NCBI RefSeq assembly: GCF_022012395.1
Contig: NZ_JAKLTQ010000032.1
Span: forward strand, 1-41,305
From: Arthrobacter hankyongi
GTDB taxonomy: Bacteria; Actinomycetota; Actinomycetes; Actinomycetales; Micrococcaceae
Direction of reading: 5' to 3'
DNA: 41,305 bases
A program made the translations under genes and the position numbers. The notes under the pieces were generated by a model, which had not been told where the DNA came from, did not search any database, and saw nothing but the letters and a program-made list of their open reading frames with translations. Below are positions 1-41,305 of this stretch, in pieces (the first letter of the stretch is position 1; every line of letters begins with the position of its first letter).

Positions 1-29
1 CCGGCGGCGAAGGCGGTTTCCTGCGTCAT
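1..29 (-). CDS. 5' end of an unidentified gene (partial)
   Basis: Only the first nine or so codons are in the window, reading leftward off the edge: M-T-Q-E-T-A-F-A-A. Two in-frame ATGs exist, at 35 and at 29. An AGGAG sequence on the minus strand lies one base before the first and seven bases before the second, so the start at 29 is preferred. It lies 72 bp after the cupin gene that ends at 102 and reads the same way, so it may be the next gene of that unit. The product cannot be named from so little sequence. Confidence 0.5.
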
Positions 30-101
30 GGTCATGCTCCTGGGATATACGGTTGTGGCGGCGGCTGTCCTGCGGTTGTTGGCCGGTCCTGGGGGTGGCT
101 G

Positions 102-512
102 CTAGAGGTCCCGGTATTTGAAGGAATGGGATCCAAGACCCTCGGGATTGGGGCCGTAGACGGCCACCATTCTGGCGTAGTCCGGCGCCCAGTAGCGTCC
201 GGTGCGCCCGCCCCTGACCCTGGCAGCGTCCCCGGTGCGCAGGATGACGGTGGTGCCGTCGGCTTCGATGTGCAGCTCGCCCTCGATGACGAAGTTGGTT
301 TCATCATGGGGATGGAAGTCTTCCCAGGCCGAGGCCTGCAGCTCCCATTCGGACAGGGCGAAATCATGCCAGCCCCGGGCGCGGGTGGGGATGATGAACC
401 GGCCCCGGTTGTTCGGCCAGTCTGCCCGCATGGGGGTGAGCGGCTGCGCGGGCCAGAAGTCGATGGGAGCCTCCGCCTGTCCCGTCGGCGGGGTAGGGCT
501 GGAAATGGTCAT
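102..512 (-). CDS. Small cupin-domain protein (paralogue of the cupin at 7481-7894)
   Basis: This 136-residue single-domain cupin keeps the first metal-binding motif as HPHDE followed seven residues later by a glycine (FVIEGEL). The second-motif histidine is not visible; the G-D-A-A-R strand runs on to GRTGRYWAP instead. The AAAGGA ribosome site six to seven bases before the ATG supports the start. It follows the aminotransferase by 43 bp and is probably cotranscribed. A close relative with the same DFW start, ALSEWEL and YGPNP segments and the same length lies at 7481-7894, so the two are probably an old duplication. The role is unknown. Small cupins in amine operons may be isomerases, hydrolases or sensors, and with one His missing from motif 2 a non-redox role is possible. 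Confidence 0.85.
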   Translation of the reverse strand: MTISSPTPPTGQAEAPIDFWPAQPLTPMRADWPNNRGRFIIPTRARGWHDFALSEWELQASAWEDFHPHDETNFVIEGELHIEADGTTVILRTGDAARVRGGRTGRYWAPDYARMVAVYGPNPEGLGSHSFKYRDL

Positions 513-555
513 GTCAGGTCCTTTCGGAAATGCAGTTGGGAGCGGGCGGTGCAGC

Positions 556-1938
556 CTAGAGAAGCTCTTCGGCTTCGGTCAGGGTGTGGCGGAGGATTTG
601 TTCTATTTCGTCGAATTCGCTTTGGCCGATGGTCAGGGGCGGCGACAACTGGATGACCGGGTCCCCGCGGTCATCGGCACGGCAGTAGAGCCCGTTTTCA
701 AACAGCCTCCTGGAGAGAAATCCCTTCAGGATCCGCTGGCTTTCCTCCGGGGTGAAGGTTTCCTTCGTGGCCTTGTCCTTGACCAGTTCGATGCCGTAGA
801 AATACCCGTCTCCGCGGACATCGCCGACCAGGGCGAGGTCGTTCAGCTTCTCCAAGGTTCCCCTGAAGGCCGCCTCGTTGGCCAGGACATGCTGGTTCAG
901 CCCATCGCGTTCGAAGATGTCCAGATTCGCTAGGGCAACGGCTGCGGCCACCGGGTGGCCGCCGAAGGTGTAGCCGTGCTTGAAGATGTTCCGGCCCGAG
1001 GCGAAGGGCTCGAAGAGTTTTCCGGAGGCGATCATCGCGCCCATCGGGGCGTAGCAGCTGGTCAGGCCCTTGGCGCAGGTGATGATGTCGGGTTCATAAC
1101 CGAACTTGTCCGCACCAAAATAGGTGCCCAGGCGCCCGAAGGCACAGATCACCTCGTCGCTGACCAGCAGGACGTCATACTTGTCGCAGATTTGCCGGAC
1201 GCGCTGGAAGTAGCCGAGCGGCGGCGGAAAGCAGCCGCCGGAGTTCTGGACCGGTTCCAGGAACACTGCGGCCACGCTGTCCTCGCCCTCGGCCAGGATG
1301 GCCAGTTCAATCTGGTCGGCAGCCCACCGGCCGAACGCCTCGGGGTCATCCCCATGAACCGGGGCACGGTAAATATTCGTATTCACGGTCTTGTGCGCAG
1401 ACGGAACCAGGGGTTCGAAATCCTGCTTGAGTTCCGGCACTCCCGTAATGGACAGGGCGCCCTGGGTGGTGCCGTGGTAGGCGGTCATCCGGGAGATAAC
1501 CTTGTGCTTGCCAGGCCGGCCGGTCAGCCTGAAGTACTGTTTGGCCAGTTTCCAGGCCGACTCCACGGCCTCGCTGCCGCTGTTGGTGAAGAACACCCTG
1601 TTGAGGTTGCCCGGGGCCAGGGAGGCGAGCCGCTCTGCCAGTTCGGCAGCGGGCCTGTTGGCATAGGACCAGATGGGAAAGAATGCCAGCTCGGATGCCT
1701 GGGCGGCCATGACCTGCGCCAGTTCCCGGCGGCCGTGGCCGGCCTGGACCACGAACAGCCCGGCCAGGCCGTCCAGATACCGGCGCCCGGCCGCGTCATA
1801 GATATGGGCGCCCTCGCCCCTGACGATCAGGGGCAGGTCCTCGTTGTCCTGCGGCTGCGGCGCGAAGTGCATCCACAGATGTTCCCGGGCCGCCGTCACG
1901 TCATCGGCGGGGGCACGGCCGGAAAGAGTTTCGGTCAT
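556..1938 (-). CDS. Class III (omega-) aminotransferase, PLP-dependent
   Basis: A 460-residue protein of normal length for fold-type I class III transaminases. The PLP phosphate loop TNSGSEAVESAWK lies near residues 118-130, the pyridine-nitrogen aspartate is in VSDEV (D261), and the Schiff-base lysine is in ITCAKGL (K290). The FLEPVQNSGG segment is typical of amine:pyruvate, putrescine or beta-alanine transaminases. It probably removes the amino group from a diamine or omega-amino acid in the cytoplasm, giving an aldehyde. The dehydrogenase encoded just upstream (2087-3532) could then oxidise that aldehyde. A strong hairpin separates the two genes, so this gene probably has its own promoter within 1939-2044. 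A GGAGC ribosome site precedes the ATG. The exact amine donor cannot be read from the sequence. Confidence 0.92.
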   Translation of the reverse strand: MTETLSGRAPADDVTAAREHLWMHFAPQPQDNEDLPLIVRGEGAHIYDAAGRRYLDGLAGLFVVQAGHGRRELAQVMAAQASELAFFPIWSYANRPAAELAERLASLAPGNLNRVFFTNSGSEAVESAWKLAKQYFRLTGRPGKHKVISRMTAYHGTTQGALSITGVPELKQDFEPLVPSAHKTVNTNIYRAPVHGDDPEAFGRWAADQIELAILAEGEDSVAAVFLEPVQNSGGCFPPPLGYFQRVRQICDKYDVLLVSDEVICAFGRLGTYFGADKFGYEPDIITCAKGLTSCYAPMGAMIASGKLFEPFASGRNIFKHGYTFGGHPVAAAVALANLDIFERDGLNQHVLANEAAFRGTLEKLNDLALVGDVRGDGYFYGIELVKDKATKETFTPEESQRILKGFLSRRLFENGLYCRADDRGDPVIQLSPPLTIGQSEFDEIEQILRHTLTEAEELL

Positions 1939-2044
1939 TGTCTGCTCCAGACCCTGCTCCGATACCGGAACAGGATTGATCGTGAGGGGATTGCCGGCAC
2001 GCTCCGGAGGGAAAACGGGCCGCCGGCGGCCGTCCGGGTGCTGC

Positions 2045-2080
2045 GCCTGCGCCGGCCCGCCTGGGCGGGCCGGCGCAGGC
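2045..2080 (-). terminator. Intrinsic terminator-like hairpin after the aldehyde dehydrogenase gene
   Basis: A perfect 17-bp inverted repeat (2045-2061 with 2064-2080), almost all G and C, has only a 2-nt centre. It begins six bases beyond the TAG stop of the aldehyde dehydrogenase read on the minus strand. There is no T-run, which is common for actinobacterial terminators. It should end the transcript that comes from the cupin/transporter operon to the right. Confidence 0.8.
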
Positions 2081-2086
2081 AGGCGG

Positions 2087-3532
2087 CTAGCTGTTAATGT
2101 TGGCCATGACGTGCTTGATGCGGGTGTAGTCGTCGAGCCCGTACATGGACAGGTCCTTGCCGTAGCCGGAGTGCTTGAAACCGCCGTGGGGCATTTCGGC
2201 CACCAGCGGGATGTGGGTGTTGATCCACACGGTGCCGAAGTCCAGTTCCCGGCTCATGCGCATGGCCAGGCCGAAATCCCGGGTCCAGACCGAGGACGCC
2301 AGCCCGTAGGGCACGCCGTTGGCCAGTTCCAAAGCCTGCGCCGCGTCGGTGAATTTCTGCACGGTGATGACCGGTCCGAAGACTTCGTTCTGGACGATCT
2401 CGTCATCCTGGCGCAGGTTGGAGACGACCGTGGGGGCGTAGTGGAAGCCCCGGTCGCCCAGGCGGCGGCCGCCGGTATTGATGACCGCGTGGGCCGGGAG
2501 CCGGTCAATGAATCCGGACACACGCTCGAACTGGCGGTTGTTGTTCAGCGGAGGCAGCAGCGCCTCTTCGTCCTCGAGCCCCCGGTCGTAGGCGGTCACG
2601 ACCGCCTCGGCCTGCCGGGTGAGGGCCTCGACGAAACTGTCGTAGACGCCGGGTGCTGCCAGGACGCGGGTGGAGGCGGTGCAGTCCTGGCCGGCGTTGA
2701 AGTAGCCGCCTATGGCAATGGCCTCGGCCGCGGCGTCCACGTTGGCGTCGTCGAAGATGATGACCGGGGCCTTGCCGCCCAGTTCCAGATGGACGCGTTT
2801 GAGGTCCGGTGCGGCCGAGGCGGCCACGTCCATGCCGGCGCCGACCGACCCGGTGAGCGAAACCATGTCGGCCCGCGGGTGGCTCACGACCTTCCGGCCG
2901 GTGGAGCCGTCGCCGCAGACCACGTTGAGGACCCCTGCCGGCAGGAATTCCGAGGCGAGTTCTGCCAGCAGCAGGGTGGATTCGGGGGTGGTTTCGCTTG
3001 GCTTCAGCACGATGGTGTTGCCGCCGGCCAGGGCCGGGGCGATCTTCCACACCGCCATCATCATCGGATAGTTCCACGGCGCGATCTGGCCGACGACGCC
3101 GACCGGTTCGCGGCGGATCCATGAGGTGTGGTCCGCCATGTATTCACCGGCCGACTTGCCTTCGAGCACCCGGGCGGCGCCGCCGAAGAAGCGCAGGTGG
3201 TCGACCATCCCGGTGATCTCCTCGGACCGGACCAAGGCCGTCGGCTTTCCGGTGTTCTGCGATTCCAGGGCGATCAGGTCCTCCTGCCGGGCTTCCACTG
3301 CATCGGCGAGTTTCAGCAGGGCCAGCTGGCGTTCTGCCGGGGTGGTCCGCTTCCAGCCCTCGAAGGCTGCGGAGGCCGCCTGGTAGGCCGCGTCGACGTC
3401 GGCGTCTCCGGACACCGGGGCGACGGCGAAGACCTCGCCGCTGAAGGGATCGATCAGGTCCATGGTGTGCCCGTCGAGCGTGTCACTGTAGGCGCCGTTG
3501 ATGAAGTTGCGGATGGTGCGCTTGCCGGTCAT
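2087..3532 (-). CDS. Aldehyde dehydrogenase, gamma-aminobutyraldehyde dehydrogenase type
   Basis: This 481-residue NAD(P)-dependent aldehyde dehydrogenase has all landmarks: APWNYP (N154), the general-base glutamate in LELGGKAP (E250) and the nucleophile in GQDCTAS (C284). NTGKP near the N-terminus and the FKHSGYGKDL C-terminal segment match the PatD/aminobutyraldehyde group that turns 4-aminobutanal-type aldehydes into omega-amino acids. The ATG directly abuts the stop of the permease gene (3533), so the gene is cotranscribed with the ABC transporter and is the last gene before the hairpin at 2045-2080. It therefore probably oxidises an aldehyde derived from the transported amine. Betaine aldehyde or another amino-aldehyde remains possible. 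Confidence 0.93.
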   Translation of the reverse strand: MTGKRTIRNFINGAYSDTLDGHTMDLIDPFSGEVFAVAPVSGDADVDAAYQAASAAFEGWKRTTPAERQLALLKLADAVEARQEDLIALESQNTGKPTALVRSEEITGMVDHLRFFGGAARVLEGKSAGEYMADHTSWIRREPVGVVGQIAPWNYPMMMAVWKIAPALAGGNTIVLKPSETTPESTLLLAELASEFLPAGVLNVVCGDGSTGRKVVSHPRADMVSLTGSVGAGMDVAASAAPDLKRVHLELGGKAPVIIFDDANVDAAAEAIAIGGYFNAGQDCTASTRVLAAPGVYDSFVEALTRQAEAVVTAYDRGLEDEEALLPPLNNNRQFERVSGFIDRLPAHAVINTGGRRLGDRGFHYAPTVVSNLRQDDEIVQNEVFGPVITVQKFTDAAQALELANGVPYGLASSVWTRDFGLAMRMSRELDFGTVWINTHIPLVAEMPHGGFKHSGYGKDLSMYGLDDYTRIKHVMANINS

Positions 3533-4636
3533 TTATTTGTCTCCTTTGTCAGTGGTGAGCAGTGCTGGAGTGGATATGGTGCCGGCCGGTGCCGTGATGC
3601 GGACCCGTGTCCGGATTCGGTCGACCAACAGGGCCAGGACGAGCAGGGCGCCGAGCAGGATGTCCTGGACGTAGCCTTGGACCCGGATCAGGTCCATGCC
3701 GTTGTTCAATAGCACGATGAACAGCGCGCCCATGAACGCCCCGGAGACCCGTCCCTCGCCGCCGGCCAGGGCGATGCCTCCGATCACGGCCGCGATGATG
3801 GACTGCATGGGGTACTGCACGCCGATGTTGGCTTCGCCGGTGGAGACCCTGGCGGTGATCATGACGCCGACCAGGGCGGCCAGGAAGCTGCCGGTGACCA
3901 GCACGGAGACCAGGGTGCGGCTGACATTGACCCCGGCCTGGTAGGCGGCCTTTTCGTTGCCGCCGACGGCGTAGGCCTGCCGGCCCAGCCGGCTCCAGTT
4001 CAGCAGCACGTAGGCGCCGATGAGCACCAGGATCAGCATGAAGGTCGGGAACGGGATCCCCAGGATTGCCGAGGTGCCGAAGTTGCGGGAGAACTCCGGG
4101 GGCAGCCCGGTCACGGGGATGCCTCCGGCCACGAGCAGGGCAACGCCCGTTGCCGCGAATCCGGTGCCGAGGGTCACCATGAACGAGTTGACCTTGAAGA
4201 CCGCGATGAGCACGGCATTGGCAATGCCGACGGCCAGGCCGACCGCCAGCGCGGCCAGGCAGCCGAGCAGGATGGCCATCCCCGGGTTCCCCGGCGCGGC
4301 GGAGACCATGACCGTGGCACAGATGATGGAGGACAGGGCCACGGTCCCGCCGTTGGACAGGTCGTAGTTCCTGGTGATCAGGTACAGCATCTGTCCGATC
4401 GCGATGATCCCGAGGAAGCTGACCTGCCGTGCCACGTTGACGATGTTGGTCGGCGAAATAAAGCGGGGCTCGACCACGGCGAAGGTGATGATCAGGACCA
4501 CCAGCAGCAGCGGCAGGATGCCGTAGGCGATGAACTGTTTGCGCACCAGGTTGCCCGCGGAAATCCGGGGCACGGGGGCCGGACCGGCCGCGCCGGGCCG
4601 TGGGGAGGAATGCATCCTCGTGTCTGTTTGCGTCAT
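3533..4636 (-). CDS. ABC transporter permease, RbsC/BPD_transp_2 type
   Basis: A 367-residue integral membrane protein. A Pro/Ala-rich cytoplasmic N-terminus of about 35 residues is followed by a series of hydrophobic segments beginning at FIAYGILPLLLVVLII. The motifs FISPTNIVNVARQ, IGQMLYLITRNYDLSNG and AVIGGIALAGGEGRVSGAFMGAL are characteristic of sugar/autoinducer-type (RbsC) permeases. It overlaps the ATPase gene by 4 bp (ATGA) and abuts the dehydrogenase gene. A single permease gene suggests a homodimer. With the TorT-like binding protein encoded upstream, the substrate is more likely a small amine than a sugar. The C-terminal tail after the last helix is long and Thr/Pro-rich. Confidence 0.93.
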   Translation of the reverse strand: MTQTDTRMHSSPRPGAAGPAPVPRISAGNLVRKQFIAYGILPLLLVVLIITFAVVEPRFISPTNIVNVARQVSFLGIIAIGQMLYLITRNYDLSNGGTVALSSIICATVMVSAAPGNPGMAILLGCLAALAVGLAVGIANAVLIAVFKVNSFMVTLGTGFAATGVALLVAGGIPVTGLPPEFSRNFGTSAILGIPFPTFMLILVLIGAYVLLNWSRLGRQAYAVGGNEKAAYQAGVNVSRTLVSVLVTGSFLAALVGVMITARVSTGEANIGVQYPMQSIIAAVIGGIALAGGEGRVSGAFMGALFIVLLNNGMDLIRVQGYVQDILLGALLVLALLVDRIRTRVRITAPAGTISTPALLTTDKGDK

Positions 4637-6171
4637 GCGCCCTGTTCCTTCTCATGCTGGGTGAAAAACACTGGCAGTAGGGTTTCTTCGGTCAGGTCCT
4701 CGCCGGAGAATTCGCCGGCGATCCGGCCTTCGGCGACCACATAGGCCCGGTGGACCAGGTTGATGACCTCCGGAAGGTCCGAGGAGATGAGCAGGACCGC
4801 TGCCCCGGAATCGGCCAGTTCCTTGATGGCCTCGTAGATCTCCGCCCGTGCCCCGACGTCCACGCCCGCGGTGGGTTCGTCGAAGATGTGGATCCCGTAG
4901 GGCCGGGTAAACCCCCGGCCCAGCACGATCTTCTGCTGGTTGCCGCCGGAAAAGGTCGGTGGCAGCGCGTCGGGATTGGCCGGGCGCAGCGACAGGCGCT
5001 TCAGTACGGCCTCCGTCTCGAGCCGTTCCCGGCGCCGGTCCAGGAACCCGGCCCGGGTCCACCGGTCCAGGGCGGGCAGGGAGACGTTTTCCCGGGCCGG
5101 CCGCGAGGCGACCAGCCCGTCGTGCTTGCGGTCGGCCGGGTAGTACACCATGCCCTGCCGCAGCCGCTTGGACGGTGAGCTGTGGCCAAGGTCCTGGCCG
5201 TTGATGCGGATCCGTCCGGAGACCGTCCTGGCCAGGCCGAAGCACAGCTGCCCGATCTCGGCCTTTCCCGATCCGACCAGTCCCGTCAGCCCGACAACCT
5301 CACCCTGGCGTACCTGCAGGTCGATTTCCAGCACGCCGGCGCCGCTCACCTTCTGCAGTTCCAATGCCATGCCGCCGGGACGGTGCGGAATCTCGGGAAA
5401 CAGGGCGCCGACCTGCCGGCCGGTCATGAGCGTGACCAGATCATCGTCGGTGACTTCGCCAAGCGGGCAGGTGCGGATCAGCGCGCCGTCGCGCAGCACC
5501 GAGACCCGGTCCCCGATCCTGCGGATCTCACCCATCCGATGGGTGATGTAGATGATCGCCAGGCCCTCGCGGCGCAGGGTGTGGACGACGTCGAAGAGGC
5601 AGTCGGTCTCGTTGTCGGTCAGCGACGCGGTGGGCTCATCGAGGATGAGCACCTTGGCCTCGCCCTGCAGGGCCCGGGCAATTTCGAGGATCTGCTGTTC
5701 GGCCCGGCTGAGGTCGCGGGCATATGCATCCGGCGGGATCGACGAGCCGATGCGCGCAAGAGCCTCTACCGCCTGCCGGCGTCCGGCGCGCCGGTCCACC
5801 AAGCCCCGGGACGTCGGTTCCCGGCCCAGGGCGAGGTTCTCGGCCACGGTCAGCTGCGGGACCAGGGCAGGTTCCTGGAAGACTGCTGCGATACCGAGCT
5901 CGCGGGCCCGGCGGGGGGTGGCTGCCTGGACCTGCTGTCCGTCCAGCAGGATGGTTCCCTCGTCGGGTCGGTGGATTCCGGCCAGCACCCCGATCAGGGT
6001 GGATTTTCCCGCACCGTTCTCGCCAAACAGCACATGCACCTGTCCAGGCAGGAAGTCGATGCTCACATCGCGCAGTGCCGCGAAGCCCTGGAACCTCTTG
6101 GTCACCCCCTGCACCGCGATCGCGGCGCGCGCGGCGCCTTGGGGCCGTTCCGTTATGATGTGGGTCGTCAT
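4633..6171 (-). CDS. ABC transporter ATP-binding protein, RbsA type with two nucleotide-binding domains
   Basis: This 512-residue protein has two fused ABC ATPase domains. In the first, Walker A is GENGAGKS at about residues 50-57, the signature is the variant LSRAEQQ, and Walker B is VLILDEPTAS. In the second, the Walker A region reads GLVGSGKAE, the signature is FSGGNQQK, and Walker B is HIFDEPTAGVD. Fused domains of this length are usual for RbsA/XylG-type ATPases. It drives uptake through the permease at 3533-4636 for the lipoprotein at 6185-7411. The ATGA overlap with the permease and the 13-bp gap from the lipoprotein gene show one operon. Confidence 0.94.
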   Translation of the reverse strand: MTTHIITERPQGAARAAIAVQGVTKRFQGFAALRDVSIDFLPGQVHVLFGENGAGKSTLIGVLAGIHRPDEGTILLDGQQVQAATPRRARELGIAAVFQEPALVPQLTVAENLALGREPTSRGLVDRRAGRRQAVEALARIGSSIPPDAYARDLSRAEQQILEIARALQGEAKVLILDEPTASLTDNETDCLFDVVHTLRREGLAIIYITHRMGEIRRIGDRVSVLRDGALIRTCPLGEVTDDDLVTLMTGRQVGALFPEIPHRPGGMALELQKVSGAGVLEIDLQVRQGEVVGLTGLVGSGKAEIGQLCFGLARTVSGRIRINGQDLGHSSPSKRLRQGMVYYPADRKHDGLVASRPARENVSLPALDRWTRAGFLDRRRERLETEAVLKRLSLRPANPDALPPTFSGGNQQKIVLGRGFTRPYGIHIFDEPTAGVDVGARAEIYEAIKELADSGAAVLLISSDLPEVINLVHRAYVVAEGRIAGEFSGEDLTEETLLPVFFTQHEKEQGA

Positions 6172-6184
6172 CGGGGGTGTCCGA

Positions 6185-7411
6185 TCAGTTGACGCTGAAG
6201 ACGGGTTGGAAGCCCTCGGACGGCAGGTTCAGTTCCCGGATGAGCTGGTCCAGGTTGTTCCACTTTTTGCCGGCGGCCGGGCCGCAGATGACGTTGGCCG
6301 GGGTGCCGATGTGTGCGCCGCCGACCAGCGGTTCTCCGGCGAGGGTCCTGGCGGCCATGTCCAGGGACACCTTGGCCAGGACGAGGTCGTTTCCGGCGCT
6401 GGAGCAGGTTGCGCCGCCGGATTTCAGCAGGGAGGCAACCTCGGGGGTGAAGTAGTAGGAGGCCGTCTTGACCTGGTCCTGCAGCCGGCGTTCGGTCAGG
6501 GGGCCGGTTGCGGCATCGACGGTGGTGGCGCTGCCGAGGACGTAGTTCATCTCCGGGTAGGCCTCCAGGGCGTTCTCCACCAGGTCCAGCTGGGCATCCT
6601 TGCCCGTGTCGCCGTACTGGACGCCGAGGAGTTCCACATTCGAGCCTGCGGTTTGCTCCTTGAAGCAGGACATCAGCTGCTCAAGCGAGCCCACTCCGGC
6701 CGGGCCCGGGAACCAGACGGCCTTGACCGGCTCGCCCACTTCCTTCAGGTGCTTGCCCAGGTTGCCGCCCAAAGTGCAGTAATCAAAGAGGGCGCGGCCC
6801 GACACGCTGGTGGTGGTTACGCCGTTGATCATGTCGATGACCGGGATCCCCTGGGCGGTGATTTCATCGATCTTGTTGTTCAGCGCCTCGTTGCTCACCG
6901 CACCGACCAGGACCGCGTCGGCTCCGCCCGCGACGCAGTTGGAGAGCTGGTCGATCTGCTTGCCGATTTCCGTGTAGCCGCCGGCTTCGTAGACCTGCAG
7001 GGAGGCTCCGGACCTCCTGGCCTCTGAAACCAGGGCTTCGTCGATGCCCAGCCAGTACGGGTCCTTCACGTGCGGAAGCAGTGCACAGATGTTTTTTCCC
7101 TTGGCGCTGCCGGCCGGCAGCGGGGTGTAGACACCGGGCGTGCGGTCTCCGTCACATCCGGGGGTGCCGCAGTTGATGACCTCAATCGGCACGGTCCAGT
7201 CGGTGGCGGTCGCAGCTTTCGTCAGGGATTCGAAGGTGTTTTTGGAGGGGTCGGCAAAGATGCCGGCGGCTTCCAACGGTGCCGCAGCCGGCTGTGGGCG
7301 GTCGGCCACGGCAGAAGTCTCCGCCTGGGTGCAGCCGGCGAGCAGGAGTGCCAGACCTGCTGCGGAGGCTGCCAGCATTCGTGTGCCGGGTCGGCCAAAG
7401 GAAGTGAACAT
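6185..7411 (-). CDS. TorT-like periplasmic-binding-fold lipoprotein (ABC solute-binding protein)
   Basis: A 408-residue secreted lipoprotein: basic start, hydrophobic core and lipobox LLAGC with the lipidated cysteine at 27. From about residue 110 the sequence follows TorT, the periplasmic partner of the trimethylamine N-oxide sensor TorS. Compare ICALLPHVKDPYWLG, VYEAGGYTE, IDQLSNC, WFPGPAG and the C-terminal GFQPVF with the corresponding TorT segments, as recalled. Here it lies beside an ABC ATPase and permease rather than a sensor kinase, so it is probably the substrate-capture subunit. The TorT likeness suggests an N-oxide, methylated amine or related small amine as ligand. An AGAGG ribosome site supports the ATG at 7411. 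Excess cysteines (C-G-T-P-G-C and others) may form disulfides. Confidence 0.88.
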   Translation of the reverse strand: MFTSFGRPGTRMLAASAAGLALLLAGCTQAETSAVADRPQPAAAPLEAAGIFADPSKNTFESLTKAATATDWTVPIEVINCGTPGCDGDRTPGVYTPLPAGSAKGKNICALLPHVKDPYWLGIDEALVSEARRSGASLQVYEAGGYTEIGKQIDQLSNCVAGGADAVLVGAVSNEALNNKIDEITAQGIPVIDMINGVTTTSVSGRALFDYCTLGGNLGKHLKEVGEPVKAVWFPGPAGVGSLEQLMSCFKEQTAGSNVELLGVQYGDTGKDAQLDLVENALEAYPEMNYVLGSATTVDAATGPLTERRLQDQVKTASYYFTPEVASLLKSGGATCSSAGNDLVLAKVSLDMAARTLAGEPLVGGAHIGTPANVICGPAAGKKWNNLDQLIRELNLPSEGFQPVFSVN

Positions 7412-7480
7412 ATGCGTTGCCTCTCGGGAAAGTAAAGCGCGTGCTCAATAAGGGGAGTGGTTCTTTGGGCCGGGCCGGCC

Positions 7481-7894
7481 TCAGATTTCCGAGTACTTGA
7501 AAGCGTCCGACTCCAGGCCGTCGGGGTTCGGGCCGTAGATGGCGATCATCCGGGCGTACACGGGCGCCCAGTAGCGGCCGATGCGGCCGGCGTTGACCCG
7601 CGCGGCATCGCCCGGCCCCAGGACCACGGTTTGTCCGTCACATTCGATATGCAGTTCGCCTTCCAGCACGAGGTTGGTTTCGCTGTGCGGATGGAAGTCC
7701 TGCCAGGCAGCGCCGGAAAGTTCCCACTCGGAAAGGGCGAAACCCTCCCACCGGTCGAGCGACTCCGGCGTGATGAGCCGGGTACGCATCCGCCGCCACT
7801 CCGGCTTCATGTTTTCCATCGGCCGCGAGGCCCAGAAATCAACGGGTTGAACGTCGGCGGCCACACTGTCGTGCGGGGAAGTTCCTGCTGTCAT
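7481..7894 (-). CDS. Small cupin-domain protein, first gene of the transporter operon
   Basis: A 137-residue cupin closely related to the one at 102-512; both share DFW, FALSEWEL, the metal motif F-H-P-H-x-E-T-N, GDAARV and YGPNP. I start it at ATG 7894 (M-T-A-G-T-S), where GGAG lies eight bases upstream. The open frame runs further upstream, but that part is the intergenic control region. As in the paralogue, the second-motif histidine is not visible. It is the promoter-proximal gene of the operon that continues through the TorT-like lipoprotein, ATPase, permease and dehydrogenase, so it probably acts on the imported compound or as a small ligand-binding helper. A catalytic role is unproven. 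Confidence 0.85.
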   Translation of the reverse strand: MTAGTSPHDSVAADVQPVDFWASRPMENMKPEWRRMRTRLITPESLDRWEGFALSEWELSGAAWQDFHPHSETNLVLEGELHIECDGQTVVLGPGDAARVNAGRIGRYWAPVYARMIAIYGPNPDGLESDAFKYSEI

Positions 7895-7959
7895 GTCTGC
7901 GTCTCCGAGTGGAAGTGGGCGGACCGTGGTGTGATGTACGCCACGGAAGATGGGTGCTA

Positions 7960-8020
7960 CTCTTACATAGACAGCTGTCCCAGTCAACGGTCTTGGAAAG
8001 CGGTCCAAGATTGTTACGCT
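7960..8020. promoter_or_regulatory. Divergent control region with two candidate TetR operators
   Basis: Two perfect inverted repeats lie between the cupin/transporter operon and the TetR gene: GACAGCTGTC (7970-7979) and TCTTGGA-N6-TCCAAGA (7991-8010). On the minus strand a TTGACT box (complement of 7982-7987) has the first palindrome directly downstream, in the spacer of a leftward promoter whose -10 is weak. On the plus strand TTGGAA (7993-7998) and TACGCT (8015-8020), 16 bp apart, could form the regulator's promoter, covered by the second repeat. This placement fits repression of both directions by the adjacent regulator. Confidence 0.55.
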
Positions 8021-8058
8021 GGGGCATCCGGGGAATACCGAAGGGGAGGGATAAGGCC

Positions 8059-8646
8059 TTGCGAGTTCCCGCAAAAGAACGTAAGGAACAGCTGATTGCC
8101 GCCACAGCGGAACTGATGAAGCGCGACGGGGTACAGGCGATCAAGCTTCGCGACGTGGCCAAGGAGGCGGGCGCCCCCCTGGCCACGCTGCACTACTGCT
8201 TCAGCGACAAGGACGAGCTCATGGACGCCGCCGCCGAGCACTGGCTACGGCATATGAGCAGTTTTTCAACCGACGTCCCCCTCGACTCCGGGCTGCGCAA
8301 AGCACTGGAACATGTCGCCGAGGGCTACTGGGGCCTGCTTGAGGAATCGCCGGCCGACATCCTGGCCCAAGTCGAGCTCGTCACCTGGGCCACGCGCAAT
8401 GCGGCCGTCAGTCCCTTGGCCGCCAAAATCTATCCGGCCTACGAAACGGAACTGGGCAAGGTCTTTTCTACCGCTGCCAGCAACAGCAGGGAACAAAGCA
8501 ACCTGGAATTCGGAGCACTGGCGCGTGCCTTCATCGCTGTCTTCGACGGCGCAGCCCTGCAGTACATGACCGATCCGGCCGCTGAAGGCCACCGGGACCG
8601 CTACTTCATGATGATCGACGCGCTCCTGATGAAGGCCGGCGTCTGA
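8059..8646 (+). CDS. TetR/AcrR-family transcriptional regulator
   Basis: The protein has 195 residues when started at TTG 8059, which follows a strong GGGGAGGG ribosome site; longer readings run into the control region. The N-terminal helix-turn-helix is standard for the family: RKEQLIAATAELM, then IKLRDVAKEAGAPLATLHYCFSDKDELM. The ligand-binding C-terminal half is variable and gives no ligand. It is divergent from the cupin/TorT-like transporter operon with two perfect inverted repeats between them, so it probably represses that operon until an amine-related inducer binds. No other gene follows closely on this strand. Confidence 0.9.
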   Translation: MRVPAKERKEQLIAATAELMKRDGVQAIKLRDVAKEAGAPLATLHYCFSDKDELMDAAAEHWLRHMSSFSTDVPLDSGLRKALEHVAEGYWGLLEESPADILAQVELVTWATRNAAVSPLAAKIYPAYETELGKVFSTAASNSREQSNLEFGALARAFIAVFDGAALQYMTDPAAEGHRDRYFMMIDALLMKAGV

Positions 8647-9015
8647 GCGACGTCCATCCCGACATCTGGGGCAAAACCGGTAAGCGCAGATAGACGCGGC
8701 ACACGGGGGCCGGCCCGGCCGGCCGCATCCCGCAGGGTGTCGGCGGTTCAAAAAAGACCTGATCAGTTATGGGGACCTGCCGGGTTCTGGCACCCGGGGA
8801 GGACCGGCTCATAGCCTTGCTGGAGGAACCGCCATCGACGAAGCCTGGAGTTCAGGGGCGAAACAGCAATTCCCATACCCGTCTTTCAACGCCGGTAACC
8901 GTGATTATGTTGCCTAAGGCAACTTGACATAAGGTCAATTATCGGCGTTTCTGGGTGGGATTCTGGGTGTGATCTGGTCATTGATACGGCCTGCTTTCCA
9001 TGCGATCATGGAGAC
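8647..9015. other. Intergenic region between TetR gene and toxin-antitoxin pair
   Basis: No convincing gene is visible. Shortly after the TetR stop lies a GC-rich hairpin (GGCCGG 8708-8713 with CCGGCC 8719-8724) that could end that transcript. A second small hairpin (CCGGGT 8780-8785, ACCCGG 8792-8797) follows. The AT-rich right end carries the two palindromes described separately. Confidence 0.5.
8910..8938. promoter_or_regulatory. Paired palindromes upstream of the antitoxin gene
   Basis: TTGCC-TAA-GGCAA (8910-8922) and TTGAC-ATAAG-GTCAA (8924-8938) are two perfect 5-bp-arm inverted repeats separated by one base, in a locally AT-rich stretch about 80 bp before the antitoxin start. Toxin-antitoxin operons are usually autoregulated by the antitoxin binding such sites. 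The spacing and similar half-sites (TTGMC) suggest cooperative dimers. Confidence 0.5.
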
Positions 9016-9408
9016 ATGACAGCTGTTGCAGGGGCCCGCGGCGGGCTGAAGGCGCATCAGGATTCCATTCGGCTTCCCGCAGCCGAGCTGGTCCGCGACC
9101 TGCGTGACATCCTGGGTGCGAAGCTGGTTGCCTATATCGGTTCGGTGAAGGAAACCCGGGCCGTGCGGCAGTGGGCCGACGGTGAACGCAAGCCCTCGGC
9201 CGAGGTGATGACGCGGCTGCGCCATGCCTACCATGTGGCCGCGCTGCTGGCCGAGCGAGACTCACGCGCCGTGGTTCAGGCATGGTTCCAGGGCATGAAT
9301 CCACAGCTGGACGATGTGCCGCCGGCACGGCTGCTGCGTGAAGGCCAGGTCGAGGACGGGGCACAGGCGGTACTTGCCGCCGCCAGAGCGTTCGCGGCGG
9401 CAGGCTGA
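9016..9408 (+). CDS. Xre/MbcA/ParS-type antitoxin
   Basis: This 130-residue protein has a helix-turn-helix-like middle (LVAYIGSVKETRAVRQWADGE). Its C-terminal segment, GMNPQLDDVPPARLLREG followed by VLAAARAFA, is typical of the toxin-binding domain of Xre-type antitoxins of RES toxins (DUF2384 group). It should neutralise the toxin encoded 3 bp downstream and repress the operon. GGAG lies only two bases before the ATG, so the ribosome site is closer than usual; an upstream ATG at 9008 runs into a stop after three codons. The palindromes at 8910-8938 are the likely operator. Confidence 0.85.
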   Translation: MTAVAGARGGLKAHQDSIRLPAAELVRDLRDILGAKLVAYIGSVKETRAVRQWADGERKPSAEVMTRLRHAYHVAALLAERDSRAVVQAWFQGMNPQLDDVPPARLLREGQVEDGAQAVLAAARAFAAAG

Positions 9409-9411
9409 CGG

Positions 9412-10122
9412 GTGGGTCCTGAACAACTGGCAACAGTTACCAGAGGTGGAGACGCCCGGGTTTGGCGTATTGGATTCCGCCCTGACCCTTGGGCGTGGAG
9501 TGGCTGGGAATGGGCAACCGACGGCAGGTTCCCCGGCCGATGGGATGACCTGCACGGAAACTTCCGTACGGTTTACGCCGGATCCAGCCTGCAGGCATGC
9601 CTGCTTGAGGTGCTGGCCTCATTCCGCCGCGACGCCAGGCTTGCCATGGAGCTGGACGAGATCGTTGAGGATGATGAAGACGCAGTGCTGCACCCTACTG
9701 TGCCGTCAGGGCAAGTCCCCCGCGAATGGCTCGATGCCCGTGCTGCTACGTCAGCCGAACTGACAGGCACGTACTGTGCCGTGACTGACTCCAGGTCCAT
9801 CGCAGCCCTGTATCCGCACTTCATCGGCACCGCCCTCAGTCTTGGCCTGACGGACTTTGACGCCGCTGCCCTGAAAGACGCCCGACCGCGTCAACTGACC
9901 CAAGCAATCGCGGCTTGGATCTACGAGACCACCGACATCGATGGCGTTACATTCGCCTCCCGCCACGGCGACGACCTGCGGCTATGGGCGATCTTCGAAC
10001 GACCAGGCGACGGTTCGCTCAGCCCAAGACTTCGGCATACCCGGGCCGAGGAACTCCACCATGACAGCAACGCCATCAAGGACGCCTTTCAAATGCTCGG
10101 CCTGACCTGGAAGAACGAATAA
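9412..10122 (+). CDS. RES-domain toxin (NAD+-depleting family)
   Basis: A 236-residue protein starting at GTG, 3 bp after the antitoxin stop. It shows the RES-domain landmarks: an arginine in VWRIGF, the GRWDDLHGNFRTVYAGSS segment with the conserved Gly-Arg and Tyr, the glutamate in ACLLEVLA, and a late serine region. Characterised RES toxins (MbcT, ParT, Res) degrade or consume NAD+ or ADP-ribosylate targets. At about 236 residues it is longer than many RES toxins (about 150-200), with an acidic insert near residues 80-90 (IVEDDEDAV). The two genes are clearly one operon. Confidence 0.88.
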   Translation: MGPEQLATVTRGGDARVWRIGFRPDPWAWSGWEWATDGRFPGRWDDLHGNFRTVYAGSSLQACLLEVLASFRRDARLAMELDEIVEDDEDAVLHPTVPSGQVPREWLDARAATSAELTGTYCAVTDSRSIAALYPHFIGTALSLGLTDFDAAALKDARPRQLTQAIAAWIYETTDIDGVTFASRHGDDLRLWAIFERPGDGSLSPRLRHTRAEELHHDSNAIKDAFQMLGLTWKNE

Positions 10123-10226
10123 GCCACTCCCCCTGCCCCCATCCGCCTGGCTTGACGGAATCACGGTTATCGGCGCTTACACGTGAGGTGTGGATGCTGC
10201 CCATAACGGACGTTATTTCAAGTAGC

Positions 10227-10473
10227 TGTCCCGTCTCATCTAAAGTTGCCCAATCTCATTACAATCGGCCCATCCGGGCAATCTGTCTCACTTCAGTTGG
10301 GTCATCAGTCGAGATCCCGTGTATTTTCGGGGTTCCCAGCTCATCCGCACCTGCTGCAATTCTGCGATTTGGGCCAACTGTAATGAGACAAAACCGACGA
10401 AATCCGTCTCACTTAAGTTGGATCACCCGCAGAAAATCAGAGCCCGATGATCCAACTTAGATGAGACTGGACA
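10227..10473. mobile_element. 247-bp non-coding MITE-like element with IS21-like ends
   Basis: The element starts TGTCCCGTCTCATCTAA and ends with the inverted copy of TGTCCAGTCTCATCTAA (16 of 17 identical). It is flanked on both sides by the 5-bp direct repeat GTAGC (10222-10226 and 10474-10478). Inside are further copies of a roughly 20-bp motif, consensus GTCTCAyTtaAGTTGG: at 10233, 10253 and 10285 near the left end and at 10371-10389 (inverted), 10406 and 10448-10467 (inverted) near the right. Multiple terminal repeats and TGT...ACA ends are typical of the IS21 family. There is no room for istA/istB, so it would depend on a transposase elsewhere. It sits 104 bp after the RES toxin gene. 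Confidence 0.8.
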
Positions 10474-10478
10474 GTAGC

Positions 10479-11438
10479 GTTTCGGGAACGCTCCCCAACC
10501 GGGTGTCCCGTGCCACGCGGGATGTCAGTGTGCCATGAAGTTACCAGTGACGCTCGTTGGTGTGCCAGATTCTTGGCAGTGGACGCCGGGGAACAGCGTT
10601 CCGGCCAGGCCTGATACTGCAACTGCTCAAAATCACTGACAACCTCGCCGGCACACCCCTTCTAGGATCCGCGCCAGGAAGCTGTCAGTAGGTCCCTCCT
10701 GCTGACACATCCGATGGCACGGGACACCGGGCTTGGACAGAGCGTCTGCCGCTGCAGTTGAACTCGCTGTGCGGGGTTCCGGACTCTGCTGTACCCCCGG
10801 CGGCCCGCAGACGGCCATGCCGCGGCAGCCGGAGCCTTGCCCGTCACCCGTGGCACCTATGCTGAAGCGCCGGTCCGATAGGCCCGCAGCGGCTGCCGGT
10901 CGAGTCCATGCATCTTCAGTATCTGGCAACCTCCACGTGCAGGCCGTGCCCATTGAGTCCTGCCTGCGAAGCGGCAGAAAAGCCTTCCCGGCCTATCTGG
11001 CCGAAACGAAGGTGCCCGGCGTTAACTGATGTCCAGCCCTGTCGGGGAAAGCGTCCGCCCGAGGCGACATCGTCTGCCGGCGGCGGGACCGGCTAATGTT
11101 CTGCACCGGTCGGACGCCACGGTGTCGCTGCATGCGTTAGCGGGCAGCGAGGCTCAAACTTCCCGGTCCGCAGCACCGCAGCCTGCCTGCTGCCTCGTCG
11201 TCTGCCGTCGGGTTCGATGCGGTGCTGTTCAGGTTGGGGGATCGCGGAGCGGTGTCGGCGTTCCTCAGTGTGGAGGGCGGATGGCACGTGTCCCGGGTGG
11301 CGGATCCGGGACACGTGCCAATTTCGCTCCTGCAGCCGGCTCCACTGCAGGAGGGCAGCGCCGCCGGTTTCCCGATGGCCGGCAGTATCGGGAAACCTGG
11401 CGGCGGGTCTTGGAAATCCTGTCGAAGTTGCCTCCTTT
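10479..11438. other. Gene-poor spacer right of the MITE
   Basis: No reading frame here looks like a gene; the open frames have unusual composition on both strands and no recognisable motif. Next to the MITE, AGCGTT-TCGGG-AACGCT (10476-10492) forms a small hairpin that overlaps the target duplication, so the element inserted beside a stem. Two larger hairpins occur at 11282-11403 and are listed separately. No tRNA or known RNA was seen. Confidence 0.45.
11282..11403. repeat. Two tandem long hairpins
   Basis: The first is a perfect 15-bp inverted repeat (11282-11296 with 11306-11320, loop 9). The second pairs 11361-11376 with 11387-11403 with a single bulged base. They lie 35-157 bp beyond the stop of the leftward small gene at 11439. 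They could be terminators for it, though neither is followed by a T-run, or the fold of a structured RNA. Confidence 0.5.
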
Positions 11439-11651
11439 TTAATGGCCGCGGAAGCTGGTGTGCTCCTGGTGGGTGAACCCGTAGGGGACACGCTCGCTGA
11501 GCGCGAGGACGTAATGTCCTGCGTCGATCTTCGTGACCAGGATGCCGTGGGTGCGGCTTTGCATCGCCTGGAGCCGCAGTTGCTCTTCCGCACGGCCAAG
11601 CTGCTCCTGCGCGTGCCAGGGATTCTTCGCCGGTACATGAATCGCGGGCAT
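11439..11651 (-). CDS. Small hypothetical protein (70 aa)
   Basis: Start at ATG 11651 gives M-P-A-I-H-V and 70 residues. The middle is a short charged helix rich in Gln and Arg (QEQLGRAEEQLRLQAMQ). It is followed by a hydrophobic alternating pattern, GILVTKIDAGHYVLALSE, that looks like two beta strands, and a tail FTHQEH. From memory, small orphan proteins of this style (ILVTR...ALS..VPYG) are common in Arthrobacter-type genomes, but I cannot name a family. It reads the same way as the small gene at 11803-12009, 151 bp away, and the two may be a pair. The ribosome site is weak. Confidence 0.6.
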   Translation of the reverse strand: MPAIHVPAKNPWHAQEQLGRAEEQLRLQAMQSRTHGILVTKIDAGHYVLALSERVPYGFTHQEHTSFRGH

Positions 11652-11802
11652 TGGTTTCTTACTTTCTTCAGCGGCCGTGGTGTTTTGGGTGCACACTGTA
11701 CGGCCCCAGCGGTGATCCCTTCTCCAGGAACACAGGGAATCCGTCGGATACGGCTGCGCCGCTGGCGTCCGACATCCGACGGGTGCTCCTCGCAGGCTTT
11801 AT

Positions 11803-12009
11803 CTATCGGGGGTGGATTTCGTTCTCGTCTGTGGAGAACAGGTTCCGCTCCCCTGTCCGCGCGTCACGGATCCAGATGATGTTCAGCCAGTGTGCGGCTT
11901 CGTCTACGGTGCCGTGCCGGCGATGTCCGCCTCGGTTGATGAATGTGACCTTATCGCCGGCCCGCAGTACCGCTGCGTCCCTGGATACGGGGTGGTCGTG
12001 CTTGGTCAT
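11803..12009 (-). CDS. Small hypothetical protein (68 aa), KOW/SH3-like
   Basis: Start at ATG 12009 follows AAGGA eight bases upstream. The 68 residues contain VLRAGDKVTFINRGGHRRHGTV, then NIIWIRDARTGERNLF: a small all-beta pattern like a KOW or SH3 barrel with a basic loop. This suggests nucleic-acid or ribosome contact but proves nothing. Similar small orphans occur in Arthrobacter genomes as far as I recall. It may be cotranscribed with the small gene at 11439-11651. The open frame extends upstream to 12183, but that part has low-complexity composition and no ribosome site. Confidence 0.6.
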   Translation of the reverse strand: MTKHDHPVSRDAAVLRAGDKVTFINRGGHRRHGTVDEAAHWLNIIWIRDARTGERNLFSTDENEIHPR

Positions 12010-12165
12010 ATCCGTCCTTGAGGTGTTCCGTCCCGGTTCCTCCGTGGGAGGAGGCTCGTCGGGTTTTCGATGCTGCGTTTGAAGGCGGCCGGACACCGGC
12101 TGCGGCAGCTCCCCTGGCCCCCGTGCCGGCATGCGCCGATGCCGTGCCGTCGTGCTTCCCGGCGG

Positions 12166-12201
12166 GCCGGTTTCCGTCCGCATCCACGGACGGAAACCGG
12201 C
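12166..12201 (-). terminator. Terminator-like hairpin after the MHS transporter gene
   Basis: A perfect 15-bp inverted repeat (12166-12180 with 12187-12201) with a 6-nt loop starts 13 bp beyond the stop of the leftward transporter gene. The stem core is GGTTTCCGTCCG. No T-run follows on the minus strand. Its position makes it the likely end of that transcript. Confidence 0.75.
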
Positions 12202-12214
12202 GAGGCTGCATGGT

Positions 12215-13543
12215 TCAGGTCAGGTCCTTGCCCTTGGTCTCGGGCGAGACGATGGCGGCGATCAGCACGAAGGCGCAGAGCACGATCAGGTAGATGTCGA
12301 ATGCGCGCGGGTTGCCTTGGGAGTAGAGCCAGGCCTGCAGGTACGGGGCGGTTCCGCCGGTGACGGCGCCGGCGATGGAGTAGGGCAGGCCCATGCCGAT
12401 GGCCCGGACGTTGGTGGGGAACTGTTCCGGGAAGAAGGCGGGCATGATGGCCGTCGGGGCGGCGATGAGCACCATGCCTGCAGCCATGTAGACCGCCAGC
12501 CGCCAGGAGTCCTGGCCGCCGTTGAAGACCAGGGTCAGCGGGATGATCAGGACCATGGCGCCGATGGCGAAGAAGTACCAGTTGAACTTGCGGCCGATCC
12601 GGTCCGAGAGCCAGCCGAAGAAGACCAGGCAGCCGATGAAGAACAGATTCGCAGCGGTGCTGATCCACAGCACGTGCTGCGGGTTCATCTTCAGGGCGCC
12701 GATGGCGAAGGAGGGGGCCATGATGGACCAGACGTAGAACAGCACGGTGCCGCCGGCGCTGAGTGCGATGATGCGCAGGCAGGCGCCGCGGTGTTTCCAT
12801 ACCTCGGGCCAGATCGAGGTCCGGGCCCCGGTGGCCTTGGCGGCCTCGAGCTGCTCGGCCCGTTCCTTGAACATCGGGGTTTCGTCGAGCTTCCGGCGCA
12901 GGTACATCGCGTAGATGCCCAGCAGCCCGCCGATGATGAACGGGATGCGCCAGGCCCACTCGCGCACGCCCTCGGGTCCGAACAGGCTGGTGAGGATGGC
13001 TCCGAGCAGGGTGGCCGCGATGACGCCCACGGTCACGAAGCCGAAGACGCTGGAGGACCACAGGCCGCGGGACTTGCTCGGGGCCATTTCGGTCACATAG
13101 GTGAAGGAGGAGACCACTTCGCCGCCGTGGCCGAAGCCCTGCAGAAGCCGGCCCAGCAACAGGAAAACAGCCGCCGCGGCGCCGATCATCGCATGGCTGG
13201 GCGAGATGCCGATCAGCAGGGAGCCGCCGGCGGTGACCATCATCGATACGGACATGGCCAGGCGGCGGCCCCTGCGGTCGGCGAACCAGCCGAAGAAGAG
13301 CCCGCCCAGCGGGCGCATCAGGAACCCGGCGGCGAACACCGCCAGCGTGCCCAACAGGGAAGTCAGTGCGTTGTCGGCCTTGAAAAACTGGCCGGCAAAA
13401 TAGGCCGCGAAGATCGAGTACGCGGTCCAGTCGTACCATTCGAGCGCGTTGCCGACGCCGACGCCGAGGATGATGCGCTGCTTCTCGCGACCGGACAGCT
13501 GCGCCGCTGCCGGGCCGGTAAGGGCAGGGGTGGTTGAAGTCAT
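12215..13543 (-). CDS. MFS transporter, metabolite:H+ symporter (MHS) family
   Basis: A 442-residue, about 12-helix membrane protein. The MHS family signs are ALEWYDWTAYSIFAAYFA in helix 1, GGLFFGWFADRRGRR (the loop 2-3 motif), LGRLLQGFGHGGE, and the charged loop RRKLDETPMF. Members import organic acids such as aromatic acids, shikimate, alpha-ketoglutarate or proline/betaine with protons. Start at ATG 13543 (M-T-S-T-T-P) follows GAAAG by eight bases; an in-frame ATG at 13597 lacks a ribosome site. It faces the flavin reductase gene across a 168-bp gap on the same strand, and its leader shares motifs with the divergent promoter at 14350-14433. It is probably the uptake gene of the monooxygenase pathway. 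Confidence 0.92.
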   Translation of the reverse strand: MTSTTPALTGPAAAQLSGREKQRIILGVGVGNALEWYDWTAYSIFAAYFAGQFFKADNALTSLLGTLAVFAAGFLMRPLGGLFFGWFADRRGRRLAMSVSMMVTAGGSLLIGISPSHAMIGAAAAVFLLLGRLLQGFGHGGEVVSSFTYVTEMAPSKSRGLWSSSVFGFVTVGVIAATLLGAILTSLFGPEGVREWAWRIPFIIGGLLGIYAMYLRRKLDETPMFKERAEQLEAAKATGARTSIWPEVWKHRGACLRIIALSAGGTVLFYVWSIMAPSFAIGALKMNPQHVLWISTAANLFFIGCLVFFGWLSDRIGRKFNWYFFAIGAMVLIIPLTLVFNGGQDSWRLAVYMAAGMVLIAAPTAIMPAFFPEQFPTNVRAIGMGLPYSIAGAVTGGTAPYLQAWLYSQGNPRAFDIYLIVLCAFVLIAAIVSPETKGKDLT

Positions 13544-13629
13544 GGGTTTTCTTTCGCTTGAGGGGAAGTGAAGAGGCTCCGGTCCCGCCGGCTGCACCGC
13601 CGGACGGCCGCCCCACCGCTGTGTACTCT

Positions 13630-13657
13630 GTCACACTTTTTTGACGAAAGTCACTAG
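13630..13657. promoter_or_regulatory. Candidate operator upstream of the MHS transporter
   Basis: GTCACACTTT (13630-13639) and CGAAAGTCACTAG (13645-13657) lie 87-114 bp before the transporter start. Both reappear (10/10 and 12/13 identical) in the divergent region at 14350-14433. Such a paired pattern suggests one regulator, most simply the PaaX-type protein of this module, controls both promoters. Confidence 0.5.
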
Positions 13658-13711
13658 ACCGCCATGTAACGATACGATAACGAGCCGAACATGGCCCCTG
13701 AGGCGGCCCGG

Positions 13712-14212
13712 CTAGGCTGCGGCGAGCTGACGGAAGCGGGAGCCGTGGAAGACCAGCGGCTCGAGGCCCTTGTCTGCGTGCAGGGCGTGGATTTGGAAGA
13801 AGATCACCTGGTGATCCCCGGCCGGGTGCTCGTCGTAGACGCTGCACTCAAACCACACCGGGGCGCCGGGGATGAACACGGCCCCGCCGGTGCCGGTGAC
13901 GGCCTCGATCCCGGCGAATCGGGCGGACTTGTCCCGCCCGGCCAGCTGGCGGCACAGCTGCCCGTGCCCGGCGCCGAGAATGGAAATACCGATCCGCTCG
14001 GCGGCACGCAACCCCGGCCAAGTGGAGGACGAGTTCTGGACTGCAAACATCACCAACGGTGGCTCGAGCGAGACCCCGACGGTGAAGGAGGAGGCAACCA
14101 GCACATGCCTGACGCCGTCAACCTCGGCGGCCAGTGCAGCCACCCCGGAGGGGAAGTGGCCGAAGGTTTCGCGCAGCAGCTGCGGATCGGGGGCGTAGGT
14201 GTTCAGGCTCAT
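13712..14212 (-). CDS. Flavin reductase (HpaC/flavin-reductase-like domain)
   Basis: This 166-residue protein has the split-barrel FMN-binding fold of small flavin reductases. Its landmarks are FPSGVAALAA near the start, VASSFTVGVSLEPPLVMFAVQNSSSTW, and ISILGAGHGQLCRQLAGRDKSARFAGI, with a final H-G-S-R-F. It should use NAD(P)H to make reduced FMN or FAD for the two-component monooxygenase encoded at 15466-16704. It is transcribed divergently from the oxygenase operon, sharing a 253-bp control region. The start at ATG 14212 is preceded by AGAAAGGGCAGTGCC. Confidence 0.93.
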   Translation of the reverse strand: MSLNTYAPDPQLLRETFGHFPSGVAALAAEVDGVRHVLVASSFTVGVSLEPPLVMFAVQNSSSTWPGLRAAERIGISILGAGHGQLCRQLAGRDKSARFAGIEAVTGTGGAVFIPGAPVWFECSVYDEHPAGDHQVIFFQIHALHADKGLEPLVFHGSRFRQLAAA

Positions 14213-14349
14213 GGCACTGCCCTTTCTGCTGGTTCGGGGGGGGGCGGGAAGATGGCGCCGGCCGGCGGCGGCTCAAAGAGGTGCGCAGCCATAGCCTGCG
14301 TGGCAGACAGTGTGGCAGGAAATCCGTGGTTTGTATAGCTAGACTATTG

Positions 14350-14433
14350 CGAACGTCACTAGCTTGACATATGAGCCACGCCATAGTTTTCTATTGCAAC
14401 ATCGTGGCGATCGTAGTAGTTTCGTCACACTTT
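14350..14433. promoter_or_regulatory. Divergent promoter region of the monooxygenase module
   Basis: Between the reductase (leftward) and cupin (rightward) genes lie CGAACGTCACTAG (14350-14362) and GTCACACTTT (14424-14433), matching the transporter leader. The first sits beside TTGACA (14364-14369), a good -35 for the rightward genes; TTTTCT at 14387-14392, 17 bp away, is a possible but weak -10. A direct repeat CTATTGC occurs at 14344-14350 and 14391-14397. A PaaX-family regulator at 18268-19134 is the likely ligand of these sites. Confidence 0.5.
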
Positions 14434-14465
14434 GATGTTTCCCGCCGTCGCCCAGGAGCTTCCCC

Positions 14466-15011
14466 ATGACCCAACAGACCGAGACCGCAGCCGCCGTCAC
14501 CAACCGCGTATCGGTGATCCGCGAACACGAGCGCGAGAACCTCTGGTTCCTCGGCGACCTGATCCAGCCGATCATCACCAGCCAAATGACCCAGGGGCGT
14601 TTCATGATGGCCCTGACCCATGCCAAGGCCGGATCGGAGCCGCCCCTGCACGAGCATGATGCCGAGGACGAAATCTTCTACATCCTGGAGGGCCGGATCC
14701 GCTTCTGGGCCGCCGATACCCAGGTGACACTCGGACCGGGAGACTGCATCCTGATGCCCAGGGACGTCCCGCACATCTTCCAGGTGGTCCCCGAGCTCGA
14801 GGCGAAGTGGCTGGTCATGACCGCACCGGGCGGCCTGGAGGACTTCTTCCGGGCCGTCTCGATCCCGGCCGAGTACGCGGGCCCTCAGCGCGGCTGGAAG
14901 ATGGATGAGGAAACGGAACAGCGGCTGGAGGCCGCCTGCGAGAAGTTCGGCATCACCCTCATCGCTCCCCCGGGCGCCCGCCCGGACGCCCTGCCGGACG
15001 GCGGAGCCTGA
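14466..15011 (+). CDS. Cupin-domain protein, quercetin-dioxygenase-like
   Basis: This 181-residue cupin has complete metal motifs. Motif 1 is H62-E-H64 with E69 and G76 (LHEHDAEDEIFYILEG). Motif 2 is GPGDCILMPRDVPHIFQV with H103. With three His and one Glu as ligands it could bind Fe, Mn or Ni, and many relatives are dioxygenases, for example quercetin 2,3-dioxygenase-like enzymes. It is the first gene of a rightward operon with a SnoaL-like protein, a flavin monooxygenase and an esterase, so it may act on the hydroxylated product. It could instead be an isomerase or decarboxylase. It is the only visible candidate for ring cleavage in the module. Confidence 0.88.
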   Translation: MTQQTETAAAVTNRVSVIREHERENLWFLGDLIQPIITSQMTQGRFMMALTHAKAGSEPPLHEHDAEDEIFYILEGRIRFWAADTQVTLGPGDCILMPRDVPHIFQVVPELEAKWLVMTAPGGLEDFFRAVSIPAEYAGPQRGWKMDEETEQRLEAACEKFGITLIAPPGARPDALPDGGA

Positions 15012-15012
15012 G

Positions 15013-15453
15013 GTGCCCGCCGCCGCAGGCGCGCAGTCCGGGACCGTCCGGGCGTTCTGGGACGCGCAGGCGGCCGGTGATGCCGCCGCCGCCCGTGCGG
15101 TCCTGGCCGAGGACCTGGAATGGACCGTCGCCGGCCGCCACTCCGGCCTCGCCAGGACCTACCGCGGCCGCGAGGCATTCTTCGGCGAACTAATCGCCAC
15201 CCTGTCCGCCACCTTCGAACCCGGCAGCGCGGTCATGGACATCCGCGGCATCTACGAAGATACCGCCCGGTCCACCGTCGTCACCCACCTGCGCGAAACC
15301 GCCCGCACCCGCACCGGACTGGAGTTCGACAACGAGATCGTGACCATCATGACCGTCGAGGACGGGCGCATCACCGCCTGCCGGGAATTCATGGACCTGC
15401 ACGAGGTCCGCCGCACCTTCGGCGGGGACACCGCCGATCCCCACCAGATGTAA
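15013..15453 (+). CDS. SnoaL/NTF2-like protein
   Basis: A 146-residue protein started at GTG 15013, with GGAG six bases upstream inside the end of the cupin gene. The open frame is longer upstream, but that part overlaps the cupin out of frame. The cone-shaped NTF2-like fold is indicated by VRAFWDAQAAGDAAAARAVL, YRGREAFFGELIA, and the final strands IVTIMTVEDGRITACREFMD. SnoaL-like proteins are cyclases, isomerases, hydrolases or small monooxygenases of polyketide and aromatic pathways. It sits between the cupin and monooxygenase genes and is tightly coupled to the cupin, so it probably works on the same substrate. The reaction cannot be deduced. Confidence 0.85.
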   Translation: MPAAAGAQSGTVRAFWDAQAAGDAAAARAVLAEDLEWTVAGRHSGLARTYRGREAFFGELIATLSATFEPGSAVMDIRGIYEDTARSTVVTHLRETARTRTGLEFDNEIVTIMTVEDGRITACREFMDLHEVRRTFGGDTADPHQM

Positions 15454-15465
15454 AGGTTTGAAACC

Positions 15466-16704
15466 ATGACCGACACCGCCGTTGACCCCGCCCCGCGCCT
15501 GAAGGCCGCCGGGGCCCCGCCGGCCGAACTGATCGCCGAACTGGTCGGACGCATCCACGCCATCGGCCCACTGCTGCGCGAAAACGCCCTGCTCGCGGAC
15601 AAAACCCGCGTGCTGCCGCAGGCCACCGTCGACGCCCTGGAGGAGACCGGCGCGCTGCGCATCGCCGCCCTGCGCCGCTACGGCGGCTACGAGGGCGGTG
15701 CCTCCATGCTGCTGGAGGTCGCCCGCACCGTCGGCTACTACGACCCGGCCGCCGCCTGGTGCACCGTGATCTCCAACGGTTCGGTTATGCTGGCCAACCG
15801 CTACGAGGACGACCTGCTGGACCAGATCTTCGCCGCCGGCCCGGTGCGCATGGCGTCGATCTTCGCCAGCCCGCAGGGCACCGCGGTGCCGGAGAACGGC
15901 GGCTGGCGGGTCTCCGGCCAGTGGCCCTTTGCCTCCAACTCCTCGCACTCGGAGTGGGCCATCGGCATCCTCTTCCTTAAAGAGAACGTGGACGGGCCGG
16001 AGGATGCAGCCCCGCGCATCGGCTTCGCCATGATGAAGCGCGGCGAATACGAGGTCAGGGACACCTGGTACACCATCGGCATGCGCGGCTCCGGCTCCAA
16101 CACCATGGTCGCTGAGGACCTGTGGCTGCCGCAGAACCGGATCATCACCTTCGAACGCCTGATGGGCGACGGCTTCGAAAAGGACCCGGAAGCCACCTTC
16201 GGCCGCCGGCTGACCCCGCACCTGACCATGTCCACCACCATCCAGGCCTCATCCCTGGGCGCAGCCGCCGCGGCACTGGACTACGTCACGGAGAAGGCGC
16301 AGACCCGCCCGATCACCTACACGCATTACAAGCGCCAGATCGACTCCGGCGCGTTCGTGCAAAACCTGGGCCAGGCGAGCATGAAGATCGACTCGGCGAA
16401 GCTGCTGCTGCAGCGCTCGGCGGCGATGATCGACGCCGCAGCGGCCGGCACCGAGCCCATGCCGTTGGCCGACCGAGCCCGCAACCGCGGCGGCATCGGC
16501 CATGCCGGGCATGAACTGGTCGACGCGGTCAACGAGCTGTGCTGGCTGCACGGCACCGCCGCCTTCGCAGAGAACAGCCTGCTGGGCCGGATGTGGCGGG
16601 ATGTCAACACCGGCACCCGGCACGCCTCCATCACCGCCCCCATGGGCTACGAACTTCACGGGGACGGGCTGACCGGCGTCGACTACATCTCCACTAAGCT
16701 CTAG
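15466..16704 (+). CDS. Flavin-dependent monooxygenase, acyl-CoA dehydrogenase fold (HsaA/HpaB-like)
   Basis: A 412-residue protein of the acyl-CoA dehydrogenase superfamily whose C-terminal half is the group-D monooxygenase type. Evidence is the N-terminal PQATVDALEETGALRIAALRRYGG, the middle GGWRVSGQWPFASNSSHSEW, the DTWYTIGMRGSGSNTMV strand, and the helical C-terminus ending RHASITAPMGYELHG. Enzymes of this group hydroxylate phenols, indole, steroid rings or sulfur compounds with reduced flavin from a separate reductase. That reductase is encoded at 13712-14212. AAAGG precedes the ATG, 12 bp after the SnoaL-like gene. The substrate is unknown; the co-transported acid and an ester are possible precursors. 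Confidence 0.93.
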   Translation: MTDTAVDPAPRLKAAGAPPAELIAELVGRIHAIGPLLRENALLADKTRVLPQATVDALEETGALRIAALRRYGGYEGGASMLLEVARTVGYYDPAAAWCTVISNGSVMLANRYEDDLLDQIFAAGPVRMASIFASPQGTAVPENGGWRVSGQWPFASNSSHSEWAIGILFLKENVDGPEDAAPRIGFAMMKRGEYEVRDTWYTIGMRGSGSNTMVAEDLWLPQNRIITFERLMGDGFEKDPEATFGRRLTPHLTMSTTIQASSLGAAAAALDYVTEKAQTRPITYTHYKRQIDSGAFVQNLGQASMKIDSAKLLLQRSAAMIDAAAAGTEPMPLADRARNRGGIGHAGHELVDAVNELCWLHGTAAFAENSLLGRMWRDVNTGTRHASITAPMGYELHGDGLTGVDYISTKL

Positions 16705-16714
16705 GGAAGGACAC

Positions 16715-18043
16715 ATGGGGACCTCGGCCACCATCGGCATCACGGCCAACGGTCTGCGCGGACGCAGCGACGGCGGTGTCACATCCTTCCTGGGCATCCG
16801 CTATGCGAAGCTCGACGCCGGGGTACGCTTCGGCGCGCCCGTCCCGGCCGCCGGCCAGCTCGACGCCGCACGACCGGCCGAGGTTCCCGTCTTCCCCCAG
16901 CTGCCCAGCCGCCTGGCCGCGGCGATGGGCAGCGGAACACCGAACCCGCAGGACGACGACGCGTTCTTCCTCAACGTCTGGGCCCCGGAAGGCGCAGATA
17001 AGCTGCCGGTGCTGTTCTTTATCCACGGCGGGGCCTGGACCAGTGGCGGCGGGGCCAACGAATGGTACGACGGCGCCCGGCTCGCGGCGCAGGGCCTGGT
17101 CGTAGTCACCGTGAACTACCGGCTCGGCCCCGTGGGACTCCTGGCCCCGGCCGGCCACGGCGAACCCCACCTGCCGCTGCAGGACCTGCTCTGCGCGCTG
17201 CGCTGGGTCAACGCCAACGTTGCTGCCCTGGGCGGAGACCCGGAGCGGGTCACCGTGGCCGGCCAGTCCGCCGGCGGCTGGTACGGACACCTGCTCACCC
17301 TGCTGCCCGAGACCCGCGGGCTGCTGCGCCGGGCGGCACACCTGAGCATGGCCACCCGCGCACCCTGGGACCCGGCCCGGCACCGCGCAGTCGTCTCCGC
17401 CGCCGCCACCCGGCTGGACGGCGCACCGCTGCACACGGTCCCGGCCCAGGCGCTGCTGCGCGCCGGGGCCCAGGCACTCCGCGCCACTACCGGTCCCCGG
17501 CCGCTCGGGCACGCGGCCTCCGGCTACCTGCCCACGGCTTCCCCGGACATCCCGGGACGGTTCCTGGACCCCGCCTGGTGCGCCGGCAGCTGCCACGCCG
17601 AAGCCGTCCTCTTCCGCTACAGCGCCGAGGAGACCGGCACCTTCTTCTTCAACTCCGGACCGGAACTGGCCGCGACCGCCACCCAGGTGGACGAATGGCT
17701 CGCGGCGCTGCCGCCAGCCGACCTGCCGCCGGGCCTGGCCGTCCGGAAGGCGGACCCGTACGAAACCCTCGTAGCGGTTTCCTCCTGGGTACAATTCCAG
17801 CGCTTCCCCACCGAACTGGCCGCCGCCTACACGCACGCCGGAATCCCGGCGGAACTGCGCGTGTTCACGCACCGCTCCGCGCTGCCGGGCCTGCTCAGCG
17901 GGCACTGCCTGGACCTGCCCTTCCAGTTCGGCAACCGCCAGGCCTGGGCCGACGCCCCGATGCTGCAGGACCTGGACGATGACGGGTTCGAGGCCGTCGT
18001 GGCGCAGACGGTCACGGAACTGGCCGGATTCGTCACCGGGTAG
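16715..18043 (+). CDS. Type B carboxylesterase (alpha/beta hydrolase)
   Basis: This 442-residue alpha/beta hydrolase has the type B pattern. The oxyanion loop is HGGAW (104-108), the nucleophile elbow AGQSAGG (S185), and the start V-x-S-F-L-G-I-R-Y-A. Candidate acid and base residues are the glutamate pair in SAEETGT and the histidine in LSGHCLDLPFQFGN. It is likely a cytoplasmic esterase, since no signal peptide is seen, hydrolysing an ester of the pathway substrate or product. GGAAGG lies just before the ATG and the gene begins 10 bp after the monooxygenase stop, so it ends the operon. It is shorter than many type B esterases (about 500), mainly in the cap region. Confidence 0.92.
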   Translation: MGTSATIGITANGLRGRSDGGVTSFLGIRYAKLDAGVRFGAPVPAAGQLDAARPAEVPVFPQLPSRLAAAMGSGTPNPQDDDAFFLNVWAPEGADKLPVLFFIHGGAWTSGGGANEWYDGARLAAQGLVVVTVNYRLGPVGLLAPAGHGEPHLPLQDLLCALRWVNANVAALGGDPERVTVAGQSAGGWYGHLLTLLPETRGLLRRAAHLSMATRAPWDPARHRAVVSAAATRLDGAPLHTVPAQALLRAGAQALRATTGPRPLGHAASGYLPTASPDIPGRFLDPAWCAGSCHAEAVLFRYSAEETGTFFFNSGPELAATATQVDEWLAALPPADLPPGLAVRKADPYETLVAVSSWVQFQRFPTELAAAYTHAGIPAELRVFTHRSALPGLLSGHCLDLPFQFGNRQAWADAPMLQDLDDDGFEAVVAQTVTELAGFVTG

Positions 18044-18267
18044 CGAACTCCGACGGGCAGCCACCAGCCCGGAGCGGGCCGGGCAACTTCACGGCGCCTC
18101 CGGCCCTGCCACCCGTAGTCCCGAAGCATCCGCATGACGCCGTCGGCCCTGACCGTCTGTGCGGTTCCCGCCGGCGGCACATTGCTGCAGGTAAGCGGCG
18201 AACCGGTCCGGAGCAGCACCGCGAACCCGGCACCGCTATCCGGCCATCCTGGCCACGCGCCGATGCG

Positions 18268-19134
18268 TCAGCCGTAGATGGCCCGCTGGGCGTGCCGGGC
18301 CGAGAGCGGGCCGAGCAGGGTGTGCAGTTCGCGGAAGAGCGTCCGGGCTGCCTCGCCCTTCCAGCCCTCCGGCAGCGCCTCGGCAGGCAGACCCGGATCC
18401 AGAAAGGGCAGCTGCCGCCACTGCGTCACCATCGGCACATAGGCGCAGAATGCCTCCCGGCAGGTCTGATCGTCGCGCCCGGGCCGGCCCTGCCAGGCCG
18501 CCAGCACCGGAGCGTAAGCATCGATGAAGGCCGCGTAGTGGGCCTCAAGCGTAGCCAGGTCCCACCACTGGGCCACCTTTGCCTTCAGATCCCCCGGACC
18601 GGCGTGCTGGGAGAGGAAAAACTCCACATACTCCTCCAGGCCGTTGCGCCGCACATAATCGGCCGCCTCCTCGCGCAGATGCGCCGGGGCCACCCACAAC
18701 CCCGGCCCCACCGCGCCGAAACCCATCCGGCCCAGGCCGCTGCGGATCTTGTGCCGCTGGCTGCGCTCCGCCTCCGGCACGGAGAAGGACACCAGCAGCC
18801 ACGGGTCCCCGGCCCGGGCCGGACGCGGGAAGAAAATACGCTCGTCACCGGTGCGGAAGTGCTCCTCCAGCTCACCGGCGAGGGCATAGCCGCTCTGCCC
18901 GTCGACACGCTCGCTGACCAGCACGCCCTTCTTCTTCAACCGTGAAATCGAGGAACGCACACTGGCCGGCTCGGCACCGAGTTCCTGCAGCAAACGCACG
19001 ATGACGGCGACGGGAATCACGCCGCCGCTGTGCCGGCCGTAAAGGCCGAACACCGTGACAATGAACCGGTGGTGCGGCGGTTGCCCCTGGTCGCCGGGAA
19101 GCCGGCCGGCAATAATCTCTTCTTCCGCACGCAC
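18268..19134 (-). CDS. PaaX-family transcriptional regulator
   Basis: A 288-residue protein matching the PaaX family, the phenylacetate-type repressors. The N-terminal winged helix contains FIVTVFGLYGRHSGGVIPVAVIV, then SVRSSISRLKKKGVLVSER. The central domain has DPWLLVSFSVPEAERSQRHKIRSGLGRMGFGAVGPGLWVAP, and the C-terminal domain ends LPEGWKGEAARTLFRELHTLL. It faces the esterase gene tail to tail across 224 bp, where I see only a weak 6-bp hairpin (18067-18084). It most likely senses an acyl-CoA or aromatic intermediate and binds the motifs at 13630-13657 and 14350-14433. The GTG start at 19134 is not firm, because the nearest GGCAGG is directly adjacent. Confidence 0.92.
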   Translation of the reverse strand: MRAEEEIIAGRLPGDQGQPPHHRFIVTVFGLYGRHSGGVIPVAVIVRLLQELGAEPASVRSSISRLKKKGVLVSERVDGQSGYALAGELEEHFRTGDERIFFPRPARAGDPWLLVSFSVPEAERSQRHKIRSGLGRMGFGAVGPGLWVAPAHLREEAADYVRRNGLEEYVEFFLSQHAGPGDLKAKVAQWWDLATLEAHYAAFIDAYAPVLAAWQGRPGRDDQTCREAFCAYVPMVTQWRQLPFLDPGLPAEALPEGWKGEAARTLFRELHTLLGPLSARHAQRAIYG

Positions 19135-19143
19135 CCTGCCAGC

Positions 19144-19168
19144 CTACCAATCCAACCAGTCCAACCAG
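19144..19168 (-). repeat. Tandem 9-bp repeat in the PaaX leader
   Basis: On the minus strand CTGGTTGGA occurs twice in direct tandem (complement of 19151-19159 and 19160-19168), followed by a partial third unit TTGGTAGG. It ends about ten bases before the annotated start. It may be an autoregulatory site, a slippage-prone leader, or simply chance; no -10/-35 pair is convincing there. Confidence 0.35.
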
Positions 19169-19460
19169 GCCGGATCGGGCCTGTGTTCCGGCACAACGCC
19201 CCGCCCCTTGCTGCCGTATTCAAACGGCGGCAACCGGAGGCTCCGCTACCGCTTCCATGTGTGAACCCGACCACGACGTGCAGCCTTCCACTGCGGGTCA
19301 TACGGGTGCAACCAGCGCGACCAGAGCGGCACACCAGGCGAGCAGAATCCAGTTCCTGTCCCAGGAGAAGATGACCCCGAACGCTTCACGACAGCATGGA
19401 AACGCCGGCCCCGGCTGCCCCGCCAAGACAGCCGGTCCACAAGCCGCATCCAGAAACCGT

Positions 19461-19493
19461 TCCGGACATACTCCCGGCTATCGGCGGAACTAA
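19461..19493 (+). repeat. Dispersed 33-bp repeat, copy 1
   Basis: This copy begins TCCGGACATACTCCCGGCTA and continues to AACTAA. Copy 2 at 23171-23204 begins TCCGGACATAGTCACGGCTA and also ends AACTAA. About 80-90 percent of positions agree, with one 1-base length difference. Both copies lie in gene-poor spacers in the same orientation. Read in the same frame, both encode S-G-H-x-x-G-Y-R-R, so they may be remnants of one coding end. Confidence 0.4.
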
Positions 19494-19695
19494 GAAGTGT
19501 GGTCGGGAAGGGAAGCGGCCGGTGTTCGGGCTCTATGTTCGCAGCATAGGTGTCCGGGTCCGGGCAGGAAGTCAAAGACGGTGCTCCTTGCCCGGCGCGC
19601 CGGGGCACTTGAGAAGACAGGAGGTGGCTCCTGCTTGTGCTTATTGGGAAGGCGGACATGGGACTTTGGATGCAGGAAACGGCACGCTGTCGGGT

Positions 19696-19935
19696 TCACG
19701 AACAAGCCTGTGCCCCTTCTCCTGCCTTGCAGGTTTCAAACTGCAGCGGGGAAGGCGGGCAGGATGCATCGCCGCACTTGCCCCGCTTCCCGACTTCGGC
19801 GCGGTACGGGCGGTCTTCGTCAGTACGGAAGACGGCTCCGCCGAGGTCGTAGCGGATCCCATTGACCGGGGACCCTTTATGACCGGAGCGAAGCTCCGGA
19901 CACCATGCCGGGTCCGGAGCTTCGGATGCCCGCAC
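19696..19935 (-). CDS. Possible small cysteine-containing protein or gene remnant
   Basis: The minus-strand frame starting at GTG 19935 gives 79 residues. The second half looks genuinely coding, with GC-rich third positions and a plausible sequence: GIRYDLGGAVFRTDEDRPYRA, then KCGDASC and a further Cys pair. The first part (up to about residue 25) is less convincing and there is no clear ribosome site, so this may be the surviving end of a decayed gene. The opposite strand has a longer open frame of poor quality over the same bases. No family is recognised. Confidence 0.3.
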   Translation of the reverse strand: MRASEAPDPAWCPELRSGHKGSPVNGIRYDLGGAVFRTDEDRPYRAEVGKRGKCGDASCPPSPLQFETCKAGEGAQACS

Positions 19936-20018
19936 TCAGGGCAGATTCGACGCCAAAGGCTATGGTGTCGGGACTCCTGCCTTTCCTGGGTCCCGGTCCA
20001 GGCAGCCCCGCCACCGGG

Positions 20019-20675
20019 TCAGGCCGGTTGGCCCGCGAGCCCGTAGGCTTCGTCTGCGGAGGCCTCGGGGATCTTCATTTCGAAGGTTTCGGTAATGCTG
20101 GTGTAGTCGTGGTAGCCCATCCGGGCCAGAGGCCGGATCCTCCCGATGTCGAGCCGGCCGTCCGCGGTGAGCACCTCGTCGTTGATGTGGATCCGCTCGA
20201 CTCGGGCGAAGACGATGTCGATGGTGCCCACGTTGGAGTTGCCGGTCATCCGGTGCGTCGAAAGGTATCGACACTCGAAGTGGACCGGGCTCTCGGCCAC
20301 CATCGGAACAGGTGCGAGCTCGGCGTAGCGCTTGGTCACGCCGGCCCGGTCGAACTCGCTCTCATCGAAGGGAAGGGCCATGGCGCTGATGTTCACCGCC
20401 TGGCGGAGGTCGTAGGTGGCCATGTTCCACACGAACCAGCCGGTCTGCTCCGCGTTCAGGACCGTGTCCTTGCGCCGCCCGTCCGGGTACTGGTTGGCGC
20501 TGAACATCACCATGGGCGGATCAAAGGTCAGGTTCTGCCACTGGCTGTACGGAGCCAGGTTCTCGACCCCGTCCGGGCTGACGCTTGAAAGCCAGCCGAT
20601 GGGCCGCGGAACCGTGCAGCTCTTGAACGGCGAGTAGGGCAGGGGGCTCTTCTCGTGCGAGGGATCGTATTTCAC
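20019..20675 (-). CDS. Flavin reductase family (DIM6/NTAB-type) protein
   Basis: The 218-residue reading starts at GTG 20675, five bases after AAGGAG, and overlaps the permease stop by 4 bp (GTGA), which implies translational coupling. The FMN-binding split barrel is shown by TVPRPIGWLSSVSPDGVENLAPYS, then FDPPMVMFSANQYPDGRRKDT and FVWNMATYDLRQAVNISA. Proteins of this branch are larger than classical flavin reductases and may act as FMN-dependent oxidoreductases or reductases for a partner oxygenase. No oxygenase is next to it; the one at 15466-16704 already has its own reductase. The link to a nucleobase-type permease hints at a role in pyrimidine-, hydantoin- or pyridine-like ring metabolism, which is inference. 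Confidence 0.9.
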   Translation of the reverse strand: MKYDPSHEKSPLPYSPFKSCTVPRPIGWLSSVSPDGVENLAPYSQWQNLTFDPPMVMFSANQYPDGRRKDTVLNAEQTGWFVWNMATYDLRQAVNISAMALPFDESEFDRAGVTKRYAELAPVPMVAESPVHFECRYLSTHRMTGNSNVGTIDIVFARVERIHINDEVLTADGRLDIGRIRPLARMGYHDYTSITETFEMKIPEASADEAYGLAGQPA

Positions 20676-22109
20676 AGGGTCTCCTTGGCGGTGATGGCGG
20701 TTGCGGGGACGATGGTTCCGGGATCGGAGCCGGCCGCGGGTGAGGCGGCCATCCGGTTCCGGACGGATCGGGACGTGAGGTAGTAGATGCCGCCGGCGAC
20801 GACGAGGCCGATGAGCCAGGCAATTTCGGCTCCGCCGAGGAGGTCGGCGATTGGGCCGACGTAGAGGGGGCTGTTCATGAACGGGATCTGGATGAGCACG
20901 CCGAGGACGTAGGCGATGAAGGCGCCCTTGTTGAAGCGGCCGTACTCCCCGTCGCGGAGGAAGAGCTGTGCGACGTTGTAGCGCTCCTTGCGGACCCAGT
21001 AGTAGTCGACGAGGTTGATCGCGGACCAGGGTGTCATGAAGTAGAGCAGGAAGAGCAGGAAGTCGGTGAAATTGGTCAGAAAGTTGCTGCTGGCGGCCAG
21101 GGCGATGGCCAGCGAGACCGCGGAGATGGCCGCGACGTAGACGGACCGCTGCCGGGGCCCCACCTTCTGCTGTCCGGCGAGGCTGGTGATGATGGTCGCC
21201 AGGGACATGTAGCCTCCGTAGGAGCTGAGGGTGTTGCCGGTGAGCTTGCCGCAGATCACCGCGAGCAGGACCAACGGCCAGATCGCACCGCCGATACCTG
21301 CGATGTAGCCGACCTGGTCGTGGCCGAACGCGGCCCCGCCGAGGGCGGCCGCAAGGGCGCCGAGGGTCATGGCCAGGGACCCGCCGAGCACGCTGCCCAG
21401 GAAGGTCCAGCCGATGGTGGCCCTCTTGGGGGTGTTCTCGGGGAGGTAGCGGGAGTAGTCGGCGATGTAGGGGCCGAAGGTCAGCTGCCACGAGGCCGAG
21501 AGCGAGACCCCGAGCACGAACGGGGCCGCGGCGAACCCGTGCGCTCCAACGACGGCGCCGATGTCCCCGTCGGTGAAGATACGGACGAGGAGGATCGCGA
21601 ACACGACGGCGCTCAGCACCGCGGCGAGGTGGGAGAACTTGTGGATGTAGCGGTATCCCACGATCGCCAGGGCCGTGGACATGAGCGCGAACACGACCGC
21701 GCCGGCCTGGGCCGGGACATGGAAGAGGGTCCCGATCGCCTGGCCGCCCAGGACCAGGCCCGTGGCGTAGAAGCCCACGTAGATCATCAGGGCCAGCACC
21801 AACGGAAGGATCGCCCCGAAATAGCCGAACTGGGCCCGGCTCTGGATCATCTGCGGCACGCCGAGCTTGGGGCCCTGTGCCGAGTGCAGGGCGGTGAAGA
21901 AGCCGCCGACTGCGTTGCCCACCACGATGGCCGGGATGGACCACAGGGCGCTGTTGCCCAGGATCACGAACAGCGCACCGGTCACCACAGCGGTGATCGA
22001 TGTGTTTGCCGCGAACCAGACGAAGAGCAGGCTCCTGGGGGGAGCCGTGCCTCTCCTCGGGGGGGATGAAGTCGATTGAGCGCCGTTCGACGGTGACAGT
22101 CTTCGCCAT
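20672..22109 (-). pseudogene. NCS1-family nucleobase/hydantoin-type permease with a frameshift near the 5' end
   Basis: The body (20672-21988) encodes an NCS1 (purine/cytosine/allantoin) symporter: LGNSALWSIPAIVVGNAVGG, then QGPKLGVPQMIQSRAQFGYFG, and FGPYIADYSRYLP. The expected N-terminus, M-A-K-T-V-T-V-E-R-R-S-I-D-F with ERHG, is present from ATG 22109 behind a good AGAGG ribosome site, but in another frame. Removing one base from the G6 run at 22037-22042 joins them as ERHGSP-RSLLFVWFAAN, restoring a normal 478-residue protein. So this is a real +1 frameshift mutation or a sequencing error in a homopolymer. An internal GTG at 21988 would lack the first helix region. If intact, it imports a nucleobase-like ring compound for the module. 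Confidence 0.8.
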
Positions 22110-22161
22110 TGCAGACCTCTGTTTCTTGGGAAGGGAATGTGAACTGCGTCACGCCAGTATG

Positions 22162-22179
22162 CAACCGATATATCGGTTG
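22162..22179. promoter_or_regulatory. Perfect 18-bp palindrome, probable GntR operator
   Basis: CAACCGATATATCGGTTG is a perfect palindrome in the 97-bp divergent gap between the permease and the GntR gene, 27 bp before the regulator start. Its length and symmetry suit a GntR/FCD dimer. The GATATATC core could overlap the -10 of either promoter. Confidence 0.7.
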
Positions 22180-22206
22180 GTCAAGCGGTGCCGCTAAAGT
22201 GGAGGC

Positions 22207-22860
22207 ATGATGCAGCAGGGGAAGGCCGCCCAGGCCTACGACGAAATCGAGCGCCTGATCGTCTTCCAGGAACTGGCTCCGGGCACGCTCGTGTCCGAGG
22301 CCGTCCTGATGGAGAAGACCGGCCTGGGCCGCACACCGGTCCGCGAGGCCCTGCAGCAGCTCGCCCGCAACCGGCTGATAGAGATCCACCCCAACAAGGG
22401 CGTGCTCATCCCTCCCGCCTCCGTGGAAGCCCAGCTGCGCATGCTCGAGCTCCGCCGCGTGCTCGAAGCCCTGGCCGTGCGTCTGGCCTGCCATGCAGCC
22501 ACCGACGCCGACCAGATCCCGATGCGCGAGATGATCGAGCTGCTCCATGCAGACCGCTTCACGCTCAGGCAGTACCTCGAAACGGTCAAGGAAACGCACC
22601 AGATGATCGTCGCTGCGGCCCACAACGAATATCTCGCTGACGCCATGGCGCCCCTCCAGGGACTATCCCGCCGCTTCTGGATCACCCACGTCCGGGACGA
22701 GCAGGCCGAGATCAGCCACGGCGCCGGCCTCCACGCGGGAATCCTCCGCGCCATTCTGGACCGGGACCCGGAAGCCGCGGAGAAGGCCTCCCACGCCCTC
22801 AACGATTATCTCGTTCAATTCGCCTACTCCACGATCAGCCTTCACGTAGGACCTGCGTAA
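22207..22860 (+). CDS. GntR-family regulator, FCD subfamily
   Basis: This 217-residue protein has an N-terminal winged helix (YDEIERLIVFQELAPGTLVSEAVLM, then GLGRTPVREALQQLARNRLIEI). An all-helical FCD ligand domain follows, with ELRRVLEALAVRLAC, HQMIVAAAHNEYL and AGLHAGILRAILDRDPEAAE; the scattered His/Asp residues typically hold a metal. Two adjacent ATGs (22207, 22210) follow GGAGG; the second has the better spacing. It is divergent from the NCS1 permease and flavin-reductase-like genes with a perfect palindrome between them. It therefore probably represses them until a carboxylate or ring-derived inducer is present. Confidence 0.92.
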   Translation: MMQQGKAAQAYDEIERLIVFQELAPGTLVSEAVLMEKTGLGRTPVREALQQLARNRLIEIHPNKGVLIPPASVEAQLRMLELRRVLEALAVRLACHAATDADQIPMREMIELLHADRFTLRQYLETVKETHQMIVAAAHNEYLADAMAPLQGLSRRFWITHVRDEQAEISHGAGLHAGILRAILDRDPEAAEKASHALNDYLVQFAYSTISLHVGPA

Positions 22861-23170
22861 TGCCCCCAAGGATCCGCCGGGCGTTGTCGGACAGCCGGCC
22901 TTCTGAAGCATGGGACAGAGGAGCAGATGCAGGGCGCACCAGACGGATTTTTGGCTCCTGATTCGCGTCCGCACGCCGGGCCCCGGCACGGGGCTATCCC
23001 GGACCGAAACCCGCCGTTGAAAACGCCGCGTTTCCAAGGTTCCCGGATTGGTGCATGTCCTGGCCGCAAAAATGCCTGCTGACGGCACCTTTGGCGCACC
23101 AGCTGTGAGGATCGCGTCTCACAGGGCACCTCCGCGCAGCACCACTTGCCGGCAGCCGCTTTCAAGTCCG

Positions 23171-23204
23171 TCCGGACATAGTCACGGCTACCGGCGTCAA
23201 CTAA
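23171..23204 (+). repeat. Dispersed 33-bp repeat, copy 2
   Basis: This is the partner of 19461-19493, with TCCGGACATA identical and CGGCTAyCGGCG conserved. A weaker likeness extends about 20 bp upstream (CCGC...CCG). Both copies sit at the edges of module C, in the same orientation and about 3.7 kb apart. Confidence 0.4.
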
Positions 23205-23273
23205 CGGAAGCTCTGCCTGACACGGCTACTCCCGACTCGCTACCCCAGATGTCGTTATGACAAACGCAGGGAG

Positions 23274-23852
23274 GTGGACGTTTTGGAAAGCCTTAGCGTC
23301 CTTTGGGAGCCGAGTTCCCTTATTGATGGGTTCGAAGGATCCGTTTCGCTTAAGTCGGAACGTCGTAGGGCTGGCATGTCCGGCGATCCCCGATTACATG
23401 AGGCGGGACAACATATTGCGGCACTACCTCCCCTGCTTCCAAGTGGCACCATGCTTCGGGTCAAGCTCACGCTTTCCGGCCTCGGATGGGTGTCTATTCG
23501 TCGGGGAAAACGTTCAGTCCCAACAGCCAGTCCCAGATGGATTCGGCATGCCGGTGCATGGCCTAGCGGGGCTAACCGGGGTGCCCATGGATGATTTCGC
23601 CAACTGTTCGGTATGGCTGTGCCGGGCGATCTTGCGGAGCCTGGTGAGGTCCGTGGTATTGAGGAAAATTTCGGTGACTTCCTGCCGAAGGAATTGATCT
23701 GGCAATCTACGGATCCGCGGATCCCATCCCACCCGATCTGGCAGTTCAGTGTCGATTGACTTCCGCAGCCCGATGGACCGGAGTACCGCGCTTCAACACC
23801 GGACGCATACGAAATCGCCAACAGGGGTAGGACGGTACAGTCTGGGCGCTGA
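23274..23852 (+). pseudogene. Possible decayed gene of unknown family
   Basis: One plus-strand frame reads like protein across two in-frame TGA codons (23592-23594 and 23757-23759). Segments include MDVLESLSVLWEPSSLIDGF from GTG 23274, GDLAEPGEVRGIEENFGDFL with PKELIWQSTDPRIPSHPIWQ, and after the second stop LPQPDGPEYRASTPDAYEIA. Codon third positions are clearly less GC-rich than in the flanking genes, which would fit foreign origin. The stretch around residues 60-105 is poor and may be in the wrong frame. I recognise no domain, and this could also be chance. Confidence 0.3.
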
Positions 23853-23878
23853 ACACGGGTTCAGTGCGTCGGTTCGGG

Positions 23879-25597
23879 TCACCGGCCGGGTAGTTGCAAC
23901 CGGTTCATCGAGCCGAAGAGTGATGGACTGAGTATCACCGAGCGCCCGTCCTGGATCTGTGAGGTGATTAGCGGCTGACCCACGGTCGGATCCGCTGTAC
24001 CGTCCGGGTAGCTGAGCGGGGACTGGCCGCCGTCGCCGAAGTAGTAGATGCCGTTCAACCCCCGGTGGATCTCCTCGCGCAGCACTTTGCACGTGCCCGC
24101 GGGCACGGTGCTGCCGTTGCGTGCCCAGCTCCAGGCCAGCAACTGGACCTGGTCGTAGGCGGCGCTGGCCTGGGCGGGTCCGGGCTCGACGCCGTAGCGC
24201 AGCAGGTAATTGCGCTGAAACCGGCTCGCCGAGGCCGAATCGGTGCGGGTGGTGACCGAGCTCCAGACTGCCCCGTCAGCCAAAGGCCCCAAGACGTCCT
24301 TGAACCTGGGGATCGAGGCTCCGTAGACGTAGTGCACCAGGCCGGTGAAATCGTGCTCCCTCAGCAGCCGGTGGAACAGCGCGATCTCATCCGGGATGAA
24401 GTGGGCAACCAGCACCACATCCGGCTGCGACTCCGAAATTTTCCGGGCAATTCGCCGCCAATCCGTCTGCCGGAACGGGGCCGACTGCGTGGATGAGACG
24501 CTCCAGCCTACGGTGGACAACGCTTCCTCAAATCCGTTCCCCGTAATGTGGGCGCTCGGAGAGTCCATTTCCACGACCGCTACCTGGCGGTTGGAGGGGG
24601 CATAGGTCCGGCTGGATTCCAACTCCTGCAGGAAACGCCGGAAGGCCATTGCATAGTATTTCTCCGATGGGCAGGTCTGGTAGATCATCCAATAGCGGTC
24701 GGGGTGGGAACGTACCAGTTCAACGTGCTGCTCGAAGGTATCCAGGTGCAGGAAGGGCCGGCCGTAGTCAGCTGCCATGTCCAGAATGAATGGATTTTCG
24801 GCGCTGATGTAGTTGGTCGTGATGGCATCTACGCCGGAATCGATCAGCCGCTGCATGGCTGCCCGGACATCGGTCGGGTTGAAAATGTCGGCATCGGCGA
24901 CAATGTGCTCGAGGGGACGGCCTGCGATGCCTCCGTTGGTACTGATTTCCTCGACGGCCAGGGCGGATCCGCGGACGTGTTCCTCGCCATCGTCGGTAGC
25001 ATTGCCGGACAGGGACGCCAGGGTTCCTAGCAGGATCGGACGGCGGATTGCAGGCAGGGCAGCCAAGGCCCGGACGCGTTCGGGGTTGCGGCTGAGCATC
25101 CGGGCGAATTTCTCCAGACCGACGGCGGCGATCGGGGCCACCCCATCGACACCGCCAGACACAGGCAACGCGAGCAGGTTGCTATCGACAGCCATGGCAG
25201 CCAGGCCGGCTCGGCCGCGCTGGTCCAGCTTCTGCAGCAACCGCTCGATCTGGGTGGACACTGTCCGGGGACTGGTTCCAAGCCGTTCGGCGATCTCGAT
25301 GTTGGTCAGGCCGACGGACACCAGGGTCAAAACGTCGATTTCCCGTTTCGTGATCCCCTGCGGCAGTGCCACTTGGCTGGCAGTAACCAGAGCGTGATCC
25401 TGTTGGTCGCCCCTGCCGCGGTGGCGCTCCATACGCACGGCAAGCCACATTCCATCCGCGCGATAAAGGAACCGTGCTTCGGGCCGGTTGACCAGCAGGA
25501 AACCCCGCGCGAACAGAACAAGTTCAGTAGTCGGTTCTTCACCCTTAAGGACAACCGTCTTCCCTTGGTGGTCCGCTGTGAACTCGGACTGGGACAT
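23879..25597 (-). CDS. LuxR-type HTH fused to a periplasmic-binding-protein (branched-chain amino acid/amide-binding) domain
   Basis: The 572-residue reading starts at ATG 25597 (M-S-Q-S-E-F), with ACAGG seven bases upstream; ATG 25627 is an alternative. Residues about 1-75 are an unassigned beta-rich region. Residues 81-137 are a LuxR/GerE helix-turn-helix (ITKREIDVLTLVSVGLTNIE, then RLGTSPRTVSTQIERLLQKL). From about 188 to 540 comes a type I periplasmic-binding fold of the LivJ/AmiC kind (PILLGTLASLSGN, AVEEISTNGGIAGRPLE, RLIDSGVDAITTNY). There is no signal peptide or membrane segment, so it appears to be a cytoplasmic one-component sensor that binds an amide or amino-acid-like ligand. It lies downstream of the amidohydrolase and separated by a hairpin. 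Confidence 0.85.
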   Translation of the reverse strand: MSQSEFTADHQGKTVVLKGEEPTTELVLFARGFLLVNRPEARFLYRADGMWLAVRMERHRGRGDQQDHALVTASQVALPQGITKREIDVLTLVSVGLTNIEIAERLGTSPRTVSTQIERLLQKLDQRGRAGLAAMAVDSNLLALPVSGGVDGVAPIAAVGLEKFARMLSRNPERVRALAALPAIRRPILLGTLASLSGNATDDGEEHVRGSALAVEEISTNGGIAGRPLEHIVADADIFNPTDVRAAMQRLIDSGVDAITTNYISAENPFILDMAADYGRPFLHLDTFEQHVELVRSHPDRYWMIYQTCPSEKYYAMAFRRFLQELESSRTYAPSNRQVAVVEMDSPSAHITGNGFEEALSTVGWSVSSTQSAPFRQTDWRRIARKISESQPDVVLVAHFIPDEIALFHRLLREHDFTGLVHYVYGASIPRFKDVLGPLADGAVWSSVTTRTDSASASRFQRNYLLRYGVEPGPAQASAAYDQVQLLAWSWARNGSTVPAGTCKVLREEIHRGLNGIYYFGDGGQSPLSYPDGTADPTVGQPLITSQIQDGRSVILSPSLFGSMNRLQLPGR

Positions 25598-25678
25598 CGT
25601 ATGCCTGTTCCATTCGCCTAAAGTCATCCAGTCATTCTGCGTGAGTCCCGCCACTGCCAACAAGCTTGTGGCCGAACT

Positions 25679-25710
25679 CCGGCGGCCGCCGTAGGTGGGG
25701 CGGCCGCCGG
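25679..25710 (-). terminator. Terminator-like hairpin after the HDAC-like gene
   Basis: A perfect 12-bp inverted repeat (25679-25690 with 25699-25710, arms CCGGCGGCCGCC) with an 8-nt loop begins eight bases past the stop of the HDAC-like gene on the minus strand. It lacks a T-run. It separates the transporter operon from the regulator gene. Confidence 0.7.
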
Positions 25711-25718
25711 GATCAGGC

Positions 25719-26828
25719 TCAGGCGACGGGTACGGGCACTCTTCTGGCAAGAAGGGCTGCCTGCTGGATCGCTTCCTCCTGCCAAGGTTCGATAAATCGC
25801 TGCGGGTAGTTCTGGAAAAAGACAAGGTAGGGATCGTCCACGGCCGACTTCACGCCGGTCAGTTCCTCGAGCACGGCCATGCCACAGAACGGGACATAGT
25901 GCGCCGAGTAGCCGCCTTCGTGCGCGAATACCAGCCTACCGCCGCTCAACTCCGCGGCGGCCTGGATGACCAGACGCGACATACGGCGGAAGCCGTCACT
26001 GGTGACCATCATTCGTCCCAGCGGATCGGTCACGGCCGCGTCCATGCCGCTGCCGACGATGATCAGCTCCGGTTCGAACCGCTGCAGTGCAGGAATGACT
26101 ACGTGCTCTACGGCCCGCACATAGCCGCCGTCTCCAGTACCGGCCGGCAGCGGGACGTTGAGAACGCTGCCCTCGGCTCCCGGTCCACCGGTTTCCTCTC
26201 GGAATCCGGAGTCCACTGGATAGAGCCGGTCCTGGTGGAGCGAAACCGTCAGTACGTTGGGGTCTTCCCAAAAGATCTTCTGCGTTCCGTTGCCATGGTG
26301 CACGTCCCAGTCCACAATGGCGATCCGCTTGATCCCAAAATCTTCCTGCGCGATCCTTGCCGCGATGGAGGTGTTGGCCAGGATGCAGTATCCCCGACCC
26401 CGGTCCGGCTCCGCGTGGTGTCCCGCTGGTCGGACCAGTGCGTATGCATTGCTGACTTCGCCGGACAGGACCCCGCGCACCGCATTGGCGACGGCGCCAG
26501 CTGCCAGCCGGGCGATGCGCAGGCCCTGCGGTCCGAAATCCGCGTTTTCTCCAGCGTCCCCTCCGGTAGGGTCCAGTGCCTTGAGCCGCCGAAGGTAATC
26601 CGCCGTATGGACCCGGAGGATCTCCTCGTCGGTAACTTCGGTCGCGTCTAGGCGCTTCATCTGCTTGTCGAAGCCGCTGACTTCCACGAGCGCAGCAAAA
26701 CGCCCCTTGGTCGCCGGCGAATCAAAGGCTTCGTAGGGCTGGATAAATCCGCCGGGTGGGAAAAATCCGGATCCGTTTCCGGTGTTGTGCCAGTTGAAGG
26801 CTTCATGCCAAATCCAACCAGTGGTCAC
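25719..26828 (-). CDS. Class II histone-deacetylase-family amidohydrolase (acetylpolyamine amidohydrolase-like)
   Basis: A 369-residue zinc amidohydrolase starting at GTG 26828 behind a strong GAGGAG site. All catalytic features are present: the HH dyad in RPAGHHAEPD (H137, H138), the zinc ligands in VDWDVHHGNGTQ (D175, H177) and GSGMDA (D263), and the catalytic tyrosine in HEGGYS (Y307). Bacterial members release acetate from acetylpolyamines, acetoin-type or other short N-acyl amines. It is the last gene of the ABC importer operon (76 bp after the permease), so it probably deacylates the imported compound in the cytoplasm. Neighbouring PuuP- and PuuB-like genes support an amine product. The substrate is unproven. 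Confidence 0.93.
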   Translation of the reverse strand: MTTGWIWHEAFNWHNTGNGSGFFPPGGFIQPYEAFDSPATKGRFAALVEVSGFDKQMKRLDATEVTDEEILRVHTADYLRRLKALDPTGGDAGENADFGPQGLRIARLAAGAVANAVRGVLSGEVSNAYALVRPAGHHAEPDRGRGYCILANTSIAARIAQEDFGIKRIAIVDWDVHHGNGTQKIFWEDPNVLTVSLHQDRLYPVDSGFREETGGPGAEGSVLNVPLPAGTGDGGYVRAVEHVVIPALQRFEPELIIVGSGMDAAVTDPLGRMMVTSDGFRRMSRLVIQAAAELSGGRLVFAHEGGYSAHYVPFCGMAVLEELTGVKSAVDDPYLVFFQNYPQRFIEPWQEEAIQQAALLARRVPVPVA

Positions 26829-26904
26829 TTGCTGCTCCTCGATTCGAAATTCGAATTAGTTCCGTGGATTCACGGTGGATGTGCTTGTTGGCCGCACCCA
26901 AGGC

Positions 26905-27954
26905 TCAGGACCGCAGCGCCAGCCCGGTGGGAGACTGAGTGTCCTCATCAGGGTGGGATCGTTCCGCCAAGGCCGCACGGCCTCGATTTTCCCAGGACTT
27001 CTTGACGATCTTCTGGATGGATTCGTCTAGGGCGACTGCGACGACCAGAGTTAGACCCACAATGATTGTCTGCAGGAACGGGGAGGCCTGCAGAAAGACC
27101 AGCCCGTTGCGCAGGACGCCGAAAAATAGCAGGCCGGCAACCACGCCACCGATACGACCGCTGCCGCCGGCAAAGGCGACGCCTCCCAGCAGAATCACGG
27201 TCAGCCCGCTCATTTCCAGGTTAAGGCCGATGGCAGGACTGACGGACTGGACCTTGGCGGCCAGCATGATGCCGGCCAGCGCGGATGAGACGCCGCAGGC
27301 CGCAAACAGTCCGAACCGGATCCTGGTCACCTTAATCCCCATGAGGTAGGCAGCGCGCTGGCTACCGCCTACCGCATAGACTTCCCGACCGATACGATGC
27401 CGGTTGAGCACGTACCACGCCAAGGCTATGGCGGCGATCAACATGGCCAGGCGCAGCGGCAGCGGCCCGATCGACGCCGTGCCGATCTCCCGGAATCCGT
27501 CCGGCAGTTCCGTCCTTGTCACGGTGCGCCCGTTGGTCATGAGCATCGCATACCCGCCCCAGACACTGAGAAAGCCCAGAGTCACCACAATGGGGTTGAG
27601 CCCCAGGTAGGCCACGAGGAACCCGTTGAGCATGCCTGCCAATGCGCCGAAAAGGAGCCCTGCGGCGAACCCCAGGACAATCGAACCTGTTGCGCTCATG
27701 GTCAGCGCCGCATTGACAGCCGCGGCAGAAGCAATGGAACCGACGGACAGGTCCACGGCACCGGAAATCAGCAGCAGTCCCAAAGGCAACGCGATGATCC
27801 CCAATTCTGCGACCTGCAGGAGGACGTTCATGGCATTTCCCGTGCTGAAGAATTTCGGGTTCAGCACAGAGAAGAAGGCAATAAGCAGGACGAGGGCCAT
27901 GAAGATCCCGTTGCGCGCCGCAAAGGTCTTGATTTCGCCGACGGAGAGTTTCAT
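26905..27954 (-). CDS. ABC transporter permease, RbsC/BPD_transp_2 type (second system)
   Basis: A 349-residue membrane protein with the family motifs FFSTGNAMNVLLQVAELGIIA, ISGAVDLSVGSIAS, YAVGGSQRAAYLMGIKVTRI and ILLGGVAFAGGSGRIGG. It abuts the ATPase gene by one base and probably forms a homodimer with it. The DLSVGS motif is the standard RbsC form, whereas the first system of the window has YDLSNGG there. It forms the importer with the ATPase at 27955-29475 and the lipoprotein at 29481-30464. The ligand is not a proven sugar, and the linked amidohydrolase suggests an N-acylated amine or amide. Confidence 0.93.
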   Translation of the reverse strand: MKLSVGEIKTFAARNGIFMALVLLIAFFSVLNPKFFSTGNAMNVLLQVAELGIIALPLGLLLISGAVDLSVGSIASAAAVNAALTMSATGSIVLGFAAGLLFGALAGMLNGFLVAYLGLNPIVVTLGFLSVWGGYAMLMTNGRTVTRTELPDGFREIGTASIGPLPLRLAMLIAAIALAWYVLNRHRIGREVYAVGGSQRAAYLMGIKVTRIRFGLFAACGVSSALAGIMLAAKVQSVSPAIGLNLEMSGLTVILLGGVAFAGGSGRIGGVVAGLLFFGVLRNGLVFLQASPFLQTIIVGLTLVVAVALDESIQKIVKKSWENRGRAALAERSHPDEDTQSPTGLALRS

Positions 27955-29475
27955 TTAAGCGACTTCTTCCTTGGAGGATTTCCGATCAGACAGCTCGAGA
28001 AGTGCGGACAACAGTTTGCCGCCAAACCCCGTTGTGCGGTCAACGGGGGCGATCCGGCCCCCATTCATCACATACGCCCGGTCGCACAGCAGGTCGATCT
28101 CATCGGATTCGGCCGAGGCCACCAGCACCGTTGCACCTTCCGCAGCCAGGGCACGGACGGCTTGGGCGATATCGGCTTTCGCTCCGACGTCGACACCCTG
28201 GGTCGGCTGGGCGAGGAGAAGGACGCGCGGAAGGCGGGGAAACATCCACCGGGAAATCAAATGCTTCTGCCTGTTGCCACCGCTGAATTCGTCAATGGGG
28301 GCGCTGCTCCCTGGTCCCAGAATGTTTAGTGCGGCCCGTGCACGGGCGTAGACCTGCCGGCCAGCCTTGGGCCCGATCCAGAATCCCCTGTGGTTCCCGT
28401 CGCGGTACCAGGGCAGGAAAACCGTGTCCAAAGCCGATGCTCCCGAGATCAGCCCGTCGTTTTCCCGGTCTGCAGGCACCAGATGGATCCCGTGACGGAT
28501 CGCCTGGGCTGGCGAGGCAACGGCAACCCGGCGACCGCCGAGCCTGAATCCGAACCTGCGATGAAGCCCAAAGATACTCTCGAGCAGTCTGAACTGCTCG
28601 CCGGCTGCCATCCCGAAGAGGCCAACCACTTCTCCTGCCCTGCAGGAGATGGCTGCGTCCGGTTGCTCGCACCCGATGGACTCCGGCCCAGCCGTGCGGG
28701 CGGCAGCAAACCCGTTGACCTTCGCGTCCGGTGCCAAGGCCTTGGCCAGGGTCTGTCCGTCGAATTGGCTGGCGGGGCCGTCGACCTCTAGGCGGCCGGA
28801 CCGCAGCACCAGGATTCGCTGACAGACATCGAGAATATCCGGAAGTCGGTGGGACACGTAGATGACAGTCACCCCCTCCGCTGCCAGGTTCCGGATCAGG
28901 CGATGCAGCGCTACGGTTTCGGTGCGGCCGAGTGCTGCGGTTGGCTCATCCAGCAGCAGAATCTTCATCTCACCGCGTAGCATCCCCCGGGCGAGATCCA
29001 CCAGTTGGCGTTCTCCGAGGGACAAAGTGCCTACGATCAGGTCCAGGTCGAGGGCGGCACCGACCCGGGCAAGCGCCCTGTGCGCGGCGCCGGTCCGGTC
29101 CTTGGGATACAGGTCGGACTGTCCAAGGAAGAGATTGTCGATGATGCTCAGGTTCGGTGCCAGGGCCGGTTCCTGGTGGATGACCGTAACCCCCAGCCTG
29201 GCCATGTCCATCGGGGTGGAACGGGCACCAACATGGATGCCGTCAATGAGGAAATCACCTGAGGAGGCGGGGAACACTCCGGAAACAACATTGAACAAGG
29301 TGGATTTTCCCGCCCCATTATGTCCAAGCAGCCCCACGATCTCGCCGGGTACGATCCTGGCACTTACTGACTCGAGCGCCCGGGTGGCCCCGAATTCCAC
29401 GGTCAGGGATCTTAGTTCCAGGCGGACCGCCTCCGGGGCCGCTGACGGACCGCCTGCTTTAGCCATATGCCCCAT
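27955..29475 (-). CDS. ABC transporter ATP-binding protein, RbsA type, with a degenerate second domain
   Basis: This 506-residue two-domain ATPase has an intact first half: Walker A GHNGAGKS (51-58), signature LSLGERQ, Walker B ILLLDEPTAAL. The second half is unusual. Where Walker A is expected it has GMAAGEQFRLL without a lysine, and its Walker B reads VLLLAQPTQGVD, with Ala-Gln in place of the usual Asp-Glu. Its signature FSGGNRQK is kept. So only one composite site is likely to hydrolyse ATP. The ATG at 29475 and an in-frame ATG at 29466 are both possible starts. It powers uptake through the permease at 26905-27954. Confidence 0.92.
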   Translation of the reverse strand: MGHMAKAGGPSAAPEAVRLELRSLTVEFGATRALESVSARIVPGEIVGLLGHNGAGKSTLFNVVSGVFPASSGDFLIDGIHVGARSTPMDMARLGVTVIHQEPALAPNLSIIDNLFLGQSDLYPKDRTGAAHRALARVGAALDLDLIVGTLSLGERQLVDLARGMLRGEMKILLLDEPTAALGRTETVALHRLIRNLAAEGVTVIYVSHRLPDILDVCQRILVLRSGRLEVDGPASQFDGQTLAKALAPDAKVNGFAAARTAGPESIGCEQPDAAISCRAGEVVGLFGMAAGEQFRLLESIFGLHRRFGFRLGGRRVAVASPAQAIRHGIHLVPADRENDGLISGASALDTVFLPWYRDGNHRGFWIGPKAGRQVYARARAALNILGPGSSAPIDEFSGGNRQKHLISRWMFPRLPRVLLLAQPTQGVDVGAKADIAQAVRALAAEGATVLVASAESDEIDLLCDRAYVMNGGRIAPVDRTTGFGGKLLSALLELSDRKSSKEEVA

Positions 29476-29480
29476 GGGAG

Positions 29481-30464
29481 TTACTTGACCTTTTGGGTGT
29501 AGAACTGGTCGGCGTTCTCGGGCGTCACGCGTGTCGAGGCGATGTTGATATTGCCCTTCAACGTTCCTTCAGCGGCGCCCAGCAGCAGCTCCACATTCTT
29601 TTCGGCCAGTTCCTTCGCCGGCAGGATGTAACCCAGCCGCCAGATACCCTTCGGTTCCTTGATCAGATCCAAGGATTCATTGGTGGCATCCAAGGCGCCA
29701 AGCAGGTAGTCCGGATCGTGAGGATCGACTCCGTGCTCTGTCAAGGCACGATAGGCGCCTACCATCTGCCCGTCGCCGGTGGAAAGCCATACCTTCGTAT
29801 CCGGATTCGCGCTGAGCTGATTACGCGCATTTTCCATGCCGTCCTCCACCGTGAGCGCTGGCATGTCGGCGATCTTGACGTTTGCCCCGGCATTTTTCAG
29901 GCCCTTCTTGATGCCTTCGGTCCGGTCTCGCCCAAGGTCGGTTTCGTAATAACTGAACAGCCCCACCGGAACTTCTGCCTTGCCAAACTTTCCGACGATC
30001 CATTTTCCGGCTTCCTCGCCAAGCCTGACACCGTCCTGGAAGTTATCGATGACCAACGCAGCCTTGATGCCGTCCCATTGGGTTGCATAGCCGACCACGG
30101 GAATGCTTGCTGCATTGGCCTGCTCCGTGACAGCAGCCATGGAATCGGACTGCACGGGATATCCCATTATCGCCTTCACGTCGCCCCGCTGGATCCATGA
30201 CTCCCAGCTGGACACCTGGTTCTGGATGTTCCACTGCGGATCATCGCTGAGCAGTTCATAGCCTGCCTTTTCAATGGCCGGCTTCATGTATGCCAGTTCG
30301 TCCACCCAGATCTGGATATCCAAACCGGCAAAACTCATCGCTACTGCGCCTTTGCCTTTGCTACCGGAATCTGTTCCTTCGGCGCCGGCTGATCCACAGC
30401 CGGACAACACTAAGGAAGCAGCAAGCCCCGCGGCAGCGAGGAAGGGGATCATGCGAGATTTCAT
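29481..30464 (-). CDS. Solute-binding lipoprotein, sugar/autoinducer-type periplasmic-binding fold
   Basis: A 327-residue lipoprotein with signal MKSRMIPFLAAAG, lipobox LSGC and lipidated C23. The mature part is a type I periplasmic-binding protein (Peripla_BP_4): VDELAYMKPAIEKAGYEL, then VKAIMGYPVQSDSMAAV, IPVVGYATQWDG and NPDTKVWLSTGDGQMVGAYRAL. The hinge and ligand residues are Trp-rich (WNIQNQVSSWESWIQRG), which may suit a hydrophobic or cationic amine ligand; that is inference. GGAG six bases before ATG supports the start. It is the first gene of the leftward importer/amidohydrolase operon under the palindromic control region 30465-30781. Confidence 0.93.
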   Translation of the reverse strand: MKSRMIPFLAAAGLAASLVLSGCGSAGAEGTDSGSKGKGAVAMSFAGLDIQIWVDELAYMKPAIEKAGYELLSDDPQWNIQNQVSSWESWIQRGDVKAIMGYPVQSDSMAAVTEQANAASIPVVGYATQWDGIKAALVIDNFQDGVRLGEEAGKWIVGKFGKAEVPVGLFSYYETDLGRDRTEGIKKGLKNAGANVKIADMPALTVEDGMENARNQLSANPDTKVWLSTGDGQMVGAYRALTEHGVDPHDPDYLLGALDATNESLDLIKEPKGIWRLGYILPAKELAEKNVELLLGAAEGTLKGNINIASTRVTPENADQFYTQKVK

Positions 30465-30781
30465 CTTTTCTCCTGAAGTGGGCAGTCCAACATCATTGGC
30501 GGACGTCTTCGCAGTACACGGAACGAAATTCCCGTTCGGCTAATTCGTTGACTGCTATGACACACTGCCACAGGAGTATGTGACATGCGTCAAATGACGT
30601 ACGTCATGTAACAATTCAGATCCGCCTGCCGTAAGGCGCCCCGGGGCGCCTTACGGCTTCAGCAATCATGACGAAACATACGTCAAATGACGCATGACGA
30701 ACTGCTGGAATGTTCCCAACAATGGGTCGACCACAGAAGTTCTGCCAACTCGCTGACCAGCCGCCGAAGCACAGGAGAGAA
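30465..30781. promoter_or_regulatory. Divergent control region with repeated operators and a 30-bp perfect palindrome
   Basis: The same 12-mer CGTCAAATGACG, itself an inverted repeat, occurs at 30588-30599 and 30681-30692 within longer matching blocks (ACATRCGTCAAATGACG). Further TGACG/CGTCA half-sites flank both. ATGACGTACGTCAT (30594-30607) is a perfect palindrome overlapping the left copy. Midway, 30628-30657 is a perfect 30-bp palindrome with half GCCGTAAGGCGCCCC, able to form a strong hairpin. It may insulate the two promoters as a bidirectional terminator or hold a looping protein. The region drives the importer operon leftward and the deacetylase/HyuAB operon rightward. Confidence 0.75.
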
Positions 30782-31570
30782 ATGTTCAATTGGCCCCCAG
30801 GTCACCGTTACGGGGCAACGGTGAGCTTTGACTTCGACGCCGAGGAAGTTTGGATCGGCGAAAACCCCGACAATGCGCACAGGCCCGGGGTCCTGTCGCA
30901 AGGTGCTTACGGCCCGAGGGCCGCTATCCCCCTGATCCTCGGGCTGCTCGAGCGGCACAGTGTCTGCGCGACCTTCTTTGTCTGCGGCCGCGACGCCGAG
31001 CGCCACCCCGAATCGATCCGGTCCATCTTGGCGGCGGGCCATGAAATCGCCCATCACGGTTATACGCACGTGTCCCCGACCGTCCTGTCCCTCGAAGACG
31101 AGGCTATCGAGCTCAAGCGCGGGCTTGAGGCACTGCAGGATCTGGGGGCAGAGGTGGCAGGTTACCGGTCGCCGTCGTGGGACTTCAGTGCAAACACTCT
31201 TGATTTGCTCGAATCCCACGGATTCGAGTACTCCTCCAACCTGCTGGATGATTTTGTCCCCTACCGGCATGCCGCGCACAATCTGGCCGAACTCCCGGTG
31301 TCATGGATCCTCGATGATGCACCGCACTTCTGGTTCGCCAATGACACGTGGGAAAAGACCATCCGGTCCCCGAGGGAGGTACTGGACGTCTGGCTGCCGG
31401 AAATTGACGGCATCGCTTCCCTCGGCGGCCACGTCATGCTCACCATGCACCCGATGATCATCGGGCGGCCTTCTCGCCTGGCCATGCTTGACCAGGTGCT
31501 CTCACACCTGATCTCAACCGGAGCCTGGATCCGGAGCGCCCGCGAAACAGCGCAGCTGGTGGGCAAATGA
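30782..31570 (+). CDS. Polysaccharide-deacetylase (NodB-fold) family hydrolase, possibly imidase/PuuE-HpPgdA group
   Basis: Start at ATG 30782 (M-F-N-W-P-P) behind AGGAG gives 262 residues with no signal peptide. The NodB metal site is intact: D17/D19 in VSFDFDAEE and the HH-G-Y-T-H motif (H91/H92, H96), with RSPSWDFS and a late histidine in VMLTMHP. The absence of an export signal and the FFVCGRDAERHPE pattern place it nearer the cytosolic HpPgdA/PuuE/imidase branch than cell-wall chitin deacetylases. In that branch members open cyclic imides or allantoin-like rings. It is first in the rightward operon and overlaps the next gene by 4 bp. The reaction is inferred only. Confidence 0.88.
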   Translation: MFNWPPGHRYGATVSFDFDAEEVWIGENPDNAHRPGVLSQGAYGPRAAIPLILGLLERHSVCATFFVCGRDAERHPESIRSILAAGHEIAHHGYTHVSPTVLSLEDEAIELKRGLEALQDLGAEVAGYRSPSWDFSANTLDLLESHGFEYSSNLLDDFVPYRHAAHNLAELPVSWILDDAPHFWFANDTWEKTIRSPREVLDVWLPEIDGIASLGGHVMLTMHPMIIGRPSRLAMLDQVLSHLISTGAWIRSARETAQLVGK

Positions 31571-32379
31571 GCCGCGCACAGGAACGGCCGGAGGGGACGG
31601 TCTCAGTAGACGGCCAGAAGAAGGTGGCCATTGTCACCGGAGCCGCACGGGGGCTGGGAAAATCCATTGCATTGGCCCTGCTCGAGGCCGGCTATCGGAT
31701 TGTTGCCAGCGATGTGGCACGCTCCCTGCCGGAGTCCCTGCGCGCCCCTGCCGGAACCGGACCGCTGGTCCATGCGGTGACGGATCTGGCCGATCCTGGA
31801 ACCGGCCATGAGCTGGTGGAACTGGCTTTGGCCACCTTCGGGCGCTGCGACGCCGTGGTGAACAATGCCGGCGTCGGTGGTCCCGGCGTGGAACTTTCCG
31901 CGACCACCGACGCACAGCTGGCCGCTGTCCTTGAGATAAATCTGCTGGGTGCCGCACGACTCTGTCGTGAAGCGATCCCGCACCTGCGCCGAAGCGGGCA
32001 GGGACGCATCATCAACATCGGTTCGCTCTTTGCCGATCATCCGGCACCCGATGGTGCGGCTTATTCCATGTCGAAAGCTGCCTTGGCCGCCCTGAGCCGG
32101 TGCATCGCCGTCGAAGAAGGCAGGCACGGCATCACGGCAAACACTGTTGCGCCCGGCTACATGCTGACTGAAATGCATGAGGAGGAGGCGGCCATGCAGG
32201 CGCAGCGGCAAGGTGTCCCCATCGAGGAATATATGGCGCAGCTGCGCTCCACGGTCCCCCTTCAGCGGCACGGCACCGGGTGCGACGTCGCCGGCGCCGT
32301 ACTGTGGCTGCTCTCGGACGGAGCGGCATATGTTTCCGGACAGACCATTCCGGTCAACGGCGGCCTGGTCTTGTCCTAG
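31567..32379 (+). CDS. Short-chain dehydrogenase/reductase (SDR)
   Basis: A 270-residue classical SDR. The cofactor loop is TGAARGLG (24-31), NNAG follows at about 99-102, and the catalytic set is S153, Y166 and K170 (IGSLFADHPA, AYSMSK). The SGQTIPVNGG C-terminus is typical. An extra 17-residue N-terminal extension precedes the fold, so a later start is possible, but the ATG overlaps the upstream stop by 4 bp, favouring coupling. The aspartate after the second strand (VASDVA) suggests NAD(H). It probably oxidises or reduces a hydroxyl or carbonyl intermediate of the amide pathway. Confidence 0.92.
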   Translation: MSRAQERPEGTVSVDGQKKVAIVTGAARGLGKSIALALLEAGYRIVASDVARSLPESLRAPAGTGPLVHAVTDLADPGTGHELVELALATFGRCDAVVNNAGVGGPGVELSATTDAQLAAVLEINLLGAARLCREAIPHLRRSGQGRIINIGSLFADHPAPDGAAYSMSKAALAALSRCIAVEEGRHGITANTVAPGYMLTEMHEEEAAMQAQRQGVPIEEYMAQLRSTVPLQRHGTGCDVAGAVLWLLSDGAAYVSGQTIPVNGGLVLS

Positions 32380-32430
32380 CAGGATTCCGCAGAAGACAAC
32401 GTGAACATTCGGGCAGAAGGGGCCGTAACG

Positions 32431-33582
32431 ATGGTCGCAGGCAAATTTCCACGAATCAGAGTTTCCGGGGATCCCTTGGAGCGGGGAAGCCAATATGGAA
32501 CGCAGGCGAGATCCCAGGTGTTGGCCGCCAGGGCCGGCTACGAACGGTCCTTCGCCGGAGCAGGCTTGCCCTGGGGTGAAGCAGTGGCTTTCTCCGAACG
32601 ATATCTGGAACCGGTCAGAGAATCGTTCCCGGCACAGATTGCCGAAATGCACGGAATCGCTGACGGCGCCGGAATACCTTTTGACGATATTTTCGCCATG
32701 AACTGCCGAACCGAAATCCTCTGGACGGCGTTCGCAAACCGCGCTGGCCAAGCCGCGCGGCGCTGCGGCGCTGAATGCAGCTCCTTCGCCCTCACACCGG
32801 CGAGGACGTCGTCGGGTACTACACTCGTGGGACAGAACTGGGACTGGCTGTTGCACGGCTTCGAGAGTGTGGTGCTGCTGGAAGTGGAGCGCCACGACGG
32901 CCCCAATTTTGTCACGATCGTCGAAGCGGGCTTGCTGGCCAAGACAACACTGAATTCCGCTGGCGTTGGCATCGCCGTCAATACCCTGGTCTCGTCCCTG
33001 GACAATGGACAGCCAGGCCTACCGTTCCATGTCCTGATCCGCGCCTTGGCGGACTGCCGGACAGCCTTCGACGCCCTCGAAACCCTCTCCTCCCATTTCC
33101 GGGCTTCCTCAGGGAACTTTGTCGTTGGAAGCCCGGGCGGAGCGATACTCAATATCGAGACGGCGCCGGGGGACACTCGCACTGTCCGGCCGTTGCTGGC
33201 CGACGGTGGGGCGCTGGTCCATACCAACCATTTCCTCGATAACATCGTCGGCGGCCACGACCTCGCCGGCAGTGCCATGGCTGACAGCTTTATCCGCCTG
33301 CAGCGTATGCGCGAACTCGTGGCCCATCCCCCAACCCCGGCCACTATCGGTTCCCTCGACGCTGCGCTGGCGGACCACATCGACTATCCCGGCTCCATCT
33401 GCTGCCACCCCGACCCCCGGTCCAACGAGTCCGAACGCTGGTCCACGGTCATGTCCGTGGTGATGGATCTGGAGCAGCGAACCCTGTACCTGAGCGAAGG
33501 GAATCCCTGCGAAGCCGAACGGCAACGACTCGACTTTGGCCCGCTCCTCGCCGAAAACAGCAAGCCGGCAGCCCATGTCTGA
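32431..33582 (+). CDS. C45-family Ntn-hydrolase (acyl-CoA:6-aminopenicillanate acyltransferase-like)
   Basis: Start at ATG 32431, eight bases after GAAGGGG, gives 383 residues; GTG 32401 is an alternative. The family pattern is clear: DPLERGSQYGTQAR at the front, FAMNCRTEI, then the self-processing site before the nucleophile cysteine in GAECSSFALTP (C116). VGQNWDWLL and LNSAGVGIAVNTL follow. Members cleave or form amide bonds on small N-acylated substrates such as penicillins and acyl-dipeptides. It is the third enzyme in the operon and overlaps the next SDR gene by 8 bp. It could remove an acyl group from an amine or hydrolyse a lactam; the substrate is unknown. Confidence 0.9.
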   Translation: MVAGKFPRIRVSGDPLERGSQYGTQARSQVLAARAGYERSFAGAGLPWGEAVAFSERYLEPVRESFPAQIAEMHGIADGAGIPFDDIFAMNCRTEILWTAFANRAGQAARRCGAECSSFALTPARTSSGTTLVGQNWDWLLHGFESVVLLEVERHDGPNFVTIVEAGLLAKTTLNSAGVGIAVNTLVSSLDNGQPGLPFHVLIRALADCRTAFDALETLSSHFRASSGNFVVGSPGGAILNIETAPGDTRTVRPLLADGGALVHTNHFLDNIVGGHDLAGSAMADSFIRLQRMRELVAHPPTPATIGSLDAALADHIDYPGSICCHPDPRSNESERWSTVMSVVMDLEQRTLYLSEGNPCEAERQRLDFGPLLAENSKPAAHV

Positions 33583-34306
33583 ACCCGCCCCCGTCCTGGC
33601 AATCACTGGAGCCGCCTCCGGAATCGGCGCCGCCACCGTGCAGCTGGCACTCGAGAGCGGCTACCGGGTGGCGGCGCTGGACAAGAAAACACCAAATTTC
33701 ACCTTCCAGGAGAACCTGCTCCAGCTTGCCTGCGACGTGACCGACACGGCTTCCCTCGAGCAGGCCCTGGACTGCATCGAGGAACGCTGGCCGGCCGGAC
33801 TCGAAGCTCTGGTTCATTGTGCCGGCATCTATCGGACGTCAGCGGCCGAGACCCTGGACTTAGCGCTTTGGCAAGAAGTCCATGATATCAACGTCACAGG
33901 AAGCTATGTGGCCGCCTCCGTGCTGGGACGTCCGCTGCTAAGGCGGGGCAAAGGCAGTATCGTCCTGCTGAGCTCAATCGCCTTCGCACTTGGAGACGGG
34001 ACGGAGCCCGGGGCCGCGTACGCAGCCAGCAAAGGCGCAGTCGTGTCGCTCGGACGCCAGCTGGCCGCCGAGTGGGGTCCGCGCGGCGTCCGAACCAACG
34101 TGGTCGCTCCCGGAGTCATCGACACCCCGATGACGACCATCGTCAACAGTCAGGAAGGACTAGGCAAGGTCCTGGAAAACATTCCGCTGCAACGTCTCGG
34201 GGCAGCCGATGAAGTCGCCCATGCCTGCCTCTTTCTGGCTGGTCGGAAATCCAGCTACGTCAACGGTGTGGTCCTGCCCGTCGACGGAGGCCAGAGCATC
34301 ATCTAG
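33575..34306 (+). CDS. Short-chain dehydrogenase/reductase (second SDR)
   Basis: The 243-residue reading from ATG 33575 overlaps the upstream stop by 8 bp. The SDR landmarks are TGAASGIG (11-18), the HCAG motif (81-84), the serine in LLSSIAFA, and the catalytic pair AYAASK (Y149, K153); it ends VVLPVDGGQ. It differs substantially from the SDR at 31567-32379, so the two probably act on different intermediates rather than being a recent duplication. Its position before the transporter gene places it in the same operon. Confidence 0.93.
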   Translation: MSEPAPVLAITGAASGIGAATVQLALESGYRVAALDKKTPNFTFQENLLQLACDVTDTASLEQALDCIEERWPAGLEALVHCAGIYRTSAAETLDLALWQEVHDINVTGSYVAASVLGRPLLRRGKGSIVLLSSIAFALGDGTEPGAAYAASKGAVVSLGRQLAAEWGPRGVRTNVVAPGVIDTPMTTIVNSQEGLGKVLENIPLQRLGAADEVAHACLFLAGRKSSYVNGVVLPVDGGQSII

Positions 34307-34338
34307 ACCGAGCCCATATTCATACGTCAGGAATACAC

Positions 34339-35685
34339 ATGTCTACTGCAATGAGCACGGCACAGGGAGCAGGACTGAAGAAAGTCCTCCGCCTGCCCTC
34401 GGCCGTCCTGTTCGGTCTGGCGTACATGATCCCGCTGACCGTGTTTACCACCTACGGCATCGTCAACCAGCTCACCGAAGGCCACATCATTTCCTCCTAC
34501 CTCGTCACCCTGGTGGCGATGCTGTTCACGGCGGCCAGCTACGCGAAGATGGTCCGGGCCTTCCCGCAGGCGGGCTCGGCGTATACCTACACGCGCAGGA
34601 CCCTCGGCGGCAATATCGGCTTCCTGAGCGGATGGACGCTGCTGCTGGATTATCTGCTCATGCCGATGATCACCTACCTGGTGATCGGCATCTACATGAG
34701 CGCCAGCTTCCCAGCCATCCCCCAGCCGGCCTGGATTGTCCTGTCCCTGGTACTGGTGACGGTCCTGAACATCCTCGGCATCAAATTCGTCTCCAAGACC
34801 AGCAGCATCCTGCTGGGCGTGCAGGCCGTCTTCCTGGTGGTGTTCGCCGTAATGGCGCTGCGCGCCGCCTCCGGAAATCCGATGCCCTCCATCGTCGACA
34901 TGATGTTCGGCCAAGGTCCCGGCACGGCGGTGATCTTTGCCGGTTCCGCCATCCTGTGCCTGTCCTTCCTGGGCTTCGATGCGGTCTCCGCGCTGGCCGA
35001 GGAGACCGTCGAGGCCCGCCGTGTCATCCCGAAGGCCATCATCCTGGTCACCCTCGCCGGCGGACTGCTCTTCGTGGTCATATCGCTGATCGCCAACCTG
35101 GCCTTCCCCGACTGGACCGCCTACTCCAGCGTGGATTCGGCCGCCCTGGACGTCATGACCGTCTCCGGGGGCAGCTTCCTGGAGGCCTTCTTCACCGCCG
35201 CGTACATTGCCGGATGTTTCGGCGCCGTACTGGCCTCGCAGACCACGGTGTCGCGCATCCTCTACTCGATGGGGCGCGACGGCGTCCTGCCCCACCGGGT
35301 CTTCGGCTACCTGCATCCGCGGTTCCACACGCCCGTCTACGCCACGCTGATTGTCGGCGCGATCGGCCTGGTGGCCCTGGTCATCGACCTGACACTGGCC
35401 TCCTCGCTGATCAGCTTCGGTGCCCTGGCCGCCTTCACCGTGGTCAACATCGCCGTCATCAAGCACTACTTCATCGATGAGCGTCTCCGCTCTGGATCCG
35501 GCGCCGTCCGCTACCTGGCCGCGCCGCTGGTCGGCGTCGGACTGTGTGTCTGGCTCTGGACCAGCCTCTCCGGCACGGCTTTCACCGTGGGCTTCTCCTG
35601 GCTGATCATCGGCGCCGCCTATCTGGCCGTCATGACCCGAGGCTTCCGCAAGGCACCGCCCGCGCTGGACCTGGCCGAAGCCTAG
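34339..35685 (+). CDS. APC-superfamily permease, putrescine importer PuuP-like
   Basis: A 448-residue, 12-helix transporter. From memory it follows E. coli PuuP closely: LRLPSAVLFGLAYMIPLTVF, then FTAASYAKMVRAFPQAGSAY, ILCLSFLGFDAVSALAEET, and SRILYSMGRDGVLPHRVFGY. It should take up putrescine or a related amine by proton symport. AGGAATACAC precedes the ATG, with 32 bp after the SDR gene and 82 bp before HyuA. Its presence beside an ABC importer of the same module suggests either two forms of substrate or uptake of the free amine after extracellular release. Confidence 0.92.
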   Translation: MSTAMSTAQGAGLKKVLRLPSAVLFGLAYMIPLTVFTTYGIVNQLTEGHIISSYLVTLVAMLFTAASYAKMVRAFPQAGSAYTYTRRTLGGNIGFLSGWTLLLDYLLMPMITYLVIGIYMSASFPAIPQPAWIVLSLVLVTVLNILGIKFVSKTSSILLGVQAVFLVVFAVMALRAASGNPMPSIVDMMFGQGPGTAVIFAGSAILCLSFLGFDAVSALAEETVEARRVIPKAIILVTLAGGLLFVVISLIANLAFPDWTAYSSVDSAALDVMTVSGGSFLEAFFTAAYIAGCFGAVLASQTTVSRILYSMGRDGVLPHRVFGYLHPRFHTPVYATLIVGAIGLVALVIDLTLASSLISFGALAAFTVVNIAVIKHYFIDERLRSGSGAVRYLAAPLVGVGLCVWLWTSLSGTAFTVGFSWLIIGAAYLAVMTRGFRKAPPALDLAEA

Positions 35686-35767
35686 GCCGGACGGCCCCGG
35701 CCCACCCCATTCACGTTCACGGCGGCTTCCCTGCCGCTCAAGCACGCTCTGAAAGCGAAGGATCACC

Positions 35768-37822
35768 ATGTCTGCCCACCCGTCCTGGACCGTCAGTATT
35801 GATGCCGGCGGAACGTTCACCGACGCAATCGCCCGTTCCTCCGGCGGCGCGTCCCTCGTCGCCAAGGTCGCCTCCACTCCGGAAGACCCGTCCCGAGGCC
35901 TGACCAACGCCGTGGCCGAACTGGCGGCTCAGGGCATGGACCTCGGCGAGGTGGCCCTCATCTGCCACGGCACCACGGTCGCCACCAATGCCACACTCAC
36001 CGGCAACCTGGCCAGGGTCGCCCTGATCACCACCAAGGGCTTCCGCGATGTGCTCGCCTACCGCCAGGGCAGCCGTCCGGACGTCTACAGCCTCTCCCCC
36101 GAACGCCCCCGCGAGCTGGTGGACCGCTGCGCCCGCTTCGAAGTCGACGAGCGGATCGGCAGCGACGGGACGGTCCTGACCCCGCTGCGGAACGACGATA
36201 TAGCCGCCATGGTTGACGCCGTCGCCGCGGTGGCACCCGAGGCCATCGCCGTCAGCCTGCTCTTCAGCTACCTCAATGCTTCCCATGAGGAAAAACTCCT
36301 GGCCGCCCTGGAGGCGCGCTTCCCGGACACTCCGATCAGCATCTCCAGCCGTATCGCCCGCGAGTTCCGCGAATACCCGCGCACGGCGACCACCGTGATC
36401 AACGCCGCCCTGCGCCCGGTCGTGGCAGCCTACCTGCAACGGGCCGCCGGGGCACTGGCCGACAGCGGTGTCGCGGCCCCGTTCCAGGTGATGCAGTCCA
36501 ACGGCGGCTGTGTACCGGCCGAACGGGCCGGCAGCCAGGCACACCGGCTGATCCTCTCCGGGCCGGCCGGCGGCGTCAGCGGACTGGTCCGCGCCGCCGA
36601 ACAACATGGGCTTGCCAATGTGATCAGCCTCGACATGGGCGGCACGAGCGTCGATGTGTGCCTGGTCCGTGATTCCCAGGCACCGTACACCAGCATCCAG
36701 GAAGTCCAGGACCATGTCCTGATCGCACCCACCGTGGACATCCACACCATCGGCGCCGGCGGAGGCAGCATTGCCTGGGTGGACCGCACCCAGCGGCTGC
36801 GCGTCGGCCCGCAGTCCGCCAAGGCCGTCCCCGGCCCGGCCAGCTACGGCCGCGGCGGCACCGAGGCCACGCTGACCGACGCCCACGTGGTCCTGGGCAC
36901 GCTGGGCACCGAGGCCCTCGCCGGGGACCTGCGGCTGGACAAGGCCGCTGCCGAAACGGCAGTCAAGGAAATCGGCAGCCAGCTGGACATGGACGTGCCC
37001 GAGGCAGCAGAGGCCATCCTGGCAATCGCCCTGGCCCACATGGTCCGCGCGGTCCGCAAGGTCAGCGTGGAGCGTGGACTGGACCCGCGCAATTTCTCCC
37101 TCTTCCCCTTCGGCGGCGCCGGACCGCTGCATGCCGGTATGCTGCTGCGCCACCTGAGCCTGGCCAGCGTCGTGGTGCCGCTGCAGCCGGGGCTCTTCTC
37201 TGCGGACGGCCTGCTGGCTGCCGGCCTGCGTGTCGATGATGCCCAGACGGTGCTCAAGCCCTTCGGCCCCGCGGCGCTGCCGCCGATCGCAGACTGGCTG
37301 ACCGAGCGCCGGCGGGCCCTGACCGCCCAGGTCATCGAGGACGGGGCGTCGGCGGACACCGTGGAAGTCCTGGTGACGGTGGATGCCCGCTACCTGGGAC
37401 AGGGCTATGAACTCACCGTCAACCTGGACGGCACGGACGTGAACAGCCTCGGGCAGATCGCCGACCGATTCCATCCTGCCCACGCTGAGCTCTACGGCCA
37501 CAGCTCGCCGCAGGAAACCGTGGAAATTGTCACCGTGCGCATCGCCGTCACCGGCCAGTTCGACCGCGTGCCCAGCACCCCGATCCCCCGCGGATCCGAA
37601 CAACCCGCCCCGGACGCCGTCATTGGCTCCAGGCTGGTCCGCCTGCCCGGCAGCGGCGAGACGCAAACCGCCATCTTGGACCGGGCCCGGCTTAGGGCCG
37701 GCAACATCATTGCCGGCCCCGCCATCATCACCCAGATGGACGCCACGACCGTCATGCTCACCGGACAGACCGGCAGAGTGGCCGACAACGGAGACATCAT
37801 CATCACGGAGGACAAGAATTAG
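35768..37822 (+). CDS. hyuA: HyuA: hydantoinase/5-oxoprolinase family subunit A
   Basis: A 684-residue protein with the ASKHA-type ATP-binding start WTVSIDAGGTFTDAIA. It also carries HGTTVATNATLTGNLARVAL, RPRELVDR, the second phosphate motif SLDMGGTSVDVC and FGGAGPLHAG. HyuA-type subunits phosphorylate the amide carbonyl with ATP so that the ring can be opened; known complexes hydrolyse 5-oxoproline, N-methylhydantoin and lactams, or carboxylate ketones. GAAGGA lies just upstream of the ATG, and the HyuB gene follows after 2 bp. The substrate cannot be read from the sequence; the amine context favours a lactam or hydantoin. Confidence 0.94.
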   Translation: MSAHPSWTVSIDAGGTFTDAIARSSGGASLVAKVASTPEDPSRGLTNAVAELAAQGMDLGEVALICHGTTVATNATLTGNLARVALITTKGFRDVLAYRQGSRPDVYSLSPERPRELVDRCARFEVDERIGSDGTVLTPLRNDDIAAMVDAVAAVAPEAIAVSLLFSYLNASHEEKLLAALEARFPDTPISISSRIAREFREYPRTATTVINAALRPVVAAYLQRAAGALADSGVAAPFQVMQSNGGCVPAERAGSQAHRLILSGPAGGVSGLVRAAEQHGLANVISLDMGGTSVDVCLVRDSQAPYTSIQEVQDHVLIAPTVDIHTIGAGGGSIAWVDRTQRLRVGPQSAKAVPGPASYGRGGTEATLTDAHVVLGTLGTEALAGDLRLDKAAAETAVKEIGSQLDMDVPEAAEAILAIALAHMVRAVRKVSVERGLDPRNFSLFPFGGAGPLHAGMLLRHLSLASVVVPLQPGLFSADGLLAAGLRVDDAQTVLKPFGPAALPPIADWLTERRRALTAQVIEDGASADTVEVLVTVDARYLGQGYELTVNLDGTDVNSLGQIADRFHPAHAELYGHSSPQETVEIVTVRIAVTGQFDRVPSTPIPRGSEQPAPDAVIGSRLVRLPGSGETQTAILDRARLRAGNIIAGPAIITQMDATTVMLTGQTGRVADNGDIIITEDKN

Positions 37823-37824
37823 CC

Positions 37825-39483
37825 ATGACACCAATCGAACAGCAGACCACAGTGGACACGGTGACCTTCGAGGTGGTGTCCTCGGCGCTGCACTCCATTG
37901 CCGAGGAAATGGGCGTGATCCTCAAGCGCTCCAGTTACAGCCCGATCATCCGCGACATGGATGACTTCTCCTGCGCCCTGTTCACCCCGGAGGGGGACCT
38001 CGTGGCGCAGGCGGACTATATCCCGGCCCAGCTCGGTGCCATGTCCCTGGTGGTTAAGGCCATTATCGAGCGCTGGGAGGATCGGATCACTGACGGCGAC
38101 GCGTTCATCTGCAACCACCCCTTCCTCGGTGCCATGCACCTGCCCGATGTCAACGTAGTCACGCCGATTTTCGTCGGCGGCAGGCTCGAAGGCTGGAGCG
38201 GCACGGCGGCGCACCATATCGACGTCGGCGGGGTGAACCCCGGAAGCGAAGGCCCGGAACTGGAGGACATCTTTGCCGAGGGCCTCATCCTGCCACCGGT
38301 CCGGCTCTCGATAGCCGGCGTGGAGAACCCCGATGTAATCTCCATCATCACCGACAACATCCGCGATCCGCTGAGCACGGTCAGCGATCTGCGGGCCCAG
38401 CGCGCGGCCTGTGTGCTCGGCTACCAGCGGCTGAATGAACTTGCGCAGCAGTACGGCATGGACGTGGTCTCCGCCGTCATGGTCCGCTCCCTCGACGTCG
38501 TCGAAAAGGCCGTGCGCAACTCGCTGCGGGACCTGCCGGACGGCACCGGCCAGGCCGAGGGGTTCCTGGACGACGACGGGATCGACGGCCCGCCCACCCG
38601 GATCCATGCCAAGGTCAGCAAGCGCGGCGATACCCTGACCATCGATCTGACGGGTTCCAGTGCCCAGGTACGCGGTGCCATGAATGTGCCCTGGGCCAGC
38701 GCCCGCGCCGGCATCGTCTACGCGGTGCGCGCCGTGGTGGCCCCGGACCTGGGCGCCAACGACGGGTTGCTGCGCGCGGTGGAGATCATCGCCCCCAAGG
38801 GCAGCGTGCTAAATCCCCAGGCACCGGCCGCAGTGTCCATCCGCCACAACACCTGCCAGCGCTTCGCTGACACCCTCATCCGCGCGCTGACCGATCTGTG
38901 GCCTGCGGAAGCGGTCGGCAGCAGCACTGTCAGCTTCTTCTGCATGAACGTCGGCAGCACCTCCCCGGTTACCGGCCGCCCGGCGGTCATGGCCGACGTC
39001 GTCGGCGGCGGCACCGGAGCCACCCGGTTCGGCGACGGCGTCGACGGAGTGGACACCTACATGTCCAACGTCGGGGTCATGCCCGCGGAAGTCGTGGAAA
39101 CCAACTACCGGATCCGCATTCTCAGGAACGAATTCGTGCCCGGTTCCCAGGGCACCGGCAAGTTCAACGGCGGCATGGGCCTGCGCCGGGAATACGAGAT
39201 CCTCGAGCACGCCCAGCGGGCCACCTTCTACGCGGAGCAAACCAACGGCAGCTTTGCCCCGCAGGGCGCTGCCGGCGGCACGGCAGCCCAGCCGACCCGG
39301 ATCACTGTCATTGCCCCGGACGGCACCGAATCGGTGGTCGGCACCAAGACCTCGACCACGCTGCAGCCCGGCACGATTGTCCGTGTGGAGACTGCCGGCG
39401 GCGGCGGGTTCGGGCCGGCAGCCGAGCGCCCGGCCGAGCTGGCCGCAGCGGATGCCCGCGACGGAAGGCTGGTGCAGGCATGA
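37825..39483 (+). CDS. hyuB: HyuB: hydantoinase/5-oxoprolinase family subunit B
   Basis: This 552-residue protein has the HyuB signs: SALHSIAEEMGVILKRSSYS, then IRDMDDFSCALF, ICNHPFLGAMHLPDVNVV, GGVNPGS and TCQRFADTLIRAL. The C-terminus has FVPGSQGTGKFNGGMGLRRE and VETAGGGGFGPA. The histidines and aspartates in the N-terminal third form the metal site in characterised relatives. It works as a complex with HyuA, performing the hydrolytic step on the activated amide. It overlaps the oxidase gene by 4 bp (ATGA). Length is normal for stand-alone HyuB. Confidence 0.94.
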   Translation: MTPIEQQTTVDTVTFEVVSSALHSIAEEMGVILKRSSYSPIIRDMDDFSCALFTPEGDLVAQADYIPAQLGAMSLVVKAIIERWEDRITDGDAFICNHPFLGAMHLPDVNVVTPIFVGGRLEGWSGTAAHHIDVGGVNPGSEGPELEDIFAEGLILPPVRLSIAGVENPDVISIITDNIRDPLSTVSDLRAQRAACVLGYQRLNELAQQYGMDVVSAVMVRSLDVVEKAVRNSLRDLPDGTGQAEGFLDDDGIDGPPTRIHAKVSKRGDTLTIDLTGSSAQVRGAMNVPWASARAGIVYAVRAVVAPDLGANDGLLRAVEIIAPKGSVLNPQAPAAVSIRHNTCQRFADTLIRALTDLWPAEAVGSSTVSFFCMNVGSTSPVTGRPAVMADVVGGGTGATRFGDGVDGVDTYMSNVGVMPAEVVETNYRIRILRNEFVPGSQGTGKFNGGMGLRREYEILEHAQRATFYAEQTNGSFAPQGAAGGTAAQPTRITVIAPDGTESVVGTKTSTTLQPGTIVRVETAGGGGFGPAAERPAELAAADARDGRLVQA

Positions 39484-40889
39484 CCGCCATTGCCACCGGC
39501 CGCCGGGTGGAGCAGTCCCTGGCCCATGCGAAGTATTCCTCCGTCTGGTTCGAGGGCATGCCCGAGGCTTCCGGGGAAAAACTGGCCGGGCAGCACAGCT
39601 GCGACCTGCTGGTGGTCGGCACCGGCTTCGGCGGACTGTGGGCCGCCATGCGCGCGAGGAAACGACACCCGGACTGGGCCATCACGGTGATGGATTCGCA
39701 CGCCGTCGGCCACGCTGCGTCCGGTCGCAACGGCGGGTTTGTCTCCTACAGCATTACCCACGGACTGGCGAACGCGTTGGCCCGTTGGCCGGAGGAAGCC
39801 GGCGTGCTGGAACGGCTCGGGCTGGACAACCTCCGCGGCTTCAAGGCCGAACTCGACGAGGCCGGGATCGACGGAGGCTTGAGCACCGCCGGCAAGCTCC
39901 AAGCGGCCCTCAAGCCGCACGAGCTGGCGGAACTGGAGGCCACGGTGGAACCCGCCCGCCGCTTCGGCCGGCCGCTCCAGCTGCTCTCCGCGGAGCAAAC
40001 CCGGGCACGGATCAACTCGCCGGCCTTCATCGGCGGCGTCTTCGACCCGGCCGGCACTTACCTCGTGGAGCCCTACCGGCTGGTGTGCGGCATGCGGGAA
40101 TACCTGGAACGCCAGGGCGTGGTGTTCTTCGAACACACCCCGGCCCAGTCCCTGAGGGACGCCGGCGGCCGAATGGAAGTGAAAACCCCCTATGGCGCCG
40201 TCACCACCGGCCGTGTCATCCTGGCTACCAGCGCCTTCCCCCCGCTGCTGCGGCGCAACCGGCTCGCCGCGGTCCCGGTCTATGACTATGCCCTGGCCAC
40301 CGAGCCTCTGACCGCTAAGCAGTTCGAGACTGTTGGCTGGGCGGGGCGTGAGGGGTTGACGGACACAGCCAATCAGTTCCACTATTCACGCATCACCGCC
40401 GACGGACGGATCCTGTGGGGCGGCTACGACGCGGTCTACCACTACGGCAGCCGGATCTCCCCGGAACTGGAACGACGCCCGGAAACCTTCCGGCTGCTCG
40501 CCGAACAGTTCTTCCAGACCTTCCCGCAGCTCGACGTGGACTTCAGCCACGCCTGGGGCGGGGTGATCGACACGTCCACCCGGTTCTCCGCGGCCTACGG
40601 CACCGCCTTCGGTAAAAAGGTCGCCTACGCCCTCGGCCATACCGGACTCGGCGTCGGGGCCAGCCGCTTCGCTGCGGACACCATGCTGGATTTGCTGGGC
40701 GGAGAGCGCACGGAACGGACCACGCTGCAAATGGTGCGGCGTCCTGCCGTTCCCTTCCCACCCGAACCGATCCGCGCCGCGGGCATCAATCTCACCCGGC
40801 ACGAGCTGGCCCGAGCGGACCGCAACGCAGGCAGGCGGGGCCTGTGGCTGAAGACCCTGGATGCACTCGGACTGGGATTTGACTCCTGA
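39480..40889 (+). CDS. FAD-dependent amine oxidase, PuuB-like (DAO superfamily)
   Basis: A 469-residue flavoprotein. The dinucleotide motif is LLVVGTGFGGLWAA (GxGxxG at 47-52) and the flavin segment AASGRNGGFVSY near 79-90. The C-terminal half has FHYSRITADGRILWGGYDAV, FPQLDVDFSHAWGGVIDTS and GHTGLGVGASRFAA. These match the gamma-glutamylputrescine oxidase (PuuB)/DadA-like group, which oxidises amines to aldehydes with H2O2 formation. The start is ATG 39480, within a 4-bp overlap with HyuB. It would oxidise the amino acid or amine freed by HyuAB to an aldehyde or oxo acid. No PuuA ligase is seen, so the classic glutamylated route is not supported within the window. Confidence 0.92.
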   Translation: MTAIATGRRVEQSLAHAKYSSVWFEGMPEASGEKLAGQHSCDLLVVGTGFGGLWAAMRARKRHPDWAITVMDSHAVGHAASGRNGGFVSYSITHGLANALARWPEEAGVLERLGLDNLRGFKAELDEAGIDGGLSTAGKLQAALKPHELAELEATVEPARRFGRPLQLLSAEQTRARINSPAFIGGVFDPAGTYLVEPYRLVCGMREYLERQGVVFFEHTPAQSLRDAGGRMEVKTPYGAVTTGRVILATSAFPPLLRRNRLAAVPVYDYALATEPLTAKQFETVGWAGREGLTDTANQFHYSRITADGRILWGGYDAVYHYGSRISPELERRPETFRLLAEQFFQTFPQLDVDFSHAWGGVIDTSTRFSAAYGTAFGKKVAYALGHTGLGVGASRFAADTMLDLLGGERTERTTLQMVRRPAVPFPPEPIRAAGINLTRHELARADRNAGRRGLWLKTLDALGLGFDS

Positions 40890-41257
40890 TGGACAGCACA
40901 CTGATTCCCGGCCGGCCGGTAAATATCAACGACCTGACGTTGGAGCACCGACCCGTGCCCGCGGACCAGGTGGCCGCGGGCACACCGACCACAGGCCTGA
41001 ACAGTCTGGGCCGGTTCGGCGGCCTAGGCCTAGGCGTCTGGGAGATGTCCGCCGGCGGGATGCACGACATCGAAGCCGAGGAACTGTTCCTGGTGGTCTC
41101 CGGAAACGCCACCGTGGTGATCCATCACGACGCACCCGGCGGCGCTGCATCCCGCATCATCGAGCTGGCCGCCGGCAGCCTGATGCACCTAACCGCCGGA
41201 ATGCGCACCACCTGGACGGTGCACGAACCGTTGCGCAAGGTCCATCTGGCACCGTGA
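40889..41257 (+). CDS. Small cupin (cupin_3/DUF861-like)
   Basis: A 122-residue cupin sharing the TGATG junction with the oxidase gene. The core is GMHDIEAEELFLVVSGNATVV, then LAAGSLMHLTAGMRTTWTVHEPLRKVHL, which resembles the DUF861/cupin_3 group found beside amine oxidases and aminotransferases. It is a different branch from the paired cupins at 102-512 and 7481-7894. The canonical two-His motif is reduced to H-D-I-E-A-E-E, so metal binding is uncertain. It may be a small isomerase or a helper of the oxidase. Confidence 0.87.
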   Translation: MDSTLIPGRPVNINDLTLEHRPVPADQVAAGTPTTGLNSLGRFGGLGLGVWEMSAGGMHDIEAEELFLVVSGNATVVIHHDAPGGAASRIIELAAGSLMHLTAGMRTTWTVHEPLRKVHLAP

Positions 41258-41293
41258 CCGGACCCGCTGATCCCCTTCCCCCTTGCAGAAAGT

Positions 41294-41305
41294 AGGAACA
41301 CAGAT
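41294..41305 (+). promoter_or_regulatory. Ribosome site and cut-off start of the next gene
   Basis: AGGA (41294-41297) is followed six bases later by AT at the last two positions of the window. The next base is expected to be G, giving the ATG of a further gene of the same operon. Only 46 bases separate it from the cupin stop, so cotranscription is likely. Confidence 0.55.

Follow-up and report, generated by a model that had tools for sequence, protein, structure and literature searches.

The window, i.e. the whole 41,305-bp stretch of DNA analysed here, is the entire contig NZ_JAKLTQ010000032.1 (positions 1 to 41,305) of Arthrobacter hankyongi (assembly GCF_022012395.1). It carries two gene sets which diverge from a shared control region at 30465-30781 (Table 1), and the locus is cut off on its right side, where the contig stops at 41305; no exact terminal overlap, in the range of 20-399 bases checked, was found that would join the left-end AT3 aminotransferase to the right-end cupin in a circular contig. 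A Pfam scan of 40 window ORFs agrees with the gene list of the first-pass annotation, which comprised four unrelated amide-hydrolase folds, an ABC importer, a PuuP-like permease, a DAO-type oxidase and two SDRs, and the divergent layout around one control region is borne out as well, with two candidate operator copies inside. That annotation mentioned neither the regulator, which combines a LuxR HTH with a Peripla_BP_6 domain, nor the cupin. A scan for sigma-70 promoters gave no match in the control region.

Table 1. Genes and candidate regulatory sites of the locus in window coordinates.
Feature	Position	Strand	Basis
One-component regulator: N-terminal small alpha/beta domain, LuxR/GerE HTH, Liv-type periplasmic-binding-protein sensor	23879..25627	-	Pfam GerE 4.6e-13, Peripla_BP_6 5.9e-28
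Class II HDAC-type zinc amidohydrolase, nearest HDAH and propanil/dimethoate hydrolases	25719..26828	-	Pfam 4e-80, 270 bits; PDB sequence search
ABC permease (BPD_transp_2)	26905..27954	-	Pfam
ABC ATPase	27955..29475	-	Pfam
Substrate-binding protein, Peripla_BP_4 (ribose type)	29481..30464	-	Family match
Candidate operator site 1, CATGCGTCAAATGACGTACG	30584..30603	.	Palindromic core
Candidate operator site 2, CATACGTCAAATGACGCATG	30677..30696	.	Palindromic core
NodB-fold (CE4) probable metal-dependent amide/imide hydrolase	30782..31570	+	Pfam 5e-18; ORF 30710-31570, likely start 30782
SDR 1	31567..32379	+	Pfam
C45 Ntn-hydrolase/acyltransferase	32431..33582	+	Pfam AAT; NCBIfam C45 271 bits, cut-off 85; ORF 32401-33582, likely start 32431
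SDR 2, exact start uncertain, ORF overlapping C45	33536..34306	+	Pfam
APC permease, 41% identical to E. coli PuuP	34339..35685	+	Pfam; identity to PuuP
HyuA, ATP-dependent lactamase/hydantoinase alpha subunit	35768..37822	+	Pfam; caprolactamase alpha model 472 bits, below cut-off 1000
HyuB, beta subunit	37825..39483	+	Pfam 1e-160, 536 bits
DAO-family FAD amine/amino-acid oxidase	39480..40889	+	Family match; GxGxxG kept
Cupin (EutQ-like)	40889..41257	+	Pfam

Hydrolases, importers and oxidase

The HDAC-type protein contains the motifs PAGHHA, DWDVHHG, GMDA and EGGY, which we take to be catalytic, as we do SFDFD, HHGYTH and RSP in NodB, ECSSF in C45 and GxGxxG in the DAO oxidase. In a PDB sequence search it scored 352 bits against HDAH and 324-336 bits against dimethoate and propanil hydrolases, as opposed to 114 bits against acetylpolyamine amidohydrolase and 149 against HDAC10, so that, ranked by score alone, it falls outside the latter group. 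This weakens the polyamine flavour that the first-pass annotation had given the locus, as does the ABC importer, which it called polyamine-type and which belongs to a ribose-type family (Peripla_BP_4 and BPD_transp_2). Likeness to the E. coli Puu pathway lies in the permease, in the oxidase, which is only 28% identical to PuuB, and in an aldehyde dehydrogenase (ALDH) at 2087-3532, on the same contig but outside the block, which is 36% identical to PuuC.

Catabolism of acylated polyamines or guanidino-amines is, in our estimate, an unlikely function. Putrescine- or agmatine-like amides would then be imported and deacylated by HDAC, NodB and C45, the amine would pass to the DAO oxidase, an ABALDH-type ALDH and an aminotransferase, and HyuAB would serve a lactam by-product, a scheme which leaves no obvious role for HyuAB and the SDR pair. 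The ALDH at 2087-3532 does exceed the aminobutyraldehyde dehydrogenase subfamily cut-off, as does the ALDH that follows the syntenic block in a genome of the same genus (G008, see below), and together with the permease these speak for polyamines; so do a spermidine/putrescine-annotated binding protein in the NodB-C45 locus of Streptomyces cadmiisoli and agmatinase genes, found beside or near NodB in 4/14 NodB-anchored plasmid regions (hand-picked from match tables) and matched in three of the ten NodB-anchored loci of the order. However, the affinities of the HDAC, the ABC importer and the oxidase point elsewhere, and blastp with a limit of E <= 1e-3 gave no match to PuuA or PuuD for any of the 28 window proteins compared, the contig ending at 41305.

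The NodB protein has the D, HxxxH, RxP and H motifs of CE4 enzymes, invariant across 14 aligned sequences, of which D and HxxxH are presumably the metal ligands, and RxP and the last His presumably catalytic elements; the C45 assignment is backed by its NCBIfam score and by ECSSF being invariant in a three-member alignment. Since NodB relatives are also accompanied by agmatinase, creatininase or ArgE genes, its clade serves more than one substrate. NodB also matches the PuuE profile (6e-18, far under the model cut-off) and the PuuE structure, N-methylhydantoinase structures are among the relatives of HyuB, and an NCS1-family permease, a family which includes hydantoin permeases, lies nearby at 20672-21988. 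These matches would suit catabolism of cyclic peptide-like compounds or ureides (hydantoin, diketopiperazine, allantoin-like), in which HyuAB would act as a hydantoinase and NodB as an allantoinase of the PuuE type, while carbamoyl or acyl groups would be taken off by C45 and HDAC. We regard this as quite unlikely: PuuE is not known to have the metal-ligand motif kept in NodB proteins, no carbamoylase-family Pfam match was obtained among the 40 window ORFs, and the NCS1 gene is unmatched in the G008 region.

The regulator and its candidate operators

The structure model of the regulator has a pLDDT of 86.5 and finds 3h5l as its top PDB match; its start is uncertain, the ORF being open from 25825 and the G008 match beginning near 25666. 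The core of the predicted operator is the palindrome CGTCA-NN-TGACG, two copies of which lie between the divergent operons. Among the best 80 of 261 C45 loci, this core is present in 11 of the 14 that carry the regulator (absent from L060, L078 and L080) and in none of the 66 others, and with the discovery loci L031 and L091 removed, it is still found in 9/12 regulator loci of the same sample. The palindrome thus tracks the presence of the regulator gene, and the regulator would be the protein that binds it. The locus is apparently under its own dedicated sensor. No further exact copies were found elsewhere in the host genome, in a scan with a pattern derived from the window's own two sites, for which the expectation of zero is therefore after the fact. 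A strict pattern, composed after L043 and L086 had been seen, matched three genomes, two of which carry L043 and L086 themselves, leaving only G551, with two sites, as independent.

In A. tumefaciens a relative of the regulator occurs with NodB, C-N hydrolase, cupin, oxidase, HyuBA and SSADH genes, and no operator-like site was found at this locus at <=4 mismatches. On a plasmid of Paenarthrobacter YJN-D, typed as conjugative, a regulator-NodB pair is accompanied by an operator-like site with two mismatches. The strain is reported to degrade iprodione (PMC9869045), and a link between this plasmid locus and iprodione is conjecture. This pair, together with the closeness of the HDAC to HDAH and to the hydrolases of propanil and dimethoate, would fit a recently assembled, mobile set that detoxifies or catabolises a xenobiotic amide, such as an anilide, lactam solvent or fungicide. 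We find such an origin distinctly improbable, as the core recurs in environmental Actinomycetota bins and haloarchaeal NodB relatives (40-42% identity) have SDR genes alongside, which argues for an old natural substrate.

Conservation of the gene set

In G008 the genes from regulator to oxidase are found in the same order at 77-92% identity, followed by ALDH and aminotransferase (AT3) genes; no match to the cupin was found in this block. This synteny and the recurrence of the core indicate that the block is more than a chance assembly. A close C45 was found in only this one of nine same-genus genomes, and its near-absence marks the set as accessory. Co-occurrence was assessed in the best 80 of 261 loci fetched with a C45 query, many of them on short contigs. 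The recurrent core consists of NodB, C45 and the SDR pair, often with HyuAB (11/80 loci) and the regulator, and is seen mostly in Actinomycetota. NodB accompanies C45 in 13/14 of these loci at >=46% C45 identity, in 11/35 at 40-46% and in 3/31 below 40%, while the 14 regulator loci have SDR1 in every case and NodB in 13. SDRs are common genes, and an SDR near NodB is by itself weak evidence. With two duplicate loci excluded, NodB, C45, the SDRs, HyuB and the regulator show correlated distances (rho 0.39-0.87), and the observed value was reached in no more than 2 of 500 permutations.

The expectation that the genes travel together thus holds for the core, but not for all members: at our criteria the DAO oxidase was found in 0/80, and the APC permease and HDAC in 3/80 each, of these best 80 C45-anchored loci. 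Support for the lactam arm as drawn below therefore comes from the window, from G008 and from a small number of plasmids. In regions hand-picked from match tables, oxidase-cupin genes occur with HyuAB, APC permease and ALDH on a Pseudomonas MPC6 plasmid, and with HDAC and ALDH in Shinella HZN7; in Variovorax, HyuAB-oxidase genes lie about 7 kb from an amidase-SDR-SDR-NodB array. Four of the ten NodB-anchored loci of the order had no match to other module queries, and a strict HyuB search (E <= 1e-150) of 396 genomes drawn from the order returned the window as its sole match, giving no co-occurrence statistic. Overall, related sets are present in other bacteria and some archaea.

Proposed function and comparison with known systems

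We would give about an even chance to the locus being an inducible regulon that takes up a small amide, cyclic or N-acylated and most likely of the 2-pyrrolidone/imide type, and hydrolyses it step by step. Gene content, motifs, conservation and the palindrome that accompanies the regulator gene are observed; the reactions, their order, the binding of the regulator to the operators and the substrate class are what we infer. The one-component sensor would bind the substrate or an intermediate and act at the two palindromic operators, and uptake would proceed through the APC permease, the ribose-type ABC importer or both. In a lactam arm, HyuAB with ATP would open the ring to an omega-amino acid, the DAO oxidase (with the cupin) would turn the amine into an aldehyde, and the latter would pass to an aldehyde dehydrogenase/aminotransferase of the kind encoded beside the block in G008. 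The NodB/SDR/C45 half may constitute an imide or amide arm, where the SDRs would oxidise a hydroxyl (e.g. hydroxylactam to imide), NodB would open the imide or strip an acyl group, and C45 would cleave the remaining amide; HDAC would strip the acyl cap from imported amides. The amide-dismantling reading of the first-pass annotation is thus retained in part: the recurrent core, the shared control region and a described lactam-amine-aldehyde sequence favour it, but its polyamine flavour is weakened, and it had missed the regulator and operator.

A broader proposition, to which we lend slightly less than even credence, is that of an undescribed operator-defined regulon that catabolises a natural cyclic amide of wide occurrence. 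Its NodB-SDR core would be combined with unrelated, interchangeable amide hydrolases (C45, AS amidase, ArgE, agmatinase, creatininase, nitrilase-family) under a new family of one-component regulators in which a LuxR HTH is fused to a cytoplasmic Liv-type binding-protein sensor. The locus offers a predicted operator and a small number of enzymes that lend themselves to testing, for a catabolic set which occurs in actinobacteria and has NodB-SDR relatives in proteobacteria and haloarchaea. Once its substrate is known, a function could be assigned to pathway-less annotations such as "polysaccharide deacetylase", "C45 peptidase" and "hydantoinase", and the set could be a source of enzymes that degrade lactams or imides and of a regulator that responds to a ligand.

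Among the open-licence papers listed, this gene combination was not found described, as judged from titles and abstract openings; the first-pass annotation, which knew of no described pathway with this set, was incomplete in that part of it resembles a described lactam pathway. The Arthrobacter kpi cluster (4-hydroxypyridine) was set aside as a counterpart, its genes, as far as described in the text available, being different. Ring cleavage of the pyridine type by a luciferase-like monooxygenase, present in other loci, was not adopted, since the 40 window ORFs gave no such Pfam match.

The HDAC-type protein is similar to HDAH and the propanil and dimethoate hydrolases of the class II HDAC fold in sequence (324-352 bits) and in its presumed catalytic motifs, but differs in adjoining a ribose-type importer. 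With the Pseudomonas jessenii CapAB cluster, which has an omega-aminotransferase and an aldehyde dehydrogenase (PMC6061476), the locus shares an ATP-dependent HyuAB-type lactamase; however, HyuA and HyuB score 472 and 247 bits against the NCBIfam CapAB equivalogs, far under the cut-offs of 1000, and the accessible portion of that report does not mention NodB, C45 or HDAC. A HyuAB from Gulosibacter reportedly did not degrade caprolactam (PMC9477822), so HyuAB homology leaves the substrate unfixed. By gene families, the locus further resembles the nmpABCDEF operon of Alicycliphilus BQ1 and Paracoccus ZQW-1, with its HyuAB-type amidohydrolase, amino-acid oxidase, aldehyde dehydrogenase and proposed imide (PMC12866759, PMC6987047), although NodB, SDR, C45, HDAC and a LuxR-PBP regulator are not mentioned for nmp in the available portions of these reports. 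For N-methylpyrrolidone, an imide intermediate is proposed to precede the action of nmpAB, nmpC and nmpF, and lactam opening, amine oxidation and aldehyde oxidation by these products form a described sequence (PMC12866759). At our locus HyuA, HyuB and the FAD oxidase likewise form an adjacent trio on one strand (35768-40889); where a counterpart of NmpF (succinate-semialdehyde dehydrogenase) might follow, the contig stops at 41305, and G008 continues into the aminobutyraldehyde-type ALDH. In the half made up of HyuAB, oxidase, cupin and permease, the locus is similar to lactam catabolism as described for the nmp genes.

Gene content of the window

The genes named in the first-pass annotation were found in their places by Pfam and NCBIfam, including the four unrelated hydrolase folds (HDAC, NodB/CE4, C45/AAT and HyuA/HyuB) that it had described around a polyamine-type importer and oxidase, and the motifs that we take to be catalytic are intact in the window proteins. 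The folds are accompanied by a ribose-type ABC importer, two SDRs, an APC permease, a DAO-family oxidase and a cupin, and the first gene of the locus codes for a regulator in which Pfam recognises a LuxR/GerE helix-turn-helix followed by the sensor domain Peripla_BP_6. Because the window is an entire contig of 41305 bases, the locus lacks its right end. Of the five HyuB matches in this genome, the copy in the window shares 28-34% identity with the other four across the parts that were compared.

Coordinates of features in the window
Feature	Position	Remark
Class III aminotransferase, aminobutyraldehyde-type dehydrogenase and second ribose-type ABC importer	556-7411	aminotransferase 556-1938; dehydrogenase 2087-3532
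Second, catabolic-looking stretch	14466-22860	
Regulator	23882-25627	
Ribose-type ABC importer	26905-30464	Pfam/NCBIfam
Predicted operator, first copy	30584-30603	
Perfect 28-bp palindrome	30629-30656	between the two operator copies
Predicted operator, second copy	30677-30696	
Cupin	40889-41257	same block as the hydrolases

Recurrence of the hydrolase genes

C45 has 261 relatives in named genome records, of which the best 80 were kept as loci and scored for co-occurrence with fixed criteria; many contigs are short, so that the counts are lower bounds. NodB was found beside C45 in 13 of the 14 loci with a C45 identity of at least 46%, in 11 of 35 at 40-46% and in 3 of 31 below 40%. NodB with both SDRs was scored in at least 14 of the 80, HyuAB in at least 11, the permease in three, the HDAC with the ribose-type importer in three (L031, L037 and L091, besides the window and the same-genus genome G008) and the oxidase in none. 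The regulator is present in at least 14 loci, all of which contain SDR1 and 13 NodB, the exception being a 5.8-kb contig (L065). Pairwise distances of NodB, C45, the SDRs, HyuB and the regulator, computed without two duplicate loci, correlate (rho 0.39-0.87, with at most 2 of 500 permutations reaching the observed value), a result that cannot tell co-transfer apart from shared ancestry.

A luciferase-like monooxygenase gene occurs in 11 of the 80 loci (Pfam-named in L045 only) and immediately follows C45 in the mapped loci L041, L043, L045, L050, L066 and L086. A VOC/glyoxalase-type gene (cluster c20; Pfam-checked in L032 only, and by eye in L139) recurs beside NodB or C45 in loci L032, L034 and L039, genome G070 and locus L139, and one is annotated in plasmid region L110. 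Two Acidimicrobiaceae bins (L089, L084) carry a different set, in which C45 is found with DJ-1/PfpI, phosphotriesterase-family and amidohydrolase genes and an NMT1-type binding protein (Pfam on L089 only).

In G008, gene order is kept from the regulator to the oxidase at 77-92% identity, with no match to the cupin within the region. Next to the block come genes for an aldehyde dehydrogenase and a class III aminotransferase, 47% and 80% identical, respectively, to those of the window; both dehydrogenases pass the aminobutyraldehyde dehydrogenase subfamily cut-off. Since the aminotransferase relative sits just past the amide block, the two ends of our contig may belong to one pathway. A close C45 (81%) is found only in G008 among the nine same-genus genomes listed, and the gene set is therefore accessory.

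With NodB as the query (E <= 1e-55, 396 genomes of the order), ten matches were obtained besides the window. The fetched stretches contain an SDR in six cases (two or more in four), an agmatinase match in three and an AS amidase match in two, and four have no match to any other module query. Among 14 NodB-anchored plasmid regions, hand-picked from the 30 matches listed of 516 records, an annotated SDR lies near NodB in ten (not L112, L123, L124 or L125), and another amide or amidine hydrolase adjoins NodB or lies a few genes off in ten (not L112, L113, L115 or L124): AS amidase in L111, L117 and L122, ArgE in L114 and L118, agmatinase in L116, L119, L123 and L125, and creatininase with isoaspartyl peptidase in L126. 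Thus, interchangeable hydrolases often partner a NodB-SDR core. In L113, a penicillin-acylase gene is located some 6 kb from NodB. In Streptomyces cadmiisoli, the plasmid region anchored on C45 carries four neighbouring genes (SDR, VOC, NodB and C45); two other plasmid regions anchored in this way have no NodB annotation. The permease and the agmatinase neighbours of NodB still lend some support to the polyamine flavour initially ascribed to the locus; the similarity scores of the HDAC and the ribose type of the importer speak against it.

The regulator and its putative operator

The best structural matches of the regulator model (mean pLDDT 86.5) are Liv-type binding proteins, with 3h5l from Silicibacter in first place (E 1.8e-31 versus 1.1e-19 for the next protein; 168 bits by sequence). 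The Liv binding protein of another module locus, L060, is also best against 3h5l (212 bits), which suggests that importer and sensor read related ligands. At the N terminus of the regulator, residues of about 13-86 are predicted to form a small alpha/beta domain (beta-beta-alpha-beta-beta-beta), possibly PAS-like, which has no Pfam match. A regulator relative on Paracoccus pantotrophus pPAN2 (L167) gave three partial matches, which the annotation treats as distinct small genes; it adjoins hydantoinase genes and one for a 4-hydroxyproline betaine epimerase.

Alignment of the window with G008, L031 and L091 revealed conserved palindromes in the control region. The operator pattern, derived from the window's own two sites, had no occurrences in 100 shuffles. 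Its core, CGTCA-NN-TGACG, was found in 11 of the 14 loci that have the regulator (9 of 12 without L031 and L091) versus none of the 66 other C45 loci among the best 80. It is absent from regulator loci L060, L078 and L080, and also from L030, L032 and L034, where the regulator-like proteins do not reach the identity criterion. The window's genome contains no further exact copy, the next best, on another contig, having one mismatch. A strict pattern, CATSCGTCA-NN-TGACGSATG, yielded four sites in three of 396 Actinomycetota genomes, all beside module genes. It was shaped by L043 and L086, which belong to two of the three; only genome G551 is independent. Of the two sites in G551, one lies upstream of HyuA and the other between the regulator and a Liv binding protein. 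A site with two mismatches is present on Paenarthrobacter plasmid pYJND-2, located between the regulator and a nitrilase-NodB pair; in A. tumefaciens (L166), no site was found at up to four mismatches. The set of genes is real, and regulation as one unit is suggested by the operator that they share.

The 28-bp palindrome CCGTAAGGCGCC-CCGG-GGCGCCTTACGG, absent from the aligned G008 region, is possibly a bidirectional terminator or insulator. The second stretch contains a cupin, an HsaA/ACAD-like flavin monooxygenase, a carboxylesterase, PaaX, a flavin-reductase domain, an NCS1 cytosine/purine/allantoin-type permease and a GntR regulator, and lacks the operator pattern.

Likeness to known lactam pathways

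We read the locus as two arms of hydrolases with a common amine-oxidising exit and one sensor over all. Some of its parts follow known logic; among the papers that a limited search of open-licence literature listed, none described the combination, the operator or the LuxR-PBP sensor. Analogy to the N-methylpyrrolidone (nmp) operon and to caprolactamase (PMC6061476) supports a lactam arm, and we infer an imide/amide arm from the NodB-SDR-hydrolase recurrence together with a published imide intermediate. According to PMC12866759, N-methylpyrrolidone is oxidised to 1-methyl-2,5-pyrrolidinedione, hydrolysis and deamination by NmpAB and NmpC give succinic semialdehyde, NmpF leads to succinate, and an nmpB mutant loses degradation; PMC6987047 assigns identical gene roles. 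Homology to HyuAB leaves the substrate of the locus unfixed: a homologous Gulosibacter HyuAB did not degrade caprolactam (PMC9477822).

Pseudomonas MPC6 has HyuA, HyuB, an APC permease, an aldehyde dehydrogenase, an oxidase and a cupin together, gene kinds like those of the window's right half, and in Variovorax SRS16 HyuA-HyuB-oxidase lies about 7 kb from amidase-SDR-SDR-NodB. Shinella HZN7 has a class II HDAC followed by an aldehyde dehydrogenase, an oxidase and a cupin. A relative of the regulator (32% identity over 94% of the query) is found on A. tumefaciens pAt14-818c_b, where it accompanies NodB, a C-N hydrolase, a cupin, an oxidase, HyuB, HyuA and SSADH.
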